A stretch of 64,000 nt of DNA. Origin: Pseudoduganella albidiflava (GTDB lineage Bacteria > Pseudomonadota > Gammaproteobacteria > Burkholderiales > Burkholderiaceae_D). This document shows positions 1 through 64,000 of this stretch, one piece after another; position 1 is the stretch's first letter; every line of letters starts with the position of its first letter. The notes under the pieces are model-generated. The model made no database searches. It was not told the DNA's origin and saw only the letters and a program-made list of their open reading frames with translations. The DNA lies in contig NZ_CP036401.1 of NCBI RefSeq assembly GCF_004322755.1, positions 3,596,001 to 3,660,000 on the forward strand, given 5' to 3'. The position numbers and the translations under genes are program-made.

Positions 1-3000
1 TACCGTTGTCCACGACAAACAGGGCCGTGGCTCCCTCACGGTACGCGCTCGCCGCGGCGCCGATCTGGGCTGCCGCTTTCCCGGCAGTGATTTCTCCGTC
101 GATGTCGGCCGTCAGGATGACCAGTTCGGCGGAAGCCTTGAAGCCGCCGGGCGCTGCCGAGACCACCGCGCCTTCGACGGAGCGGTCGCCGTCGCCGATC
201 CGGATGCCGCCCTGTGCGATACGCAGCTTGTCGGACCGGGTCACGAAATCGGTGACCGTATCCAGGCTGCCGCCATCGTTGAAGACAAAGGCATCCGCCC
301 CCGCGCCGCCGGACAGCACATCGCGGCCGGTTCCCCCTCCCAGCGTATCGTTACCGGCCCCGCCGGCGAGCGAGTCGTCGCCGGCACCGCCTTCGATGGC
401 GTTGGCCGCCGCGTTGCCGGTCAACGTGTTGGCGAGTGCGTTGCCCGCCAGGTTGATGGCCCTGTTCGCCGTCACGGCGATGGCGGCATGTTCCACGTTG
501 GCGGCGAGCGCATAGGTACCGCCGCCGGTGAATGCGACCCGCACCTGGTCGATCCCCGCGCCGGCATCTTCGAGCACGACGTCGCCGGCGGCGCTGATCA
601 CGTAGGTATCGTCGCCAAGGCCGCCGGTCATGGTGTCGTTCCCGGCCAGCCCATCGAGCGTGTCGTTGCCGCCGGTGCCGGTGATGACATCGTTGGCGAC
701 GCTGGCAACGTTGGCGTGCACGTCGGCCACGTCGCGCACGCCGTCCGCGAACTGCAGGCGTTCCACGTTGCGCAGGGTGACCGATTCGCCCGTCGCCGCG
801 TTGACCAGCAGCGTATCCGTCGCGGTCGGCCGGCTGCGCACATAGTCGGCGAACCCGCCGGCCAGTTGCGCGGTGTCCGTGCCGGTGCCGCCGTCGACGA
901 CGTCGATGCCCGTGCCGGGCAGCAGCACGTCGTCGCCCGCACCGCCGTTCAGCCGGTCGTTGCCGGCGCCTCCGGAAATTTCGTTGGCCAGCGCGTTACC
1001 GGTGCCGTTGAATGTGCCGGCACCCGTGTAGCGCAGGTTCTCCACGTTGGCGCCCAGCGTATACGCGGCCGCCGATACATCGACGCGGTCGATGCCGCCA
1101 TTCGCCGCCTCGGTGACGGCATCGGCCGCCACGTCGACCACGTACACATCGTCGCCCGCGCCGCCGGCCAGCGAATCCGCGCCGGCGCCACCGGCCAGCG
1201 TGTCGTCGCCCTCGGCGCCGACCAGGGTATTCGCGCCGGCATTCCCGGTCAGCAGGTTATCGAGCCCGTTGCCCGTCACGGTCACGGCTTTCGAGCTGGC
1301 CGCGACTGTCGCGTTCTCGACGTTCGCGGCCAGCACGAACTTGCCGGCCACGGCAAACGCCACCTGCACCGAGTCATTGCCTTCGCCGGCCGCTTCGACG
1401 ATCACGTCGCCGGCGGCGCTGACGACGTACAGATCGTCACCGTCGCCGCCGGACAGGGTGTCGTTGCCCAGCGCGCCGTCGAGCGTGTCGTCGTCCGCCG
1501 TGCCGACCAGCAGGTCGTTGCCGGCGCCGACGAGGTTGACGGTGACTTCGGCCAGCGTCCTGGCGCCATCGGTGAAGATTACCTGCTCGACGTTGCGCAG
1601 CGTGACGTCCTCGCCGGTCATGGCATTGACCAGGCGGGTGTCGACGGTGGTGGTGCGCTGGCGGACGTAATCGCTGAATGCGCCCAGCACGAACGCGGTA
1701 TCGGTGCCTGTGCCACCGTCAACAGTGTCGGTGCCGGTGCCGGCGACCAGCAGGTCGCTGCCGTCGCCACCGGACAGCGAGTCGTTACCGGCCGCGCCAT
1801 CGAGGATGTCGTCCCCGCCGGCGCCGGACAGCTTGTCGTTGCCGCCGCGGCCCGTGATGCCATTGGCCAGCGCATTGCCGGTGCCATTGAAGGCTGCGCT
1901 GCCGTTGTAGCGCAGCATCTCCACATTCGCGCCGAGCGTATATTTCGTCGCCACCGTTTCCACAGTGTCGTAGCCGGCGCCCACGGCTTCGGTGACCGTA
2001 TCCGTGGCAGCCTCGACGATATACAGATCATCGCCCGCGCCGCCGGCCAGCGTGTCCCTGCCGGCGCCGCCATCAAGGGTGTCGTTGCCGGCACCGCCGG
2101 CCAGGGTGTTGGCGGCGGCGTTGCCGGACAGGCGGTTGTCGAGGGTATTGCCGGTGATATGGACTTTGACCAATGCCGTCGCGGTGACGACTGCGTTCTC
2201 GACATTGGCGGCAAGCTGGTACGTTGCCGCGGTCTTGAAGCCCAGCAAGGCTGTATCGTTACCGCCGCCAGCCAGTTCAGTAATTACATCCCCGATCGTG
2301 TCAAGGACATAGGTATCGTCTCCTGTTCCGCCGACCAAGGTGTCATTGCCAATGCCCCCGTCGAGCGTGTCGTTGCCGCCTTGTCCAAGCAGTACATCAT
2401 TTGTCGAACCGCCGACCAGCGTATCGCTGCCATCGGTTCCGGTCGACGTGGAGTGATCTTCGGGGCCATCGTTCTGGCGAACCGCGGCTATCGTCTTGGT
2501 TCCGTCGGCGAAGCCCACCATCTCGATATTGCGAAGCGAAATACTTTCACCAGTCTTGAAGTTGACGAGCCCAGTCTCGTCAGCCGACAACGCGATACGC
2601 GCATAAGATTCGAACTTTCCGGCCACCTTCAGCGTATCGACGCCGATTCCTCCATCCACAAAGTCTTGCCCGCTGCCCGCGTCGAGCGTGTCGTCCCCTG
2701 CTTCTCCGGACAGCGTGTCATTTCCTGCCTCTCCCTTCAGTACGTTTGCACCATCGTTTCCGGTGATGACGTTGGCTCCGGCATTGCCCGTCCCATCGTG
2801 GGCGCTGCCCTGCAGCTGCAAGTCTTCCACGTTGTTCGCAAGTGTGAAGTTCACTGTCGCGATGACTTTATCGCGGCCTTCGCCGGTGATCTCGACGACT
2901 ACGTCTGCAACATCGTCTGCGTAATAGACGTCGTCACCTGAACCGCCAGACATGCTGTCGCCGCCGCTTCCGCCATCCAGGGTATCGTTGCCTGCCAGGC

Positions 3001-5488
3001 CGGAAATGGTGTCGAACCCTGGTCCGCCAGATAGCATGTCGTCAGTTGGGGTACCACTGATGGCCAATGCCTCGGCAACATTGCTGACCATCTCTGCAGC
3101 TTTGACGTTCAGGAGAGTCAACACAGTGTGATACGTTGCATTCAGCCCGGAAGCACCGTCGGAATCGAATTGGAGCAGTGTGTCAGCACCGTCCTGCACC
3201 AAACGCAGAAAACCCTGGTCGGCCGCGAACGGGTTACCGCCGCTGTAATCGCCGTTGCTGGCGCTTTGCTCCAGCAGTTCCGTGATATCAATGCGGTCGC
3301 CCCCTGCTCCGGCAGCGAAATCGGTTACCGTAAAGGGACCTGTAGCATTACCGCTGATGAACCTGAACGTATCCGTGCCGGCTCCACCTGTCAGAACGAC
3401 CGCTGGATCGGCAGCCCAGGAATATGAGCTGATATACAAAGAAAAAAGATCGTCGCCATCGCCTCCATCGGCCTGGATACTCTGGAACGTGTCCGAACCG
3501 TAGCTCCAGAGGCTGAAGCGGTCATTGCCAGCGCCACCGGCAAGCGTATCCTGCCCATTTCCGACGTTAACCTCGAGGTAATCATTTCCGGCGCCAGCGT
3601 CGATCACATCGTTGCCAGCCGCGCCATCTATGCTGTCATTTCCTTGGCCTCCGAGGATCGTATCGTTCCCCGCGCCGCCATTTAGGCTGTCCCCGTAGTC
3701 GTAATAGATTTCGCCGGATTCGTCGCCTCCAGCGATAAGATCATCGCCGCCGCTTCCATTGATAGTGTCACTTCCCGCACCGCCGGTGATCGTATCGTCG
3801 GAGCTACTGCCATTGAGCAAATCATTGTCGCCAGTTCCAGCTAGCACCAACCCTGGCACCGCGGTTCCATCGGGGCTGATACCACCGACAACATTTTCCG
3901 CTGAAAACTCAGTCGCATTGGTATTTTGCAGCGTCATGACGGTCTGAAAGGCCTGACTCTTGCCGGCGACACCGTCGAAATCGTATTGGAGCAGTGTGTC
4001 AGCACCGTCCTGCACCAAACGCAGGAAACCTTGGTCGGCCGCGAACGGGTTACCGCCGCTGTAGTCGCCGTTGCTGGCGCTTTGCTCCAGCAATTCCGTG
4101 ATATCAATGCGGTCGCCCCCTGCTCCGGCAGCGAAATCGGTTACCGTAAAGGGACCTGTAGCATTACCGCTGATGAACCTGAACGTATCCGTGCCGGCTC
4201 CACCTGTCAGCACGACCGCTGGATCGGCAGCCCAGGAATATGAGCTGATATACAAAGAAAAAAGATCGTCGCCATCGCCTCCATTGGCCTCGATACTCTG
4301 GAACGTGTCCGAACCGTAGCTCCAGAGGCTGAAGCGGTCATTGCCAGCGCCACCGACAAGCGTATCCTGCCCATTTCCGACGTTAACCTCGAGGTAATCA
4401 TTTCCGGCGCCAGCGTCGATCACATCGTTGCCAGCCGCGCCATCTATGCTGTCATTTCCTTGGCCTCCGAGGATCGTATCGTTCCCCGCGCCGCCATTTA
4501 GGCTGTCCCCGTAGTCGTAATAGATTTCGCCGGATTCGTCGCCTCCAGCGATAAGATCATCGCCGCCGCTTCCATTGATAGTGTCACTTCCCGCACCGCC
4601 GGTGATCGTATCGTCGGAGCTACTGCCATTGAGCAAATCATTGTCGCCAGTTCCAGCTAGCACCAACCCTGGCACCGCGGTTCCATCGGGGCTGATACCA
4701 CCGACAACATTTTCCGCTGAAAACTCAGTCGCATTGGTATTTTGCAGCGTCATGGCGGTCTGAAAGGCCTGACTCTTGCCGGCGACACCGTCGAAATCGT
4801 ATTGGAGCAGTGTGTCAGCACCGTCCTGCACCAAACGCAGGAAACCTTGGTCGGCCGCGAACGGGTTACCGCCGCTGTAGTCGCCGTTGCTGGCGCTTTG
4901 CTCCAGCAATTCCGTGATATCAATGCGGTCGCCCCCTGCTCCGGCAGCGAAATCGGTTACCGTAAAGGGACCTGTAGCATTACCGCTGATGAACCTGAAC
5001 GTATCCGTACCGGCTCCACCTGTCAGAACGACCGCTGGATCGGCAGCCCAGGAATATGAGCTGATATACAAAGAAAAAAGATCGTCGCCATCGCCTCCAT
5101 TGGCCTGGATACTCTGGAACGTGTCCGAACCGTAGCTCCAGAGGCTGAAGCGGTCATTGCCAGCGCCACCGGCAAGCGTATCCTGCCCATTTCCGACGTT
5201 AACCTCGAGGTAGTCATTTCCTGCGCCAGCGTCGATCACATCGTCGCCAGCCGCGCCATCTATGCTGTCATTTCCTTGGCCTCCGAGGATCGTATCGTTC
5301 CCCGCGCCGCCATTTAGGCTATCTCCGTAATCAGCATAATATCCACCGGATTCATCACCACCTTCTATCAGGTCATCGCCGCCGCCTCCGTCAATGGTGT
5401 CGCTTCCTGCACCGCCGATGAGAACGTCGTTGTCAAATGTACCGAGTAAATTGTCTTCGGCTGCGGTGCCGGTAATTGTGTTGGCCAT
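1..5488 (-). CDS. Giant RTX (hemolysin-type calcium-binding) protein, 3' end outside window
   Basis: The reverse strand is open from an ATG at 5488 to the left edge (about 1829 codons) with no stop, so the C-terminus is missing. The translation is dominated by glycine/aspartate nonapeptides of the GGxGxDxLx type, the calcium-binding beta-roll of type I secreted RTX proteins; no signal peptide is seen. Residues ~56-775 are built from near-identical 272-residue repeats (816 bp). Each ends in a GDRIDITELL...NPFA...GADTLLQYD-like module that resembles the C-terminal targeting region of such proteins. After residue ~790 come diverged ~280-residue modules with DDTYVV, NVENA and TLRNVE signatures. 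The last visible residues (EGATALFVVDNG) look like the end-domain of such proteins, so probably only tens of residues are lost. The role is likely adhesion or an extracellular matrix. No good Shine-Dalgarno precedes the ATG; no T1SS genes are in the window. Confidence 0.9.
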   Translation of the reverse strand, partial: MANTITGTAAEDNLLGTFDNDVLIGGAGSDTIDGGGGDDLIEGGDESGGYYADYGDSLNGGAGNDTILGGQGNDSIDGAAGDDVIDAGAGNDYLEVNVGNGQDTLAGGAGNDRFSLWSYGSDTFQSIQANGGDGDDLFSLYISSYSWAADPAVVLTGGAGTDTFRFISGNATGPFTVTDFAAGAGGDRIDITELLEQSASNGDYSGGNPFAADQGFLRLVQDGADTLLQYDFDGVAGKSQAFQTAMTLQNTNATEFSAENVVGGISPDGTAVPGLVLAGTGDNDLLNGSSSDDTITGGAGSDTINGSGGDDLIAGGDESGEIYYDYGDSLNGGAGNDTILGGQGNDSIDGAAGNDVIDAGAGNDYLEVNVGNGQDTLVGGAGNDRFSLWSYGSDTFQSIEANGGDGDDLFSLYISSYSWAADPAVVLTGGAGTDTFRFISGNATGPFTVTDFAAGAGGDRIDITELLEQSASNGDYSGGNPFAADQGFLRLVQDGADTLLQYDFDGVAGKSQAFQTVMTLQNTNATEFSAENVVGGISPDGTAVPGLVLAGTGDNDLLNGSSSDDTITGGAGSDTINGSGGDDLIAGGDESGEIYYDYGDSLNGGAGNDTILGGQGNDSIDGAAGNDVIDAGAGNDYLEVNVGNGQDTLAGGAGNDRFSLWSYGSDTFQSIQADGGDGDDLFSLYISSYSWAADPAVVLTGGAGTDTFRFISGNATGPFTVTDFAAGAGGDRIDITELLEQSASNGDYSGGNPFAADQGFLRLVQDGADTLLQFDSDGASGLNATYHTVLTLLNVKAAEMVSNVAEALAISGTPTDDMLSGGPGFDTISGLAGNDTLDGGSGGDSMSGGSGDDVYYADDVADVVVEITGEGRDKVIATVNFTLANNVEDLQLQGSAHDGTGNAGANVITGNDGANVLKGEAGNDTLSGEAGDDTLDAGSGQDFVDGGIGVDTLKVAGKFESYARIALSADETGLVNFKTGESISLRNIEMVGFADGTKTIAAVRQNDGPEDHSTSTGTDGSDTLVGGSTNDVLLGQGGNDTLDGGIGNDTLVGGTGDDTYVLDTIGDVITELAGGGNDTALLGFKTAATYQLAANVENAVVTATALVKVHITGNTLDNRLSGNAAANTLAGGAGNDTLDGGAGRDTLAGGAGDDLYIVEAATDTVTEAVGAGYDTVETVATKYTLGANVEMLRYNGSAAFNGTGNALANGITGRGGNDKLSGAGGDDILDGAAGNDSLSGGDGSDLLVAGTGTDTVDGGTGTDTAFVLGAFSDYVRQRTTTVDTRLVNAMTGEDVTLRNVEQVIFTDGARTLAEVTVNLVGAGNDLLVGTADDDTLDGALGNDTLSGGDGDDLYVVSAAGDVIVEAAGEGNDSVQVAFAVAGKFVLAANVENATVAASSKAVTVTGNGLDNLLTGNAGANTLVGAEGDDTLAGGAGADSLAGGAGDDVYVVDVAADAVTEAANGGIDRVDVSAAAYTLGANVENLRYTGAGTFNGTGNALANEISGGAGNDRLNGGAGDDVLLPGTGIDVVDGGTGTDTAQLAGGFADYVRSRPTATDTLLVNAATGESVTLRNVERLQFADGVRDVADVHANVASVANDVITGTGGNDTLDGLAGNDTMTGGLGDDTYVISAAGDVVLEDAGAGIDQVRVAFTGGGTYALAANVEHAAIAVTANRAINLAGNALANTLTGNAAANAIEGGAGDDSLAGGAGNDTLGGGTGRDVLSGGAGADAFVFNDGGSLDTVTDFVTRSDKLRIAQGGIRIGDGDRSVEGAVVSAAPGGFKASAELVILTADIDGEITAGKAAAQIGAAASAYREGATALFVVDNG
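3165..5320 (-). repeat. 816-bp tandem repeats inside the RTX gene (2.6 copies)
   Basis: Direct comparison shows the same sequence recurring every 816 bp. There are full copies at about 4505-5320 and 3689-4504 and a partial copy at about 3165-3688. Differences are few and several that were checked are synonymous (GAT/GAC, CAG/CAA, TTT/TTC); others swap D/N or Q/E in an exposed SIQAN-type loop. The repeat is visibly less GC-rich than the RTX modules at 1-2300. Because 816 is divisible by three, copy-number change by recombination keeps the frame. Confidence 0.93.
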
Positions 5489-6298
5489 CAAGCGTGTTTA
5501 TAGATGAGAAGATATTAAGGATCGATTTATGCTACTGACAGAATGCGATTACCTGACGTCGGTACGCACTGGGCGTGGCGAAAAGTCCGGCCGTGAATGT
5601 CCAGTGGCACGGCAAGCGCGGGACGTACTTTAAGATAACGTTTACCGCGCTAATGGTGCTGTCAGGTTAATTGTGACGTGCAGACGTGCAGGGAGGTGAT
5701 GCAACCAGATTAGCAAATTGCAAGTAAAGTTGCGTCAATATACACCATTTCCGCAGCTAAATTCTCGCCAATTGTCACGCTCGAAGGGCCAATACGCTGA
5801 CTGTTCGCGTGCCACGGGGCCGCTTGGATGACGCTCCGTCTACCGCGATAAGCGTTCGAACAGCACCTTTTAGTCACTGTGGCACGGGATATTGGCCCCG
5901 GCGCAATCCTGACAGCGGGAATTCGTTAAAAGTAAGAGGGGACTCCACGTTCTCTATCGAGCCTTCGACGGATCTCAGCGAGCGTATGTCAGCGGACCGT
6001 CGATGAGCAGCGGAACATTGGATTACGGGAAGTGAACCGATTTATTCCATGCATCGCAAACACGGCGCATGGAGACCGATGCAGAACTAGCTTTGTTCCT
6101 TCGTTGTGCCGGCACTGCAGCATCACCGGTAGCAAACCTATTGTTCATTGCGGTAGCGTTTCTACTGCTATACCACGCCACTGCCGTTAGAGACATCGAC
6201 GAAAAAGTTAATGGCAGAGAAAAAGGCTAGTCGGCTGCGCGGCGGCGGCGCCTGCACGGTCCCGTTGCGCCCACAAACCGAAGCCCGGGGTGCCGAAC
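5489..6298. other. Gene-poor intergenic region
   Basis: About 810 bp lie between the start of the RTX gene and the 3' end of the cyclase gene. Codon usage here is not like that of real neighbours. A 65-codon frame at 5809-6006 has no recognisable features, and a weak small-ORF candidate at 6069-6230 is listed separately. The segment next to 5488 should hold the RTX promoter; a TATAAA box lies 8 nt before the ATG on the reverse strand (about 5497-5502) but no convincing -35 was found. No repeat, tRNA or terminator was recognised. Confidence 0.6.
6069..6230 (+). CDS. Possible 53-residue single-span membrane microprotein
   Basis: An ATG at 6069 opens a 53-codon frame ending TAG at 6230. The product has an acidic N-terminus (METDAELALF), one hydrophobic segment at about residues 22-35 (NLLFIAVAFLLLYH) and a charged tail (RDIDEKVNGREKG), a plausible small inner-membrane protein. 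Against it: there is no Shine-Dalgarno, codons are not GC3-rich as in the neighbours, and no homologue is recognised. It sits alone between an RTX gene and a catabolic gene that both read the other way. It is listed only because the hydrophobic segment is clear. Confidence 0.22.
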   Translation: METDAELALFLRCAGTAASPVANLLFIAVAFLLLYHATAVRDIDEKVNGREKG

Positions 6299-7108
6299 TC
6301 AGCGCGGCAGCGCCATCAACCCATCGTCGAAAATCGCCACCGCCCGCGTCCACCCCGCCGACCCGCGCCGCACCTTGTGCGGGAAGCAGCTGATATAGAA
6401 ACCATGCGCCGGCAGCTTCTCCAGTGCGTGCAGCTTCTCCAGGTGGCAGTAGCCGATGTCGCGCCCGGCCTTGTGGCCTTCCCAGATCAGCGCCTTGTTG
6501 CCTGTTTCCGCGATCTTCTTGGCCGTGTACGAGAACGGCGCGTCCCAGCTCCATGCGTCCGTGCCGGTCAACCGCACGCCCCGCTCCAGCAGGTACATGG
6601 TGGCTTCGTAGCCCATGCCGCAGCCGGCGGAAACATAGTCGTTATGGCCATAGCGGCTGCCCGCGCCGGTGTTCACGACGACGATGTCCAGCGGGCGCAG
6701 TTCGTGGCCGATGCGGTCCAGTTCCGCGGCCACGTCGGCGGCGGTGGCCACGTAGCCGTCGGGGAAATGGCGGAAGTCCAGCTTCACGCCTGGCTGGAAG
6801 CACCACTCCAGCGGTACTTCGTCGATCGTGATCGAGGCCTTCTTTTCGCCGGTGGCGGCATCCATCGTGGAATGGAAGTGGTATGGCGCGTCGAGGTGGG
6901 TGCCGCTGTGGGTGGTCATCGTCACCCATTCGGCGGCGGCGGCTTCGCCGTCCGGGTAGTCGGCGGCGGTGGTGCCGGGGATCATCGCCATGAACTCGGG
7001 CAGTGTGTCCGTGTGTTTCTGGTACGTGATCTTCGGCGCCAGCGGCGGCGGGTCGGACAGTACTTCGTTCTCGAGGAAGATGGAAAGGTCGATGAAGCGG
7101 CGGGTCAT
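6299..7108 (-). CDS. Cyclase-family (kynurenine formamidase-like) metal-dependent hydrolase
   Basis: The 269-residue cytoplasmic protein carries the cyclase/kynurenine formamidase signature HSGTHLDAPYHF, with metal ligands expected at His67, His71, Asp73 and His77. Members hydrolyse amides or cyclic keto compounds such as formylkynurenine or isatin using Zn or Mn. The start is fixed by GGAGA six bases before the ATG. It is divergent from a LysR regulator 181 bp away, the classic arrangement for a regulated catabolic gene. Its promoter region contains the same CCATTTT-type motif found before three other units of this cluster. The substrate is unknown; a ring-opened intermediate of the aromatic pathway encoded downstream is a reasonable guess. 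Confidence 0.85.
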   Translation of the reverse strand: MTRRFIDLSIFLENEVLSDPPPLAPKITYQKHTDTLPEFMAMIPGTTAADYPDGEAAAAEWVTMTTHSGTHLDAPYHFHSTMDAATGEKKASITIDEVPLEWCFQPGVKLDFRHFPDGYVATAADVAAELDRIGHELRPLDIVVVNTGAGSRYGHNDYVSAGCGMGYEATMYLLERGVRLTGTDAWSWDAPFSYTAKKIAETGNKALIWEGHKAGRDIGYCHLEKLHALEKLPAHGFYISCFPHKVRRGSAGWTRAVAIFDDGLMALPR

Positions 7109-7146
7109 TGCGGTCTCCGGCTTGGTGTCAGGTTATTGTCGCGTGA

Positions 7147-7185
7147 AGCGTACTGCCCGCCGGCGCCACCGCAAAATGGATTGTA
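7147..7185 (-). promoter_or_regulatory. Shared cluster promoter motif, copy 1
   Basis: Read on the reverse strand, ATACAATCCATTTTGCGG is followed exactly 18 nt after its TTTTGC by TACGCT, a -10-like hexamer about 38 nt before the cyclase ATG. The same block, with the same 18-nt spacing, precedes the DUF1302 gene, the alpha/beta hydrolase gene and the ABC binding-protein gene. It lies in the LysR/cyclase divergent gap, so a LysR site is plausible. Confidence 0.5.
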
Positions 7186-7289
7186 TCGATCACAGGTATC
7201 CACAAAACCGATGCCCGCGCCGCCTTGGCGGCTGGCGGGATGTGGCATCATCCTCCGCATAATTTTCAAGAAAAACCGAAGGAGACACC

Positions 7290-8243
7290 ATGCGTTTCAA
7301 CCGCCTCGACCTGAACCTGCTGGTCGCGCTCGACGCACTGCTGAGCGAAAAAAGCATCACCCGCGCGGCTGGCCGCCTGAACCTGAGCCAGTCGGCCACC
7401 AGCGGCGTGCTGGCCCGGCTGCGCGACTACTTCAAGGACGAACTGCTGGTCCCCGTCGGCCGCACGCTGATCCTCACGCCGCTGGCGTCCAGCCTGTGCG
7501 ACCCGGTGCGCAAGGTGCTGCTGCAGATCCAGGCGACCATCGACATCCGCCCCGAGTTCGATCCGCAGACGGCCAGCCGCGCCTTCCGCATTCTCGCCAG
7601 CGACTACATCTCGACGGTGCTGCTGGGCGACCTGGGCCAGCGCATCGCCAGCGCCGCGCCGAACATCACGCTCGACGTGCTGCCGACGACACCGAACCCG
7701 ATCGACCTGCTGGAACGCGCCGAGGTGGACCTGATCGTCCTGCCCCGCAAGTTCATCGCCGAAACGCATCCGGTGCACGTGCTGTTCGAGGAAACCTATA
7801 CCTGCATCGCCTGGACCGGCAACACGGCGGTCGGCGACACGCTGACGCTGGACCAGTACATGGGCCTGGGCCACGTGTCTTCCCGCTTCGGCAACGCGGT
7901 GACCAGTTTCGAGGAGTGGTTCCTGAAGGTGAGCGGCTACGACCGCCGCATCGAAGTGACGACGACCAACTTCACCAGCATTCCCCACTTCGTGATCGGC
8001 ACCAACCGCATCGCCACGATGCACACGCGCCTGGCCCGCACGCTGGCCCGCTATTACCCGATCCGCCTGCTGCCGCCGCCGCTGGAAATCCCCGCGCTGG
8101 AGATGTGCATGCAGTGGAACCACTTCCTGGACCGCGATCCTTCGCACATCTGGCTGCGTTCCGTGCTGGCCGATATCGCGCGGGCCGACCCGTTCGGCGA
8201 GGCACCTCGGGAGTACGCGGCACCCTTGGCCGCGTACTCCTGA
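7290..8243 (+). CDS. LysR-type transcriptional regulator (NodD/PcaQ-like)
   Basis: The 317-residue protein has an N-terminal winged helix-turn-helix (DLNLLVALDALLSEKSITRAAGRLNLSQS begins at residue 7) followed by the two-lobed effector-binding domain. The start has an excellent AAGGAGA seven bases upstream. LysR regulators usually control the divergent gene, here the cyclase at 6299-7108, and often further operons of the same pathway. The C-terminal half (LHxxW-like MQWNHFLDRDPSHIWLR) resembles the NodD-like subgroup that responds to phenolic compounds. Inducer and targets cannot be read from sequence, but the motif shared by four nearby promoters makes this protein or the LysR at 23461-24366 the prime candidate. 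Confidence 0.9.
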   Translation: MRFNRLDLNLLVALDALLSEKSITRAAGRLNLSQSATSGVLARLRDYFKDELLVPVGRTLILTPLASSLCDPVRKVLLQIQATIDIRPEFDPQTASRAFRILASDYISTVLLGDLGQRIASAAPNITLDVLPTTPNPIDLLERAEVDLIVLPRKFIAETHPVHVLFEETYTCIAWTGNTAVGDTLTLDQYMGLGHVSSRFGNAVTSFEEWFLKVSGYDRRIEVTTTNFTSIPHFVIGTNRIATMHTRLARTLARYYPIRLLPPPLEIPALEMCMQWNHFLDRDPSHIWLRSVLADIARADPFGEAPREYAAPLAAYS

Positions 8244-8256
8244 TCCACCTGGCCGG

Positions 8257-10710
8257 TCAGTCGGCCAGCGCCGCCTGCGCCGGCACGCCCGCAGGCGCGT
8301 CCTGCACCTGCCGCCGGGCCGACGGCATCACGAAACAGGCCAGCGCCGGCAGCAGAACCAGGGCCCCGACCATATTCCACAGGAACATGAATGCCAGCAG
8401 GATGCCCATATCGGCCTGGAACTTGATCGGCGACAGGGCCCAGGTGGCGACCGCGATCGCCAGCGTCACGCCGGTCAGCAGTACCACCTTGCCGGTGAAG
8501 CGCAGCGCATGGCTGTACGCTTCGCGCAGCGAGTCGCCGGCCTTCTGGCGCGCCAGCAGGATGCTCATCACATACAGCGCATAGTCGATGCCGATGCCGA
8601 CGCCCAGCGCGATCACCGGCAGCGTGGCCACCTTGATGCCGATGCCGAGCCATACCATCAGCGCCTCGCACAGCACGGACGTCAGCACCAGCGGGACCAC
8701 CGCGCACACCACGGCGCGCCAGGAGCGGAACGTAACGAGGCACAGCACGATCACCGCCGCGTACACCCAGTACAGCATGGCCCGGCTGGCATCGTGGACG
8801 ACGATGTTGGTGGCCGCCTCGATGCCCGCGTTGCCGGCCGCCAGCAGGAACTTCACGTCGCGCGTGTCGTTCTCGCGGGCGAAGTCCTCCACCACCTTCA
8901 CCACGCCGGCCAGCGTGTCGGCCTTGTGGTCGGTCAGGTAGGCGTACAGCGTGAGCAGGTTGCAGGTGTCGTTGTACAGGCCGCGCGGCGCGCCGGCCGT
9001 GACCATGTTCAGCGCACCCTGGTTCTGCACCAGCTCATACCATTTCAGGCTGCCCTCGTTCATGCCGGTCAGCACGCGGCGGTTCAGCAGCGCCAGCGAA
9101 TTGGTCGTCTCGACCGCGGGCAGCTGCGACAGCCGGTATTCCAGCGCATCCACGCGCATCAGCGTGTCGTAGCTGGCGCAGGCATTGTCCAGCGTCTTCA
9201 CCATCACGGCGAACACGTCGCTGCTGGCCGCGTAGTGGCTCACCACATAGGCGTTGTCGCGGTTGTAGCGCGAATCCGGCCGCAATTCGGGTGCGCCCGG
9301 ATCGAGGTCGCCGATCTTCACGTGCAGGCTGGCGTAGTAGCCGCCCGCTCCCAGCAGCGCCGCTACCGCGATGGTTGCCGCCGCGGTGCGCCGTTCGGTG
9401 AACCGTTCCAGCACGGACCAGCTGCCACTGCCACCGGCCTTGCCGCCGCTGCTTCCATTGCCATTACCTTCGGCCGCCTCGGCGCGCAGGCTGCGCTGCG
9501 CCGCGCCGGCATCCACGCCCAGCCAGGACAGCAGGATCGGCAGCAGGATCAGGTTCGTCAGGATCAGCGCGGCGACGCCGATGCTGGCCACCGCCGCGAG
9601 ATCCTTGATCACCTTGATGTCGATGATCGCCAGCACGGCGAAACCGACCGCGTCGCACAGCAGCGCCGCCAGGCCGGCCAGGAACAGCCGGCGGAACGTA
9701 TAGCGTGCCGCCACCAGCTTGTGCGTGCCGCGGCCGATATCCTGCATGATGCCGTTCATCTTCTGCGCGCCGTGGCTCATGCCGATGGCGAACACCAGGA
9801 ACGGCACCAGCATCGAGTACGGATCGAGCCCGTAGCCCAGCAGCGGCAGCAGGCCCAGTTGCCACACCACGGCCACCAGCGAACAGGCCACCACCAGCAG
9901 CGTGCTGCGCGCGCAGCGGGTGTACCAGTACAGCATCGCCGCCGCGATCAGCGTGGAGGCGGCAAAGAACAGCAGCACCTGCTTCAGCCCCTCGATCAGG
10001 TCGCCCGCCACTTTCGCGAACCCCACGATGTGCAGGTCCACCTGCCCGCCGGCGTACTTCGCGCGCAGCTGCTCCAGGCGTTCACCCAGCGCCGCGTAGT
10101 CCAGCGGCTGGCCATCCGCGCCGCGTTCCAGCAGCGGCACGTACAGGATGCTGGAACGGCCATCGACCGCGACCAGCTGGCCGATCTCCCCGGAACGGGC
10201 CACGTTCTCGCGCACCTGGGCCACGCTGCGCGGCGAGCCGTCGTAGTCGTTGGGGATCACCGGCCCGCCTTCCATGCCCTCTTCCGTCACGCCGACCCAG
10301 CGCGTGGACGGCGTCCACAGCGACTTCATGTAGGTGCGGTCGACGCCGGGAATCAGGAACAGCTCATCGCTGATCTTCTGCAGCGTGGCGAGGTACTGCG
10401 CGTCGTACACCGTGCCGCCCTTGGCCGCGACGGCGATGCGCACCGCGTTGCCGAGTCCGCTCAACTGGTCGCGGTGCTCCAGGTAATTGGCGATGTACGG
10501 ATGGCTGGCCGGGATCATGTCCTCGAAGCTGGCGTTGAGCTTCAGGCGCGTGGCCTGCCAGCCCAGCACCAGCGTGGCCAGCAGGCACGCCAGCGCCACC
10601 AGCAGCCGGTGGTTGAACAGCAGCCGTTCCAGCGCGCTGCCGGAGCGGGTATCGAAGTGGGACAGGTCGCGGATCACCGCCTGTTCGCCCGCGGAGCCGC
10701 CGAAACTCAT
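8257..10710 (-). CDS. RND superfamily (MMPL/HAE3-like) transporter
   Basis: This 817-residue inner-membrane protein has the two-fold RND layout. A first transmembrane helix lies at about residues 27-47 and is followed by a large periplasmic loop; then come a helix bundle with GMSHGAQKMNG and DAVGFAVL segments, a second loop, and a C-terminal bundle containing GVGIGIDYALYVMS. This single-subunit HAE3/MMPL class moves hydrophobic compounds such as lipids, hopanoids and sterol-like molecules. The start at 10710 is preceded by AAGGAGGT and overlaps the previous gene's stop as ATGA; a longer frame upstream is only a shadow of that gene. It is the last gene of the DUF1302-DUF1329-YCF48-RND cassette, a combination met in clusters for degradation of hydrophobic ring compounds. 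Export or import direction is not known. Confidence 0.9.
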   Translation of the reverse strand: MSFGGSAGEQAVIRDLSHFDTRSGSALERLLFNHRLLVALACLLATLVLGWQATRLKLNASFEDMIPASHPYIANYLEHRDQLSGLGNAVRIAVAAKGGTVYDAQYLATLQKISDELFLIPGVDRTYMKSLWTPSTRWVGVTEEGMEGGPVIPNDYDGSPRSVAQVRENVARSGEIGQLVAVDGRSSILYVPLLERGADGQPLDYAALGERLEQLRAKYAGGQVDLHIVGFAKVAGDLIEGLKQVLLFFAASTLIAAAMLYWYTRCARSTLLVVACSLVAVVWQLGLLPLLGYGLDPYSMLVPFLVFAIGMSHGAQKMNGIMQDIGRGTHKLVAARYTFRRLFLAGLAALLCDAVGFAVLAIIDIKVIKDLAAVASIGVAALILTNLILLPILLSWLGVDAGAAQRSLRAEAAEGNGNGSSGGKAGGSGSWSVLERFTERRTAAATIAVAALLGAGGYYASLHVKIGDLDPGAPELRPDSRYNRDNAYVVSHYAASSDVFAVMVKTLDNACASYDTLMRVDALEYRLSQLPAVETTNSLALLNRRVLTGMNEGSLKWYELVQNQGALNMVTAGAPRGLYNDTCNLLTLYAYLTDHKADTLAGVVKVVEDFARENDTRDVKFLLAAGNAGIEAATNIVVHDASRAMLYWVYAAVIVLCLVTFRSWRAVVCAVVPLVLTSVLCEALMVWLGIGIKVATLPVIALGVGIGIDYALYVMSILLARQKAGDSLREAYSHALRFTGKVVLLTGVTLAIAVATWALSPIKFQADMGILLAFMFLWNMVGALVLLPALACFVMPSARRQVQDAPAGVPAQAALAD

Positions 10711-11801
10711 GGCGCACCTCCTTCCAGCATGGCCGCGTCGATGCGGGAGACACCCCGCACGCCAGCCACCAGCACATCGCCGCCGGCCGTCGTCGCCAGC
10801 GCCGCGATCGGCGCGGGCGGCGTGGCCAGCTTCACCATCCGGGCCGGCTGGCCGGCACTGCCGGCGCGGTACAGGTGGCCGGCCTGGTCGGCCAACAGCA
10901 CGCCGTCCTTCCCGGCCGCCGATGCGCTCAGCGACACCGGCGCGTAGCCGGCCAGTTGCTCGAAGCCCTGCCCGTTCCAGCGGAATGCATTGCCGCGCAG
11001 GCCGCCGAACAGCAAGCCGCCATCGGGCAATGCCCTGGCGGTGAACCACGTGCCCCGGTACGGCGCCTGCACGCGCGTGAAGCTGCGCCCGCCGTCGAGC
11101 GAGCGGGCCAGGTAGCCCTGCTCGCCGGCCAGCCAGGTTTCCTCGCCGCGCACGGCGATCGCGTAGACATGCAAGCCGTCCGGGTTGTCGATCGCGTCAT
11201 TCAGGACCGTCCACGTGGCGCCGCCGTCTTCCGTGCGCAGCGCCAGGCCGTAGGCACCGGCCACGATGCCGCGCCGCTCGTCGAAGAAATGCAGGTCGAG
11301 CAAGGGCTTGTCCGGACCGTCCGCGGCGAACTGGCGTGCCGTGGCGGCCAGCGCTTCGTTGCCGCGCGCCGCGGTGTCGAGCAGGCGGATGATGCCGCGC
11401 CCGTCCAGTTGCCGGCGCCAGGTGGCGCCGCCGTCCGCGCTGTGCAGCACCACGCCGCCGTGGCCGATCGCCCAGGCCAGCCGTGGGGTCACAAAGCGCA
11501 CCGCCGTCAGCGTGACACTGACCGGTACCTGTGCCTGCCGCCAAGCCTTGCCGCCATCGTCCGACAGCAGCACCAGGCCACGCTCGCCCACGGCAATCGC
11601 ACGTCCCTCCATCCGGTCGAGGCCCAGCATCACGCGGCGCGGGGCCTGGCGGTCGCTCGCCGCCGGCCGGTCCAGTACCGCATGGACGCCTTGCTGCATT
11701 CCCTGCTGCGCGCCCTGCGCCGGTACCGCAGCCGGTGCGGCAGCAGCAGCGGCGGCTGGCGCCAGGCAGGCGGCCAGCAGCGTATTGAACAGACGGCCCA
11801 T
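10707..11801 (-). CDS. YCF48/BNR-repeat beta-propeller protein, exported
   Basis: The 364-residue protein begins with a signal peptide (MGRLFNTLLAACLAPAAAAAA) and contains repeated sialidase/BNR-type Asp-box motifs such as SDDGGKAWRQAQ, SADGGATWRRQL, TEDGGATWTVLN and SLDGGRSFTRVQ. Together they indicate a YCF48/HCF136-like seven-bladed propeller in the periplasm. The start ATG shares its A with the TGA of the preceding DUF1329 gene (TGATG), and its own stop overlaps the RND start (ATGA), so the four proteins are translationally coupled. A scaffold or periplasmic bridge between the RND protein and outer-membrane components is inferred from this context; no enzymatic residues are evident. Confidence 0.82.
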   Translation of the reverse strand: MGRLFNTLLAACLAPAAAAAAAPAAVPAQGAQQGMQQGVHAVLDRPAASDRQAPRRVMLGLDRMEGRAIAVGERGLVLLSDDGGKAWRQAQVPVSVTLTAVRFVTPRLAWAIGHGGVVLHSADGGATWRRQLDGRGIIRLLDTAARGNEALAATARQFAADGPDKPLLDLHFFDERRGIVAGAYGLALRTEDGGATWTVLNDAIDNPDGLHVYAIAVRGEETWLAGEQGYLARSLDGGRSFTRVQAPYRGTWFTARALPDGGLLFGGLRGNAFRWNGQGFEQLAGYAPVSLSASAAGKDGVLLADQAGHLYRAGSAGQPARMVKLATPPAPIAALATTAGGDVLVAGVRGVSRIDAAMLEGGAP

Positions 11802-13144
11802 CAGCGCAACCCCGCGCCGGACAGGGCTTCCTGGCTCCACGTGGCTTCCGGCCAGCGCGGCACCTGCTTGTACTGCACGGCCTTTTCCGTCACCAGGTCG
11901 CTGACGAACCAGGTGCCGGACACCAGGTCGTAGAAGCCGAACGTGATGCTGGTGGTGGCCGGCAGGTCCGGCATCGTTACCGGCAGCGACCACAGCGTCT
12001 TCCACAGCTGGCCATTGGCATCCCAGCGGTCCGCCAGCGCGCCGGTCCACGAATCCTCGTCGATGTAGTACACGCTGCGCGGCGCCAGGTGGCGCTGGCC
12101 CGCCTTCAGCTTCGCCTCCACCACCCACACGCGGTGCAGCTCCCAGCGCACGCCGTCCGGATTCAGGTGGTTCGGCCCCAGCAGGTCGGCATCCTTGCCC
12201 TTCAGCGAGCGGTTGCTGTTATACGGGATGTACATTTCCTTCTTGCCCAGGATCTTCCAGTCGAAGCGGTCCAGGCGGCCGCCGAAGATATCCACCTCAT
12301 CGAAGCTCATCACGCCCGCGGTGGCTGGCGTCGGCGTATCGCAGCAGGCGTTCGGCAGCTTGCGTGTGCGGCGCTGGCCCGGCAGGTAGACATAGCTGGA
12401 ATCCTTCTCCGGATCGAGATTGAGCTTGCCGTTGATCGCTTCGCCGGCGCGGATCGGTGGGCCGGAGTTGACCAGCCGGATAGTCCAGTAAGTGCCGTTG
12501 AACTTGTCCGCGGCGTCTTTATAGTAGTACGGCATGCTGCCGTCGGCCGTACCGTCGACCGTCATCACCGGCTTGCCGGCCGCCGTCGTCAGGTAGGAGC
12601 GGAACGGCTTTTGCCAGTCGGTGCCGCGCCAGCGCAGCAGGTGGTTCCACATCACTTCTGCGCCGGTCTTCGGGATCGGGAATGGAATGCCGGCATAGGC
12701 GCCTTCCGGCACCAGCTTGTCGTTCAGTTTCGCGCGGGTGGCGTTCTTTGCCGTGTTCGCATACACCCAGTCCGGCGCAGCAGCCGTGCGGCGCGTCGGA
12801 TACACGTCGATGCGGTACGACGGGTATTTCTTCAGCATGGCCTTGCTGCCGTCGGACAGCTTGTCGGCATGCTGCTCCATGTTATTCGCGGTGATCGAGA
12901 CGACCGGCTTGTCGCCGGCGAACGGATCCTGGTCGCGTTTTGCGCCATTCGTGAAACCGGCGGCGGGCTTGGCCAGGCCGCCGTCCCAGGCCGGGATCGT
13001 GCCATCCTTGTTGCCGGCCTTCTCGGCGCCCAGCGGCGTCAGGCTCTTGCCCAGTTGCGCCGCCTCCTCGGCGGTGGCGGCGCAAACGCCGCCGGCGAAC
13101 AGGATGGCCGCCAGCGCGGCCGGCAGGTGCTTCATGCGTGTCAT
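11801..13144 (-). CDS. DUF1329 family outer-membrane-associated lipoprotein-like protein
   Basis: The 447-residue protein has a signal peptide (MTRMKHLPAALAAILFAGGVCA) and the family hallmarks EEAAQLGKSLTPLGAEKAGNKDG, KDGTIPAWDGG and RRVWVVEAKLKAGQRH. DUF1329 proteins are predicted LolB/LppX-like half-barrels that could carry hydrophobic ligands; they are nearly always paired with DUF1302. The start chosen at 13144 has GGAG with six bases of spacing. An upstream ATG at 13162 overlaps the DUF1302 stop (TGATG) and would add six residues (MTMETT); which is used cannot be decided by eye. Substrate is unknown, but its place in an aromatic-catabolism cluster suggests a hydrophobic aromatic or a derivative. 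Confidence 0.85.
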   Translation of the reverse strand: MTRMKHLPAALAAILFAGGVCAATAEEAAQLGKSLTPLGAEKAGNKDGTIPAWDGGLAKPAAGFTNGAKRDQDPFAGDKPVVSITANNMEQHADKLSDGSKAMLKKYPSYRIDVYPTRRTAAAPDWVYANTAKNATRAKLNDKLVPEGAYAGIPFPIPKTGAEVMWNHLLRWRGTDWQKPFRSYLTTAAGKPVMTVDGTADGSMPYYYKDAADKFNGTYWTIRLVNSGPPIRAGEAINGKLNLDPEKDSSYVYLPGQRRTRKLPNACCDTPTPATAGVMSFDEVDIFGGRLDRFDWKILGKKEMYIPYNSNRSLKGKDADLLGPNHLNPDGVRWELHRVWVVEAKLKAGQRHLAPRSVYYIDEDSWTGALADRWDANGQLWKTLWSLPVTMPDLPATTSITFGFYDLVSGTWFVSDLVTEKAVQYKQVPRWPEATWSQEALSGAGLR

Positions 13145-13161
13145 GGTTGTCTCCATTGTCA

Positions 13162-14835
13162 TCAGAATGTGCGGCGGATGGACAGCGACAGGAAATCGCG
13201 GTCCTTCATCGCCTGGCCGTAGGTGTAGGCCGATTGCGGCAGTGTTCGCGGGGCGTGCGTGACGACCGTCGGCGTATCCTCGCGGCCGAAGTAATGGGTG
13301 TAGTTGAGCGACACATACCAGGCGCTCTCGTAGACGGCGTTCAGGCCGGCGCTGATGTCGCCGCCGCGCTGCACGCCGAAGCTGTTGCCGAGGGCCAGCG
13401 AACGGCCGGCCGGCGCGTAGCCCAGCCCGATGGGTACCGACACATCGAGCCCGCCGGCCACCTGGCGGTAGCTCGGTTCATACAGCACCCGCACCGCCGT
13501 GCCTTCGCGCCGCGCGTTCGGGTCGATCATCGTGGCGTTTTTCGTGATGCTGGTCACCCGGTTCCAGGCGATCTCGCCCACCAGCGAAGCTTCGCGGGCG
13601 ATGAAGCTGGGGCCGAGCGATGCCAGCATCGACACGTTCACGTGGGCGGTACGGCCCACCGGATAGACCGGATTGCCACGGTTGTCCGAGGCGCTGGCCG
13701 GGCCGCCGAAGGCCGCCGGCACGAGGCCGAACAGGTCGGCCGTGCCCGCATGCGACAGCGGCGTGTTGTGGCGCACGGAAGCTTCGGCGGAAAAGTTGAA
13801 CTCGCCCAGCGTCGTGGTGGCACTGGTGCCATAGGTGCGGATGCCTTCGTGGTAGTACAGCGAATAGGTGTGCAGGCCCGGCGCCAGCACCACCTGTGGG
13901 GCCTTGTCGTGGTAGCGCGCGGCGTACAGGCCGAAGTCGATGCCGAGGCCTTCGGGGCTCCATTTCAGCTGCACACCGCCCTGCCCCGAATCCCTGGCCA
14001 GGCGGTCGTGCGCGCGTGCCAGCGCCACCGGCCGGCCGGTCGCATCCACGCCGGTGTAGAGCTGCTCGCCGCCGTCGTCCAGGAAGTCGACGGTGGAGAA
14101 ATAGCTGCCGGCGGCCGGCAGCCGGCTCTTCTCCCAGCGATACTGGTAATAGGCGCCCAGGCTGACATTGGCACCCGCCTGGAGCTGGCCGGACACCTGG
14201 CCCACGGGGCGCAGCAGTTCCTTGAACTGGGTGCCGGGCACCGACAGGCCTTTCACGACGTCGATCGGCTGCTGGGCGCCGGCGATGCCGTTCATGCCGA
14301 AGAACAGCGTTTCGCCATACACCAGCGCGTGGCGGCCGGCCCGCACGGTGAACGGCATCTCGCCCAACGTACCCTTGGCGAACACGAAGGCATCGAGCAG
14401 CTCGGCCTTCCTGCCGTGCAGCCTGCGGGTCGCGTCCGTAAATTCGGTGGGCGGTACCGAGGCCGCGTTCCAGGTCGGCCGGAACGCATTGTCGGTGGAA
14501 CGGTTGTAGGCACCGTCGTACCAGGCGGCCCCGCTGGCGCGCACGCCGAAGTTTCGATAGGAAACGTCCAGTTCCGACAGCAGGTCGGCGCGGTTCGACA
14601 CGAAGCCCTTGCCGAAATTGCGGTCGCCGTCATCCGTGTTGACCGTGTTTTCCCCCGGCGTGACCTGCACGGCCGAGGGCCGCTTGAGCCGGTACGCCGT
14701 ACTGTACTTGACCGTGTTGTCCCAGCGGACCGTCAGGTCGGGAATGGTCGTGGCGATCTCCGCCGCCTGGGCGCCGGCCATGGCGGCGATCGCCGCGGCC
14801 ACGGCTGCCGTCATGCCTGCTCTGGTGTGTTTCAT
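13162..14835 (-). CDS. DUF1302 family outer-membrane beta-barrel protein
   Basis: This 557-residue protein has a Sec signal (MKHTRAGMTAAVAAAIAAMAGAQA) and an alternating beta-strand pattern running to a C-terminal phenylalanine (LSLSIRRTF), as in outer-membrane barrels. The motifs IPDLTVRWDNTVKYS near the mature N-terminus and RAGRHALVYGETLFFG are typical of DUF1302. The start has AAGGAGA at a good distance. It is the first gene of the cassette; its stop overlaps or abuts DUF1329. The family probably forms a channel for hydrophobic compounds. Its promoter region (14975-15020) carries the motif shared with other units of the cluster. Confidence 0.85.
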   Translation of the reverse strand: MKHTRAGMTAAVAAAIAAMAGAQAAEIATTIPDLTVRWDNTVKYSTAYRLKRPSAVQVTPGENTVNTDDGDRNFGKGFVSNRADLLSELDVSYRNFGVRASGAAWYDGAYNRSTDNAFRPTWNAASVPPTEFTDATRRLHGRKAELLDAFVFAKGTLGEMPFTVRAGRHALVYGETLFFGMNGIAGAQQPIDVVKGLSVPGTQFKELLRPVGQVSGQLQAGANVSLGAYYQYRWEKSRLPAAGSYFSTVDFLDDGGEQLYTGVDATGRPVALARAHDRLARDSGQGGVQLKWSPEGLGIDFGLYAARYHDKAPQVVLAPGLHTYSLYYHEGIRTYGTSATTTLGEFNFSAEASVRHNTPLSHAGTADLFGLVPAAFGGPASASDNRGNPVYPVGRTAHVNVSMLASLGPSFIAREASLVGEIAWNRVTSITKNATMIDPNARREGTAVRVLYEPSYRQVAGGLDVSVPIGLGYAPAGRSLALGNSFGVQRGGDISAGLNAVYESAWYVSLNYTHYFGREDTPTVVTHAPRTLPQSAYTYGQAMKDRDFLSLSIRRTF

Positions 14836-14974
14836 GGTGTCTCCTTGGTTTTATGCGGGACGAACGGACCCGCCGCGCGTGTCGTGCGCGTTTTATTGTT
14901 GTGCTGCGAGTGAAGCGGTGCCTTGCATGCCTGCGACAGCGAGGCGGGAGGGGTCTCCGTTTTCTTGTTGGTCA

Positions 14975-15020
14975 AGAATACCGAGCCTGGGAGGTGCCGA
15001 AAAATGGTTTATCGCGATGC
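14975..15020 (-). promoter_or_regulatory. Shared cluster promoter motif, copy 2
   Basis: On the reverse strand GCGATAAACCATTTTTCGG is followed 18 nt after TTTTTC by TATTCT (plus-strand AGAATA at 14975-14980; GAAAAA at 14999-15004). The -10 hexamer lies about 140 nt before the DUF1302 ATG. The ten bases CGGCACC and flanks are nearly identical to the copy at 21.54 kb. Confidence 0.55.
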
Positions 15021-15040
15021 GACGTATCGGCAAATGCGAT

Positions 15041-15081
15041 GGCGCCGCAGGTGACGGGCGCCGCAGGTGACGGGCGCCGCC
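15041..15081. repeat. 16-bp tandem repeat, 2.5 copies
   Basis: The unit GGCGCCGCAGGTGACG occurs at 15041-15056 and 15057-15072 and is followed by a partial copy. It lies just past the stop of the epimerase gene, between that operon and the DUF1302 promoter. No function is evident. Confidence 0.8.
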
Positions 15082-15091
15082 GCGATGCACG

Positions 15092-16030
15092 CTACAGCGC
15101 CCGCCCGACCAGGGCGTCGCAGTCGCCGTCGTCGATAAAGCCCAGCCGTGCGGCGATGCCGGGGGCTTGCCGTGGCATGCGCCCGAACAGCTCTTCGATG
15201 CCGGCGACCGGCTGCCAGCGGATGCCGGCGACGGAGCCCGCGCCGAAGCGCCGGGCCAGCGCGGCGACGACGTCTTCCACGGTCAATCTCAGCACGGGTA
15301 GCGTGATGGCGCGGCTTTCCGGCATCGACGACGCGTCCAGTGTCGCCGCATGTACCAGGTTGTCCACGCAGGCCCGTAGCGACATCCACCAGCACGCGGC
15401 CGCCGGCGATACCGGGCAGGTGTACGGTTCGCCGAGCTGGGCGGCACGCAGGATCGCGCTCATGAACGCCGAGCCATGCCCCGCCGACAGCCCTGGCCGC
15501 GCCACGATGCCGGGCAGCCGGAGCGAGATGCCGTCCACCAGGCCGCGCCGGCCCAGGTCCGCCAGCACGATCTCGCACGCCAGCTTGTGGGCGCCGTAGC
15601 TGATGGCTGGCCGCGGCGGCGTGTCGTCGTCGATGGTGGCCGGGAGCTCGCTGCCATACACGGCGATGCTGCTGGCATTGACGAGCCGCGGCGCGCGCTC
15701 CTGCGACGCGGCCCGTTCGAACAGCGCCAGCGGCGCGACCAGGTTGACGCGGTAGCCCAGCGCGGAATCCCGCTCGGCCTCGGCGCCGGGCACGCTGGCC
15801 AGGTGGAACAGCACGTCGACCGGCACGTCGAACACCGCGTCCAGTACCTGGTCGATGCCGAAGTCGCCGTGGATGAGACGTACGCGGGCATCGTCCGGCG
15901 CGTCGGCGAACCGGCGGTCCACCAGGGTGAGGCGGCTGACCGCCGGCCGGCCCGGTATCCCGTGCCGGGCCAGGTGATGTGCCAGCGCCGCGCCGACGAA
16001 GCCGCCGGCGCCCGTGATCACGATGTGCAT
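15092..16030 (-). CDS. NAD-dependent epimerase/dehydratase (SDR family, DenD-like)
   Basis: The 312-residue extended SDR begins with the Rossmann motif GAGGFVG at residues 7-13. It has the Ser-Tyr-Lys triad (ASSIAVYGS; YGAHK). The arrangement resembles D-erythronate dehydrogenase and UDP-sugar epimerases; ligand specificity is not readable. The ATG at 16030 begins directly with MHIVITGAGGF; an in-frame extension to 16108 is the antisense of nothing known and lacks a signal. It is the last gene of the operon, 10 bp after the FAH-family gene. In this context it more likely oxidises or epimerises a pathway side product than makes nucleotide sugars, but that is inference. Confidence 0.8.
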   Translation of the reverse strand: MHIVITGAGGFVGAALAHHLARHGIPGRPAVSRLTLVDRRFADAPDDARVRLIHGDFGIDQVLDAVFDVPVDVLFHLASVPGAEAERDSALGYRVNLVAPLALFERAASQERAPRLVNASSIAVYGSELPATIDDDTPPRPAISYGAHKLACEIVLADLGRRGLVDGISLRLPGIVARPGLSAGHGSAFMSAILRAAQLGEPYTCPVSPAAACWWMSLRACVDNLVHAATLDASSMPESRAITLPVLRLTVEDVVAALARRFGAGSVAGIRWQPVAGIEELFGRMPRQAPGIAARLGFIDDGDCDALVGRAL

Positions 16031-16040
16031 GGCGCGGCCC

Positions 16041-17030
16041 TCAATCCGGCGCCGGGGCTCGCACCACCTGCTGGTCGATGGTGCCGAACGGCGCATCGCC
16101 GTGCGCATCGCGCGCGGTCATCGACACCCGGTCGCCGAAGCGCATGAACTCCGTGCGCGGCTCGCCATGGTCGATGATCTCGATCACGCGGCGCTCGGCG
16201 ATGCAGGCCGAACCGGCGGCGCGGTTCTCGTTCGACACGGTGCCGGAACCGATCACGGTGCCGGCCGACAGCCGCCGCGTGCGCGCCGCATGGGCGATCA
16301 GCTGGCCGAAGCTGTAGTTCATCTCGCCGCCGTTCGGATTGCCGAACCACGCGCCATTCCACTGCACGTGCAGGTCCAGCTTCACGCGGCCGTCATGCCA
16401 CGCCTCGCCCAACTCGTCCGGCGTGATGGTGACCGGCGCGAAGCTGGTCGACGGCTTGCACTGGAAGAAGCCAAAGCCCGTCTTCATCTCGCGCGGTCCC
16501 AGCTTGCGCAGGCTCCAGTCGTTGACCTGCACCAGCAGCCGCACCCGTTCCTGGGCCGCGGCAGCGGTCGCGCCCATCGGCACGGTGCCCGTGATGACGC
16601 CGAATTCGCCTTCGAAATCGATGCCCAGGCTTTCGTCGGGCAACGGCACATCGTCGCGTGGGCCGAGGAAATCGTCGGAAGCGCCCTGGTACATCACCGG
16701 GATCGTCTCGAAATCGGGAATGGGCTCCGTGTTGAAGGCCCGTTCCATCAGCCGGCCATGGTTCAGGAACGCCGAGGCGTCTGCCCACTGCCAGGTACGC
16801 GGCAGCGGCGCCGCGCAGGCCGCCGGATCGAAAGCGAAACTGTTCTCTGCCGCGCCGGCATTCAGGCCGTCGTAGAGTGCAAGCAGGCCAGCCTGTACGT
16901 CATCCCAGCGCTCGACCGCGTCGAGCAGTGTTGCGGCAAGGTGGCCGGCATCCACGGCGCGCGACAGGTCGCGCGAGACCACCACCAGGCGGCCATCCGG
17001 CCGGTCCGATTTCAACGTTGCGAATTTCAT
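16041..17030 (-). CDS. Fumarylacetoacetate hydrolase (FAH) family protein
   Basis: The 329-residue protein contains the FAH metal site IDFEGEFGVITG (Glu140, Glu142) and QVNDWS (Asp171), plus the GSGTVSNEN active-site strand. FAH enzymes hydrolyse the C-C bond of acyl-pyruvates or decarboxylate/hydrate meta-cleavage products. The length matches beta-proteobacterial fumarylacetoacetate/fumarylpyruvate hydrolases. The start at 17030 has AAGGAGA, and its ATGA overlaps the stop of the cupin gene. As a member of the dioxygenase operon it is the likely last hydrolytic step giving pyruvate, or fumarate or acetoacetate equivalents. Confidence 0.88.
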   Translation of the reverse strand: MKFATLKSDRPDGRLVVVSRDLSRAVDAGHLAATLLDAVERWDDVQAGLLALYDGLNAGAAENSFAFDPAACAAPLPRTWQWADASAFLNHGRLMERAFNTEPIPDFETIPVMYQGASDDFLGPRDDVPLPDESLGIDFEGEFGVITGTVPMGATAAAAQERVRLLVQVNDWSLRKLGPREMKTGFGFFQCKPSTSFAPVTITPDELGEAWHDGRVKLDLHVQWNGAWFGNPNGGEMNYSFGQLIAHAARTRRLSAGTVIGSGTVSNENRAAGSACIAERRVIEIIDHGEPRTEFMRFGDRVSMTARDAHGDAPFGTIDQQVVRAPAPD

Positions 17031-17620
17031 GCATTCTCCTTGCGGTTGGCCAGCGCGGTACGCAGGCCGGGTTCGTATTCGCCGTCGAGCAGCACGAACA
17101 GCATCCGGCACATGGCGCCCGAGCGGTTGGCCCAGGCGTGGTTGGTGCCGCGCTGGATGACGATGTCGCCTCGCGCGAGCGGCACTTCGCTGTCGTCCAG
17201 CACGAGCGTCATCGCGCCCTCGAGCACGATGCCGTAGTCGACCGACTCGGTGCGGTGCATCAGCGGGTGCGGCGATTCCGCCCTGACCGTCGAGGCGGCG
17301 GCATCGCCGATCTGGGTGAACGCAGCCTTCATCCGGGCCGCGCCCTGCGTTAGAAACTCGTCGGTATCGGGCGGAATGTCGACGATGCGGATGCGCGAGC
17401 CGTGGCGCGGCGGCGGCAAAACGAGCGGGCCGAGGGTCGGATCGGCGCCGTTCCCGACCGGGGCCGGCGTGGCGGCCGTGGACCAGATTTCATGGAACAC
17501 GGTGCCCGGGATCTTCTCGATCGGCACCACGGTCGGCAGCGGTCCGGCCTCGGCCACGATGGCCTTGCCGGCGGCGTCGTGGCCGGTGACGATGCGGCGA
17601 ACGGGTTTCAGGGTTTCCAT
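17027..17620 (-). CDS. Cupin domain protein
   Basis: This 197-residue protein has a C-terminal cupin: HRTESVDYGIVLEG corresponds to motif 1 with a degenerate HxxxE pattern, and RGDIVIQRGTNHAW to motif 2. The N-terminal part (VPIEKIPGTVFHEIWST) is usual in cupins found beside aromatic monooxygenases and FAH-family hydrolases. The start at 17620 has AGAGGG upstream; the stop overlaps the next gene (ATGA). The single well-formed cupin is too short for a bicupin gentisate dioxygenase, so it may be an isomerase, a decarboxylase-like helper or a sensor. Function is uncertain. Confidence 0.75.
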   Translation of the reverse strand: METLKPVRRIVTGHDAAGKAIVAEAGPLPTVVPIEKIPGTVFHEIWSTAATPAPVGNGADPTLGPLVLPPPRHGSRIRIVDIPPDTDEFLTQGAARMKAAFTQIGDAAASTVRAESPHPLMHRTESVDYGIVLEGAMTLVLDDSEVPLARGDIVIQRGTNHAWANRSGAMCRMLFVLLDGEYEPGLRTALANRKENA

Positions 17621-17628
17621 GCGCCCTC

Positions 17629-18759
17629 TCAGATCGCCTGGGCCAGCGCGACCAGCGTCTCGCGCATGATGCGGCCGTGTTCGGCCTTGTCGCCGCCGGT
17701 GATCTCGATCTCGCCGAGCCGCCCGGAATTCTCGACCACCATGCGGCAGCGTTCCCAGCGCCGTTCCTCGAAGGCACCCAGCGCCGTATCGATGTCGGCG
17801 TGGCGTTCCAGTTCCTCGGCCAGCACGATCGCATCCTCGATGCCGATGCAGGCGCCGGATGCCATGTGCGGCGTGGTGGCGTGCACCGTATCGCCGATCA
17901 GGACGACGCGGCCGCGGTGCCATGGGCGCGGCAGCAGCAGGCCTTCCAGCGGCCGGTAGATCACCTGCGAATCCTCGGCCAGGCGGGCGCGGATGGCCTG
18001 CAGCGCCGGCACGTCGAACGGCGCCAGCAGGTCGCGCAGCAGCGGCAGGAACTGCGCCGGATCGACATAGGTGCGCTCGGCGCGGTCTTCCGTCACGTAC
18101 AGGTACATCTCCGTGTCGGATACGGGCGCGACGCCGGCCTTGATCTTCGGGCCCAGCCACATCATCGCGTGGTCGATGTACGCCGGCCGCGGCAGCACCG
18201 CGCGCCAGACGCCCTGCCCGGTGTACTTCGGGCCGGCGGCGCCGGGGAACAGCGCGTCGCGCATCGCCGAATACAGCCCGTCCGCGCCGATCACCAGGTC
18301 GTACCGGCCGGAGGCCCCATCGGTGAAGGTCACGTCGACGCCGCCGGCATCCTGCGTGAATGACGCGAACGTGCAGCCGAGACGTACGTTGGTGCCGGAT
18401 GCGCGGGTGGCCTCGGCCAGGATTTCCGCCAGCACGGGGCGCATGATGGCGCCGCCGCCCGGTACGTCCGGCCCGGCCAGCCGGGGCGTGGGCAGCGTGG
18501 CGATGTGGTGGCCGCCGGAGGTGTGCAGGTCGACGTTGTCGTGCGCGGAACCGCGGCGCACGAATTCGTCCAGTACGCCCAGCGTGCGGAATGCGCGCAG
18601 CGTGGCGCCGCCCAGGCTGATGCCGGCGCCGTACGAGCGCCAGCCGGCATCGATCTCGACCAGGTCGACGGCGATGCCGCGCTTTCTCAGTTCGATGGCG
18701 GCGGACATGCCGGAAAAGCCGCCGCCGACGATCAGCACGCGTTGGACAGGGTGCGTCAT
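17629..18759 (-). CDS. FAD-dependent aromatic-ring monooxygenase (class A flavoprotein)
   Basis: The 376-residue flavoprotein has the dinucleotide-binding GGGFSG at residues 12-17, the EID strand end of the fold, and the GD motif IGDTVHATTPHMASGA that contacts the FAD ribose and pyrophosphate. This is the 4-hydroxybenzoate/3-hydroxybenzoate/salicylate hydroxylase superfamily, which inserts one oxygen into a phenolic ring using NAD(P)H. The ATG overlaps the Rieske ferredoxin stop by four bases (ATGA) and has GGAGA upstream. In the operon it probably makes the ortho- or para-diol for the extradiol-type dioxygenase two genes upstream. The exact substrate is unknown. Confidence 0.88.
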   Translation of the reverse strand: MTHPVQRVLIVGGGFSGMSAAIELRKRGIAVDLVEIDAGWRSYGAGISLGGATLRAFRTLGVLDEFVRRGSAHDNVDLHTSGGHHIATLPTPRLAGPDVPGGGAIMRPVLAEILAEATRASGTNVRLGCTFASFTQDAGGVDVTFTDGASGRYDLVIGADGLYSAMRDALFPGAAGPKYTGQGVWRAVLPRPAYIDHAMMWLGPKIKAGVAPVSDTEMYLYVTEDRAERTYVDPAQFLPLLRDLLAPFDVPALQAIRARLAEDSQVIYRPLEGLLLPRPWHRGRVVLIGDTVHATTPHMASGACIGIEDAIVLAEELERHADIDTALGAFEERRWERCRMVVENSGRLGEIEITGGDKAEHGRIMRETLVALAQAI

Positions 18760-19127
18760 ATTGGTCTCCTTCCGCCCTGCGGCGGTATGTAAATATTGTT
18801 ATCGGGCGCCAGTTCGACTTCGACGCGCTGCAGGCCCTGCCCCAGGCAGGGTCCCAGCGTGCAGATGCCGGTGGCGATGTCGAACCGGGCGCCATGCGCG
18901 GCGCAGACGATGCTGGAGCGGTCGGCATCCAGGTAGGCATCCTTGCGCCAGGCCAGCGGGACTTCGCGATCCCGGGTTCCGTAGTGCGGGCAGGCGTTGC
19001 GCCAGGCGTGGAGCACGGCGCCCTGCCGCACCACGAAGACCGTGTCGCGCCCCTCGCGCCACGGATCGAAACCGCGCGACGTGCCGTCCGGGATGTCGTC
19101 CAGGCGGCACAGGTACACGCTGTCCAT
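18756..19127 (-). CDS. Rieske-type [2Fe-2S] ferredoxin
   Basis: This 123-residue protein is essentially one Rieske domain: Cys46-x-His48 (CPHYGTR) and Cys75-xx-His78 (CAAHGARFD), followed by GICTLGPCLGQ. It has no oxygenase catalytic domain, so it is an electron carrier. The start at 19127 shares its A with the TGA of the dioxygenase gene (TGATG), and the stop overlaps the monooxygenase start. Being locked between an extradiol-type dioxygenase and a flavin monooxygenase, neither of which normally needs a Rieske partner, is unusual. It may reactivate the dioxygenase iron or serve the VanAB-like system nearby. Confidence 0.85.
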   Translation of the reverse strand: MDSVYLCRLDDIPDGTSRGFDPWREGRDTVFVVRQGAVLHAWRNACPHYGTRDREVPLAWRKDAYLDADRSSIVCAAHGARFDIATGICTLGPCLGQGLQRVEVELAPDNNIYIPPQGGRRPI

Positions 19128-20074
19128 CAGTGCCGTTCCGCGGCCCCCGCCGCGCCAGGCGGCGGACCGCCCGGTGCCCAGTTGTCGCGCTTCTCGAACA
19201 GGAACAGCTGCGATGCGTCGGCACCGGCCGGTGCTTCGCGCGCGGTCCACTGTTCATCGTGGAGGTCCATGTCGGCGTCGTACTCGACATGGCAGCCCAG
19301 CGGGGAATTGAAGTACCAGAACCAGTTCGAGCCCATCTTGTGGCGGCCCGGGCCCCAGAATGACTGGTATCCCTTGTTGACGAAGCGCGATCCGGCCTGC
19401 ATCACTTCGGTGGGGCCGCCCATGTGGAAGGTGAAGTGCTCGATGCCCTTCATGAACGGCGGCGTCTGGATCAGGAACAGCGTGTGGTGGTCGAGCGTGC
19501 CGGCCGGGCGCAGGAACGGCCCGGCGCCCACCAGGCGGTCGGTACATGCGAAGCCGAGCCGCTCGACATAGAATTTTTCCGCGCGCGGCACGTCCGGCAC
19601 GAAATACACCACGTGCGACAGCGTGCGCGGCAGCGCCGGCGCGTTCTCATCGACGGCGACGACGTTCGGCTTGCGCTGCGGCGCCGCGCCGGGCGCGTTG
19701 ATGGTTTCGGCCGGCATGTCCAGCGCGCGGCGCACGGTCACCTGGAAGCCGAGCACGAAGCCCATGTCGTCCAGCGCCTCGATGCTGCCGTCGGGCAGGC
19801 GCTTCACTTCGCGGTCGCGGCCCAGTTCCTCGGCGATGGCGCCCAGCGCCGCCTGGTCGGCCACGCCGTAGATGGTCTTGCGCAGCATGCTGGCCGTGCC
19901 CATCGGCGCCGGCAGGCCGGCGTCGTCCTTGTGCGCCAGCACGATGGCGGTGCCGTCGAGCGCCTCGAAGCGGCCGTTGCCAGCCGGGGCCAGGCCGTAG
20001 TCGGTCAGGTATTGCGCGCAGGCGGCGAGGTCGTCCACGCCGAAGACCAGCGCGTCGGGTCCGATGATGTTCAT
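19127..20074 (-). CDS. VOC-family extradiol-type ring-cleavage dioxygenase
   Basis: The 315-residue protein has two vicinal-oxygen-chelate halves. The C-terminal half carries a complete 2-His-1-Glu site: His154 (SHVVYFV), His213 (IEHFTFH) and Glu264 (CHVEYDAD), with spacing close to that of 2,3-dihydroxybiphenyl dioxygenases. It should cleave a catecholic ring next to the diol with Fe(II) or Mn(II) and O2. The start MNIIGPDALVFG at 20074 has GGAGA upstream; a much longer upstream frame runs through palindromic repeats and is not coding. It is followed immediately, by overlap, by the Rieske ferredoxin gene. The ring substrate cannot be named. Confidence 0.85.
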   Translation of the reverse strand: MNIIGPDALVFGVDDLAACAQYLTDYGLAPAGNGRFEALDGTAIVLAHKDDAGLPAPMGTASMLRKTIYGVADQAALGAIAEELGRDREVKRLPDGSIEALDDMGFVLGFQVTVRRALDMPAETINAPGAAPQRKPNVVAVDENAPALPRTLSHVVYFVPDVPRAEKFYVERLGFACTDRLVGAGPFLRPAGTLDHHTLFLIQTPPFMKGIEHFTFHMGGPTEVMQAGSRFVNKGYQSFWGPGRHKMGSNWFWYFNSPLGCHVEYDADMDLHDEQWTAREAPAGADASQLFLFEKRDNWAPGGPPPGAAGAAERH

Positions 20075-20123
20075 GATGTCTCCTGGAGAGTCTGGTGTGT
20101 GATGTCTGGTAATGCTGGTGCCT

Positions 20124-20251
20124 GGTGTCGGACACCTGTGGCGCAAACGCCGGCGTTGCCTGGTGTCGGACACCGGTTTTTCCGTCTGGTGTCGGACACC
20201 GGTTGCTGGCTCGGCGAAAACCGGTGTCCGACACCTGCGGTGTCCGACACC
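20124..20251. repeat. Cluster of five GGTGTC-n-GACACC palindromes (REP/BIME-like)
   Basis: A 13-bp palindrome (6-bp arms, 1-bp centre) occurs at 20124-20136, 20162-20174, 20188-20200, 20223-20235 and 20239-20251. The first three have G at the centre and the last two C, so they are in opposite orientation. GCGCAAAC/GACGCAAAC blocks flank both ends. The cluster fills the 202-bp gap between the alpha/beta hydrolase stop and the dioxygenase start, inside one operon, so it may form mRNA hairpins. Confidence 0.85.
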
Positions 20252-20276
20252 AGTGACGCAAACTGCCGTGGTTCGC

Positions 20277-21437
20277 TTAAACGGTGGTCCGCCCGCCCAG
20301 CGTCTCGGCCACCCAGTCCGCGATGTACGCGCCGGCATTGGCGGAGTTGTCGAAGCTGGAGTGCTGCACGCCGCCTTCGCGGTCCGTGAAGATCTTCAGT
20401 TCGCGCCCCGGGCTGTTGATCAGCTGGTCGTAAGTACGCTGGGCCCAGTGCAGCGGGATCTGCGAATCCTTTTCGCCATGCGTGACGAGGAAGGGCACGG
20501 TGATCCGGTCCAGCACGCCGTCGAGGTGCACGTTTTCGGCGATGCGCATGAAGTCGTCCATGTCCCTGGCGCCCCATACCCAGCGCACGTGTTCCCAGTA
20601 GTGCGGCACCGGGAAGCTGCCCTCTTTCGCCAGGCGGCGCTTCTGCACGTCGCGCCAGTCGTGGTTGGCGCCCCACACCACGCCGCAGGCGAAGCGCGGC
20701 TCGAAGGCTACCGCGCGCGGACAGTAGTAGCCGCCCAGCGAGACGCCTTCCAGGCCGATGCGCTTCGGATCGACGTCGTCGCGTGTCTCCAGCCAGTCGA
20801 CCACTTTCGAGGCCCAGCGTTCGCTGTCGAAGACCGCCGTCATGCCGTGCAGCCGCAGCGCTTCGCCGGTGCCCGGCTGGTCGATCACCAGCGACGACAC
20901 GCCGCGCTGCGCCAGCCAGCGCGGCAGGCCGACGCGGTACTTCATCTCCTTGGTGGAATCGAGGCCGTTGACCTGCACCAGGATCGGCGCGGGCCCTTGC
21001 GTGTTTTCGGCGCGCACGTACAAGCCGGCGATGTGGCCGTCGCCGTAGGGGATTTCCACCCGCTCGCAGTTCTCGCCGGCCAGGCGGATGCCGCGGGCGA
21101 ACACGTCGAGGAAGCGGCCGTACAACTCGGCGCGGCCCGGCGCACCGTGCGCCTGCAGGCGTTCCGCCGTCAGGTAGTAGGTGGCGGCGCGGCCGTATTT
21201 GTCGCCGGCCGAGATCAGGCGGCCGCGCCGCTCGTCTTCCTCGGCCAGGCCGCACAGCTTGTCGGCCATGGTCGACCAGGTGGCGCGGAAGGCGCGCGTG
21301 CCGTCGGCATCGGGCTGGCGCGCCGCTTCCTGAAGCGGTGCGCACATTTCCTCGATCTCGCCGATCCTGGCGCCCATTTCGATGGCCAGGTCGACCGACA
21401 GGTTCCACACATAGTTGGTCGGGAAGTACTTGAACAT
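20277..21437 (-). CDS. Alpha/beta hydrolase (FrsA/DUF1100-type, C-C hydrolase-like)
   Basis: The 386-residue protein has a helical N-terminal cap (about residues 1-120) and an alpha/beta hydrolase core with the nucleophile elbow GVSLGG (Ser233), an acid in THGEKDSQIP and His in GGVQHSSFD. The cap-plus-core layout is that of 2,6-dihydroxypseudooxynicotine hydrolase, which breaks a C-C bond next to a ketone. AAGGAA precedes the ATG. It is probably the first gene of the operon running down to 15092, with the REP-like cluster between it and the dioxygenase. A role in hydrolysing the ring-cleavage product fits; ester hydrolysis is the alternative. Confidence 0.83.
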   Translation of the reverse strand: MFKYFPTNYVWNLSVDLAIEMGARIGEIEEMCAPLQEAARQPDADGTRAFRATWSTMADKLCGLAEEDERRGRLISAGDKYGRAATYYLTAERLQAHGAPGRAELYGRFLDVFARGIRLAGENCERVEIPYGDGHIAGLYVRAENTQGPAPILVQVNGLDSTKEMKYRVGLPRWLAQRGVSSLVIDQPGTGEALRLHGMTAVFDSERWASKVVDWLETRDDVDPKRIGLEGVSLGGYYCPRAVAFEPRFACGVVWGANHDWRDVQKRRLAKEGSFPVPHYWEHVRWVWGARDMDDFMRIAENVHLDGVLDRITVPFLVTHGEKDSQIPLHWAQRTYDQLINSPGRELKIFTDREGGVQHSSFDNSANAGAYIADWVAETLGGRTTV

Positions 21438-21518
21438 GCTGATTCCTTGTATTGATGATGGTGGCGGCGCGCCCTCGTCGGCGCGGCCGGTGGCGGCGCG
21501 GACAGGACGGCTGTCAGC

Positions 21519-21565
21519 AATATAAGGAAACGGCGCGGTGCCGAAAAATGGATTATTTCCATGCC
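21519..21565 (-). promoter_or_regulatory. Shared cluster promoter motif, copy 3
   Basis: On the reverse strand GAAATAATCCATTTTTCGG is followed 18 nt after TTTTTC by TATATT (plus-strand AATATA at 21519-21524; GAAAAA at 21543-21548), about 80 nt before the hydrolase ATG. It matches the copy before DUF1302 over CCATTTTTCGGCACC. Confidence 0.58.
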
Positions 21566-21775
21566 AGCCATCCGCCGGATCGATACCTGGATCGATCCCT
21601 GGCGCGATCCAGACCTGAAGCGAGCCCTGCTGTGCGAAAAAGGCGACAGTAACTTGTTAAATGGCTACCCGATCGCGAAAACAATTTGATGCCACACGGC
21701 AATTCCACTATTGTTCCATCCGACACGGCCGCCGCCACCGACTTCGCGGCAAGACGAACAACACTGGATCAACGA

Positions 21776-22978
21776 ATGAAACTCACACTGTTAGCCGCCG
21801 CGCTGCTCGGCACCCTCGGCGTTGCGCAATCGGCCGACCTCGGAAGCGAAAACCTCAGCATCACGGGCTTCGGCACGCTGGCCGCCGCGAGGAGCAATAC
21901 GGAAGATGCCCGCTACACGCGCTCGAACCAGCGCGAAGGCACCGCCGGCACCACCACCATCGGCCTCGACTCCAACCTCGGCCTGCAAGCCACGTACAAG
22001 TTCTCCGACAAGCTGTCGGCCACCACGCAGATCCTGTCGCGCAAGTCGACCGGCGACAGCTTCACGACCGAGCTGGCATGGGCCTTCGTCAAGTACCAGG
22101 TCAACGACGATATCGCCGTGCGCGTCGGCCGCGTGGTGATGCCGACGTTCCTGATCTCGGACTACCAGAACGTGGGTTATGCGAACACGATGATGCGCCC
22201 GCCGACCGAGCTGTATGGCTCGAACTTCCTGGAAAACATCGACGGTGCCGACATCAGCTGGCAGCACAGCGTCGGCGAGACCACCTTCACCGTGCAGGCG
22301 GTGGGCGGCGTGGTGCGGGGCAAGGCCTACACGGCCCAGGACAAGTCGGTGGAACGCTTCCAGTCGCCGCACGCGGCGATCGCGTTCACCGCTGAACGCG
22401 GCCCGGTGCAGCTGCGCGTCGCCCACGTGCGCGGCAAGCTGACGATCGACGCCAAGGACTTGAACAAGCTGTCGGACGCCGTGGCCCACGCCGGCTTCGA
22501 GCAGTTCGCAAACGACTTCAGCATGCGCGAGGAGAAAGTGATCTCGTTCACGTCCGTCGGCCTGATGGCCGACTGGAACAACATCGTGGTGCAATCGGAA
22601 TACGGCATTCGCCGCGGCGTGGACAAGATGTTCCTGGCCGATGCGGACGCCTGGTACCTGATGGCCGGCTACCGCTTCGGCACGGTGCTGCCGTACTACT
22701 CGCACGGCAGCTTCAAGTCGAAGCCCTCGGTCAGCATTCCCGCCGGCCTGGCAGGCATTCCGCCGCTGTATGGCGCGATGTCTTCCATCCTGGCGCCGAC
22801 CGGCCAGAAATCGGACACGCTCGGCGTGCGCTGGGACTTCGCCAAGTCGGCCGCGTTGAAGGTGCAGGTCGACCGCATCAAGCCGGGCGTGAAGAACGCC
22901 CTGCTGTCGGACGTGACCCCGGCAGGCGTGGGCAAGAAAGTCACCGTGCTCGCCGCCGGTGTCGACTTCGTTTTCTAA
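21776..22978 (+). CDS. Outer-membrane porin
   Basis: The 400-residue protein has a cleavable signal (MKLTLLAAALLGTLGVAQSAD) and a beta-strand-rich body ending in phenylalanine (VLAAGVDFVF), the outer-membrane insertion signature. Segments such as GFGTLAAARSN, GLDSNLGLQATYKFSDK and AFVKYQVNDDIAVRVGRVVMPTF match the porin family found in front of small periplasmic binding-like proteins in proteobacteria. The start at 21776 was chosen for the signal peptide; an in-frame extension to 21686 would bury it, and the Shine-Dalgarno is weak (GGATC). It probably admits the substrate of the surrounding pathway or small anions. Confidence 0.85.
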   Translation: MKLTLLAAALLGTLGVAQSADLGSENLSITGFGTLAAARSNTEDARYTRSNQREGTAGTTTIGLDSNLGLQATYKFSDKLSATTQILSRKSTGDSFTTELAWAFVKYQVNDDIAVRVGRVVMPTFLISDYQNVGYANTMMRPPTELYGSNFLENIDGADISWQHSVGETTFTVQAVGGVVRGKAYTAQDKSVERFQSPHAAIAFTAERGPVQLRVAHVRGKLTIDAKDLNKLSDAVAHAGFEQFANDFSMREEKVISFTSVGLMADWNNIVVQSEYGIRRGVDKMFLADADAWYLMAGYRFGTVLPYYSHGSFKSKPSVSIPAGLAGIPPLYGAMSSILAPTGQKSDTLGVRWDFAKSAALKVQVDRIKPGVKNALLSDVTPAGVGKKVTVLAAGVDFVF

Positions 22979-22984
22979 GGAACC

Positions 22985-23398
22985 ATGATGAAAAAGACTG
23001 TTTATATCCTGGTTGCCGCGATGTTCGCCGCCGGCGCGGTGCTCCCGGTCCGTGCGGAAACCGTGGTGATCGTCAGCGCCAAGAACCCGGCCACGCGCAT
23101 GTTCTCCGAGCAGGCGGCCCAGTTCTTCCTCGGTAAATCGACGATGTTCACGCCGGTCGACCAGGCCGACGGCTCGGCCATCCGCAACGAGTTCTACAAG
23201 AAGGTGACGGACAAGGATGCCGCCCAGGTAAAGGCCATCTGGTCGAAGCTGGTCTTCACCGGCAAGGCCCAGGCGCCGAAGGAATTCAAGTCGAACGCCG
23301 AGGTGAAGAAAGCCGTGGCGGACGATCCGAAAGCCATCGGCTACATCGACAAGTCGGCCGTGGACGATACCGTCAAGGTCATCCTCACGCTGCAGTAA
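22985..23398 (+). CDS. Small periplasmic PBP-like (PstS-type fold) protein
   Basis: This 137-residue exported protein has a signal peptide (MKKTVYILVAAMFAAGAVLPVRA) and the half-length binding-protein pattern ETVVIVSAKNP...FSEQAAQFFLGK...DDPKAIGYIDKSAVD seen in phosphate-binding-like proteins. It starts six bases after the porin stop with AAGGAA covering the stop region; an ATG at 22985 and one at 22988 are both possible. Being half the size of PstS and paired with a porin, it may deliver a ligand to or gate the porin. There is no ABC permease nearby. Confidence 0.8.
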   Translation: MMKKTVYILVAAMFAAGAVLPVRAETVVIVSAKNPATRMFSEQAAQFFLGKSTMFTPVDQADGSAIRNEFYKKVTDKDAAQVKAIWSKLVFTGKAQAPKEFKSNAEVKKAVADDPKAIGYIDKSAVDDTVKVILTLQ

Positions 23399-23441
23399 GC
23401 GTCACCCTGCAGTAAGCGTCACCCTGCAGCAAGCGTCACCC
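23384..23441. repeat. 17-bp tandem repeat over a stop codon
   Basis: The unit GTCACCCTGCAGTAAGC is present at 23401-23417 and 23418-23434 (one C/T change). It is preceded by a near copy at 23384-23400 and followed by a partial copy. The first copy encodes the last residues (LTLQ) and stop of the PBP-like gene, so each repeat carries another in-phase-looking end. Confidence 0.85.
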
Positions 23442-23460
23442 ATTGCGCGGCTGGCACGCC

Positions 23461-24366
23461 TCAGGCGCCGAACAGCTCGGCCAGCAGCGCGCGCAGCCAC
23501 ATGCTGGCACCGTCCTTGTGGTATTTGCGGTGCCAGTGCTGCTTCAGGTCGAATGGCGGTATCTCCAGCGGCGGCTCCAGCAGCCGGATGTCCGCCAGCT
23601 TCGCGAACGACTCGCCTACCGCGCGCGGCACCGTCACCACCAGGTCGCTCGACGCGATCAGGAACGGGATCGACATGAAGTGCGGCGTCGACAGCACCAC
23701 CCTCCTCTCGATCTTTTGCCGCGCCAGGAATTGTTCGAACACTTCCTGGCTGCGCCCTTCCGCCTTGATCACGGCATGCCCCATTCCTAGAAACGCATCG
23801 AGCGTGAGCTGGCGCGCGCGGTAGGGGTGGCCCTGCCGCAGCAGGCAGATGAAGTCGTGCGAGAACAGCCGCTGCTGGAACAGGTTGCGCTGGTGCAGGT
23901 CGGGGAAGTAGCCGACCGCCAGGTCCACGTCGCCGCTCTCGAGCGCACGCGCCAGGTCTTCGGGCGGCATGCTGACGGAACTGATGGTGGCATCCGGCGC
24001 CTCGCGCTGCAGGCGGTCCAGCAGCTTGGGCAGGAAGGTCATTTCGCCGATGTCCGACAGCGCCAGCGTGAAGCGCTTGCGCGTGGTGGCGGGCTGGAAA
24101 TCGCGGCGCGCCAGCACGTCCGTTTCCAGGCGCTGCAGGATGTCGCGGGTGGGCGCGATCAGGTCCAGCGCGCGCGGCGTCGCCTGCATGCCCTGCGTGG
24201 CGCGCACGAACAGCGGGTCGCCCAGCGCCGTGCGCAGCTTGTTCAGCGCCACGCTGACCGCCGGCTGGCTCATGCCCAGGCGCCGCGCCGCGCCGCTCAC
24301 GCTCTTTTCCTCGAATATCGCCAGCGCGATCGGCAGCAGGTTCATGTCGAACGGTTTCACGGCCAT
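23461..24366 (-). CDS. LysR-type transcriptional regulator
   Basis: The 301-residue protein has the N-terminal LysR helix-turn-helix (DMNLLPIALAIFEEKSVSGAARRLGMSQPAVS) and the effector domain with FTLALSDIGEMTFLPKL and DLVVTVPRAVGES. It is divergent from the ABC binding-protein/VanA/VanB unit, 165 bp apart, and convergent with the porin unit. The start has AGGTGGAGA upstream. It is the natural candidate regulator for the VanAB-like operon, whose promoter holds the motif also seen before three other units; whether this protein or the LysR at 7290 binds it is open. Confidence 0.9.
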   Translation of the reverse strand: MAVKPFDMNLLPIALAIFEEKSVSGAARRLGMSQPAVSVALNKLRTALGDPLFVRATQGMQATPRALDLIAPTRDILQRLETDVLARRDFQPATTRKRFTLALSDIGEMTFLPKLLDRLQREAPDATISSVSMPPEDLARALESGDVDLAVGYFPDLHQRNLFQQRLFSHDFICLLRQGHPYRARQLTLDAFLGMGHAVIKAEGRSQEVFEQFLARQKIERRVVLSTPHFMSIPFLIASSDLVVTVPRAVGESFAKLADIRLLEPPLEIPPFDLKQHWHRKYHKDGASMWLRALLAELFGA

Positions 24367-24439
24367 CTCTCCACCTCGGTTACATCCCTCTGTTACGCGC
24401 CTCTATTCAGGCCTCTATTACTTTTTCGAATTCAGATTA

Positions 24440-24482
24440 TGCAATAAATTCCATTTTCAGATAGTCCAAATTGCGTGATGAT
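24440..24482 (+). promoter_or_regulatory. Shared cluster promoter motif, copy 4 (variant)
   Basis: GCAATAAATTCCATTTTCAG (24441-24460) is followed 18 nt after ATTTTC by GATGAT (24477-24482). It has one T fewer than the other three copies, but the ATAAA/CCATTTT core and the spacing are kept. It is 50 nt before the TTG start of the binding-protein gene and in the LysR intergenic gap. Confidence 0.42.
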
Positions 24483-24531
24483 CGTTTCATGACGGGCCGG
24501 TCCAGGCCCGCGACCACACAAGGAGACGATC

Positions 24532-25710
24532 TTGCGCAACCTGATTGCCGGCAGCGCGCTGCTGGCCCTGTCCTCATCTTTTGCCTTTTCCTCCGCTCTG
24601 CATGCGGCTGAGCCGGTGCGGATCGGCGTCATCACTTCCCTCTCCGGTCCCGCCGCGCACAGCGGCGCGCAGATGAAAGCGGGCATCGACACGTGGCTGC
24701 GCCTGAATGGCGCCACCGCCGGCGGGCGCAAGATCGAAGTCCTGTACCGCGACGACACCGGGCCACAGGCCGACGTGGCCAAGCGCCTGGCGACGGAGCT
24801 GGTCAGCCGCGACAAGGCCGATATCCTGGCCGGCTTCATCTTCACGCCGAACGCCATGGCCGCGGCCAGCGTGGCCGACCGGGCGAAGCGCCCGCTGGTG
24901 GTGATGAACGCCGCCGCTTCCGGCATCACCAAACGGTCGCCGTATGTCACCCGCACCTCCTATACCATCGCCCAGTCGGTCGTGCCGCTGGCACAGTGGG
25001 CGCACAAGACCGGTTCGCGCAAGGTGTACTCGATCGTCGCCGACTACGCGCCGGGGCTCGATGGCGAGGAGTGGTTCGACAGGACATTCAAGGCGGCCGG
25101 CGGCACGATCGTCGGCGCGGTGCGCGCACCGCTGGCCACCGTCGACTACAGCGCCTACGTGCAGCGCATCAAGGACGCAAAGCCGGATGCCGTGCACGTG
25201 TTCCTGCCGAACGGCCAGCCGATGGTGTCGTTCATGAAGGCATGGCACGACAAGGGGCTCCACAAGGCGAACATCCGCTTCCTCGGCGGAGAAGGCTGGG
25301 CCGACCAGGACGTGCTGACCCAGGCCGGCGATGGCCTGCAGGGCATCTACACGGCGGGCTTCTACGCCTATTCGCGCCCGGGTGCGGATAACGAACGCTT
25401 CCGCGCCGCGTTCGCGAAGACCGTGAACGGCAAGTTCGAGCCGAATTTCCTGGCCGCTTCGGCCTATGACGGCATGGCGCTGATCGCCGCCACGCTGGCC
25501 AAAACCGGCGGCAAGACGGACGGGCCGGGCTTCATGAAAGCGCTGAAAGGCTACAGCGCGCCCAGCCCGCGCGGCACGGTGACCATCGACGCCGCCACCA
25601 ACGACATCGTGCAGACGATCTACATCCGCCGCATCGAGCGCCGGGGCGACGCCTTCGTCGCCAGCGAAATCGACCGCTACGACGCGGTCAAGGACCCCGT
25701 CAAGAACTAA
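24532..25710 (+). CDS. ABC transporter substrate-binding protein (branched-chain/aromatic type)
   Basis: The 392-residue periplasmic protein starts at a TTG with a strong AGGAG eight bases upstream, then a signal peptide (RNLIAGSALLALSSSFAFSSALHAA). The body begins VRIGVITSLSGPAAHSGAQMKAGID, the Leu/Ile/Val-binding (LivJ, type I periplasmic) family widely used for benzoates and phenylpropanoids. It is 11 bp ahead of the VanA-like gene, so its ligand is probably that enzyme's substrate. No permease or ATPase genes lie in the window, which leaves it either served in trans or acting as a receptor. Confidence 0.88.
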   Translation: MRNLIAGSALLALSSSFAFSSALHAAEPVRIGVITSLSGPAAHSGAQMKAGIDTWLRLNGATAGGRKIEVLYRDDTGPQADVAKRLATELVSRDKADILAGFIFTPNAMAAASVADRAKRPLVVMNAAASGITKRSPYVTRTSYTIAQSVVPLAQWAHKTGSRKVYSIVADYAPGLDGEEWFDRTFKAAGGTIVGAVRAPLATVDYSAYVQRIKDAKPDAVHVFLPNGQPMVSFMKAWHDKGLHKANIRFLGGEGWADQDVLTQAGDGLQGIYTAGFYAYSRPGADNERFRAAFAKTVNGKFEPNFLAASAYDGMALIAATLAKTGGKTDGPGFMKALKGYSAPSPRGTVTIDAATNDIVQTIYIRRIERRGDAFVASEIDRYDAVKDPVKN

Positions 25711-25721
25711 AGGAGACCACC

Positions 25722-26759
25722 ATGACGCATTCTCACAATTTTCCACTGGACCGCTGGTATGTTGCCGGCTTCGACTGGGAAGTCGGCGACGCCCCGCTGG
25801 GTCGCACCTTCCTCGACCGCCCGGTCGTGCTGTTCCGCGACGCCGCCGGGAAGGTGGCCGCGCTGGAAGACCGCTGCTGCCACCGCGCGCTGCCACTGTC
25901 CTGCGGACGCGTCGAGGATGGCGCGCTGCGCTGTGGCTACCATGGCCTGCTGTTCGCCGCGGACGGCCAATGCATCGACGTGCCCGGCCAGGGCAAGATC
26001 CCGGCGAAGGCGCGCGTGGCGCCGTATCCGGTCGCGGTGGTCGACCAGGTGGTGTGGATCTGGATGGCCAGCCAGCCAGGAGGCCAGCCGGACTGCGAAC
26101 CGCCCCGCGTGCCCGCGCATGCCGATCCCCGCTACCGCTTCAAGGGCGGCGCGTTCCACTACCGGGCACCGTACCAGCTGATCCACGACAACCTGCTGGA
26201 CCTGAGCCACGTGGGCTACGTGCACACGAAAACCATCGGCGGCAACGCGCGGGTACACATGGAAGCGCCGACCAACGTGGGCGCCGACGGCGAGCATGTG
26301 CGCGTGGTGCGCCACATGAAGGCTTCCCAGCCGCCCGCCACCTACACGGCGGCCTGGCCATTCAAGGGGCTGATCGACCGCTGGCAGGAGATCGATTTCC
26401 ATGTCAGCCACCTGCAGATCTTCACCGGCGCGGTCGATGCCGGCGCCGAACCGATCGACAATCCGGAGCGCGGCGGCTTCCACATGCGCGGCTTCCACGG
26501 CATCACGCCGGAAACGGCGACGACCTCGCATTACTTCTGGACGATGGCCGCGTCCAGCCACCCGGACCAGCCGGACAACCTGGACACCGTGCACCAGCAG
26601 ACCGCCGACACGTTCGAGGAAGACCGCGAGATCATCGAGGCGCAGTGGCGCAACATGCAGCGCTTCGCGCAGCCGCCGATGGTCGATATCCACGTGGATG
26701 CGGGCGCCAACCGCGCGCGCCGCGTGATCGCCCTGCTGAACGAGGGCGCCACCCGATGA
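25722..26759 (+). CDS. Rieske non-heme iron oxygenase, VanA-like (vanillate O-demethylase family)
   Basis: This 345-residue oxygenase has the Rieske motif Cys52-x-His54 ... Cys71-xx-His74 (RCCHRALPL; CGYHG) and the mononuclear iron region DNLLDLSHVGYVH with the bridging Asp and two His of the family. Length and the FHYRAPYQLIHDNLLDLSH stretch are those of vanillate demethylase oxygenase and relatives (dicamba and toluene-sulfonate methyl monooxygenases). These remove a methyl group from an aromatic ether as formaldehyde. AAGGAGA precedes the ATG. It overlaps the reductase gene by ATGA. Whether the substrate is vanillate itself is not shown. Confidence 0.9.
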   Translation: MTHSHNFPLDRWYVAGFDWEVGDAPLGRTFLDRPVVLFRDAAGKVAALEDRCCHRALPLSCGRVEDGALRCGYHGLLFAADGQCIDVPGQGKIPAKARVAPYPVAVVDQVVWIWMASQPGGQPDCEPPRVPAHADPRYRFKGGAFHYRAPYQLIHDNLLDLSHVGYVHTKTIGGNARVHMEAPTNVGADGEHVRVVRHMKASQPPATYTAAWPFKGLIDRWQEIDFHVSHLQIFTGAVDAGAEPIDNPERGGFHMRGFHGITPETATTSHYFWTMAASSHPDQPDNLDTVHQQTADTFEEDREIIEAQWRNMQRFAQPPMVDIHVDAGANRARRVIALLNEGATR

Positions 26760-27694
26760 AGGCCGTCATCCGCAGCATCGTGCATGCCACACCAGAGGTG
26801 AGGATTCTCGAACTGGCCGCGGCGGATGGCGGCGCCCTGCCATCCTACGAACCGGGCGCGCACCTGGACGTGACGCTGCCAGGCGGGATCACGCGGCAAT
26901 ACTCTCTGTGCTGCGCCGTGCCCTCGCCGGAGCGCTACCGGATCGCCGTCAAGCGCGAGCCGGAATCGCGCGGCGGTTCGTCATGGCTGCACGACGTGGC
27001 GGCCGAGGGCGCGCAAATCGAGATTGGCACGCCGCGCAATGCGTTCGCGCTGGTCGACGAGGCGCCGTCGCACCTGCTGTTCGCCGGCGGCATCGGCATC
27101 ACGCCGGTGCTGTCGATGGCGCATGCACTGGCACGGCGTGCGGTTCCCTTCCGGCTCGCTGTCTTCGCCCGCGCGGCCGGACTGGTGCCGTTCGCGGATG
27201 AGCTGGAAGGCCCGGAGCTTCGGCCGTTCAGCAGCGTGCATTGTGCGCTGGGGCCCGAGGAAACCGGCGAGCGCATCGACGCGCTGCTGGCCGCCGCACC
27301 GGATGGCACGCACGTCTATGCCTGCGGACCGGCCGCGTTCATGGATGCCGTCACCACGCGGGCCGTGGCGCGGTTCGGGGCGGATGCGGTGCACACCGAA
27401 TCGTTCGGCGCTCCGGCGCCTGCGGCAGGCGACCGGCCGTTCGTCCTGCGCCTGCTGCAAAGCGGCCGCGAGGTCGCCGTGCCAGCCGACCGCAGCGCCC
27501 TCGCCTGCCTGCAGGACGCGGGCGTGGACATCGAATCGTCGTGCGAAGTGGGCGTGTGCGGCACCTGCCTGACCCGGGTGCGCGGCGGCGAAGCCGACCA
27601 TCGCGACAGCTACCTCACCACGGCCGAGCGGGCCGGGTGCTTCCTGCCTTGCGTGTCGCGGGCCAGGACGCTGGTGCTGGAAATCGATCTCTGA
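26756..27694 (+). CDS. Oxygenase reductase, VanB-like (FMN/NAD/[2Fe-2S])
   Basis: The 312-residue class IA reductase has the flavin motif RQYSLCC, the NAD-binding GGIGITPVLSMAHAL and a C-terminal plant-type ferredoxin domain with CEVGVCGTCLTRV and a fourth Cys near the end (CFLPC). It passes electrons from NADH to the partner Rieske oxygenase. The ATG at 26756 overlaps the oxygenase stop by four bases, which fixes the start; the longer in-frame reading from 25970 is antisense-type shadow. It is the last gene of the unit. Confidence 0.92.
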   Translation: MKAVIRSIVHATPEVRILELAAADGGALPSYEPGAHLDVTLPGGITRQYSLCCAVPSPERYRIAVKREPESRGGSSWLHDVAAEGAQIEIGTPRNAFALVDEAPSHLLFAGGIGITPVLSMAHALARRAVPFRLAVFARAAGLVPFADELEGPELRPFSSVHCALGPEETGERIDALLAAAPDGTHVYACGPAAFMDAVTTRAVARFGADAVHTESFGAPAPAAGDRPFVLRLLQSGREVAVPADRSALACLQDAGVDIESSCEVGVCGTCLTRVRGGEADHRDSYLTTAERAGCFLPCVSRARTLVLEIDL

Positions 27695-28074
27695 CCACCG
27701 TTGCGGCCTTGTGCCCGTCCCGATGCCTGAACGGGTTGGCGTGCTTCGCCGGTTGCCGGTGGCTTCGGACTGATGGCCGGGCGGCTGAGCCACCGCATCA
27801 GCTGAGGTCGCGTCGGCGCTCGTCCCCTTCGGTTAGTTGCAAATTTACGGCGCCAACAGGGCGTCGGCGGTTGGCCTATCGGCCGGGGTTGGCGCTGAGC
27901 GCGCCCTGCTCATCCTGTCGAAGCGCTAGGGTGACCGCCGGGCACCACCGGAAAAACGGTGACAGTCACCATTTATTCTGAAATGTTTCCGGAAAAATGG
28001 TGCCTGTCACCGTTTTTGCTGCAACGTTTCCCGGAAAATGGTGCCTGTCACCGTTTTTCGCTTTGCGTCGCCGG
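27695..28074. other. Convergent intergenic region ending in palindromic repeats
   Basis: These 380 bp lie between the reductase stop and the cupin stop. The first ~250 bp hold no recognisable gene or signal. The last ~120 bp carry three 41-bp palindromic units (listed separately), which may serve as a bidirectional end for both transcripts. Confidence 0.6.
27950..28065. repeat. Three 41-bp units with GGTGnC-n-GTCACC palindromes
   Basis: Palindromic cores begin at 27958 (GGTGACAGTCACC), 27999 and 28040 (both GGTGCCTGTCACC), exactly 41 bp apart. Each is flanked by A-rich and T-rich arms (GGAAAAATGGTG ... CACCGTTTTT). The first unit is inverted relative to the other two. The family likeness to the 20.1-kb palindromes (GTC/GAC arms) suggests related REP-type elements. 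Confidence 0.85.
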
Positions 28075-28500
28075 TCAGATCCACTGGTCGTTGGCGACGG
28101 TCCGAGCACTCTCCCCGCCATCGCCGGTATTCACGACACCGCGCGGCTCGATCAGCAGCAGTTGCACCTCGCCGATGGCGCAGGGCTTGTGTTCGACGCC
28201 TTTCGGCACCACCGCCATCTGGCCGGCGCGCAGAACGATCGGCCCGGGCGGCGCATCCGCCCCGCGCAGCTCGATCCTCAGCTCGCCGTCCAGCACGATG
28301 AAGGTTTCATCGGTGCCGGCGTGGCGATGCCAGTCGAAATCGCCCGCCAGCCTGACGACCTTGAACTGGTAGTCGTTCATCTCGGCGACCACGCGCGGTT
28401 GCCAGTAGCCGTCGATGAGCGCGATCTTGGCGGCCAGGTCGATGGTCTTCCCCTGGCCGCGAACCGCCGCCGCTTCCCTGCCGTGTGCTTCAATGGACAT
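28075..28500 (-). CDS. Small cupin protein
   Basis: The 141-residue protein contains one clear cupin: motif 1 HRHAGTDETFIVLDG with metal ligands His58, His60 and Glu65, and motif 2 PKGVEHKPCAI with a fourth His. The length is typical of single-domain bacterial cupins that follow AraC regulators. The start at 28500 has GGGAGAT upstream, 32 bp after the AraC stop, so the two are probably co-transcribed. A role as an isomerase, small dioxygenase or ligand sensor is possible; no specific function can be assigned. Confidence 0.82.
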   Translation of the reverse strand: MSIEAHGREAAAVRGQGKTIDLAAKIALIDGYWQPRVVAEMNDYQFKVVRLAGDFDWHRHAGTDETFIVLDGELRIELRGADAPPGPIVLRAGQMAVVPKGVEHKPCAIGEVQLLLIEPRGVVNTGDGGESARTVANDQWI

Positions 28501-28532
28501 CGTTATCTCCCTGAGTAGTGAACGGAAGAAGA

Positions 28533-29390
28533 TTACGCCTGCCAACCTGGCCCGTATTGAACGTTCGTGTGCAGGCCGTGCATGCCCGCCTCGCGCATGT
28601 AGCGCAGCCAGCGCCCGGGCGTCTGGCCATAGGCCTTCAGGAAGTGGCGCGTCAGGTGGCTCTGGTCGGCGAAACCGGTGGCGATCGCCGCATGGGCCAG
28701 CGGAAAGCCGCCGAGGAGCATGCCGCGGGCCGCGTCGAGCCGCCGCATCGTCAGGTAGCGATAGGGACTGGTACCGAAAAACATGCGGAAATCGTGCGAC
28801 AGGCTCCAGCGATCGCGGCCGGCCGCCGCTTCCAGATCGGCCAGCCCCACGTGCCGGTCAATGCTGGCACGCAGGTAGTCGCGGGCCCGGCACGCCGCGG
28901 CGAAATCGCCCTTCCTGGCCCGCATCGGCATGCCGGCCACCGCCGCCAGCGCCCGTGCCACTTCCGCGATCGCGCCGTGCTGTTCCAGCGGATCGATGGC
29001 ATGGCCGGCCTGCCGCAACAGCGCCTGCGTTGCGGCGACGAGCCGCGGATCGGCGGAAATCCCGCTTTCCAGGAACGGCAGCGGGCGCCCGCCCAGCGCC
29101 TGCTGCACGAGCGCTGGTTCGACATACACCATGCGGTAGCCGAATCCCTGTTCGGTGCCGGCCTGCCCATCGTGCGGCTCGTCCGGATGCAGGACCATCA
29201 CGTTGCCGGGCAGCCCGTTGCGCAGGCTGCGCCGGTAACGGAAGTTTTGCACGCCGGCGAGCGTAGCGCCAATCGCATAGGTATCGTGGCGGTGCATCGC
29301 GTAAGCCTTGCCGCCGAACCATGCTTCGAGCCGCTCGACGCCGTCGACCGGCTGGGTGCACCGGACCCAGTCCGGGCTGGCTTGTGCCAT
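28533..29390 (-). CDS. AraC-family transcriptional regulator
   Basis: The 285-residue protein has an N-terminal AraC-type cupin ligand domain (HRHDTYAIGATLAGVQNFRYR, HPDEPHDG) and a C-terminal pair of helix-turn-helix motifs (GLADLEAAAGRDRWSLSHDFRMFFGTSPYRYL; AIATGFADQSHLTRHFLKAYGQTPG). It starts with GAGGG upstream of the ATG. It likely controls the small cupin gene that follows and perhaps more of the catabolic cluster that ends here; the ligand is unknown. Confidence 0.9.
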   Translation of the reverse strand: MAQASPDWVRCTQPVDGVERLEAWFGGKAYAMHRHDTYAIGATLAGVQNFRYRRSLRNGLPGNVMVLHPDEPHDGQAGTEQGFGYRMVYVEPALVQQALGGRPLPFLESGISADPRLVAATQALLRQAGHAIDPLEQHGAIAEVARALAAVAGMPMRARKGDFAAACRARDYLRASIDRHVGLADLEAAAGRDRWSLSHDFRMFFGTSPYRYLTMRRLDAARGMLLGGFPLAHAAIATGFADQSHLTRHFLKAYGQTPGRWLRYMREAGMHGLHTNVQYGPGWQA

Positions 29391-29484
29391 GTCCGCCCTC
29401 TTCTTGAATAGTCATTACCAGGCCCCGTTGGGCCGGGACCTGGTGCGCCTCCGTTGCGCCGTATCCGGCACGGCGGCCTCCCTG

Positions 29485-31467
29485 CTAGTTCACAGACTTG
29501 CAAATGCCCCGGGAGGCTGTCGGCCAGCGTTTGCCCAGTGCGGGACTGCACTTGATGCGTTGCGCCACTTCTTCGATGGCTCCATGGTCCTGCTTGAAGG
29601 TCGTGTACATCACCCCTTCGATCGCCAACGGCACGGTGCTGGTATTCAAGGCCTCGAGCCATGACGTCAGGTTGGCGTCGTCATTGTAGTAGAGCGCGAT
29701 CACCTGGCGGAAGTCCCGGAAATAGGCAAGCGAATCGCGGCGCTTCTGGGTGACGATCACCTCGGTTGTATCCGTCGTCGCGTTCTTCGCCGTCCAGTTG
29801 ACGATGATGGTGGAGGGGTAAAGCGGGTATGGGCGCTGCGCGTTGTAACGCTTGCAACGCTGGTCCGTGCTCGAGCTGGTGCAAGCGACATCGAACAGTG
29901 CACCGTTGACCTTGTAGTACGCCGGAATGGCGTTCATGTAGGGATCGAACATGTCGTTCCACACCAGGGTTTCCACGTACTCGCCGGTCGCAACCTCGTT
30001 CTGTACGCCGCGCACCATGTGGTGCAGGTAATCCGCCGCCGAAACAGTCGGACAGGCGGCAATCTGGCGCTCCCAGTTCATGATGCGGATTTCGTCATAA
30101 TAGAGGAAGTATCTCGGCTTGTAATACTTGTTCGATTGAAGACTGAACAGCTCATCGATTTTTCGCCACTGTGCGTTCTGGATATCGAAAAAATCGCCGT
30201 TCGGACAGGCGATTCCCGGCACCCCGCCACCGAAAATATGTTCGCCTGACTGCCGCCATTTGACCTTGAGCGTCTTCTGCGACTTGATCCCCGCCGACTT
30301 CAATTCCAGCGCTTTTCCTGCATAATCCCCGCCGGCATGGTCGCCGAGCTTGTAATCGTCCGTTGTGAATGTCACCGTTCCAGCTTCGTTGGTCACCACC
30401 AGGTCGTTCTTGTCGCCCCGTACCACGTCATGCGACACGCCGATTTCACGCAGGGATACGTTGTCGATATAAACCGAACTTTCCGATTTCGCCAGATCCC
30501 ACGTACCGAAGTAGATATTGACGGGTACCTTGCCATCTTTTACGGCGTTGCCGGAGTTGAACTGGATATTGAAGGTCCGCCATGCGGCATCAGGTTTGAA
30601 CAGCTCGGTGTTACTGTACTGCAGGAACTCTCCCTGGTCATTTGTTCCATGGCCCAGTCCGCCGCGTGCATAGACTGGCAAGGTGTCCTGGCTTTCCGTC
30701 AGGATCTGCAGCTTCAACAAGCCCGGATCATCGAAGACGTCCGACCTCACATTGAACGTCAGCCGGTACGCTGTATTCGGGTCCAGTGCAACGCGCTGGA
30801 AAAGCCGGGTCATATTGTGTTTTCCGGGTCCGGGAACCGGCGGCGGATTCAGCTTGGCCGTCAGCTTGAATACCGGTTCGCCGGAAATCGTTTCAAGTGC
30901 TCCACCGCCATGCTGCCCCTCGGCCGGCCCGTCAAACTTCCAATCCGTGTTACCCGCGATATCAAAACCCGGGTTCTGGATCAAGTTGCCCCTGCCCGTC
31001 CTCACCACGGCTTTGTCGGCGCCGGGTGGGACCGTATAGGTGGTCGTCGTCGGAAACGCCTCGCGCAAGTCCGGCCGCTTGAAGGACACCAGTTCCGGGT
31101 TGGCGCCGACCGGGATCAGTTCGATGCCGACGCGGGTGCTGATTTCCATCGCCTGCTCCAGCACGTCGGTAAGCTTGCCTTGATAGTACCCATCCAGTAA
31201 CTGCACATAGGACCCATAGCTGCCACCCGCCATGGCCACGCCGTTATAGCCCGCATCTTTCGCCCGCTTCAGCAGCTTCTCGAACGCGACCATGTCGATA
31301 GGCTCCACCACATTCGCGTCGTTCTTTTTCAGCAACGAGCCATGCCAGTAAACCCAGCGCTTCGGCAGGCATTCTTCGGCGCAGATATCCTGGGAAAATG
31401 CAGGCAAAGGGCTCGTGAACAATAATGCCAGGCTTCCTGACCAAACTACCGACTTGAAAGTTTTCAT
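29485..31467 (-). CDS. Secreted TIM-barrel protein with inserted carbohydrate-binding-like module
   Basis: This 660-residue protein has a signal peptide (MKTFKSVVWSGSLALLFTSPLPAFS). Residues ~25-130 look like the first strands of a (beta/alpha) barrel (WVYWHGSLL...AGYNGVAMAG...GIELIPVGANPE). A beta-sandwich with NLIQNPGFD...YIDNVSLREIG, like CBM_4_9 modules, occupies ~155-320. The barrel then seems to resume with candidate acids in FLYYDEIRIMNW and LVWNDMFDPYMN. A glycoside hydrolase of a GH20-like or undefined family is the best guess, but the family is not recognised with certainty. The start at 31467 has GAGG upstream; a frame extension to 31917 is non-coding in style. The gene stands alone. 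Confidence 0.65.
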   Translation of the reverse strand: MKTFKSVVWSGSLALLFTSPLPAFSQDICAEECLPKRWVYWHGSLLKKNDANVVEPIDMVAFEKLLKRAKDAGYNGVAMAGGSYGSYVQLLDGYYQGKLTDVLEQAMEISTRVGIELIPVGANPELVSFKRPDLREAFPTTTTYTVPPGADKAVVRTGRGNLIQNPGFDIAGNTDWKFDGPAEGQHGGGALETISGEPVFKLTAKLNPPPVPGPGKHNMTRLFQRVALDPNTAYRLTFNVRSDVFDDPGLLKLQILTESQDTLPVYARGGLGHGTNDQGEFLQYSNTELFKPDAAWRTFNIQFNSGNAVKDGKVPVNIYFGTWDLAKSESSVYIDNVSLREIGVSHDVVRGDKNDLVVTNEAGTVTFTTDDYKLGDHAGGDYAGKALELKSAGIKSQKTLKVKWRQSGEHIFGGGVPGIACPNGDFFDIQNAQWRKIDELFSLQSNKYYKPRYFLYYDEIRIMNWERQIAACPTVSAADYLHHMVRGVQNEVATGEYVETLVWNDMFDPYMNAIPAYYKVNGALFDVACTSSSTDQRCKRYNAQRPYPLYPSTIIVNWTAKNATTDTTEVIVTQKRRDSLAYFRDFRQVIALYYNDDANLTSWLEALNTSTVPLAIEGVMYTTFKQDHGAIEEVAQRIKCSPALGKRWPTASRGICKSVN

Positions 31468-31747
31468 CGCTGCCTCATCAGAATGGACGGATGGACAGAT
31501 TAACTTATTTTTAACTATTAATCGATGGTGCCGGCATTCTGGACGGTGGCAGTACGACAGCCAAGCCCCGGAATAACTATCAATAAGGAATGGACGGTAC
31601 AGTTTCCAGTGGCTGACTATTATTTGACAACCGATTGCCATCAAGAGAGAAATCCAGCTTGAAAAAACGAAGCGTCGCTCCTCGCTGTGGGCTTTCCAGA
31701 AAACGATCCGGCGGTACCGCCGAAGGTTTATTTCGCAACGGCTGCAA

Positions 31748-32089
31748 TCAGCTCTCGGAGTCGTAATGGAACTCGCGAAGCTCCTGCGCACAACGGCAGG
31801 CCGCGGCGAGCCGGGCCGCCCATGAAATCGCTTCATCCCTGGAGGGCAGTTCGAGTACGCAGAATCCGCCATCGAACTCGCTGGTCTGCGGATAGGTCCG
31901 GGTTTCGCAGCTCCCATCGGCCGACACCATCAGGGATGCAACCCCGCTATTGATTCCGCCGCCAAAAACATAGACTCCCGCCGCCTTCGCTTCCCGGATT
32001 ACCGTACGCGACGCCTCGCTCACGGCGGGCATCTCCTCGGCTGGAACCTGCATTGCATTCGCGGGGAAGGAAATCAGGAACTTGGTCAT
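31748..32089 (-). CDS. YCII-related (DGPF) domain protein
   Basis: The 113-residue protein MTKFLISFPANAMQ... has the YCII/DGPF ferredoxin-like fold pattern: an N-terminal strand, a helix with PAVSEASRTVIREAKAAGVYVFGGG, and the FDGGFCVLELPSRDEAISWAARLA segment. Relatives are small cytoplasmic proteins sometimes next to ECF sigma factors; here there is none. GAGGAG lies ahead of the ATG. Function is unknown. Confidence 0.8.
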   Translation of the reverse strand: MTKFLISFPANAMQVPAEEMPAVSEASRTVIREAKAAGVYVFGGGINSGVASLMVSADGSCETRTYPQTSEFDGGFCVLELPSRDEAISWAARLAAACRCAQELREFHYDSES

Positions 32090-32238
32090 GGTCCACTCCT
32101 CAAATATTGCATTACGAAGTCAGGACTGAAAGCCCGCGCTCCGGCAAGCTTCCTCTTGCGAGACAATCGGCAGCCTGCGCCCGCCGACCCTGATCGTCCA
32201 GTTGAAACCAGATGCGCTCGCCGCAACGATCATGGCAG

Positions 32239-32799
32239 CTACGCCGGGGCATCCCAGGGCAGCGTCAGGCTGCTGAAGTTTACAATGGCGGGGTCCCGGT
32301 CACGTACGTACTTCTCGTCGAACGGCCAGCCGGTTCGCACGATATCGTCTTCCAGATAAAAGCGCAGGAAGTGCGCCAGGCTGGAGGCGACGACATAGGC
32401 GCCGGTATCGACACCGGTATCCGCAGCGCCAGGCGTTTCCACGAAGATTACAGGACTGCTTTCGGCGCATTCGCCCTGGATCGCCAGTACATAATAGTTT
32501 CCGCACCCATCGCCTGCCACCGGAATCCATCCCCGTGCGCGCCAGTCCGGGAATAGCGACCAAAGGAATTCGATGTCCAGATGCTCCTCGCTGATACCGA
32601 ACCCGAACAGTCCGCCCGGCCCCGCGCACAGCCCATTGGCGATATGAAGCCACTGCGACAGGTCCGATGGTATTTCCCGCCCGAGCATAACCCGCAGTGC
32701 TTCCGCTTCGGTGGTGTCGATACCCCGCAGCGGCATTTCCCCAAGTGGATGGGGCGACCGAGCCAACAGCTCGCGAATCTCGTTCCAGTCAGCGAACAT
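32239..32799 (-). CDS. SMI1/KNR4 (SUKH)-family protein, possible immunity protein
   Basis: The 186-residue protein shows the SUKH layout: an N-terminal helix-rich segment (EAEALRVMLGREIPSDLSQWLHIANG), GLFGFGISEEHLDIEFLWSLFPDWRARGWIPVA, and the core strand GNYYVLAIQGE followed by PVIFVET and a C-terminal helical end. SUKH proteins are common immunity partners of contact-dependent and polymorphic toxins, including nucleases. AAGGAT precedes the ATG. No toxin is encoded in the window, so it is either an orphan immunity gene or a housekeeping member of the family. Confidence 0.8.
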   Translation of the reverse strand: MFADWNEIRELLARSPHPLGEMPLRGIDTTEAEALRVMLGREIPSDLSQWLHIANGLCAGPGGLFGFGISEEHLDIEFLWSLFPDWRARGWIPVAGDGCGNYYVLAIQGECAESSPVIFVETPGAADTGVDTGAYVVASSLAHFLRFYLEDDIVRTGWPFDEKYVRDRDPAIVNFSSLTLPWDAPA

Positions 32800-32960
32800 A
32801 CATCCTTGTACCGGTGATCAATCGAAGGGCGAATGAGCCAGGCTCGCGGTTCAGCCGAGCGGCGCCTTATTAATGCTTCGGGCGTTCATCACTGCCCGGT
32901 CGCTATCGGCCACATGGATCGTCATCGTATATCGAGCGCTTCCCGTGACAAACCCATACG

Positions 32961-33236
32961 CTAGGCAATCCGCCTGGCGATACCGATTGGCAGCTTCGCG
33001 GGAACCCATTTCAGCTGTTGCTCCAAGTGAAGGCCGGCCGGCTTGTCCTTCGAGTTCTTCCACACTCCGCCGCCCTGCAGCCATGCGGTCCGATAACGTT
33101 CGACACCGGCCTGCGTCGAGTCTTCGTAGCCGAACTCGCATCCACAGCAAGGACAAAGGTCGAACAGTGGAGTACGTCCATCCTCGCCCCATGGTGCTTC
33201 TTCCACAGGTGCGCCGCAAACATGGCAGTGATACAT
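32961..33236 (-). CDS. Small cysteine-rich (CPCC) zinc-ribbon protein
   Basis: The 91-residue protein begins MYHCHVCGAPVEEAPWGEDG and has a second knuckle FDLCPCCGCEFGYEDS. The two CxxC pairs probably bind one zinc. It is followed by YRTAWLQGGGVWKN, a pattern common in small bacterial CPCC proteins found among immunity-type genes. The ATG at 33236 was preferred; an in-frame TTG at 33254 would add six residues (MLLKAL). The Shine-Dalgarno is weak in both cases. It ends 161 bp before the SUKH gene. Confidence 0.72.
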   Translation of the reverse strand: MYHCHVCGAPVEEAPWGEDGRTPLFDLCPCCGCEFGYEDSTQAGVERYRTAWLQGGGVWKNSKDKPAGLHLEQQLKWVPAKLPIGIARRIA

Positions 33237-33260
33237 AAGGGCTTTCAATAGCAAGCAGAC

Positions 33261-33593
33261 TCATCCAGGATCGTACACGCTTCCGGCCGATCGCTCCAGG
33301 ATCCTACGCGGCTGTTTTCGCAACCGGCTCAGCCCAAACGCCGCCAACAGGCCAATTGGCCAGCACGCGATGAGCACTCCTTCCCAACGGTTCCAGTCCC
33401 GATACGATTCGTACGAATGATGCTTGCCTGTCTTACCGCAGTACGGACCATCGACGCAAGGTTTGTACGGCGCGTCTGGATACGTTATCAGTCCATAGAA
33501 AAACACGGTCAGGCAACAGGCTACGATGGCAAACGACAACGCCTGCAGCTTGAAATGCCTTCCCTTGAATAGCCAATCCTGTACGCTTTTCAT
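33261..33593 (-). CDS. Small two-helix membrane protein
   Basis: The 110-residue protein has transmembrane helices at about residues 16-37 (LQALSFAIVACCLTVFFYGLI) and 73-90 (VLIACWPIGLLAAFGLS). A hydrophilic loop with two Cys (YKPCVDGPYCGKTGKHHS) lies between them, probably periplasmic. GGAAAGGG precedes the ATG. It is 24 bp upstream of the CPCC gene on the same strand, suggesting co-transcription. No family is recognised. Confidence 0.72.
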   Translation of the reverse strand: MKSVQDWLFKGRHFKLQALSFAIVACCLTVFFYGLITYPDAPYKPCVDGPYCGKTGKHHSYESYRDWNRWEGVLIACWPIGLLAAFGLSRLRKQPRRILERSAGSVYDPG

Positions 33594-33647
33594 CTTGCCC
33601 TTTCCAAGTTGAATAGCCGCTTCCGGTCCATTATGAAGCAGGAGGAA

Positions 33648-34184
33648 TCAGCGATCGGGAACGACATAAGGCAAAACCCGCTTCCGGAACATCGCTTCGC
33701 GTTGTCCGGACAAATGCTGCGTCAGTTCGACCAGTGTTCCCATTTGCGCGGACTGAAGCAGGCCGGAAATACGAAAACCCGCCCGCAGCTTCGCGATGAT
33801 TACCGGATTGTTGACCACCGAATGGCGAGAGCGGATGCACCACGCGCCCTGCGCCGATGCATGGCGCTCGACGGCTTGCAGCAGCAATGTATAAACGCCT
33901 CTCCTTCGATGGGCTGGCATGACGCCGCTATTCGCCATATAAAAGGCGTTGTCCTGGTCCATCCAGCCATAGGTCCACCCGACCAGTTCCTGGCCGTCAT
34001 AAGCGCCGAGCCTGCAGATGGAAACAGTGCCCCGTGCCGGGAAATCCACGTCGGTGCGCTCGGAAGCCAGTACAGAACCCAATTCGGCTGAAACCTGCTC
34101 GATATCGGCAAAAATGACTTTCTGGAGCGATGAGAAATGCGGCTCCGGGAATTTATCGGTGTACCGGATTTCAATGGATGGCAT
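33648..34184 (-). CDS. GNAT-family N-acetyltransferase
   Basis: The 178-residue protein has the GNAT acetyl-CoA motif A at MANSGVMPAHRRRGVYTLLLQAVERHA (R-R-R-G-V-Y loop) after strands ICRLGAYDGQELVGWTYGW. The substrate is unknown. The start MPSIEIRYTD at 34184 gives a protein of normal GNAT size; the long frame above it is antisense to the lipoprotein hydrolase. No strong Shine-Dalgarno is visible. It leads the minus-strand run of small genes down to 31748. Confidence 0.82.
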   Translation of the reverse strand: MPSIEIRYTDKFPEPHFSSLQKVIFADIEQVSAELGSVLASERTDVDFPARGTVSICRLGAYDGQELVGWTYGWMDQDNAFYMANSGVMPAHRRRGVYTLLLQAVERHASAQGAWCIRSRHSVVNNPVIIAKLRAGFRISGLLQSAQMGTLVELTQHLSGQREAMFRKRVLPYVVPDR

Positions 34185-34454
34185 CTTGTTTTCTCGAGGT
34201 AGTTGTATCCGCTGCCGTCCAGTATATGCCATGCGAATTCGCCGGTTCAATGCGCGGCGAGCCGGAAATATCCCTGGCACGGCCGGCCGCCGCATCCGCG
34301 GACGATCCCGGCACCTGGTCAGGCAAGTCCGGTGCGCTTCCGCGCGTCGTGCAATTTCGCCACGTTTTTTTTCTCCCCGTCGTGCTATCGTAATTCGACG
34401 CCATCCTGCGACGGGAGCGGCATCCAGATAGCCACTCAACCAACGAGGGACACC

Positions 34455-35792
34455 ATGCTGCAGACCAGGCGCGTCAACCCACTGCTTTTGCTGGCCCTCA
34501 CGACCGTTCTCGCAGGCTGTGGCGGCGACGGCGACCAGGGCGCCAAGGGGGAACCTGGCGCGCCCGGCACCCCGGGCGCCAATGCCGACGCCATCGCCAC
34601 CATCGGCGAGGGCGCCATCATCATCGACGGCGCGGCCGCCGGCGATCCGAAAGAAAGCATCTATGTCCGCAAGGCCGGCCATGGCCCGAAGGTCATCGTC
34701 CTCGTACCCGGCAATAACACGTCGGGCGCCACGTTCGACGGCATGATGGGCTTCTTCCGTTCCATCGATGCGCTCAATGACGCCTATACCGTCTACACCT
34801 TCGACTACCGCGGCAGCGGCAAGTCGAGCTACAACAGGAAGATCACGTCGCTGAAGGATTTCGCCGCCGATTTCGACAAGGTGATGAACAAGATCGCCAA
34901 CTTCCCCACGTCCGGCGTCACGCTGGTCGGCTACTCGATGGGTTTCGGCACCGCGCTGGAAATGGTGATTGCCAATCCCGGGCGGTACGCGAATGTGGTC
35001 AGCCTGGCGGGGATCGGCACACGCGGCGTCCGTGTCGGCTTCAACGCGGGCCAGGCCGGCACCGATGCGGCCGGCCATGCCTGGGCGAACGGCGACTGGG
35101 TCACCGTCGCGAACGATGCAGCCGGCCTGGCCGGCACGGAGTTCCAGCAGCGTTCGTGGCAGGGCGACCAGCGCACCTATGCCAACGTGCAGGCCACCTG
35201 GGACGCGGTGGTCTACAACGATGTCCTGAAATACGACATCAGCAAGGCGTTTACGCCGGCGGCGGTCACTGATCCTGCGTTCCGCGCATCGCCGAACTAC
35301 GGCAAATCGCTGCTGGACGGCTTCACCATCCAGTACATGCCGGAGTCGCTGTACTACTCGCACAAGTTCAATGTCTCGCCCGTCGCCGTGGTCAAGCCCG
35401 CACCGAATGCCGACGGCAGCGTGGTCACCATCCCGGGCGACGGCCGCCTGGCCGCGCTGTTCAACGGCAAGCGTGCGATGCTGGTGAAAGCCACGACCAG
35501 CTTCGCCACCTGGCGCGGCGACCAGGTCATCTACGACAACTACACGGCCACCTCGAAGTACGACCTGAAACGGGCGGGCGCCAACGTGACGGCCGTGATG
35601 ATCAATCCGGACCAGGGCTTCGACCATGGCTTCCCGGTCGCGCGGCCGCTGGAAACGGTGCGGCTGATCGACGCCTTCGTCAAGGGCGAGATTTCCGCGA
35701 CCGGCGCGGCAAGCGCGCTGGGCGGCGCCGGCGTGGCCGTGTATCCGAATGGGGAAACGGCCTGGGAGACCGACACCTTCACGGGATTCTGA
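34455..35792 (+). CDS. Lipoprotein alpha/beta hydrolase with collagen-like linker
   Basis: The 445-residue protein begins with a lipoprotein signal (LLLALTTVLAGC; lipidated Cys22). Directly after it comes a six-triplet Gly-X-Y stretch (GDQGAKGEPGAPGTPGAN, residues 26-43), then an alpha/beta hydrolase domain: oxyanion region VLVPGNNTSG, nucleophile elbow GYSMGFG, YRGSGKSS and a late His in GFDHGFP. It is probably anchored in the outer or inner membrane, facing the periplasm or surface. GAGGGA precedes the ATG. It is convergent with the GH3 gene and not obviously in an operon. Substrate (ester or amide) is unknown. Confidence 0.83.
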   Translation: MLQTRRVNPLLLLALTTVLAGCGGDGDQGAKGEPGAPGTPGANADAIATIGEGAIIIDGAAAGDPKESIYVRKAGHGPKVIVLVPGNNTSGATFDGMMGFFRSIDALNDAYTVYTFDYRGSGKSSYNRKITSLKDFAADFDKVMNKIANFPTSGVTLVGYSMGFGTALEMVIANPGRYANVVSLAGIGTRGVRVGFNAGQAGTDAAGHAWANGDWVTVANDAAGLAGTEFQQRSWQGDQRTYANVQATWDAVVYNDVLKYDISKAFTPAAVTDPAFRASPNYGKSLLDGFTIQYMPESLYYSHKFNVSPVAVVKPAPNADGSVVTIPGDGRLAALFNGKRAMLVKATTSFATWRGDQVIYDNYTATSKYDLKRAGANVTAVMINPDQGFDHGFPVARPLETVRLIDAFVKGEISATGAASALGGAGVAVYPNGETAWETDTFTGF

Positions 35793-35825
35793 CAGGAGCA
35801 CGAAACCGGTGCCCCCGCGTCCCTC

Positions 35826-38387
35826 TTACCTGAACAACTCGACCTCCTGCCGCTGCACGATCTCGGCCGAGTTGAAGCCGACGCCCAGCGCCACCTTGCC
35901 CGCCGGTGCGATCCACTTGTTCGCCTTGTCATCCCAGTACGACAGCAGGCGCCGCTCGACGGGAATCGTCACCACCTGCTCGCCGCCGGCCGGCAACTGG
36001 ACCCGGGCAAAGCCCACCAGCTTCACGGCCGGCGTCTCCACCGGCCCCGGCAAGGCGCCGCTGTACACCTGCACCACGGTCGATCCGGCGCGCGCACCGG
36101 TATTCTTCACGCGCACCGACACCGTGGCCGCCACGTCCGCCGGTCCGCTTTGCCCGCCCTGCCCGCCACGCACTGCCCGGACACCGAGGCCATCGAGACT
36201 GAAAGTCGAATACGACAGGCCGTAGCCGAACGGGAACAGCGGCTTCTGGCCATGCCTGTGCAGGTAGCGGTAGCCGACGAACACGCCTTCGTCGTAGCGC
36301 ACCGTGCCGCCGCCGGCATACGGCCGCGGGCCCTGGCGTTCATCGGCCAGGAACGACACCGGCAGCCGGCCGCCCGGTTCCGCGTCGCCGAACAGCACGT
36401 TGGCGATCGCCGTACCGGTGGCGGCACCCGGATACCACATCTGGACCACCCCTTTGACCCGCGGCAGCCACGGCATCTTCACCGCGCCGCCCGTGTTCAG
36501 CACCACGATCGTATTCGGGTTGGCGGCGGCCACCGCTTCCACCAGCGCATCCTGGTCGGCCGGCAGCGCGTAGTTGCCGCGGTCCATTTCCTCGCCCGTG
36601 ACCTGGTTGACGAACACCACGGCGACCTCGGACTTCTTCGCCAGCGCCACGGCGTCCGGGATCATCGAAGATCCCTGCCATCCCAGCTGGATGCGCGGCC
36701 CCGTGAAGGCGCCGCGCGACGAGTACTCCACCTCGATGCGTACCTTGCGGCCCTTCTCCATCCGTACCACGCCATACAGCGGATAGGTGTACGGACCGGA
36801 ACCGGGGAAGCCGTCGGCCGTGGAGCGGGCGCCGTCGATGACGGCCTTGCCGTCGATCGTCACCTTCACCGCGCCGCTGACGGACGCGGCCAGCCGCACC
36901 GGCCCATCCTTGTCGGGCGTGTATTCCGTGACCCATTTCGCCGACCATTTCGCCGGCATCGCCATCGACGGCTTGCCCTTGATGTCGATTTCCTTGACGG
37001 TATCCTCGCCCAGGGCGCCGCCGCCGAAGTCCTCGCTGCCGAAGTACCGCACCTGCCAGCCCGGCTTGCCGTTAGGCGCCACCAATGCCACGGGCGGCGC
37101 GAAGATGCCGCCATCGGCGGACATCGACGGCAGCACCACGTCGCCCAGCGAACCCTGGGCATGGGCCACTTTCGCGCCGCTGCCCGCCTTCGCCGCGATC
37201 GCTTCGAGCGGCGTCGTGAACTGGCCCGGATCGACGTAGGTCGACCACATCACGCCCGTCACCGCTTCCCTGCCGGCCGGGCCGATGACGGCGATCCGGC
37301 CGCCACGGCGCAGCGGCAGCACGCCGCCCTCGTTCTTCAGCAGCACGGTGCCGCTTTCGGCCACTCTGACCGCCAGCGCCTGGTGCGCCGGCGTCGTCAC
37401 CACGGCGGCCGGCGTATCGGTCACGGGGCGGTCGAACGTGCCCGTCGAGAACAGCGCCCACAGCATGCGGCGCGCCGCGTCGTCGAGCCGGCTGGCCGGG
37501 ATGCGGCCATCCCTGAACCCTTCGGCCTTGCGCAGGAACGGCTGCAGCGACCAGGAATCGATGCCGGCGTTGAATTGCGCGATGCCGTCGGCGCCGCCCA
37601 TGAAGTCGGTGGCCATGTAGCCCTGGAAGCCGTGCCGCTTGATTTCCCCCAGCAGCGCGGCGTTTTCCAGCATATAGGTGCCGTTGACTTTCGGGTAGGA
37701 GCCCATCAGGGCACCGATCCTGGTCTTCTCCACCAGGTAGTGGAACGGCAGGTCGTACACCTCGCGCAGCGCGCGCTGCCCCACCTCCACGTTCATCGTC
37801 AGCCGCTCGCGTTCCGTGTGGTACACCGTGTAGTGCTTGGCCATCGCGATGGTGCCTTCGCCCTGCATGCCGGACGCCACTTCCGAGCCCAGCACGGCAT
37901 TGACGAGCGGGTCTTCGCCGAACGATTCGGTCAAGCGGCCGGACAGGCCGTCGCGCGCCACGTCGACCGTCGGGCCGAGGATCACGTTCCAGCCCTTGCC
38001 GCGCGCCTCCACGGCGATCGCCTTGCCGTACTCGCGCGCCAGCGCCGCGTCGAACGTGGCGCCCAGCGCCAGCGGCACCGGGAACGCCGTCACGCCCTTG
38101 TCGCCGCGCAGGCCGGCCGAGGCGTCGACCCGGGTCAGCGGCTGCACGCCCAGCGGCGCCAGCGGCGCGTACTCGGCGGGGTCGACGCCGCTCACCAGCG
38201 CCACCTTCTGTTCGAAGCTCATCGCCTTCAGCAACTGGGCGGCGCGTACTTCCGGCGCCTGCGTGGCATCCCGCCACGGTTGTGCGGCCGGCCCGGCCGC
38301 CTGCGCCAGCGCCGCGATTGCCACACTCCCCGCGAATGCCAGGCCCACGTGGAGGGCTACGCCACGGCGCAACAGTTTTTTACTCAT
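35826..38387 (-). CDS. Exported GH3 beta-glycosidase with PA14-like insert
   Basis: The 853-residue protein has a signal peptide (MSKKLLRRGVALHVGLAFAGSVAIAALAQA). Its GH3 N-terminal barrel carries the nucleophile region HGFQGYMATDFMGG (Asp261), KHYTVYH and GRLTESFGEDP. An alpha/beta sandwich follows, with a PA14-type insertion (GKPGWQVRYFGSEDF ... DGPVRLAASVSGAVKVTIDGK), and then a fibronectin III-like end (RVKNTGARAGSTVVQVYSG). This is beta-glucosidase/beta-xylosidase-type architecture. An ATG at 38411 would add eight residues before the signal; 38387 is favoured by the signal peptide. It is the last gene of the glycoside operon, 29 bp after the MFS gene. Confidence 0.9.
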   Translation of the reverse strand: MSKKLLRRGVALHVGLAFAGSVAIAALAQAAGPAAQPWRDATQAPEVRAAQLLKAMSFEQKVALVSGVDPAEYAPLAPLGVQPLTRVDASAGLRGDKGVTAFPVPLALGATFDAALAREYGKAIAVEARGKGWNVILGPTVDVARDGLSGRLTESFGEDPLVNAVLGSEVASGMQGEGTIAMAKHYTVYHTERERLTMNVEVGQRALREVYDLPFHYLVEKTRIGALMGSYPKVNGTYMLENAALLGEIKRHGFQGYMATDFMGGADGIAQFNAGIDSWSLQPFLRKAEGFRDGRIPASRLDDAARRMLWALFSTGTFDRPVTDTPAAVVTTPAHQALAVRVAESGTVLLKNEGGVLPLRRGGRIAVIGPAGREAVTGVMWSTYVDPGQFTTPLEAIAAKAGSGAKVAHAQGSLGDVVLPSMSADGGIFAPPVALVAPNGKPGWQVRYFGSEDFGGGALGEDTVKEIDIKGKPSMAMPAKWSAKWVTEYTPDKDGPVRLAASVSGAVKVTIDGKAVIDGARSTADGFPGSGPYTYPLYGVVRMEKGRKVRIEVEYSSRGAFTGPRIQLGWQGSSMIPDAVALAKKSEVAVVFVNQVTGEEMDRGNYALPADQDALVEAVAAANPNTIVVLNTGGAVKMPWLPRVKGVVQMWYPGAATGTAIANVLFGDAEPGGRLPVSFLADERQGPRPYAGGGTVRYDEGVFVGYRYLHRHGQKPLFPFGYGLSYSTFSLDGLGVRAVRGGQGGQSGPADVAATVSVRVKNTGARAGSTVVQVYSGALPGPVETPAVKLVGFARVQLPAGGEQVVTIPVERRLLSYWDDKANKWIAPAGKVALGVGFNSAEIVQRQEVELFR

Positions 38388-38416
38388 CGTCTCGTCTCGT
38401 TGTGTTGTCATGAAAA

Positions 38417-39676
38417 TCACTGCAGGGCCGCGCTCGGCAGCCTGCGAATATACAGCCAGCCCAGCGCGGTGGTGAAGCCGACCGCCACGGTCAGCGTGAG
38501 GAACAGCGTGGCGGGGCCGCTCTCGATCAGCAGCGGCGTACCCAGCGCCGCCACGGCGGCCAGCATGCGGGTGAAGAAGGTGGTGGCGCCCTGCGCCGTC
38601 GAACGCAGCAAGGTCGGGAACAGCTCCTGGCTCCATACCTTCCACATCGATTCGCCGGCGAACGCGCCGCCGATGCCTTGCAGGATCTGCCAGGCCGCCA
38701 GCGAGTACACGTTCACGCCGAACAGGATCGGCATCAATTGCCCGGCCACCGCCAGCACGCCGCCCAGCACGAACCAGGTCATCCGCGACGGCAGGTCGAC
38801 GGTGCGCATGAAGAGGATCGCGCTGGCGAACGACACCACCAGCTGAGCCGTATTCACCAGGCCCGCCGTGGAGACGGAGGTACCGGCCACCTCCGTGTAC
38901 AGCAGCGTGCCGAACTGCCCGCCCGTGTTGGCGGCCAGGTTGAACACGCCGTAGAACAGCCCCAGCGCCACGAACGGTCCGATGTAGCGGCGGCCGAACA
39001 GCTGGCGGATGCTCCCGGCATCGAGCGCCGCGCCGCCCGCTCCGGCATCCGCATCGGCGCGGGCCCGCGTCCATTCGCCCGATTCAGGCAAGGTGGCCCG
39101 CAGTGCCAGCACCAGCAGCGCCACCAGCAGTACGTGCGCCCACATGATGCGGCCACCCAGCTCGCCGAACCCGCCGACGAAGATCTGCAGCACGTAGGTT
39201 GTGCCGATCGCCGCCATCCACAGCACGTGCGAGAAGGCGATCAGCCGGCCCTTGAAGCCGGGCGGCGCTTCCTCGGCGATCATCGCCATCGAGACCGGCA
39301 GGTCGGCGCCGATGCAGAAGCCGACGATGACCGTGCCCGCGACCAGCACCGGCAGCGACGGCGCCAGCGCCAGCATGCCCGTGCCGAGCGCCAGCCCGAC
39401 CATCGTGGTGGTGAACACGCGGCGCCGGCCGAAGCGGTCGCCCAGCCGGCCGCCGACCAGTGCGCCGATGGCGAACAGCGCCGTCAGCAAGGCGGACAGC
39501 TGGCCGATGTGCCCCAGCGACAGGCTGAAGTGATCCTTGTACAGCACCAGCGCGCCGCCGCTCGTGATGATCGCGGCGGCATCCAGGTAGGACGCCATGC
39601 CGGCCAGGATCGCCACGCGCCATGCCGGACGGGGCAGGTCGCGCAGGCGCGGCACGGGAATGGTTTCGACTTTCAT
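38417..39676 (-). CDS. MFS sugar/organic-acid transporter
   Basis: The 419-residue protein has twelve predicted transmembrane segments and the MFS signature GGRLGDRFGRRRVF between helices 2 and 3, as in the sugar-porter/metabolite:H+ symporter group. GGGGGAGGG precedes the ATG, which overlaps the stop of the GH78-like gene by four bases (ATGA). Its place between two glycosidase genes and a TonB receptor suggests it takes up the released sugar, probably rhamnose or glucose, across the inner membrane. Confidence 0.85.
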   Translation of the reverse strand: MKVETIPVPRLRDLPRPAWRVAILAGMASYLDAAAIITSGGALVLYKDHFSLSLGHIGQLSALLTALFAIGALVGGRLGDRFGRRRVFTTTMVGLALGTGMLALAPSLPVLVAGTVIVGFCIGADLPVSMAMIAEEAPPGFKGRLIAFSHVLWMAAIGTTYVLQIFVGGFGELGGRIMWAHVLLVALLVLALRATLPESGEWTRARADADAGAGGAALDAGSIRQLFGRRYIGPFVALGLFYGVFNLAANTGGQFGTLLYTEVAGTSVSTAGLVNTAQLVVSFASAILFMRTVDLPSRMTWFVLGGVLAVAGQLMPILFGVNVYSLAAWQILQGIGGAFAGESMWKVWSQELFPTLLRSTAQGATTFFTRMLAAVAALGTPLLIESGPATLFLTLTVAVGFTTALGWLYIRRLPSAALQ

Positions 39677-41337
39677 GCGCCCTCCCCCGTCGATGCCGCA
39701 TCCGCCACGCCATCCGGCCGGCCCAGGCCGCGGGCCCGGAACAGCCAGGCGGGCGAGCAGCTCCACGCGTGGCAGTAGCTGTTGGCATGGATGTCGCCAT
39801 ACGGTGACGCCAGCGGATCGGCCGGGTCGAACGCTTCCCAGAAGGTGTCGGCGCCGGCGTCGAGCATCGCGCCCCAGTACGAGCGCACGAGGCCGAGGGC
39901 CTCGTCCTCCATGCCGCACGCCAGCATCGCCTCGGCGATGTAGTGATACGCGTACGGTGTGATCGGCCGCACGGCATGCGGATCGGCCAGCGCGTTGCGC
40001 AATGCCGCCTGCGCCTCCTCGCGCGACTCGGGTATGCCGGCCAGCACCAGCCAGGCCTGGGCCGCGCACGATACCTGCTGTTCCGGCCCGCTCGTATAGA
40101 CGCCGCGGCCCGCGTCGAACAGCTGCGCCCGCGCGGCGGCGGCCATGCCGTCGACCAGCGGGCCGTAGTGGGCTACCTCCTGCGCGCACTCGAGCCGCTC
40201 CGCCAGGGCCAGCATGCGGCGCAACGCGAAGACGATCACGCCATGGGTCGCGGCACTCTTGTCCAGGCCGAAGGCCCAGTCGATGAAGCACCAGGTTTCG
40301 CCCGTGTCGTGGAACAGCAGCGTGTCGTCGAGCCGGGCCAGCAGGCAGTCGACCTGGCGCCGCGCCACCGGCCACAGTTCGCGGCCGCAAGCCAGGTCGC
40401 CGGTGGCGTCCACGTATTCCTGCAAGGTCACGCAGAACAGCGCCGCGTAGTCGAGCGTGGTGGTGTCGCCGTAGGTGGGCTCGGGGCGCTCGTACACGCA
40501 GCCGTTCACCAGGCCGTCGGAACGGGGCAGCCCGGCGAACAGGTACAGGCAGCGCTTGACGACATCGTCGGCGCGCAAGGTCGCGTAGCTGGCCAGCGCC
40601 TGCAGCCGCAGGTCGCCGACCCACAGGCGCCGGTCGCGGCGCGGGCCATCCTCGAACGCCGTCTGCAGGCAATCGCGCAGCGTGCGCTGGGCAACCAGGT
40701 CGACCTGGCGGATCCAGTCCGGATACGCCTCGGGCAGCGGCGACGGCTCCGTGCGGGCCGACGTGACGGCATGCGCCGTCATCGCCTCGAAGCGCACGCC
40801 GAAGCGGCGCGACGCGGCCAGCACCTCGACCTTGACATAGCGGAAGGCGTGCCGGCGCGGCACCCGGAACAGCGCCGGCAAGTCGTCGACGGTGACGATT
40901 TCTTCCGGCAGCCAGGCCGCGCTGATCCAGCCCGAGTACGGATACAGGGGCTCGGCCACGTCGGTCGGCACCTCGCCGAACGTCAGCCGCAGGCGGATCG
41001 GGCTGTCGGCCACGCTGCCCACGGGCACGGCGCGAAACGACAGGTAGCCGGTCAGGTGTTCGCCGAAATCGGCGATGAACGCACTTCCCTCGGCCCAGCC
41101 GCGCCGCGCCAGCTCACCGCCATCGGCCAGCCGGCGCATGGCGTGGCGCAAGGCCAGGTCCGGCCGCGGCTCCGCCTCGACCAGCGCCACCGGCGGGATG
41201 GCGCGCTCGTTCAGGGCGGGGATCAAGGCCTGCGCCGTGCGCAGGTATGCTTCGACGGGGGCGCCGGCCGGCAGGTTGATCCGCCGCGCTTCCTCGGCCG
41301 CGTTGGCCTGGGCGATCTGTTCCGGACTTGGTTTCAT
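39673..41337 (-). CDS. GH78-like alpha-L-rhamnosidase (six-hairpin catalytic domain)
   Basis: The 554-residue protein has a short beta-domain (residues ~80-195) and an (alpha/alpha)6 barrel starting with EDGPRRDRRLWVGD at 229-242, the recognisable GH78 motif around the catalytic acid. It continues through LDYAALFCVTLQEYVDATGD and ends with the DTFWEAFDP and CHAWSCSPAW segments usual in bacterial rhamnosidases. No signal peptide is visible, so it would act in the cytoplasm on imported glycosides. AAGGAGA precedes the ATG. It is shorter than many GH78 proteins because accessory N-terminal domains are absent. Confidence 0.85.
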   Translation of the reverse strand: MKPSPEQIAQANAAEEARRINLPAGAPVEAYLRTAQALIPALNERAIPPVALVEAEPRPDLALRHAMRRLADGGELARRGWAEGSAFIADFGEHLTGYLSFRAVPVGSVADSPIRLRLTFGEVPTDVAEPLYPYSGWISAAWLPEEIVTVDDLPALFRVPRRHAFRYVKVEVLAASRRFGVRFEAMTAHAVTSARTEPSPLPEAYPDWIRQVDLVAQRTLRDCLQTAFEDGPRRDRRLWVGDLRLQALASYATLRADDVVKRCLYLFAGLPRSDGLVNGCVYERPEPTYGDTTTLDYAALFCVTLQEYVDATGDLACGRELWPVARRQVDCLLARLDDTLLFHDTGETWCFIDWAFGLDKSAATHGVIVFALRRMLALAERLECAQEVAHYGPLVDGMAAAARAQLFDAGRGVYTSGPEQQVSCAAQAWLVLAGIPESREEAQAALRNALADPHAVRPITPYAYHYIAEAMLACGMEDEALGLVRSYWGAMLDAGADTFWEAFDPADPLASPYGDIHANSYCHAWSCSPAWLFRARGLGRPDGVADAASTGEGA

Positions 41338-41364
41338 TGCTCTCCTTGTTGATTGCAGGGGCGC

Positions 41365-44055
41365 TTACCAGCGCTTGGTCAGGCTGGCCGAGATCACGCG
41401 GCCCAGCGGGTTCGCGGCGGCGGCGTCGAAGCCGAGGATCGAGCCGCCGGTATAGAACACCGGCGGATTGCGGTCGAACAGGTTGGTCACGTCGATCGCC
41501 AGCGTGGTGTTGCCCAGCACGGCGCCATCCTTGAAGTTCCAGGCGAAATGGCCATCCACGGTGTTGAAGCTGGACACCCGCTGGACCGGCGTGACGCCCG
41601 TGTTGCGGTAGCTGCCGACGTGGTTGGCGAACAGGGCGGCACTGAAGGCGCCGCGTACCAGGCCAGCCTGCAGCCGCACCTTGTCGCGCACCGAGTAGTT
41701 CGTGTTCAGCAGCTCGATGGTTTCCGCCACGCCCGGCACGTTCTGGTCGAACTTGAGCATGCGCGTACCGGCGATCCCGAAGTTCCACTGGCCGGCACTG
41801 TTGCGAAGGCGGTATTCGACGTTGTAGTCGATACCCTGGATCGTCTCGTCGGCGAAGTTCTGCCGGCGCAGGTCGTAGATCGCCAGCGGCAGGCCAACGT
41901 CCGGATAGATCAGGCCATCGTGGCGCAGGCCGGCCAGCAGCGGCTCGACGGTTGAACGCCATTGCGCGTCGGTGGCGCCGGCGGGACGCAGCGTGCGGTA
42001 CCGGTCATAGGCGCCGATCGGATTGAACAGCGGCCCGAAGGTGGGGAAGGTGATCACATCCTTGTAGTCGATCCGGAAATAGGTCAGGCCCACCTTGAAG
42101 CCGCCCAGCAGCTCGGGGCCGAGATCGAGGCCCATGCTGTAGGTGTTGGCTTTCTCCGGTTTCAGGTTGTTGCCGCCGGCCAGCCACACCGCGTAGTCGG
42201 ACGGCCCCGCGGTGCTGCAGCCGAGGTGCTGGCCGGGCAGGCAGTCCGCACGGATGGCGCGGCTGTCGATCGCGCTTGGCGCATCGGCCAGGCTGGGTGC
42301 GTGGAAGGAGCGGCCGGCGGAGAATCGCACCTTGGCGCCGTCGGCAACCGTCCAGGTGGCGCCCACCTTGGGATTGGTGGTATTGCCCACGTCGCTGTAG
42401 CGGTCATGGCGCGCGGCGACCGACAGGTCAAGCTTCCTGACGCCTGGGATGCCGTTCGCCTCGCCCAGCACGGGGAAATACAGTTCGCCGAAGATGAAAT
42501 CGTCATCGCGGGTCCCGATCGACGTGTACGGCGCGGCCGTGAAGTCGCCGCCGACCGGACCGGCCGACGTCAGGCCTTCCATTTCCTCGCGGCGCGTGCC
42601 CGCACCCAGCGCCGCGCGGGCCTTGCCGCCGCCCATCTGGAACAGCGGGCCATCGAGCTTGACCTGGGCTTCCTTCAGGGTATGCCGCGCGTTGTAGCGG
42701 GTGACGAAATTGCCGATCTGCGAGAGTACGCCGGCGCTGGTCTGCGCGCCGATGCCGGTCGGATTGAACGTGCCGTTGGCGGCGGCGCTGATCGCCAGGG
42801 CCTGGTTGATGCCATGGTTGTTGACGTCATCCTTTTCGATCCCGTAGTTGAACTCGACCTTGGCGCTCCAGTCGTTCGGCAGTTGCACGTTGGCGCCCGC
42901 CACCAGGCTGCGCGTGCTGGTGGTGATGCGGTTCGTGAACGCCGCGCCGAAGTCCGCGGCCGGGTTGTACGTCACCGACTGCGGCGCACCCGCCTCGGCA
43001 CCGGCCAGCGGCAGATAGAAGGGGCTGCTGGCCGGCACGGTGAGCGACAGCCCGCCACTGGTGACACCGCTGCCGGAAACCCGCGAATCGAGGCGGCGCC
43101 CCGAGTACAGGAAGCTCGCATACAGCTCGGTCGACTCGCCGACGTCCTGGCGCACGCTGAAGTAAGCCTGGTCACGGTGCTGCGCGGGATACAGGTCGTT
43201 GCCCCGGTTGGTTTCGCAACGCGTGGCCGCGCCCGGACCCAGCGGGCCGCCGGCCACGATGGGATAGTTCACGCCGCCCACGGTGGCCGTGCCCGGCGTG
43301 CAGCTGGTCGAGCGCGCGTCGGCGCCGCCCCAGCGCCGCTGGTCGGCCACCGCGAACGGGCGGGCGAAGCCGTCGAGCGCGGTATTTTCCGAGCGTTCGA
43401 TGGCGGCCAGCGCATGTCCGCCATCCCATTTGTGTCCGACCAGGTGGCTGAAGTTCTTCGTGCGGTAGCCGTCGGCGCTGCCGAAGCGGACCTTTGTCTC
43501 GGCACCGTCGAAGCTCTTGCGCGGCACGAAGTTGATGACACCGGCCACCGCATCGGACCCGTAGATGGCCGAGCCGCCGTCCGCCATGACCTCGACCCGT
43601 TCCAGGATTGAGGTGGGGATCGCGCCGGCGTCGGGCGCGGTCTGGTTGATGCCGGCACCCGGCAGGCGGTGGCCATCGAGCAGCACCAGCGTCAGCCCGC
43701 CGCCGCCGTTGCCCACGCCGATGCCGTGGATGGCCGGCTGGTCGACGAAGTTGGCCTGGTTCTGGCCGTTGTTGATGCCCGACGCGCTGAAGTTGTTCAT
43801 CTCCGGCACGGAGCGCAGCAGCTCGGTGGAGGTGGTCGCGCCGGTGGCGGCGATGTCTTCGCGGCGGATCGTGGTCACGTCCGAGCCCACCGCGGCCACG
43901 CCGCGGATGCTGGTGCCGGTCACGGTCACCACGTTCTCGGGCTGCACGGCCTGCTGGGCCGCCGCGCCGCCGATGACGCCCGCGAGGCCGCAGATCGCCA
44001 GCGCGATCCTCGTCATGCGCATGCCGGGAACGCGGTGAATGGGGTGTGCTTGCAT
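41365..44055 (-). CDS. TonB-dependent outer-membrane receptor (glycoside uptake)
   Basis: The 896-residue receptor has a signal peptide (MRMTRIALAICGLAGVIGGAAA after an 11-residue leader), a plug domain (ENVVTVTGTSIRGV ... ERVEVMADGGSAIYGSDAVAGVINFV) and a 22-strand barrel ending in the aromatic signature VISASLTKRW. The ATG at 44055 has AAGGAGA eight bases upstream; the internal Met12 would also give a good signal. It belongs to the group of receptors that import plant-derived oligosaccharides or glycosides and lies in the same operon as two glycosidases and a permease. A 15-bp tandem repeat sits in its leader. Confidence 0.92.
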   Translation of the reverse strand: MQAHPIHRVPGMRMTRIALAICGLAGVIGGAAAQQAVQPENVVTVTGTSIRGVAAVGSDVTTIRREDIAATGATTSTELLRSVPEMNNFSASGINNGQNQANFVDQPAIHGIGVGNGGGGLTLVLLDGHRLPGAGINQTAPDAGAIPTSILERVEVMADGGSAIYGSDAVAGVINFVPRKSFDGAETKVRFGSADGYRTKNFSHLVGHKWDGGHALAAIERSENTALDGFARPFAVADQRRWGGADARSTSCTPGTATVGGVNYPIVAGGPLGPGAATRCETNRGNDLYPAQHRDQAYFSVRQDVGESTELYASFLYSGRRLDSRVSGSGVTSGGLSLTVPASSPFYLPLAGAEAGAPQSVTYNPAADFGAAFTNRITTSTRSLVAGANVQLPNDWSAKVEFNYGIEKDDVNNHGINQALAISAAANGTFNPTGIGAQTSAGVLSQIGNFVTRYNARHTLKEAQVKLDGPLFQMGGGKARAALGAGTRREEMEGLTSAGPVGGDFTAAPYTSIGTRDDDFIFGELYFPVLGEANGIPGVRKLDLSVAARHDRYSDVGNTTNPKVGATWTVADGAKVRFSAGRSFHAPSLADAPSAIDSRAIRADCLPGQHLGCSTAGPSDYAVWLAGGNNLKPEKANTYSMGLDLGPELLGGFKVGLTYFRIDYKDVITFPTFGPLFNPIGAYDRYRTLRPAGATDAQWRSTVEPLLAGLRHDGLIYPDVGLPLAIYDLRRQNFADETIQGIDYNVEYRLRNSAGQWNFGIAGTRMLKFDQNVPGVAETIELLNTNYSVRDKVRLQAGLVRGAFSAALFANHVGSYRNTGVTPVQRVSSFNTVDGHFAWNFKDGAVLGNTTLAIDVTNLFDRNPPVFYTGGSILGFDAAAANPLGRVISASLTKRW

Positions 44056-44079
44056 TGCCTGTCTCCTTGGATTGGTCTG

Positions 44080-44122
44080 GTTGTTTGTTGCGTTGTTGTT
44101 TGTTGCGTTGTTGTTTGTTGCA
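44080..44122. repeat. 15-bp tandem repeat in the TonB receptor leader
   Basis: The unit GTTGTTTGTTGCGTT is repeated at 44080-44094 and 44095-44109 with a third almost complete copy to 44122. On the transcribed strand it reads as CAA/AAC-rich single-stranded leader, 25 nt before the receptor ATG. Confidence 0.88.
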
Positions 44123-44204
44123 TACGATGGCGGATTGCATTGCGCAGCAGTCCCCCTGCGCGGCGGCGCGGGCCGTGCGCATCGGGCTTGCTGACAAGGT
44201 TGAT

Positions 44205-45071
44205 TCAGTGCGGCGGACTGGCGCTGGTCCAGCTGCGCGCCGACGCTTGCGCGCAGGCGGCATCGCACGGACCGGCCGGCATCTCGGGCGCGACGATGTC
44301 GACCTGCACGCCGGCGCGCTCCAGCATCTGCACGCCGGCGTCCGGCGCGGCGGTATCGGTGATGACCCGGGCGATGCGGTCGAGCGCGCACAGGAACATG
44401 CCGCCGCGCCGGTCGAACTTCGACGCATCGGCCAGCACCACCACGTCGCGCGCCTGGTGGATCAGCCGCCGGCCGGCCTGGATCAGCAGCGCGTCGGCTT
44501 CCATCACGCCCAGCGCGGACAGGCAGTGCGCGCCCATGAACAGCCGGTCCGCGTAGCAGTACTGCACGGCCTCCGTATCGAACGGGCTGAGGATGATGCC
44601 CTGCGCGGGATACACCTTGCCGCCGGTGATGATCACGTCGTCGCTGCCGCTGGCCAGCAGCTCGCGGGCGATGGCGAAGGAATTGGTGAGTACGCGCATC
44701 GGCCGCCCGGCCAGGAAAGCGGCCAGCTGGAACGTGGTGGTGCCGCCGCCGATCAGCAGTGTGTCGCCATCGGCGCACAGCGCGGCGGCCCGGCGCGCGA
44801 TGGCCCGCTTGCTGCCCGCGTTGGCGCGCGCCGTGTCCGTGAAGCTGCTGGCCGGCGCGCCCGGTGTCAATGCAGGCAGGGGCGTGCCGGCATCGACGCG
44901 GCGCGCGCCGCCATGGGTGCGGCGCAGCTGGCCGGCGGTATCGAGCAGGCGGATATCTCGGCGCACGGTGGCGGCCGAGACTCCCAGCCAGCCGGCCAGC
45001 CGGGAGATGGGCGCGGCGCCATGCTCGGCGAGCAGGCGCAGCAGGTGCTTGTGGCGGTAGCGCGGGTCCAT
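44205..45071 (-). CDS. DeoR/GlpR-family transcriptional regulator
   Basis: The 288-residue protein has the DeoR winged helix (RHKHLLRLLAEHGAAPISRLAGWLGVSAATVRRDIRLLD) and the C-terminal sugar-phosphate sensor domain with LLIGGGTTTFQLA, LTNSFAIA, IITGGKVY and VVVLADASKF. AAGGAGA precedes the ATG. It heads the operon TonB receptor-GH78-MFS-GH3, which it probably represses in the absence of a phosphorylated sugar derived from the imported glycoside; a rhamnose- or glucose-type inducer would fit. Confidence 0.9.
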   Translation of the reverse strand: MDPRYRHKHLLRLLAEHGAAPISRLAGWLGVSAATVRRDIRLLDTAGQLRRTHGGARRVDAGTPLPALTPGAPASSFTDTARANAGSKRAIARRAAALCADGDTLLIGGGTTTFQLAAFLAGRPMRVLTNSFAIARELLASGSDDVIITGGKVYPAQGIILSPFDTEAVQYCYADRLFMGAHCLSALGVMEADALLIQAGRRLIHQARDVVVLADASKFDRRGGMFLCALDRIARVITDTAAPDAGVQMLERAGVQVDIVAPEMPAGPCDAACAQASARSWTSASPPH

Positions 45072-45229
45072 CGCAGTCTCCTTGGTCGGCCGTCGGGCGG
45101 CCTGTTATGTGCGAATGTCGTTGGTAAAACCTGAGCCTCGACGTTATGCAGGCATCGGCGGCAGCCCGCCAGAGCGGGATCGCATGGTTGCTGCCCCCTT
45201 TGCCGGCCAACCTTAACGTTCTGTAAGCA

Positions 45230-45258
45230 AATATACGCAAGCATTAATGAAGCGTAAA
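45230..45258 (-). promoter_or_regulatory. Sigma-70-type promoter for the DeoR/glycoside operon
   Basis: On the reverse strand TTTACG (45258-45253) is separated by 17 bp from TATATT (45235-45230). The surrounding ~100 bp is AT-rich, in contrast to the coding sequence. The distance to the DeoR ATG is about 160 nt, leaving room for a DeoR operator. Confidence 0.5.
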
Positions 45259-45337
45259 CCTCTTAATGAAACATTACAGAAAACTGATCATTTCATCGCA
45301 GGTGGCTGTTTCATTCATTTATTGTTAAACTCTTTGC

Positions 45338-46027
45338 ATGCATATCCTGCTTGCCGAAGACGATCCGATCCTTGCCGACGCCCTGTGCGCGCACCTGCGC
45401 GGCATGGGCTACACGGTCGAACATGCGCCGAACGGCCCGGTGGCCGAATACCTGCTGCAGCGGCAGTCGTTCGACCTGTCCATCCTCGACCTCGGGCTGC
45501 CGATGGTCGACGGACTCACCGTGCTGCGCCACGTGCGCGCCACCAACCAGCTGATGCCCGTGATCGTACTGACGGCGCAGGATGCGCTGGAAAGCCGCGT
45601 GGCCGGGCTCGACGCCGGGGCCGACGACTACATGACCAAGCCGTTCGACTTTCCCGAACTCGATGCCCGCGTGCGGGCGCTGCTGCGGCGGGTAAGCGCG
45701 AGCAGCGGCAACTCGGAACTGGGTTTCGGCAAGCTCCATTTCGACCTGCGCACCCGGCGCGCCACGATCGCTGGCGAGCCGATCGAGCTCAGTCCGCGCG
45801 AGTGGTCGCTGCTGGAACTGCTGCTGGTCAACCGCGACAACGTGGTGACCAAGGAACAGATCAACGAAAGCTGGGCCAGCGACAGCGCCGGCACCGGCGC
45901 CGGCAACGCCATCGAGGTGTACATCCACCGCCTGCGGCGACGGCTGGAAGGTTCCGGCCTGGATATCCGCACGGTGCGCGGACTGGGCTACCTCCTCGAG
46001 GCGGACAGCCGCGCGGCGCGCGCCTGA
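45338..46027 (+). CDS. OmpR/PhoB-family response regulator (TctD/QseB-like)
   Basis: The 229-residue protein has a receiver domain with acidic pocket (AEDDP), phospho-acceptor Asp51 (ILDLGLP), Thr79 and Lys101 (TKPF), and a C-terminal winged helix (ELSPREWSLLELLLVNRDNVVTKEQI ... VYIHRLRRRL). It is transcribed with the kinase that starts one base after its stop. No Shine-Dalgarno is present; a TAAACT box at 45326-45331 ends six bases before the ATG, which would make the mRNA leaderless. It probably regulates uptake or use of a carboxylate or sugar sensed by the partner kinase. Confidence 0.92.
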   Translation: MHILLAEDDPILADALCAHLRGMGYTVEHAPNGPVAEYLLQRQSFDLSILDLGLPMVDGLTVLRHVRATNQLMPVIVLTAQDALESRVAGLDAGADDYMTKPFDFPELDARVRALLRRVSASSGNSELGFGKLHFDLRTRRATIAGEPIELSPREWSLLELLLVNRDNVVTKEQINESWASDSAGTGAGNAIEVYIHRLRRRLEGSGLDIRTVRGLGYLLEADSRAARA

Positions 46028-46028
46028 G

Positions 46029-47438
46029 ATGGTCTCGCTGCACCGCAAACTCCTGCTCTGGCTGCTGCTGCCGCAGCTGGTGCTGTGGGTGGCGGGCGGC
46101 TTCCTGACTTACCGGCTGGCCGCCACGTATGCGAACCGGGCGATCGATGCCGGCCTGGCCCAGGCGTCGCGCGCGCTGCTGCGGCAGGTGAAGCCCATCG
46201 AACAGGGCTTGCTGATCGACTTCCCGCGCGCCGCGCAGGACGTGCTGGAAGCCGATCCGAACGATCCGCTGATGTACACGGTGAGCACGCCGCCCGGCCA
46301 CTTCATCCTGGGCAACGAAAACCTGCCGGCGCCGCCGGCCCGCATCGAGCGCAAGCTCGACACCCCCTATTTCTACGATGGCGAAGTGGTGCCGCAGCCC
46401 GATCCCAGCGGCACGCCGAAGCAGATGCGCATCGCCGCACTGTATGTGGCGTTCGGCGACATCAGCGCCCCCCAGCAGACCATGCTGGTGCAGGTGGCGC
46501 GCAGCAGCGCCAACCGTGAAGAGCTGGCGCGCGCGATCCTGGCCGACACGCTGCTGCCGCTGTCCGGCCTGGTGCTGTTGATGAGCGTGATCGTGTGGGC
46601 CGGCATCCGCGCCGGGCTGGCGCCGCTGGCACGCCTGCGCCGCGAGGTGGAAAGCCGGGCGCCGGGCGACCTGACACCGCTCAAGCTGGACCTGGCGCCC
46701 AGCGAATTGCGCTCGCTGGCCGGCGCGCTGAACGATCTGCTGGCATCGGTGCGCCACCACGTGGGGGCGCAGCAGCGCTTCATCGCCGATGCGGCGCACC
46801 AGTTGCGCACGCCGCTGGCCGGCCTGAAAAGCCAGACGAAACTGGCGCTGGAAGCGGCCAGCGACGAGGCCCAGCGCACCCGGCTGGACATGGTGCACCA
46901 GAGTGCCACGCGCAGCGCGCACCTGGTGGCCCAGCTGCTGACGCTGGCCCGCGCCGAGCCGGGCGCGGCGGCGGCCCTGGAACGGAGCCGCTTCGACCTG
47001 CACCGCTTCGTGCGCGAGGTGGCGGCGCACCTGGTGCCGCGCGCGCTGCGTTCCGGCGTGGACCTGGGCGTGGACGCTCCCGCCGGCGAGATCCCCATCC
47101 TCGCCAACGCCGCGCTGCTGCGCGAAGCGCTTTCCAACCTGGTCGACAACGCCATCCGCTACGCCGGGCGCGGCGCCGAAGTCACCCTGCGCGTGAAGGA
47201 AGACGGCGCCGGCGCGGTCATCGTCGTCGACGACAATGGCCCCGGCATCCCCGCCGCCGACCGCGAACGCGTGTTCGAGCGCTTCGTGCGCGCCACCGAA
47301 GGCGGCGACGGCTGCGGCCTGGGCCTGGCGATCGTGCGCGAGATCATCGAACGGCACCAGGGCAGCGTGACGCTGGGCGACGCCGAACCGCATGGCCTGC
47401 GCGTGACGATCCGGTTGCCGCGCGAGCCGCAGCCATGA
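46029..47438 (+). CDS. Sensor histidine kinase (TctE/QseC-like)
   Basis: The 469-residue kinase has a first transmembrane helix at residues 8-28, a periplasmic sensor of about 140 residues (TctE-type N-terminal domain) and a second helix at ~173-193. These are followed by HAMP, the H-box FIADAAHQLRTPLAG (His257), the N-box LVDNAIRYAGRG and the G-boxes DDNGPGIP and GCGLGLAIV. It starts one base after the response-regulator stop and 13 bp ahead of a solute-binding protein gene. The periplasmic domain may sense ligand directly or through that binding protein. Confidence 0.92.
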   Translation: MVSLHRKLLLWLLLPQLVLWVAGGFLTYRLAATYANRAIDAGLAQASRALLRQVKPIEQGLLIDFPRAAQDVLEADPNDPLMYTVSTPPGHFILGNENLPAPPARIERKLDTPYFYDGEVVPQPDPSGTPKQMRIAALYVAFGDISAPQQTMLVQVARSSANREELARAILADTLLPLSGLVLLMSVIVWAGIRAGLAPLARLRREVESRAPGDLTPLKLDLAPSELRSLAGALNDLLASVRHHVGAQQRFIADAAHQLRTPLAGLKSQTKLALEAASDEAQRTRLDMVHQSATRSAHLVAQLLTLARAEPGAAAALERSRFDLHRFVREVAAHLVPRALRSGVDLGVDAPAGEIPILANAALLREALSNLVDNAIRYAGRGAEVTLRVKEDGAGAVIVVDDNGPGIPAADRERVFERFVRATEGGDGCGLGLAIVREIIERHQGSVTLGDAEPHGLRVTIRLPREPQP

Positions 47439-47451
47439 GCGCCCTGCAGAC

Positions 47452-48888
47452 ATGAGCTCCCCACTGCCGCGCAGGCCATCCGTCACGGCAATGTTGCCCG
47501 AAAAATGGGGTACATCCCCATTTTCGCCGTCCCCATTTTTCCGGCAGCGCCCTGGCCGTCTCGCCGCACCGGCGCGCCTCGCAGCCGTCGCGCTCGCCCT
47601 GCTGCACGCCGCCCTTGCCTGCCCCGCCCGGGCCGGCGAAGTGGAAGTGCTGCATTTCTGGGCCAGCGGCGGCGAGGCGCAGGCCGTCGCGCAGCTGAAG
47701 GCGACGCTGCGCGCGAACGGCCACACATGGAAGGATTTCGCCATCGCCGATGGCGGCGGCGGGCTGGCCGTGCTGATGCTCGATTCGCGCGTGCGTTCCG
47801 GGAATCCGCCCACCGCCGCCCAGATCAAGGGCGTGGCGATCCAGGAATGGGCGCGCAAGGGCAAGCTGTCCGGCCTGGACGACGTGGCCGGCGCCGAGCG
47901 CTGGAATGCGCTGCTGCCGCAGGTCATCAGCGACACGATGAAGTACCGCGGCCACTACGTGGCGGCGCCGCTCAACGTGCACCGCGTGAACTGGCTGTGG
48001 ATCAACGCCGACGTGCTGCGCAAGGCCGGCGCGAAAGTGCCGGCCACGTGGGACGAGTTCTTCGCCGCCGCCGAGGCGATTCGCCGGATCGGCGTCACGC
48101 CGGTGGCCTACGGCGGCCAGTCCTGGCTGGACCTGGGCACCTTCGAGAGCGTGGCGATCGGCGTCGGCGGCGTGGACTTCTACAAGAAGGCTTTCCTCGA
48201 ACTGGACCGCGCAGCGCTGACCAGCCCGGCGATGGAAAAGACGCTGGAAACCTTCAAGCGCCTGAAGTCGTACACGGACCAGCGCAACATGGGGCGCGAC
48301 TGGGTGGCGGCGACGGCCATGCTGAACCGCGGCGCCGCCGGCATGCTGATCATGGGCGACTGGGCCAAGGCGGAGATCCTGGCGGCCGGCAAGCGCCCGG
48401 GCATCGACATCCTGTGCACGGCCACGCCGGGCTCGCGCGAGGCGTTCAGCTTCGACATCGATTCGATCGTGCTGTTCGATGTCAGCGCGGAGAAAAAGGC
48501 CGCCCAGCGCGACCTGGCGCGCGCCGTGATGGGCCGCGACTTCCAGCAGGCCTTCAACCTCGCCAAGGGGTCGATCCCGGCCCGGCTCGACGTGCCGCTG
48601 GAGCGCTTCGACGCCTGCGCCCGCCGCGCCCGGCAAGACTTCCAGCACAGCGCAAAACGGGGCACGCTGCTGCCCAGCCTCGCGCACGGCATGGCCCAGC
48701 CATCGCACACGGTGGCGCCCATGTGGGACGTGGTCCAGCAATTCTGGAACCAGGACCGCATGACGGCGCGGGAAGCGATGGCGCGTCTGGCCGCTGCCGC
48801 TGTCCCTGCTTCTCTCCCTGTTTCTCCCCCTGCGTCTCTCCCTGCCCCTGCCGCGGCCAATCGCCAGCGGCCGCCCGCGGCCCGCTGA
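47452..48888 (+). CDS. Extracellular solute-binding protein (family 1, sugar type)
   Basis: The 478-residue protein matches family 1 binding proteins after its signal: GEVEVLHFWASGGEAQAVAQLKATL, PLNVHRVNWLWINADVLRKAG, GMLIMGDWAK. The hydrophobic signal core (RLAAVALALLHAALA) lies unusually late, at residues ~42-56. Residues ~15-31 (LPEKWGTSPFSPSPFFR) are encoded by a palindromic repeat (47498-47544), so the N-terminus looks expanded by insertion. The C-terminus is a Pro/Ala/Ser low-complexity tail. It follows the two-component genes directly, with no ABC permease or ATPase, suggesting a sensory role beside the kinase. Confidence 0.85.
   Translation: MSSPLPRRPSVTAMLPEKWGTSPFSPSPFFRQRPGRLAAPARLAAVALALLHAALACPARAGEVEVLHFWASGGEAQAVAQLKATLRANGHTWKDFAIADGGGGLAVLMLDSRVRSGNPPTAAQIKGVAIQEWARKGKLSGLDDVAGAERWNALLPQVISDTMKYRGHYVAAPLNVHRVNWLWINADVLRKAGAKVPATWDEFFAAAEAIRRIGVTPVAYGGQSWLDLGTFESVAIGVGGVDFYKKAFLELDRAALTSPAMEKTLETFKRLKSYTDQRNMGRDWVAATAMLNRGAAGMLIMGDWAKAEILAAGKRPGIDILCTATPGSREAFSFDIDSIVLFDVSAEKKAAQRDLARAVMGRDFQQAFNLAKGSIPARLDVPLERFDACARRARQDFQHSAKRGTLLPSLAHGMAQPSHTVAPMWDVVQQFWNQDRMTAREAMARLAAAAVPASLPVSPPASLPAPAAANRQRPPAAR
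47498..47544. repeat. Palindromic element inside a coding sequence
   Basis: CCGAAAAATGGGG (47498-47510), loop TACAT, then CCCCATTTT (47516-47524), a short spacer, and CCCCATTTTTCCGG (47531-47544) form nested inverted repeats. It resembles the intergenic palindromes at 28.0 kb (A-rich/T-rich flanks) but is translated as part of the signal-peptide region of the binding protein. Confidence 0.75.
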
Positions 48889-48967
48889 AGGCTCGCCGGG
48901 CCTGTCGGTAGCGAAATGTCAATCATGCCGGCAGGCCCCAAATAGCGTTCGGTCATCGAACAAACGG

Positions 48968-48996
48968 TTGTCTATCGAACGCGCGTTCAGTATAGT
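48968..48996 (+). promoter_or_regulatory. Sigma-70-type promoter of the aromatic-acid MFS gene
   Basis: TTGTCT (48968-48973) is followed by a 17-bp spacer and TATAGT (48991-48996). ATCGAAC occurs twice (48957-48963 and 48974-48980), one copy in the spacer, a possible regulator half-site pair. The start codon is about 160 nt downstream. Confidence 0.5.
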
Positions 48997-49154
48997 TGCC
49001 GCGTGACCCGGCGGCCGCCTCGCGGCCGCCGGCGCATTTCATCGACTTCCCGGACGAGACGCCCTTGCGTGCCCGCATGAACCAGGCATCGGAACCAAGA
49101 AAGCAGCGCGCGCCGGCCGGGATGTCATCGGCAACAAGCAAGCATGGAGACAAC

Positions 49155-50486
49155 ATGGAACATCAAGCGCTCGACGTCCGGGCCCACATCAATGGCAGGA
49201 GCATGTCCCGGTACCAGTGGCTGCTGCTCGGCCTCTGCTTCCTCATCGTCGCCACCGACGGCATGGACGTGGCGATCATGGGCTTCCTGGCCCCCGACAT
49301 CATTGCCGAATGGGGCATTTCCCGCACCGCGTTCGGCGTGGCGATGAGTGCCACGCCGGTCGGCCTGGCCATTGGCGCGCTGTTCGTCGGTCCGATGTCG
49401 GACCGCTGGGGGCGCAAGCGGATGCTGCTCGGCGCCGTCGCGCTGTTCGGCATCTTCAACCTGCTCAGCGCGGCCGCCGACAATATCGTCGTGCTCGGCC
49501 TGCTGCGCTTCCTGACGGGCCTGGGCCTGGGCGCCGCCATGCCGTGCTGCACCACCCTGCTGTCCGAATACGTGCCGGAGCGCTCGCGCAGCACGCTGCT
49601 GGCCGTGATGTTCACCGGCTTCAACCTGGGCTCGGCGCTGATCGGCTTTGCCGCGGCGGCACTGCTGCCCTCCTACGGCTGGCGCGCGCTACTGCTGATG
49701 GGCGGCGCGATTCCCCTGCTGTGCCTGCCCATCTACGTGTGGCTGCTGCCGGAATCGGCGCGCTTCATGGTGGTGCGCAAGATGGGTTCCGCGAAGATCG
49801 CGCAGACGCTGCGCCGCGTCTGTGGCGGCGAATTCACCGATGCGACACGTTTCCATGTCAGCGAACCGCCCGTCGCCACCGGCCACCCGGTCGCCACCCT
49901 GGTCTCGCCCACCTACAAATCGATGACGCTGTCGCTGTGGACCACCTACTTCATGGGCCTGCTGGTGATCTACCTGCTGGGCGGCTGGCTGCCCACGCTG
50001 ATCCGCGATGCCGGCCTGCCGATCGAGCGGGCCGCCAGCCTGACCGCGCTGTTCCAGCTGGGCGGCACGCTCGGCGCGCTGGTGGTGGGCTTCTACATGG
50101 ACCGCTGGCGCGCCAACCGCGTGATCGGGCTGGCCTATGGCGGCGGCGCGGTCTTCATCCTGGCGCTGGCCGCCAGCGACATCCACTCGGCAATGTTCAC
50201 CGCATTCGTGATGCTGGCGGGCTTCTGCATGAATGGCGCGCAAACCGGCATGACGGCCTTCGCGCCGGCCTGCTACCCGACAGCGGTGCGCGCCACCGGG
50301 GTGTCCTGGATGCTGGGCATCGGCCGCTTCGGCAGTATCCTCGGCTCGTTCCTGGGCGGCGTGCTGCTGTCGATGGGCTGGGGCTTCTCGGCCGTGATCG
50401 CGATCCTGGGCATTCCGGCAGCCATCGCCGGGCTGGCCATCCTGCTGGTCCACGCCGGCAAGCGCAATACGCCGAAGCCAGCCTGA
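49155..50486 (+). CDS. MFS aromatic acid:H+ symporter (AAHS family)
   Basis: The 443-residue protein has twelve transmembrane segments with DGMDVAIMGFLAPDI in helix 1 and the MFS signature GPMSDRWGRKRMLL; DGxD in helix 1 and the C-terminal RATGVSWMLGIGRFGSILG are typical of PcaK/BenK/MhbT-like carriers of benzoate derivatives. The start at 49155 has GGAGA nearby; a frame extending to 48996 lies over the promoter. It is separate from the catabolic cluster at 6-29 kb but could import its substrate. Confidence 0.9.
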   Translation: MEHQALDVRAHINGRSMSRYQWLLLGLCFLIVATDGMDVAIMGFLAPDIIAEWGISRTAFGVAMSATPVGLAIGALFVGPMSDRWGRKRMLLGAVALFGIFNLLSAAADNIVVLGLLRFLTGLGLGAAMPCCTTLLSEYVPERSRSTLLAVMFTGFNLGSALIGFAAAALLPSYGWRALLLMGGAIPLLCLPIYVWLLPESARFMVVRKMGSAKIAQTLRRVCGGEFTDATRFHVSEPPVATGHPVATLVSPTYKSMTLSLWTTYFMGLLVIYLLGGWLPTLIRDAGLPIERAASLTALFQLGGTLGALVVGFYMDRWRANRVIGLAYGGGAVFILALAASDIHSAMFTAFVMLAGFCMNGAQTGMTAFAPACYPTAVRATGVSWMLGIGRFGSILGSFLGGVLLSMGWGFSAVIAILGIPAAIAGLAILLVHAGKRNTPKPA

Positions 50487-50496
50487 CGGTTCCTGT

Positions 50497-50527
50497 GCCG
50501 GCGGCGCGCCATGCGCGCACCGCCGGC
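50497..50527 (+). terminator. GC-rich hairpin after the MFS gene
   Basis: GCCGGCGG (50497-50504) pairs with CCGCCGGC (50520-50527), and the loop adds further GCGC pairing. No T-tract follows, so it is at best a weak or Rho-assisted terminator. It lies 11 bp after the MFS stop. Confidence 0.35.
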
Positions 50528-50606
50528 TGATCCGTAGCGCCGAAGGTTCGCGAAACCCCCTACAGTAGCGGCAAGGGCCGTCCTTGGCCCAGCCACATCA
50601 AGGGGA

Positions 50607-51680
50607 ATGCAATTGCTGATCGCCACCAAAAAAACAGTCAGCCTCGCCCTGCAGGGCGGCGGCACCTACGGCGCCTTTACCTGGGGCGTGCTGGACCGGC
50701 TGCTCGACGAAGAGCACCTGGTCATCGATTCACTGACCGGCAGCAGCGCCGGCGCCATCAATGCCGTGGTCACGGCCGATGGCCATGCCTTCGGCGGCGG
50801 CCGGCGCGGCGCGCAGGCCGCGCTGCGGCGCTTCTGGACCACCCTGGGCCAGGTATCGCTGATGAGCCCATTGCAGCGTTCGCCCGTCGACCGCCTCACC
50901 GGCCGCTGGGACATGGCGCACACGCCCGCCTATCACCTGATGGAGATGATGGGGGCGATCATCGGCCCGGTGACGAACCTGCCGCTCACCATCAATCCGC
51001 TGAAGCAGTTTCTCGCGACGATGATCAACTTCGAGCGGGTGCGCGGCTGCGCGGAGCTCGAACTGTTCATCGGCGCCACCAACGTGCGCACCGGTACCGG
51101 CAAGATCTTCACGCGCAGGGAGCTCGACGTGCAGCGGCTCATCGCCTCGGCCTGCCTGCCGACCGTGTTCGCCGGCGTGGAAATCGACGGGGAACTCTAC
51201 TGGGACGGCAGTTATGTCGCCAACCCGCCACTGTTCCCGCTGCTCGAACGGCCGGCGCGCGACGTGATCGTCGTGCAGATCAACCCGATCGCCCGCGGCG
51301 AACTGCCGCGCAGCCAGGCCGACATCGCCAACCGGTCGAATGAAATCGCGTTCAATATCGCCTTCATGCGGGAAATCAGCTCGCTGTATCACACACAGCA
51401 CCTGGCCGACGAGGAACGGGCCGCGCGCATGGCCGCCGAGCCCACGCGTTTGCACCTGATCAGCGGGCTGGATACGCTGATGGATTATGGATTCTCGAGC
51501 AAATTCAATTCCGAGCTGGGCTTCCTGGAAAAGCTGCATGGACTTGGCGTGGCCGCCGCCGAACAATGGCTGCGCGAGCACGGTCGCGACCTGGGGCACA
51601 GGACGACGCTCGACCCGGCGCGCATCTTCGCCGCCGACATCGTCGCCGAACGCCGCGAGTCATCGGCCTGTCACGTTTGA
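50607..51680 (+). CDS. Patatin-like phospholipase
   Basis: The 357-residue protein has the patatin oxyanion motif GGGTYG (residues 17-22), the nucleophile elbow GSSAG (Ser47) and the catalytic Asp in YWDGSYVANPP, forming the Ser-Asp dyad of bacterial patatins. These release fatty acids from phospholipids or storage lipids. AAGGGG lies only one base before the ATG, so the in-frame TTG at 50613 may be the real start. It is 44 bp ahead of the PPK2 gene and likely co-transcribed. Confidence 0.88.
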   Translation: MQLLIATKKTVSLALQGGGTYGAFTWGVLDRLLDEEHLVIDSLTGSSAGAINAVVTADGHAFGGGRRGAQAALRRFWTTLGQVSLMSPLQRSPVDRLTGRWDMAHTPAYHLMEMMGAIIGPVTNLPLTINPLKQFLATMINFERVRGCAELELFIGATNVRTGTGKIFTRRELDVQRLIASACLPTVFAGVEIDGELYWDGSYVANPPLFPLLERPARDVIVVQINPIARGELPRSQADIANRSNEIAFNIAFMREISSLYHTQHLADEERAARMAAEPTRLHLISGLDTLMDYGFSSKFNSELGFLEKLHGLGVAAAEQWLREHGRDLGHRTTLDPARIFAADIVAERRESSACHV

Positions 51681-51724
51681 TCCGTAGACTGCGGCACCAT
51701 CTTCCCATGTAGCCGGAGCACCAC

Positions 51725-52645
51725 ATGTTGCAGAACAACCCGCAGGACGTCATCCACCGGATGCAGCGCGACATCGACGACAGCTACGACGAGGAGCTGG
51801 AACTGGAACTGGACGACCGCGATCTCGATCCCGACACGCTGCTGCCGCAGGGAGGTCGCAGCGACGAGGAGAAGGATGCGCGCCGCGCGTATTTCCGCGA
51901 GCTGTTCCGGCTGCAGGCCGAGCTGGTGAAGCTGCAGGACTGGGTGGTGCACACGGGTCACCGCGTGGTGATCCTGTTCGAGGGCCGCGACGCCGCCGGC
52001 AAGGGTGGCGTGATCAAGCGCATCGCCCAGCGGCTGAACCCCCGGGTCTGCCGCATAGTCGCCCTGCCCGCGCCGAACGACCGCGAACGCACGCAGTGGT
52101 ATTTCCAGCGCTATGTCTGCCACCTGCCCGCCGCCGGCGAGATCGTGCTGTTCGACCGCAGCTGGTACAACCGCGCCGGTGTCGAACGGGTGATGGGTTT
52201 CTGCACCGATGCGGAGTACGAGGAATTCTTCCAGACCGTGCCCGAGTTCGAGCGCATGCTGGCCCGTTCCGGCATCCAGCTGATCAAGTACTGGTTCTCG
52301 ATCTCGGACGAGGAACAGAATGCCCGCTTCCTCAGCCGCATCCACGATCCGCTGAAACAGTGGAAGCTGTCACCGATGGACCTGGAATCGCGCCGCCGCT
52401 GGGAGGAATACACGAAGGCCAAGGAAATCATGCTGGAGCGGACCCACATCCCCGAGGCGCCGTGGTGGGTCGTGCAGGGCGTCGACAAGAAAAAGGCGCG
52501 GCTGAACTGCATCGCCCACCTGCTGGCGCAGATTCCGTACGTGGAAGTGGAACGCCCGGCCATCGCGCTGCCGGAGCGCGAGTACCACGAGGACTACGTG
52601 CGGCGGCCGGTGCCGGAGGAGATCGTGGTACCGGAGATTTATTGA
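51725..52645 (+). CDS. ppk2: Polyphosphate kinase 2 (PPK2) family protein
   Basis: The 306-residue protein has the PPK2 Walker A EGRDAAGKGGVIKRI and Walker B LFDRSWYNRAGVERVMGF, and the FSISDEEQNARFLSRIHDPLKQWKLSP segment of the class I enzymes. It transfers phosphate between polyphosphate and nucleoside diphosphates. GGAG precedes the ATG. Pairing with a patatin gene is common in bacteria accumulating polyphosphate or PHA granules, but a joint function is only inferred. Confidence 0.93.
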   Translation: MLQNNPQDVIHRMQRDIDDSYDEELELELDDRDLDPDTLLPQGGRSDEEKDARRAYFRELFRLQAELVKLQDWVVHTGHRVVILFEGRDAAGKGGVIKRIAQRLNPRVCRIVALPAPNDRERTQWYFQRYVCHLPAAGEIVLFDRSWYNRAGVERVMGFCTDAEYEEFFQTVPEFERMLARSGIQLIKYWFSISDEEQNARFLSRIHDPLKQWKLSPMDLESRRRWEEYTKAKEIMLERTHIPEAPWWVVQGVDKKKARLNCIAHLLAQIPYVEVERPAIALPEREYHEDYVRRPVPEEIVVPEIY

Positions 52646-52782
52646 CGGGAGTTGTCGCGGGCTTGTCTCGTTGGCCCGCACAACCGCAACGAATGGCGAC
52701 CGTGAAGCTGCCAGTACGGCTTTATTGCGCGTGTTGTCGAAAGTCCTGCGAAAACCAGGTCGGGTCCTGTTGGCGCTTATAC

Positions 52783-52860
52783 CACCCCAAGTGCAAGACC
52801 CGGGGTCAGACCCAACGGGTCTGACCCCAGCAGTTCGCTGCCGGGTGTGGTGCATGCGCT
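52783..52860. repeat. Compact palindromic element with GGGGTCAGACCC core
   Basis: A perfect 12-bp stem, GGGGTCAGACCC (52802-52813) and GGGTCTGACCCC (52817-52828), with loop AAC, is flanked by CACCCCAAGTGCA on the left and CAGCAGTTCGCTG...GGTGTGGTGCATGCGCT on the right. The flanks recur at 59352-59571 around a larger insert. The hairpin could also end the PPK2 transcript although no T-run follows. Confidence 0.85.
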
Positions 52861-52890
52861 AATGGCATGCCACGGCAGACCTTTATCTGC

Positions 52891-53448
52891 TCAATTGATC
52901 GCCCGCTTCTCGCCACCCGGCGCATGCCGCCAGGTCGGCCATGCGTCGTCGCGCGGACGGGCCGGCGCCTGCGGCAACGGTTGCGGCTCCGGCCGGGCCA
53001 GCGCCAGCGTCAACGCATTGATCACTTCATCCTTGCCCTGCACCCGCTGCCGCCACGTCACGTCGGCCGCCTGGCGCGCGGCCTTTTCCAGCTGGGCGAT
53101 CCGTTCCAGCAGCGCGATGCGGTGCTCGCAGGCGGCCAGCCGCTCGCGCAGCACGGCCACTTCCAGCGCCGCCCCGCCTTCACCCTGCTCCGCCACTTTC
53201 GCGCCGTCGACCTGGCGCAGCACGGCCTGGATCGCCTTGTCGGTGGCCGCCGGCGATGCGCCCGGTGCCCCCGGTTCCTCGCGGCGGCCGATCTCCCCGT
53301 AGGCACGCGCCAGCGCGGCCGAATCGATCTTCAGCGCGCCGTCGGCCGTGAATACCTTGTCCAGCCGGCCCTTCTCGATGTCGCGGTAAATGGAAGCGCG
53401 GCTGCGGCGCGCCAGGCGGGCGGCTTCGGTAACGGTAAGCAGTGCCAT
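52891..53448 (-). CDS. Helix-turn-helix DNA-binding protein with coiled-coil
   Basis: The 185-residue protein starts MALLTVTEAARLARRSRASIYRDIEKGRLDKV, a MerR/excisionase-type HTH. A charged linker and a helical coiled-coil stretch (VAVLRERLAACEHRIALLERIAQLEKAARQA) follow, then a Pro-rich tail. The build is like plasmid- or transposon-encoded KfrA-type DNA-binding proteins. The ATG at 53448 was preferred over a TTG at 53460; no Shine-Dalgarno is visible. It is divergent from the large SdrD-type gene, so it may act on that promoter. Confidence 0.7.
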   Translation of the reverse strand: MALLTVTEAARLARRSRASIYRDIEKGRLDKVFTADGALKIDSAALARAYGEIGRREEPGAPGASPAATDKAIQAVLRQVDGAKVAEQGEGGAALEVAVLRERLAACEHRIALLERIAQLEKAARQAADVTWRQRVQGKDEVINALTLALARPEPQPLPQAPARPRDDAWPTWRHAPGGEKRAIN

Positions 53449-53804
53449 GTGGTGGTTCAACCAGGACGAGTGGACAGGGCTCGCATGATGACTGGCCGAT
53501 GACTTTCCGTCAAGACAGCACCGGATCGTGGGCGGTTCTTGTCCAGGACGCCCGAATTACAACAGTTTTTAATATAACGAATGAAACTTCCATTACAGAT
53601 ACTAAACATTTATTTACTATGGTTACCGAATAGCGCAAATTGCTATACAATGAACAACATAAATAGCTGATAGGCATCAAAACGGCCGATCGTGCTATAC
53701 CTCCCGGCAGAGGCTGTACCCAATACCTGTACCGCGTCCCAGGGCAACCCCGTCCGCTACCGCCTCCACCTGCGCGGGGCCGGACATTGGAACTTACACA
53801 CTGC
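53449..53804. promoter_or_regulatory. AT-rich upstream region of the SdrD-type gene
   Basis: The 356 bp between the HTH gene and the large surface-protein gene is strongly AT-rich at 53555-53690, unlike anything else nearby. TATACA at 53644-53649 is a good -10 candidate with a poor -35 (GGTTAC, 53621-53626; 17-bp spacer). Several short AT runs could bind nucleoid proteins such as H-NS. No gene was found in it. Confidence 0.45.
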
Positions 53805-56800
53805 ATGAGCGATTTAGCACTGACCACCACCGTCCACGTCGATGAAGACACGTCCGCCACCCTGTCGCTGCGCGACATCATGGCGCAAGCCGGGTACGTG
53901 ACCGACGCGGCACTGACTGTCGAAGGTTTTGAAACGCAGCTGCCGAACGGCGAGTACATCCAGGGCGATACGCCCCTGCTGGGCCTGGCCGATGGCGAAC
54001 ACCTGTACATCCGCCCGGGCGCCTGGCAAAAGGACTACAACGGCCAGTTCGCCACCTACCAGTTCCTGGTGGAAGACGGCGAGTACGGCAACTACGTGTC
54101 GGTCGAACTGCGCGTGGTGATCGATCCCGTCAACGATGCGCCGACCGGCGCCGACCGCGACTTCGACCTGCTCGACCGCACCCCGGTCGTGCTGGCCGCC
54201 GCCGATTTCGGCTTCGCCGATGCCGTCGAAGGCCATGGCTTCCAGTCGGTGATCATCGAATCGCTGCCGGCAGCCGGCACGATCCTGCTGAATGGCGATG
54301 CCGTCGCGGCGGGCAGCGAAATTTCCGCCGCCGATATCGCGGCCGGCAAGCTGACCTTCGTACCGAGCGACACCACCGGCGGCATCGTCGAGATGGGTTT
54401 CCACGTGCGCGACAACGGCGGCACCACGGGCACCGGCGCGCAGGACACCAGCGTCGCCACCAATTACCTGTCGTTCAAGGTGCCGATGCCGGCCGGTCCG
54501 GGAACGGGCGCACCCACCCTGGCAACGATCGGCGACACGGTCTGGGAAGACAATAACGGCAACGGCCTGCAGGACGCCGGCGAAGCGGGCATCGCCAACG
54601 CGACCGTGGCGCTGCGCGATGCCGACGGCAACGTGATCCAGACCACCACCACCGACGCCGACGGCCAGTACAAGTTCGAGATCGGCACCGGCAGCTACAT
54701 CGTGGCCGTCACCGCGCCGAAGGGCTATGTGGCCACCGACAAGGGCGTGGGCAGCGATGGCGCGGTCGACAGCGACATCGATGCCAGCGGCCTGACCGAC
54801 GCCATCGCCGTGGCCAAGGGCGATGTCTACGACAGCGCCGATGCGGGCCTGTACCGCTACGCCAGCGTGTCCAGCACCGTGTGGAACGACACCGATGGCG
54901 ACGGCAAGCTCGACGCGGACGAAAGCGGCATCGCCAACGTGGCCGTGTCCCTGCTCGACGCCGACGGCAACGTGGTCGCCACCGCCTCCACCGACGCGGG
55001 CGGCCATTACAAGTTCGGCGACCTGAAACCGGGCACCTACAGCCTGCAGTTCGATGCCAGCACCCTGCCGGAAGGCGTGACGTTCGCCTCCGGCAACGGC
55101 AGTACCGCGCAAGTGACGCTGTCGTCCGGCCAGGACGCCGTGTTCGAGGCACCGGCCAACCTGCAACTGGGCAGCATCGCCAGCACCGTGTGGGAAGATG
55201 CCAACGCCAACGGCGTGCGCGACAGCGGCGAGACCGGCATCGCCGGCGCCAGCGTGTCGCTGGTCGACGCCAGGGGCAACACCGTGGCCACCACCACGAC
55301 CGATGAGCAAGGCAACTACGCGTTCACGACCGCGGCCGGCAACTATTCGGTGCAGGTAGCCAAGCCGGCCGGCTACGCGTTCACGGGCCAGAATGTCGGT
55401 ACCAACGATGCGATCGACAGCGACGTCAACGCCGCCGGCGCTTCCGCCACGTTCGCCGTCAAGGCCAACGCCACGGTCGATCCGGCCGATGCGGGCCTGT
55501 ACCGCGGCGCATCGCTGGGCAACAAGGTCTGGTACGACTGCGATGGCGACGGCATCCAGGACGCCGGCGAAAGCGGCATCCAGGGCGCCAGGGTCACGCT
55601 GCTCGACGCGGCCGGCAAGGCCCTGTCCAGCACCGTCACGAACGCCAGCGGCAGCTACGCCTTCACCGGCCTGAAGCCGGGCACCTACAGCGTGCAGTTC
55701 GACACGTCGGCCCTGCCGGCCGGCTACACGGTCACCAAACAGAATGCCGGCGGCAACGATGCGCTCGACTCCGACGTCGATGCCAAGGGCCTGTCGCAGC
55801 AGGTGACGCTGGCTTCCGGCGAGAACAACACGAGCATCGATGCCGGCGTGGCGCAGATGGCCTCGATCGGCAACCGCGTCTGGCTGGACACCGATGCCGA
55901 CGGCATCCAGGACAGTGGCGAATGCGGCGTGGGCAACGTGCTGATGACGCTGAAGAACGCCAAGGGCGACGTGGTGGCCACCACCACGACCGATTCGAAC
56001 GGCTACTACAACTTCAACGTGGCCGCCGGTACCTACAGCGTCAGCATGAAGACGCCGGATGGCTACGGCATCACGAAGCAGTACGCCACCGACGCCGGCT
56101 ACGACAGCAACGCCGATGCCAAAGGGTACCTGGGCAGCGTCACGGTCAGCGCGGGCCAGGCGGTGAAATCGCTCGATGCCGGCCTGACGCAGACCAGCAT
56201 CCGCAGCACCGTGTGGGAAGACAGCGATTTCGATGGCGTGCAGGACAAGAACGAATGCGGCATCGGCGGCGTGACCGTCAAGCTGTACGACGCGAACCAC
56301 AAGCTGAAGGCGACCACGGTCACCGCGGCCGACGGCACCTACGCGTTCGACAAGCTGGCGGCGGGCTCCTACAGCGTGGAAGTGACGCGCCCGGGCGGTT
56401 ACCACTCCACCAAGGCCAACGTGGGTTCGGACGCCACCGACTCCGACTTCGCCAACCTCGCCGGTTCGTCGACCATCGCGTCGAGCGGCGTGTTCAAGCT
56501 GGCCGCCGGCCAGCAGAAGACCGACGTGGACGCGGGCCTGTACCGCAAGGCCAGCATCGGCGACAAGGTGTGGCGCGATGCGAACCACAACGGCGTGCAG
56601 GACCGCGGCGAGGAAGGCATCGGCAAGATCAAGGTCATGCTGTATGACGCCTCCAGCAACAAGCTGCTGTCGACCACCACCACCGACAGCAAGGGCAGCT
56701 ACCTGTTCAGCAACCTCGATCCGGGCAGCTACTACCTGAAGTTCGACAAGACCGACGTCAAGTTCACCGACGCGAAGGGCCTGACCTACGCGATGAACGA

Positions 56801-57515
56801 CTGGAAGTGGGGCGTGAAGAATACCGGTTCCAACGACCACGTCGACAGCGACGTCAAGGGCGACGCCATCAGCAAGGTCGGCCTGACGCAGACCGATGCC
56901 ACGTTCCTGTACTCCGGCGAGAACGACATGAGCTGGGATGCGGCGATCACGCCGATCGCCATCGACCTGGACGGCAATGGCATCCACACGATCGCCCGCG
57001 CCGACTTCACCGGCAGCTTCGACCTGCTGGGCACCGGCACCGCGATCCAGTCGGGCTGGCTGTCCGCCGGCGACGCCTTCCTGGCGATCGACGCGAACGG
57101 CAACGGCAGCATCGACGGCATCGCCGAGCTGTTCGGCGGCGCCAGCAAGGGCAGCGGCTTCGCCAAGCTGGCGTCGTTCGACAGCAACGGCGACGGCTTC
57201 GTGACGGCGGGCGACGCGCAGTTCGCGGCGCTGACGCTGTGGCAGGACGCCAACAGCAACGGCATCACCGACGGCGGCGAGCTGATTTCGCTGGCGCAGG
57301 CCGGCGTGACCTCGCTGGCCGTGGCCTTCGAAGAACTGCCGTTCCTGGATGCCAATGGCAACCTGCACCTGGAGCGCAGCAGCGCGGTCGTCAACGGCCA
57401 GGAAGTGTCGATGACGGACGTGTACTTCAACGTCGCGGCAGCCGATGCGGCAGCTGCCGGCATCGACGCGGCGAACATGGCCGAACTGGTCGGGCAGCCC
57501 ATCGCCTTCGCCTGA
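53805..57515 (+). CDS. Large SdrD_B-repeat surface/secreted protein with calcium-binding C-terminus
   Basis: The 1236-residue protein lacks a Sec signal. Two cadherin-like beta domains (~1-110, ~115-230) are followed by seven SdrD_B-type repeats, each opening with a variant of ASIGDTVWEDxNxNG and QDxGExGI and containing TTTDxxGxYxF. The C-terminus has EF-hand-like loops (DLDGNGIHTI, DANGNGSIDGIAELFGG, DSNGDGFVTAGD, DANSNGITDGGEL), usual for type I secreted calcium-binding proteins. Repeats 4-6 carry Cys near the loops (YDCDGDG, GECGVG, NECGIG). The ATG at 53805 is chosen; an in-frame TTG at 53787 is the alternative. It is likely a biofilm-matrix or adhesin protein and lies ahead of a PEP-CTERM gene. 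Confidence 0.88.
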   Translation: MSDLALTTTVHVDEDTSATLSLRDIMAQAGYVTDAALTVEGFETQLPNGEYIQGDTPLLGLADGEHLYIRPGAWQKDYNGQFATYQFLVEDGEYGNYVSVELRVVIDPVNDAPTGADRDFDLLDRTPVVLAAADFGFADAVEGHGFQSVIIESLPAAGTILLNGDAVAAGSEISAADIAAGKLTFVPSDTTGGIVEMGFHVRDNGGTTGTGAQDTSVATNYLSFKVPMPAGPGTGAPTLATIGDTVWEDNNGNGLQDAGEAGIANATVALRDADGNVIQTTTTDADGQYKFEIGTGSYIVAVTAPKGYVATDKGVGSDGAVDSDIDASGLTDAIAVAKGDVYDSADAGLYRYASVSSTVWNDTDGDGKLDADESGIANVAVSLLDADGNVVATASTDAGGHYKFGDLKPGTYSLQFDASTLPEGVTFASGNGSTAQVTLSSGQDAVFEAPANLQLGSIASTVWEDANANGVRDSGETGIAGASVSLVDARGNTVATTTTDEQGNYAFTTAAGNYSVQVAKPAGYAFTGQNVGTNDAIDSDVNAAGASATFAVKANATVDPADAGLYRGASLGNKVWYDCDGDGIQDAGESGIQGARVTLLDAAGKALSSTVTNASGSYAFTGLKPGTYSVQFDTSALPAGYTVTKQNAGGNDALDSDVDAKGLSQQVTLASGENNTSIDAGVAQMASIGNRVWLDTDADGIQDSGECGVGNVLMTLKNAKGDVVATTTTDSNGYYNFNVAAGTYSVSMKTPDGYGITKQYATDAGYDSNADAKGYLGSVTVSAGQAVKSLDAGLTQTSIRSTVWEDSDFDGVQDKNECGIGGVTVKLYDANHKLKATTVTAADGTYAFDKLAAGSYSVEVTRPGGYHSTKANVGSDATDSDFANLAGSSTIASSGVFKLAAGQQKTDVDAGLYRKASIGDKVWRDANHNGVQDRGEEGIGKIKVMLYDASSNKLLSTTTTDSKGSYLFSNLDPGSYYLKFDKTDVKFTDAKGLTYAMNDWKWGVKNTGSNDHVDSDVKGDAISKVGLTQTDATFLYSGENDMSWDAAITPIAIDLDGNGIHTIARADFTGSFDLLGTGTAIQSGWLSAGDAFLAIDANGNGSIDGIAELFGGASKGSGFAKLASFDSNGDGFVTAGDAQFAALTLWQDANSNGITDGGELISLAQAGVTSLAVAFEELPFLDANGNLHLERSSAVVNGQEVSMTDVYFNVAAADAAAAGIDAANMAELVGQPIAFA

Positions 57516-57603
57516 TACCGGCCCGATACCGAAACATGAAACCTTGCGCCGGCGGTGCCGGCGCTGACACAACGATAAACACAACAATAAACTGGAAAAC
57601 AAT

Positions 57604-58314
57604 ATGAAGAACATCGCTCTGAAACTGTCCGCCCTGGCCCTGGGCGCCGCCATGCTGTCGCCTGCTACCGCCTCCGTGATCGGCACGCCGGTCGAAGCCA
57701 TCATCAAGAGCAACGCCAAGCAGACGACCTACTACACGCAGAACTGGAACGGCACGGCAGGCCGCGTCAACCTGCAGACGTGGGATGTCTCCACCAAGGA
57801 AGGCGAACATTTCCTCGCGCTGTGCATCGAGCCGGGCGTCGACATGAAGACCAACAAGCAGAGCTACACCGAGTTCGGCGACTTCAGCTTCGACAGGAAC
57901 GGTGCCAGCATCGACCGCCTGTACGGCCTGTTCTACGGTTCGGCCAGCGCCGCCGGCGGCGGCAAGGAAAGCCTGAGCTTCCAGCTGGCCCTGTGGGAGC
58001 TGTACAACGACGACGGCACCCTGAGCGTCACCCAGAATGGCAAGCTGGCGGTCCTGGAAGGCGGCAGCAACGCCGACACGACCGGACTGTATGCCGGTGC
58101 CGGCACGGTCGTGGCCCGTGCCAACGCCATGCTCGCCGACGTCGCCTCGGGCAAGGACTACATCACCAAGTACGACTACACGGTCTACCGCGGCGCCCAC
58201 CAGGACTTCGTGTCGGCCACCGTCTCGGCCGTGCCGGAACCCACCACGGTAGCCATGATGGGCCTGGGCCTGGCACTGATCGGCCTGACCTCGCGCCGCC
58301 GCGCCAAGCGTTAA
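57604..58314 (+). CDS. PEP-CTERM sorting-domain exoprotein
   Basis: The 236-residue protein has an N-terminal signal (MKNIALKLSALALGAAMLSPATA) and ends in the PEP-CTERM tripartite tail: VPEPTT, hydrophobic VAMMGLGLALIGLTS, and RRRAKR. Such proteins are cut and sorted by exosortase (EpsH-type) and usually linked to exopolysaccharide. No exosortase gene is in the window. GGAAAAC precedes the ATG. It follows the SdrD-type gene by 88 bp, and a shared promoter is possible. Confidence 0.9.
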   Translation: MKNIALKLSALALGAAMLSPATASVIGTPVEAIIKSNAKQTTYYTQNWNGTAGRVNLQTWDVSTKEGEHFLALCIEPGVDMKTNKQSYTEFGDFSFDRNGASIDRLYGLFYGSASAAGGGKESLSFQLALWELYNDDGTLSVTQNGKLAVLEGGSNADTTGLYAGAGTVVARANAMLADVASGKDYITKYDYTVYRGAHQDFVSATVSAVPEPTTVAMMGLGLALIGLTSRRRAKR

Positions 58315-58350
58315 GCGCCGAGCGCTGCCTCCCCGCCGCGGGACATGAAA

Positions 58351-58378
58351 AAACGGGCGCCGCGGCGCCCGTTTTTCG
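58351..58378. terminator. Rho-independent terminator, probably bidirectional
   Basis: ACGGGCGC (58353-58360), loop CGCG, and GCGCCCGT (58365-58372) are followed by TTTT and preceded by AAAAA. It stands between two convergent genes (PEP-CTERM and GST), so it can stop both transcripts. Confidence 0.9.
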
Positions 58379-58392
58379 TTACTGGCCAGGCC

Positions 58393-59229
58393 TCAGTCGA
58401 GATCCGCAGCCGCGTGCCGCTCCGGCACATGCCGCTCGCCCTGCAGCCGGTTGACACGCCGGCCGCGCGCCACCGCCGGGCGGGCCGCCACCTCCTCCGC
58501 CCAGCGCCGCACGTTGGTGTACTCGTGCACCGACAGGAACTCGCCGGCGCCATACAGCTCGCCCAGCACGAGCAAGCCGCACCACGGCCAGATCGCCATG
58601 TCGGCGATCGTGTAGTCGTCGCCGGCGACGTAGCGGTGCGCGGCCAGCTGGCGGTCCAGCACGTCGAGCTGGCGCTTGGTTTCCATCGCGTAGCGGTCGA
58701 TCGGGTACTGCAGCTTTTCCGGCGCATACGCGAAGAAGTGGCCGAAGCCGCCGCCGACGAACGGCGCCGAGCCCATTTGCCAGAACAGCCAGTTCAGTGT
58801 TTCCGTGCGGGCCCGAGTGTCGCGCGGCAGGAAGGCGCCGAACTTGTCGGCCAGGTAGACCAGGATCGAACCGGATTCGAAGACGCGCAGCGGCGCATCG
58901 CCGCCACGGTCCACCAGCGCCGGGATCTTGGAGTTCGGGTTGATGTCCACGAAGCCGCTGCCGAACTGTTCGCCATCGCCGATACGCACCAGCCAGGCGT
59001 CGTATTCGGCGCCCTCGTGGCCCAGCGCCAGCAGTTCTTCCAGCAGGATGGTGACCTTCTGGCCGTTCGGCGTGCCCAGCGAGTACAGTTGCAGCGGATG
59101 GCTGCCGACCGGCAGTTCGCGGTCGTGGGTGGCGCCGGCCACCGGGCGGTTGATGCTGGCAAAGGTGCCGCCGGACGCCGCGGGCGGCGTCCACACGGCC
59201 GGGGGCACGTATTTCGGGGTTTCACTCAT
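58393..59229 (-). CDS. yghU: Glutathione S-transferase, YghU-like disulfide-bond oxidoreductase
   Basis: The 278-residue protein has the N-terminal extension and thioredoxin-fold domain of YghU (GSHPLQLYSLGTPNGQKVTILLEEL, NPNSKIPALVD, VFESGSILVYLADKFG) and the helical C-terminal domain (GGGFGHFFAYAPEKLQYPIDRYAMETKRQLDVLDRQL). This class reduces organic hydroperoxides and disulfides with glutathione. GAGGAGC precedes the ATG. It is transcribed alone, ending at the shared terminator. Confidence 0.92.
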   Translation of the reverse strand: MSETPKYVPPAVWTPPAASGGTFASINRPVAGATHDRELPVGSHPLQLYSLGTPNGQKVTILLEELLALGHEGAEYDAWLVRIGDGEQFGSGFVDINPNSKIPALVDRGGDAPLRVFESGSILVYLADKFGAFLPRDTRARTETLNWLFWQMGSAPFVGGGFGHFFAYAPEKLQYPIDRYAMETKRQLDVLDRQLAAHRYVAGDDYTIADMAIWPWCGLLVLGELYGAGEFLSVHEYTNVRRWAEEVAARPAVARGRRVNRLQGERHVPERHAAADLD

Positions 59230-59628
59230 GCGTTTTTCGCTCCTCTACGGGTCATGGCCGCGCCGGTGACAGGTGCGCGCGGCCTCGGACAGCTAGTTTG
59301 GCATGGTTGCGAAAAACGCGCACAGCGCCCCGAATGCCGTTACGTTAAACCCACCCAAGTGCAGATTCCGGGGTCAGGGAGGAATACTGGCTCGTAGGCC
59401 AGTACCGCTACGTCGGCAAGGAGCGATGCTCCTCGAAACCCCGACTACGCCCCGGCGGGGTGAAGCAGAGGTTTCGCGAAGCCTGCTTCGCGCCTGCGGA
59501 ACGGTGCTGGCATGCAGGCCAGCACTCCTTCCTGACCCCAGCCCTTCGCTGTTGGGGTGAATGCATGCGCTTTCAATGTGCCGGCCGATGCTTGACTTAA
59601 CGGCATAAGCGCGGCGCCGGATTTTTTC
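59230..59628. other. Intergenic region with structured repeat element
   Basis: The 399 bp between the ROK regulator stop and the GST start contain no gene. Its central 220 bp (59352-59571) form the structured element described separately. The remaining ~120 bp next to the GST gene should hold its promoter; none was convincingly recognised. Confidence 0.6.
59352..59571. repeat. Expanded palindromic element enclosing a multi-hairpin insert
   Basis: CACCCAAGTGCAGATTCC and the right end CAGCCCTTCGCTGTTGGGGTGAATGCATGCGC match the flanks of the compact element at 52783-52860. The closing stem GGGGTCAGG (59370-59378) pairs with CCTGACCCC (59531-59539) and extends, with few mismatches, to about 59391/59518. 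Inside are local hairpins at 59419-59433 (AGGAGC/GCTCCT) and 59476-59491 (GCGAAGC/GCTTCGC). It is not a tRNA; it behaves like a non-autonomous repeat with a structured cargo. Confidence 0.75.
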
Positions 59629-60855
59629 CTACGCCGCCCGTTCCGAGCGCCGCTCCAGGGTCTGCAGGTCGAGCGGCCGGGTGAGCCGGTAGCGCGCCAG
59701 CGCCGCGGCGCCGACGGCCACGGCATCGGTGCCGAAGTGCGAGGTGCGGATCTCCGGCGGCGCCAGCATGGCCGCCTCCGCATAGCCGGCCAGCACCTGC
59801 CGGGCCGGCCCGGTCAGCGCGTCGCCCAGGCGCAGCGCCGGGCCGCCGATCACGATCGCCATCGGATCGAACCCGGCCCACAGGTTGTTCAGCAGGATGC
59901 CCAGCTGGCGCCCGGCCGCGTCGACCGTGGCGCAGGTCGACGGCACGCCATCGGCGACCCGCTTGTACAGCCGGTCCAGTGCCGCGTAGCTGGGCCGTTC
60001 GTCGCCCAGCAGCGCGGCCAGGCCGATCAGCGCGTCGGCGCAGCCGCGGCGCCCGCAACTGCAGCGCGGGCCGTCGGCCTGCAGGATCGCATGGCCCACC
60101 TCGCCGCCGAAACCGTTCATCCCCGTCAGCAGCCGGTCGCTGACGATGATGCCGGCGCCGACGCCATAGCTGATCGACAGGTAGATCAGCGGATCGCCGG
60201 CCGTCTCGCGGGAAAACTCGAATTCGGCCAGCGCCGCCACGTTGGCCTCGTTCTGCATGTACAGGGGCCGGCCCTGCAGCACGGTGCCGGCGAAGTGCGC
60301 CTCGACCTGGCTGCGCACGTCGACATTGCGCCACCCCAGGTGAGGCGCGTGCCGCAGCACGCCCGTGTTTTCATCGACGGCGCCATGCAGCCCGATGCCC
60401 ACGCCCAGCACCTGCCGCGCGCCGCCCGCGGTGGACGGCCGCGCCAGCCGGCGCGCCTGCCGCACCATCGCCTGGGCCGCCAGGCGGATGCAGGAAGCCG
60501 GGTCGTGCGCATCGTCGTAGTCGATCACCCGCGCATCGAGCACATCGCCCAGCAGGTTGGTGGCCAGCACCCGCGCCTCGTCGACGCCCACCTCGGCGCC
60601 GATCAGCGCCAGCCGGCCGGGATCCAGGTGCAGCGGCGTGGCGCGGCGCCCTACTTCGCCCGTCACCAGCAGCGCGCTCTCGGTGAGCCAGCCTTCATCC
60701 ATCAGCTCGCGCACCAGCTGGCTGACGGTGGATTTCGTCAAGCGCAACTCATCGGACAACGCCGCGCGCGACAGGCCGGGTTGTGCGCTCACCTGGCGCA
60801 CCAGCGCCATCCGGTTCAGTTGTTTCAGGAGTTGCTGGTCACCGGTAACGGGCAT
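59629..60855 (-). CDS. ROK-family transcriptional repressor (NagC/XylR-type)
   Basis: The 408-residue protein has an N-terminal winged helix (LNRMALVRQVSAQPGLSRAALSDELRLTKSTVSQLVREL) and a ROK sugar-kinase-like domain with GVGIGLHGAVDENTG, SISYGVGAGIIV, GFGGEVGHAIL and the zinc-binding CSCGRRGCAD. No strong Shine-Dalgarno is seen before the ATG. It is divergent from the TonB receptor at 61443, and palindromic operator-like sites lie in the intergenic gap, so it probably represses that receptor until a sugar binds. Confidence 0.9.
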   Translation of the reverse strand: MPVTGDQQLLKQLNRMALVRQVSAQPGLSRAALSDELRLTKSTVSQLVRELMDEGWLTESALLVTGEVGRRATPLHLDPGRLALIGAEVGVDEARVLATNLLGDVLDARVIDYDDAHDPASCIRLAAQAMVRQARRLARPSTAGGARQVLGVGIGLHGAVDENTGVLRHAPHLGWRNVDVRSQVEAHFAGTVLQGRPLYMQNEANVAALAEFEFSRETAGDPLIYLSISYGVGAGIIVSDRLLTGMNGFGGEVGHAILQADGPRCSCGRRGCADALIGLAALLGDERPSYAALDRLYKRVADGVPSTCATVDAAGRQLGILLNNLWAGFDPMAIVIGGPALRLGDALTGPARQVLAGYAEAAMLAPPEIRTSHFGTDAVAVGAAALARYRLTRPLDLQTLERRSERAA

Positions 60856-61442
60856 GGCGGCGGGTCTGGGTCGATTGCGGTGGGCGGATTATGCAACAGC
60901 GGGAACGCTCCTGCCAAAAAAAGGCCGCTCAATCCGCTGCGCATTCCGGACGGTTCGCGGCGCACGGTGGACACGTTTCCAGGCCGCGCGGGATTTTCCC
61001 CGGTGCTTGTGAGCATTTTGCAACAAGGCGAAAGCACAAATGCAAGCAATTCGGCGGACGACGATGCTCGGCAGCAAACTCGACAACGATCTGGACACGT
61101 TTCCAGAAGTCGTTGATTTTGCTATGAAAACGATTTCTTGGAAACCGTTTTCCGTACTATTACGTAAGGTATGTAATCGCCGCGCGGAACGTAAATCCTT
61201 GCTGTTACAGGGTTTTTTACAGATTCCGGACCAATTTTTATTTGTTCGCGCGATTGACCAATTGCCGTGATTTTCTTACTCTTGCATAAATTACGTCGTA
61301 CCAGCAATGTTGCGCAGACAGCATGCGGTGTGGCGAAAGTCCCGCGGTAATCGGAACGACGGGACGTGTGAGTTTGGCAAAACCAATGACGCCGCCTCCC
61401 CCTGCCCACGGGCGTGGCGTTCCACATCAGAGAGGAGACACC
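60856..61442. promoter_or_regulatory. Divergent regulatory region with three operator-like palindromes
   Basis: The 587-bp gap between ROK regulator and TonB receptor holds TGGACACGTTTCCA at 60968-60981, TCTGGACACGTTTCCAGA at 61090-61107 (perfect 6-bp arms) and GGAAACCGTTTTCC at 61140-61153. All are variants of TGGAnACGTTTCCA, like LacI/ROK-type operators. No gene was recognised in the gap. Confidence 0.6.
61254..61282 (+). promoter_or_regulatory. Sigma-70-type promoter of the TonB receptor gene
   Basis: TTGACC (61254-61259) is followed by a 17-bp spacer and TACTCT (61277-61282). The leader is then about 155 nt long. The operator-like palindromes lie 100-165 bp upstream, outside the polymerase footprint, so looping or another promoter may be involved. 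Confidence 0.5.
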
Positions 61443-64000
61443 GTGCTGTACAGCAAGAAGAAGAGTTCCATGGAACTCAACGCAACACCCAATACCCACC
61501 ACCGCCTGATCGCCATCGCCGTCGCCGGGGCTTGCGCCACGCTGATGGCACCGGCGTTCGCGCAGGATGCCACCCAGGCGGCCCCGGCATTAGCCCAGGC
61601 CGCCGCAGGACCGTCGGCCCAGGAAGCCGCCGGCAGCGTCGCCGATCCGACCGCACCAGCCACCGTCGTCGTCAAGGGCATCCGCGCCTCGATGCAGTCG
61701 ACGCTGAACCTGAAGCGCAATTCCGACGGTATCGTCGACGGCATCGTCGCCGATGACATCGGCAAGTTCCCCGATACCAACCTGGCCGAATCGCTGCAGC
61801 GCATTTCCGGCGTGTCGATCGACCGCAACCGCGGTGAAGGCTCGCAAGTTACCGTGCGCGGTGTCGGCCCGGACCTGAACATGGTCCTGCTGAACGGCCG
61901 CCAGATGCCGACCTCCAACCTGGGCGACCTGGCCGGCCGCGCCTTCGACTTCTCGAACCTCGCTTCGGAAGCCGTGTCGCAGATCCAGGTGTACAAGAGC
62001 TCGCGCGCCGACACGCCGCCGGGCGGCATCGGCGCCACGCTGAACATCATGACGGCGCGCCCGCTCGACCTGGGCAACATGGCCAGCATCGGCGGCAAGG
62101 TGGTCTACGACACGTCGAACGACAACCTGCCGCAGGAAGACGCGGCGAAGCGTTCGTACACGCCTGAAGTGTCGGGCATCTACAGCACCACCTGGGGCGA
62201 CGGCAAGTTCGGCGTGTCGATCAGCGCCAGCTACCAGGAACGCAACCTGGGCGTGAACCAGGCGCAGATCACCAACGGCTGGAAGGGTCCGTACACCGCC
62301 ACGCAGACCGGCGTGACGGGCGTGATCCCGCTGCCAGGCGCGCCCGGCTCGGAAAACATCACGAACCGCCCGGACGGCAGCGACGTGTATTCCGTGCCGC
62401 AGAATATCTCGTACTTCATGCGCGGCTCGCAGCGCCAGCGTACCAACGGCCAGCTGACGTTCCAGTTCCGCCCGAACAAGGACCTGACCACCACGCTGGA
62501 CTACACCTACTCGCTGAACAAGGTGCAGACCAAGTACCACGAGCTGTCGGCCTGGTTCAACCACGGTCCTTCCGTGTCCAGCTGGACCGATGGCCCCGTG
62601 GCGTCGCCGATCTTCTACCAGGAGAACGTGACCAACCAGGACATCAGCATGAATGGCGGCGACTTCGCCACCAAGTCCGAGAACAAGTCGATCGGCTTCA
62701 ATACGCAATGGCGCGCCACGCCGGACCTGCGCCTGACGTTCGATGCGCACCACTCCACCGCGGTCTCGCAGAAGGACAGCCCGTTCGGCTCGAACAACGA
62801 CCTGGCCACCGTCAGCTTCAGCCGCGGCAATACGCGCGTGAACTTCGAGAACGAAATGCCGGTGCTGTCGATCGAAGGCGCCGACTTCAACCGCGCGCCG
62901 ATGCAGGTGTCCGGTTCATGGTTCCAGGAAGGCTACCAGCGCATGGAGATCGACCAGGCCCAGGCCGGCGGCCGCCTGAAACTGTGGGACACCTCGGAAC
63001 TGAACTTCGGCCTGCAGCTGACCAACGTGAAGAACCGCTCGGCGTTCCAGCAGGTGCAGAGCGATTCGTGGGGCGGCGCCACCTCGCCGGCCGACTACCC
63101 GCAATCGATGTTCCGGCCTGATTCGCTGAGCCAGTACTTCGACAAGCTGGGCGGCCACGACAACCCGGCCCTGTTCCAGCAGATCCACCTGTTCGACTTC
63201 GCCGCGATGCGCCAGCGCGTATCGGATGCAACCGGCAAGCCGGCCCTGTACCTGCCAAGCCTGGCCAATCCCGACTACGACCGCCGCACCACGGAAAAGA
63301 GCCGCGCGCTGTACTTCCAGCTGAACACCGAGTGGGATACGGCGATGCCGATGCACACCGGCATCGGCGTGCGCTACGAAAAGACCGACGTGCTGTCGAC
63401 CGCACTGTCGCAGACCGTGTCCGGCGTGAACTGGGTGGCGCAGAACGAACTGCCGTTCGTCTTCTCCGGCAAGGACTTCACCAGCCTGACGGGCAAGTAC
63501 CACCACTTCCTGCCGAGCCTGGACTGGGACATGAACGTGCGTGACGACTTCAAGGTCCGGGCCAGCTATGGCTGGACGATCGGCCGGCCGCGCTACGACC
63601 AGATCCAGGGCGGCACGAACATCAGCCCGACCGGCAACATCAACTACGGCACCGGCACGCGCGGCAACCCTGCGCTGGAACCGGTCAAGTCGAAGAACCT
63701 GGACCTGTCGGCCGAGTGGTACTACTCGCCGCAGAGCACCGTCTCGCTGGGCCTGTTCCACAAGTCGCTGTCGAACTACGCGGGCCAGAGCGTGAACATG
63801 GAAACGTCGCCGAACGTGACGACGCCGGTGGGCGGCGCCTACTGGAACGCGGCGCTGGCGTCGGGCTGCATCAACACCGACACCACTTGCATCCGCAACT
63901 ACATCTTCCGCAACTTCAATGGCCAGGCGGGCGTGGTGCGCGGCGCGCCGAACGCGCTGGGCAACGAAACGGGCACGATCTCGGGGATCCCTGGCAATCC
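61443..64000 (+). CDS. TonB-dependent receptor (carbohydrate type), 3' end outside window
   Basis: The frame opens at a GTG (61443) with a strong GAGGAGA upstream; an in-frame ATG follows at 61470. It runs open to the right edge (852 codons). A signal peptide (RLIAIAVAGACATLMAPAFAQ) is followed by the plug with VVVKGIRASMQSTLNLKRNSDG, IVDGIVADDIGKFPDTNLAESLQRISGVSIDR and RGVGPDLNMVLLNGRQMP, the signature of large oligosaccharide receptors of Xanthomonas/Caulobacter type. The barrel is incomplete in the window. It is divergent from the ROK regulator, suggesting regulated uptake of a sugar oligomer. Confidence 0.92.
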   Translation, partial: MLYSKKKSSMELNATPNTHHRLIAIAVAGACATLMAPAFAQDATQAAPALAQAAAGPSAQEAAGSVADPTAPATVVVKGIRASMQSTLNLKRNSDGIVDGIVADDIGKFPDTNLAESLQRISGVSIDRNRGEGSQVTVRGVGPDLNMVLLNGRQMPTSNLGDLAGRAFDFSNLASEAVSQIQVYKSSRADTPPGGIGATLNIMTARPLDLGNMASIGGKVVYDTSNDNLPQEDAAKRSYTPEVSGIYSTTWGDGKFGVSISASYQERNLGVNQAQITNGWKGPYTATQTGVTGVIPLPGAPGSENITNRPDGSDVYSVPQNISYFMRGSQRQRTNGQLTFQFRPNKDLTTTLDYTYSLNKVQTKYHELSAWFNHGPSVSSWTDGPVASPIFYQENVTNQDISMNGGDFATKSENKSIGFNTQWRATPDLRLTFDAHHSTAVSQKDSPFGSNNDLATVSFSRGNTRVNFENEMPVLSIEGADFNRAPMQVSGSWFQEGYQRMEIDQAQAGGRLKLWDTSELNFGLQLTNVKNRSAFQQVQSDSWGGATSPADYPQSMFRPDSLSQYFDKLGGHDNPALFQQIHLFDFAAMRQRVSDATGKPALYLPSLANPDYDRRTTEKSRALYFQLNTEWDTAMPMHTGIGVRYEKTDVLSTALSQTVSGVNWVAQNELPFVFSGKDFTSLTGKYHHFLPSLDWDMNVRDDFKVRASYGWTIGRPRYDQIQGGTNISPTGNINYGTGTRGNPALEPVKSKNLDLSAEWYYSPQSTVSLGLFHKSLSNYAGQSVNMETSPNVTTPVGGAYWNAALASGCINTDTTCIRNYIFRNFNGQAGVVRGAPNALGNETGTISGIPGN

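Follow-up and report, generated by a model that had tools for sequence, protein, structure and literature searches.

A nod-box-like operator at three promoters of a putative flavonoid-degradation cluster in Pseudoduganella albidiflava

Introduction

Four transcription units in Pseudoduganella albidiflava raise the question of whether one regulator controls uptake, export-like and catabolic functions together, and through which DNA element it would do so. The stretch of DNA that was analysed (64 000 nucleotides; the window) carries a cyclase gene (PF04199; 6299–7108, minus strand), an export-like unit (8257–14835, minus strand), a catabolic unit (15092–21437, minus strand) and a unit encoding an ABC periplasmic binding protein, a VanA-type Rieske oxygenase and its reductase (24532–27694, plus strand). 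A sequence-only reading of the window had proposed that one activator serves all four through a new operator, of which four copies (copy 4 being that of the ABC/Rieske unit) stand 18 nt before TACGCT, TATTCT, TATATT or GATGAT. The regulators named as candidates were two LysR proteins, encoded by lysR1 and lysR2, and the AraC at 28533; the AraC-like identity of the latter was confirmed.

The nod box is the DNA switch by which nitrogen-fixing rhizobia sense flavonoids. The results given below replace 'one activator, four units' by a single regulator for three of the units and, probably, another for the fourth. We consider it probable that LysR1 activates three units in an inducer-dependent manner through nod-box-like operators, with the ABC/Rieske unit controlled separately by LysR2.

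Operator sequence and specificity

The block ATAAnCCATTTTTCGG was found on the minus strand at window positions 7169–7184, 14997–15012 and 21541–21556, where it faces the cyclase, DUF1302 and alpha/beta hydrolase genes, respectively, each copy being oriented toward its own gene as had been proposed. With up to three mismatches allowed, this 16-mer has four matches in the window against 0.32 expected (at least four in 0 of 100 shuffles); one of the four (47498–47513) lies at none of the proposed promoters, and the search did not recover copy 4. Genome-wide, the same search gave 82 places (two exact) against 36 for a reversed-pattern control. The 16-mer alone is weakly specific, and as a self-standing motif it was rejected as too frequent once relaxed.

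The 16-mer makes up no more than the downstream portion of an operator of 40 bp, ATC-N9-GAT-N7-AT(C/G)-N9-CAT-TTT, which is common to the three promoters; a search of the window for this spaced pattern gave three matches. Operator 1 (7173–7212, minus strand) precedes the cyclase gene and sits in the intergenic region between this gene and lysR1; operator 2 (15001–15040, minus strand) lies before the DUF1302 gene and operator 3 (21545–21584, minus strand) before the alpha/beta hydrolase gene. Each is an exact copy of the 40-mer, which without mismatch has three matches in the 7.44-Mb genome, every one at these promoters. One mismatch admitted three further places outside these promoters (control, 0), of which that at 2621694 adjoins a LysR gene at 33% identity and scores 11/13 (see below). 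The concern that the motif might be common throughout the genome holds for the 16-mer and not for the entire operator.

Sites were also scored at 13 core positions, a score that permits GAT as well at the operator end; operators 1–3 reach 13/13 each. At least one additional 13/13 site is present in the genome (3206594, before a PhoX-like gene), with E 0.25 under an operator model built from 20 training sites, three of them from the window. This site (G000:C1:3206594–3206633; locus L163) has a −10-like hexamer at offset 61, and the 15 kb analysed at this locus contains no relative of LysR1 or LysR2. The match at 47498–47513 (GTACCCCATTTTTCGG) looks like part of a different recurrent block. This block, GTACCCCATTTT(T/C)CGG or similar, recurs at several genomic positions, with two copies facing each other 26 bases apart (2105881 and 2105907), and has no relation to the operator.

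Phase of the −10 boxes

The predicted −10 boxes are TACGCT for operator 1 (7147–7152, minus strand; 16 nt past GCGG), TATTCT for operator 2 (14975–14980, minus strand) and TATATT for operator 3 (21519–21524, minus strand), and they are identical in three, three and five aligned genomes, respectively. The distance from CGG to the box is 16 nt in all three copies. The spacer is thus constant, as had been claimed, but the value of 18 nt was rejected.

The phase was assessed on 32 non-redundant operators from outside the Pseudomonas-type loci. The mean number of matches to TATAAT at offset 60 was 3.19, compared with 1.28 at random offsets, and 0 of 20,000 draws were as high; with the close relative L031 removed the peak at offset 60 was 3.10. 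Pseudomonas-type operators (n = 64) gave a weaker signal (1.92 at offset 60), with TAnnnT present in 12 at offset 60 and in 15 at offset 61. The operator of the same-family locus L210, described below, shows no clear −10 phase, its best match falling at offset 58.

Conservation in related loci

A scan with the hydrolase yielded 357 relatives, and the best 80 loci were retained. In these best 80 of 357 loci, 344 sites scored at least 12/13 with both strands counted, against six in one Markov-generated set. As the operator is nearly symmetrical, many sites can be read on both strands; when the weaker-strand readings were dropped and four plasmid loci were added to the best 80, 216 of 356 sites remained. 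At least one site of 12/13 was found in 63 of the best 80 of 357 loci, and the remaining 17 reach 10 or 11.

For counts gene by gene in the best 80 of 357 loci, the best score within 50–330 nt before the gene start was taken. Scores of at least 12 were recorded before the hydrolase (51/80), VOC (42/76), FAD monooxygenase (40/72), DUF1302 (12/60), cyclase (8/30) and VanA (2/18) genes, and before lysR1 (41/75), there mainly as shared divergent sites. None was recorded in this interval before the DUF1329 (0/61), MMPL (0/53), ferredoxin (0/73), FAA hydrolase (0/29), epimerase (0/22), cupin (0/17), reductase (0/18) or SBP (0/4) genes. Random windows in the same best 80 of 357 loci reached 12 in 55 of 1600 cases.

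Promoter alignments of closely related genomes also set off the operator and the −10 box. The hydrolase promoter was aligned from five genomes (a sixth, L173, which has no pattern match, was left out), and the operator columns were 75% identical and the −10 columns 100% identical, compared with 8% upstream. The corresponding values for operator and upstream columns were 82 and 20% at the DUF1302 promoter (three genomes) and 98 and 66% at the cyclase promoter (three genomes). Plasmid locus L121 (Burkholderia anthina plasmid NZ_CP126319.1) has a 12/13 operator ahead of its catabolic unit. Plasmid locus L119 (Massilia putida), which carries a LysR1-type gene (49%) and the DUF1302, DUF1329 and MMPL genes, has no site of 11/13 or higher.

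Copy 4 and the ABC/Rieske unit

Copy 4 (24417–24459, plus strand) had been read as the same motif. Its second half is one base longer, CGG is missing and GATGAT makes a poor −10 box, which is only partly conserved among relatives. It is a different LysR-type element with a conserved core, TTATGCAATAAATTCCATTTTCA, at 24437–24459. L031, L193 and L194 (SBP) and L033 (VanA) have cores like TTATGCAATAAATTCCATTTTCA in the interval that separates lysR2 from the divergently oriented gene next to it, and no such core was found in L051. Within the genome the core has one exact match and one match with three mismatches. Copy 4 was rejected as a fourth member of the operator set on account of the extra base and of the core conserved beside lysR2.

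It is unlikely, though not negligibly so, that a single regulator acts at all four promoters, with copy 4 as a degenerate version of the operator present at the other three. Copy 4 does contain CCATTTT and a similar AT-N10-AT/N7/ATG layout, and LysR1 and LysR2 fall within one broad LysR group. However, the additional base in the second half, and a core of its own that is always found beside lysR2 in four other loci, set it apart; the neighbour on the other side varies (SBP or VanA) while lysR2 is constant, and LysR1 and LysR2 have only 25 of 65 N-terminal residues in common. We therefore retain the reading with two regulators, in which copy 4 is probably the predicted operator of LysR2, and the ABC/Rieske unit is most likely under separate control by LysR2 through it. 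Of the proposed single-activator regulon, the export-like and catabolic units, with three promoters in all, are kept, and the promoter of the ABC binding-protein gene, with its different conserved element beside lysR2, is not. In L193 (G020; 1932–3123) the ABC binding-protein gene was matched in three pieces, perhaps owing to a frameshift.

A second locus with a LysR1 paralog

When the genome was searched with the operator model, the three window sites ranked first and the fourth match had an E of 1.9e-4. This match and two weak partial ones (E 0.77 and 1.78) all lie within 14 kb of a gene for a LysR1 paralog (78%; G000:C1:2477986–2478900), so that its neighbourhood holds three of the seven non-training matches (p about 2e-6, with the 14-kb limit chosen after the matches had been seen). 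The second locus (G000:C1:2477694–2493424; loci L160, L161 and L195) contains four site readings with −10-like hexamers at offset 60 or 61. Sites are located ahead of an MFS gene, in the interval separating the genes for a TonB receptor and a glycoside hydrolase 2, and about 290 nt upstream of the paralog gene; a glycoside hydrolase 1 gene and another TonB receptor gene are close by. The locus could serve flavonoid glycosides.

LysR1 and the paralog agree at 57 of 65 N-terminal residues, the paralog has nod-box-like sites of its own nearby, and operators 1–3 might accordingly be read mainly by the paralog, or by both proteins, which would wire the regulon in trans to two inducers. We regard this as quite unlikely, in that LysR1 adjoins operator 1 and most other loci carry a LysR1-type gene of their own.

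Identity of the regulator

LysR1 (7290–8243, plus strand) is a NodD-like LysR protein with the Pfam domains HTH_1 (PF00126) and LysR_substrate (PF03466). It is 41% identical to an annotated NodD2, and its closest plasmid relative, ahead of NodD, is a Massilia LysR (49%). LysR2 (23461–24366, minus strand) was likewise assigned to the LysR regulators by Pfam, and its best solved relative is 1uth (E 1.5e-61). A 45-row tree was divided 33/12 with support 100/100, with LysR1 and four NodD rows on one side and LysR2 on the other; the NodD side also holds other cluster regulators, and the tree supports the split alone, not the order inside it.

Among the 63 operator-bearing loci (of the best 80 of 357), 60 have a LysR1-type gene; one of the three others, L031, has a 95% LysR1 on the same contig beyond the analysed stretch. 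Of the 17 loci without a 12/13 site in the same best 80 of 357, 14 still carry a LysR1-type gene. The location of lysR2, between operator 3 and the ABC unit and near the catabolic genes, could suggest that LysR2 rather than LysR1 reads operators 1–3. This is very unlikely: LysR2 orthologs (at least 55%) occur in just three of the 63 operator loci (best 80 of 357), and over the N-terminal 65 residues, which comprise the DNA-binding domain, LysR2 matches the pSymA NodD at 27 positions and LysR1 at 41.

Co-occurrence was also examined in two samples that have genomes in common. In 60 genomes of the genus, with cut-offs of 1e-80 for the LysR1-type protein and 1e-3 for the operator match, 16 had the protein, 18 the operator, 14 both and 40 neither (p 1.8e-8). 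In the four genomes with the operator only, a LysR1-type gene at 41–42% adjoins the operator; the two that have just the regulator are G052 and G056, the latter 60% complete. The family sample comprised 195 genomes, of which seven had the operator, 17 the regulator and six both (p 1.2e-6), and 11 of the 17 regulator-bearing genomes had no model match at E 1e-3 with 30 candidates scored per genome. Part of this co-occurrence is linkage in one cluster. LysR1 is likely to be the reader of operators 1–3, and of the candidates that had been named, the LysR at 7290 fits best as regulator of the three promoters; control of three of the four promoters, and with them of the export-like and catabolic units, by one regulator is well supported. 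The notion that the repeats are chance matches between AT-rich promoters with no common regulator, for which only the frequency of the relaxed 16-mer speaks (82 against 36), is extremely improbable and is already contradicted by the specificity and conservation of the entire operator with its phased −10 box.

From these features we infer LysR1 binding, its oligomeric state, activation and the inducer as follows. The shared motif would be the −35-proximal part of the nod-box-like operator. LysR1 would bind two AT-N10-(G/C)AT half-sites whose starts are 22 bp apart (about two helical turns), and the downstream half-site would stand in for a −35 element. In response to an aromatic inducer, which is probably a flavonoid or arises from flavonoid breakdown, LysR1 would activate transcription from the −10 box starting 23 nt past the last CAT. 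The cyclase gene, the export-like unit with its DUF1302, DUF1329 and MMPL genes, and the catabolic unit would then be switched on together, and the ABC/Rieske unit would be controlled apart from them, most likely by LysR2 via copy 4.

Comparison with the rhizobial nod box

According to one published account, the nod box spans 47 bp and contains palindromic ATC-N9-GAT motifs (PMC5596368); the half-site spacing of about 22 bp used for it here was measured on the rhizobial sites scored in this work. All three window operators have the nod-box layout and a first half of ATC-N9-GAT. The second half does not read ATC-N9-GAT in the window; it is AT(C/G)-N9-CAT in all three, and GAT in the second half was found in Pseudomonas-type loci. 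Because the second half ends in CAT and not GAT, the window elements are termed nod-box-like. The layout being that of the nod box, the operator is not wholly new, contrary to what the sequence-only reading had offered.

The likeness to the nod box and NodD consists of two AT-N10-(G/C)AT half-sites separated by N7, with the same 13 core positions at nod genes, nodA among them. On an annotated S. mexicanum plasmid, nodA and an acyl carrier protein gene are each preceded by a 13/13 site. In S. meliloti pSymA, an unannotated stretch has three 13/13 sites and one of 12/13 directly before a NodD-like gene, and several of the pSymA sites end in ACAATCGATTTTACC or nearly so. The window differs in what lies downstream: the genes there encode the cyclase, DUF1302 and catabolic proteins, and nod genes were not seen beside them. 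In the part of the BysR paper cited here, ATC-N9-GAT is merely quoted as a Rhizobium motif (PMC10100970). Among the titles and abstract openings listed in a literature search, none ties nod-box-type operators to catabolic clusters; the search did not cover the key FdeR paper (Wassem 2017) or Goethals 1992, and priority is therefore not claimed.

Gene content and comparison with the fde and ifc clusters

The export-like unit contains the DUF1302 gene (13162–14835), the DUF1329 gene (11801–13162), a further gene (about 10707–11800) and an MMPL transporter gene (in 8257–11049), all on the minus strand, and the same gene order is present in the annotated Massilia putida plasmid L119. The catabolic unit encodes an alpha/beta hydrolase, a VOC dioxygenase, a ferredoxin-like protein, an FAD monooxygenase, a cupin-like protein, an FAA hydrolase and an epimerase-like protein. 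With the cyclase, the window has the fde-type set (hydrolase, VOC, ferredoxin, FAD monooxygenase, cyclase, cupin, FAA hydrolase and epimerase).

The catabolic unit is matched gene by gene in L210, at 82% for the hydrolase, 75% for VOC, 47% for the ferredoxin, 66% for the FAD monooxygenase, 63% for the cupin, 63% for the FAA hydrolase and 47% for the epimerase; the cyclase is matched at 86%. The eight window products follow the L210 order, except that the cyclase gene is set apart in the window. In L210 a LysR gene (45%) is divergent from the operon, with a 12/13 operator between it and the first gene. The letters of the naringenin pathway assign fdeC to the VOC dioxygenase, D to the ferredoxin and fdeE to the FAD monooxygenase (PMC11303751, PMC11069340, as far as cited here). 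In the L210 operon the genes for VOC and the FAD monooxygenase take third and fifth place, in keeping with the names fdeC and fdeE, and we infer that the L210 cluster is an fde operon. L210 has a second nod-box-like site (13/13, minus strand; 2057–2093, G085:C1:912057–912093) about 3 kb from the fde-like operator.

The fde operon is that of naringenin degradation in Herbaspirillum seropedicae. FdeR is described as a LysR activator, called NodD-like, that is divergent from an operon for flavonoid A-ring cleavage, with a reported protected stretch of 60 bp that overlaps the −35 region (PMC10799723); the L210 operator lies in the corresponding place. In the passages cited, the FdeR sites are described as T-N11-A boxes and not as a nod box (PMC10799723). 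Unlike fde, the window has the operator at three separate promoters, includes the DUF1302/DUF1329/MMPL export-like unit and has a second LysR protein proposed to act on the ABC/Rieske unit. Regulation of the NodD/FdeR type is of a known kind and is here spread over three promoters. By description, the cluster also resembles the ifc isoflavone cluster of Variovorax, which has an FAD monooxygenase, a glyoxalase-type dioxygenase, an alpha/beta hydrolase and a cupin (PMC11069340). The term 'lysr' does not appear in the main text of the ifc paper (PMC11069340), and the main text of the H. seropedicae RNA-seq paper mentions neither fde nor LysR.

Judged by its genes, the cluster looks built for plant flavonoid degradation. 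L121, on a Burkholderia anthina plasmid from sorghum rhizosphere that was typed as conjugative, carries the same genes (cyclase 84%, hydrolase 78%, VOC 76% and monooxygenase 66%), and this sorghum plasmid suggested sorgoleone as a possible substrate of the cluster.

For a plant-aromatic catabolic cluster that is widespread, the analysis thus supplies an operator in concrete form together with a candidate regulator and a set of targets, and it predicts how the cluster is regulated in many bacteria from soil and plants, Pseudomonas among them. We put forward tentatively, as an idea somewhat short of even chances, that the nod box and NodD are a branch of an older and wider flavonoid-sensing catabolic system that rhizobia later recruited for nodulation. 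Control of plant-aromatic degradation by nod-box-like operators and NodD-like LysR proteins would then be a feature of Beta- and Gammaproteobacteria, perhaps also of Alphaproteobacteria, and in this genome the system would include the second locus as well, which could free and take up flavonoid glycosides. As flavonoid degraders and flavonoid-sensing symbionts have the operator layout in common, the origin of the rhizobial nod box becomes testable.

Elsewhere in the window (about 3100–5450), near-identical repeats of about 800 bases were noted by eye, apparently inside a repetitive gene of the calcium-binding type.
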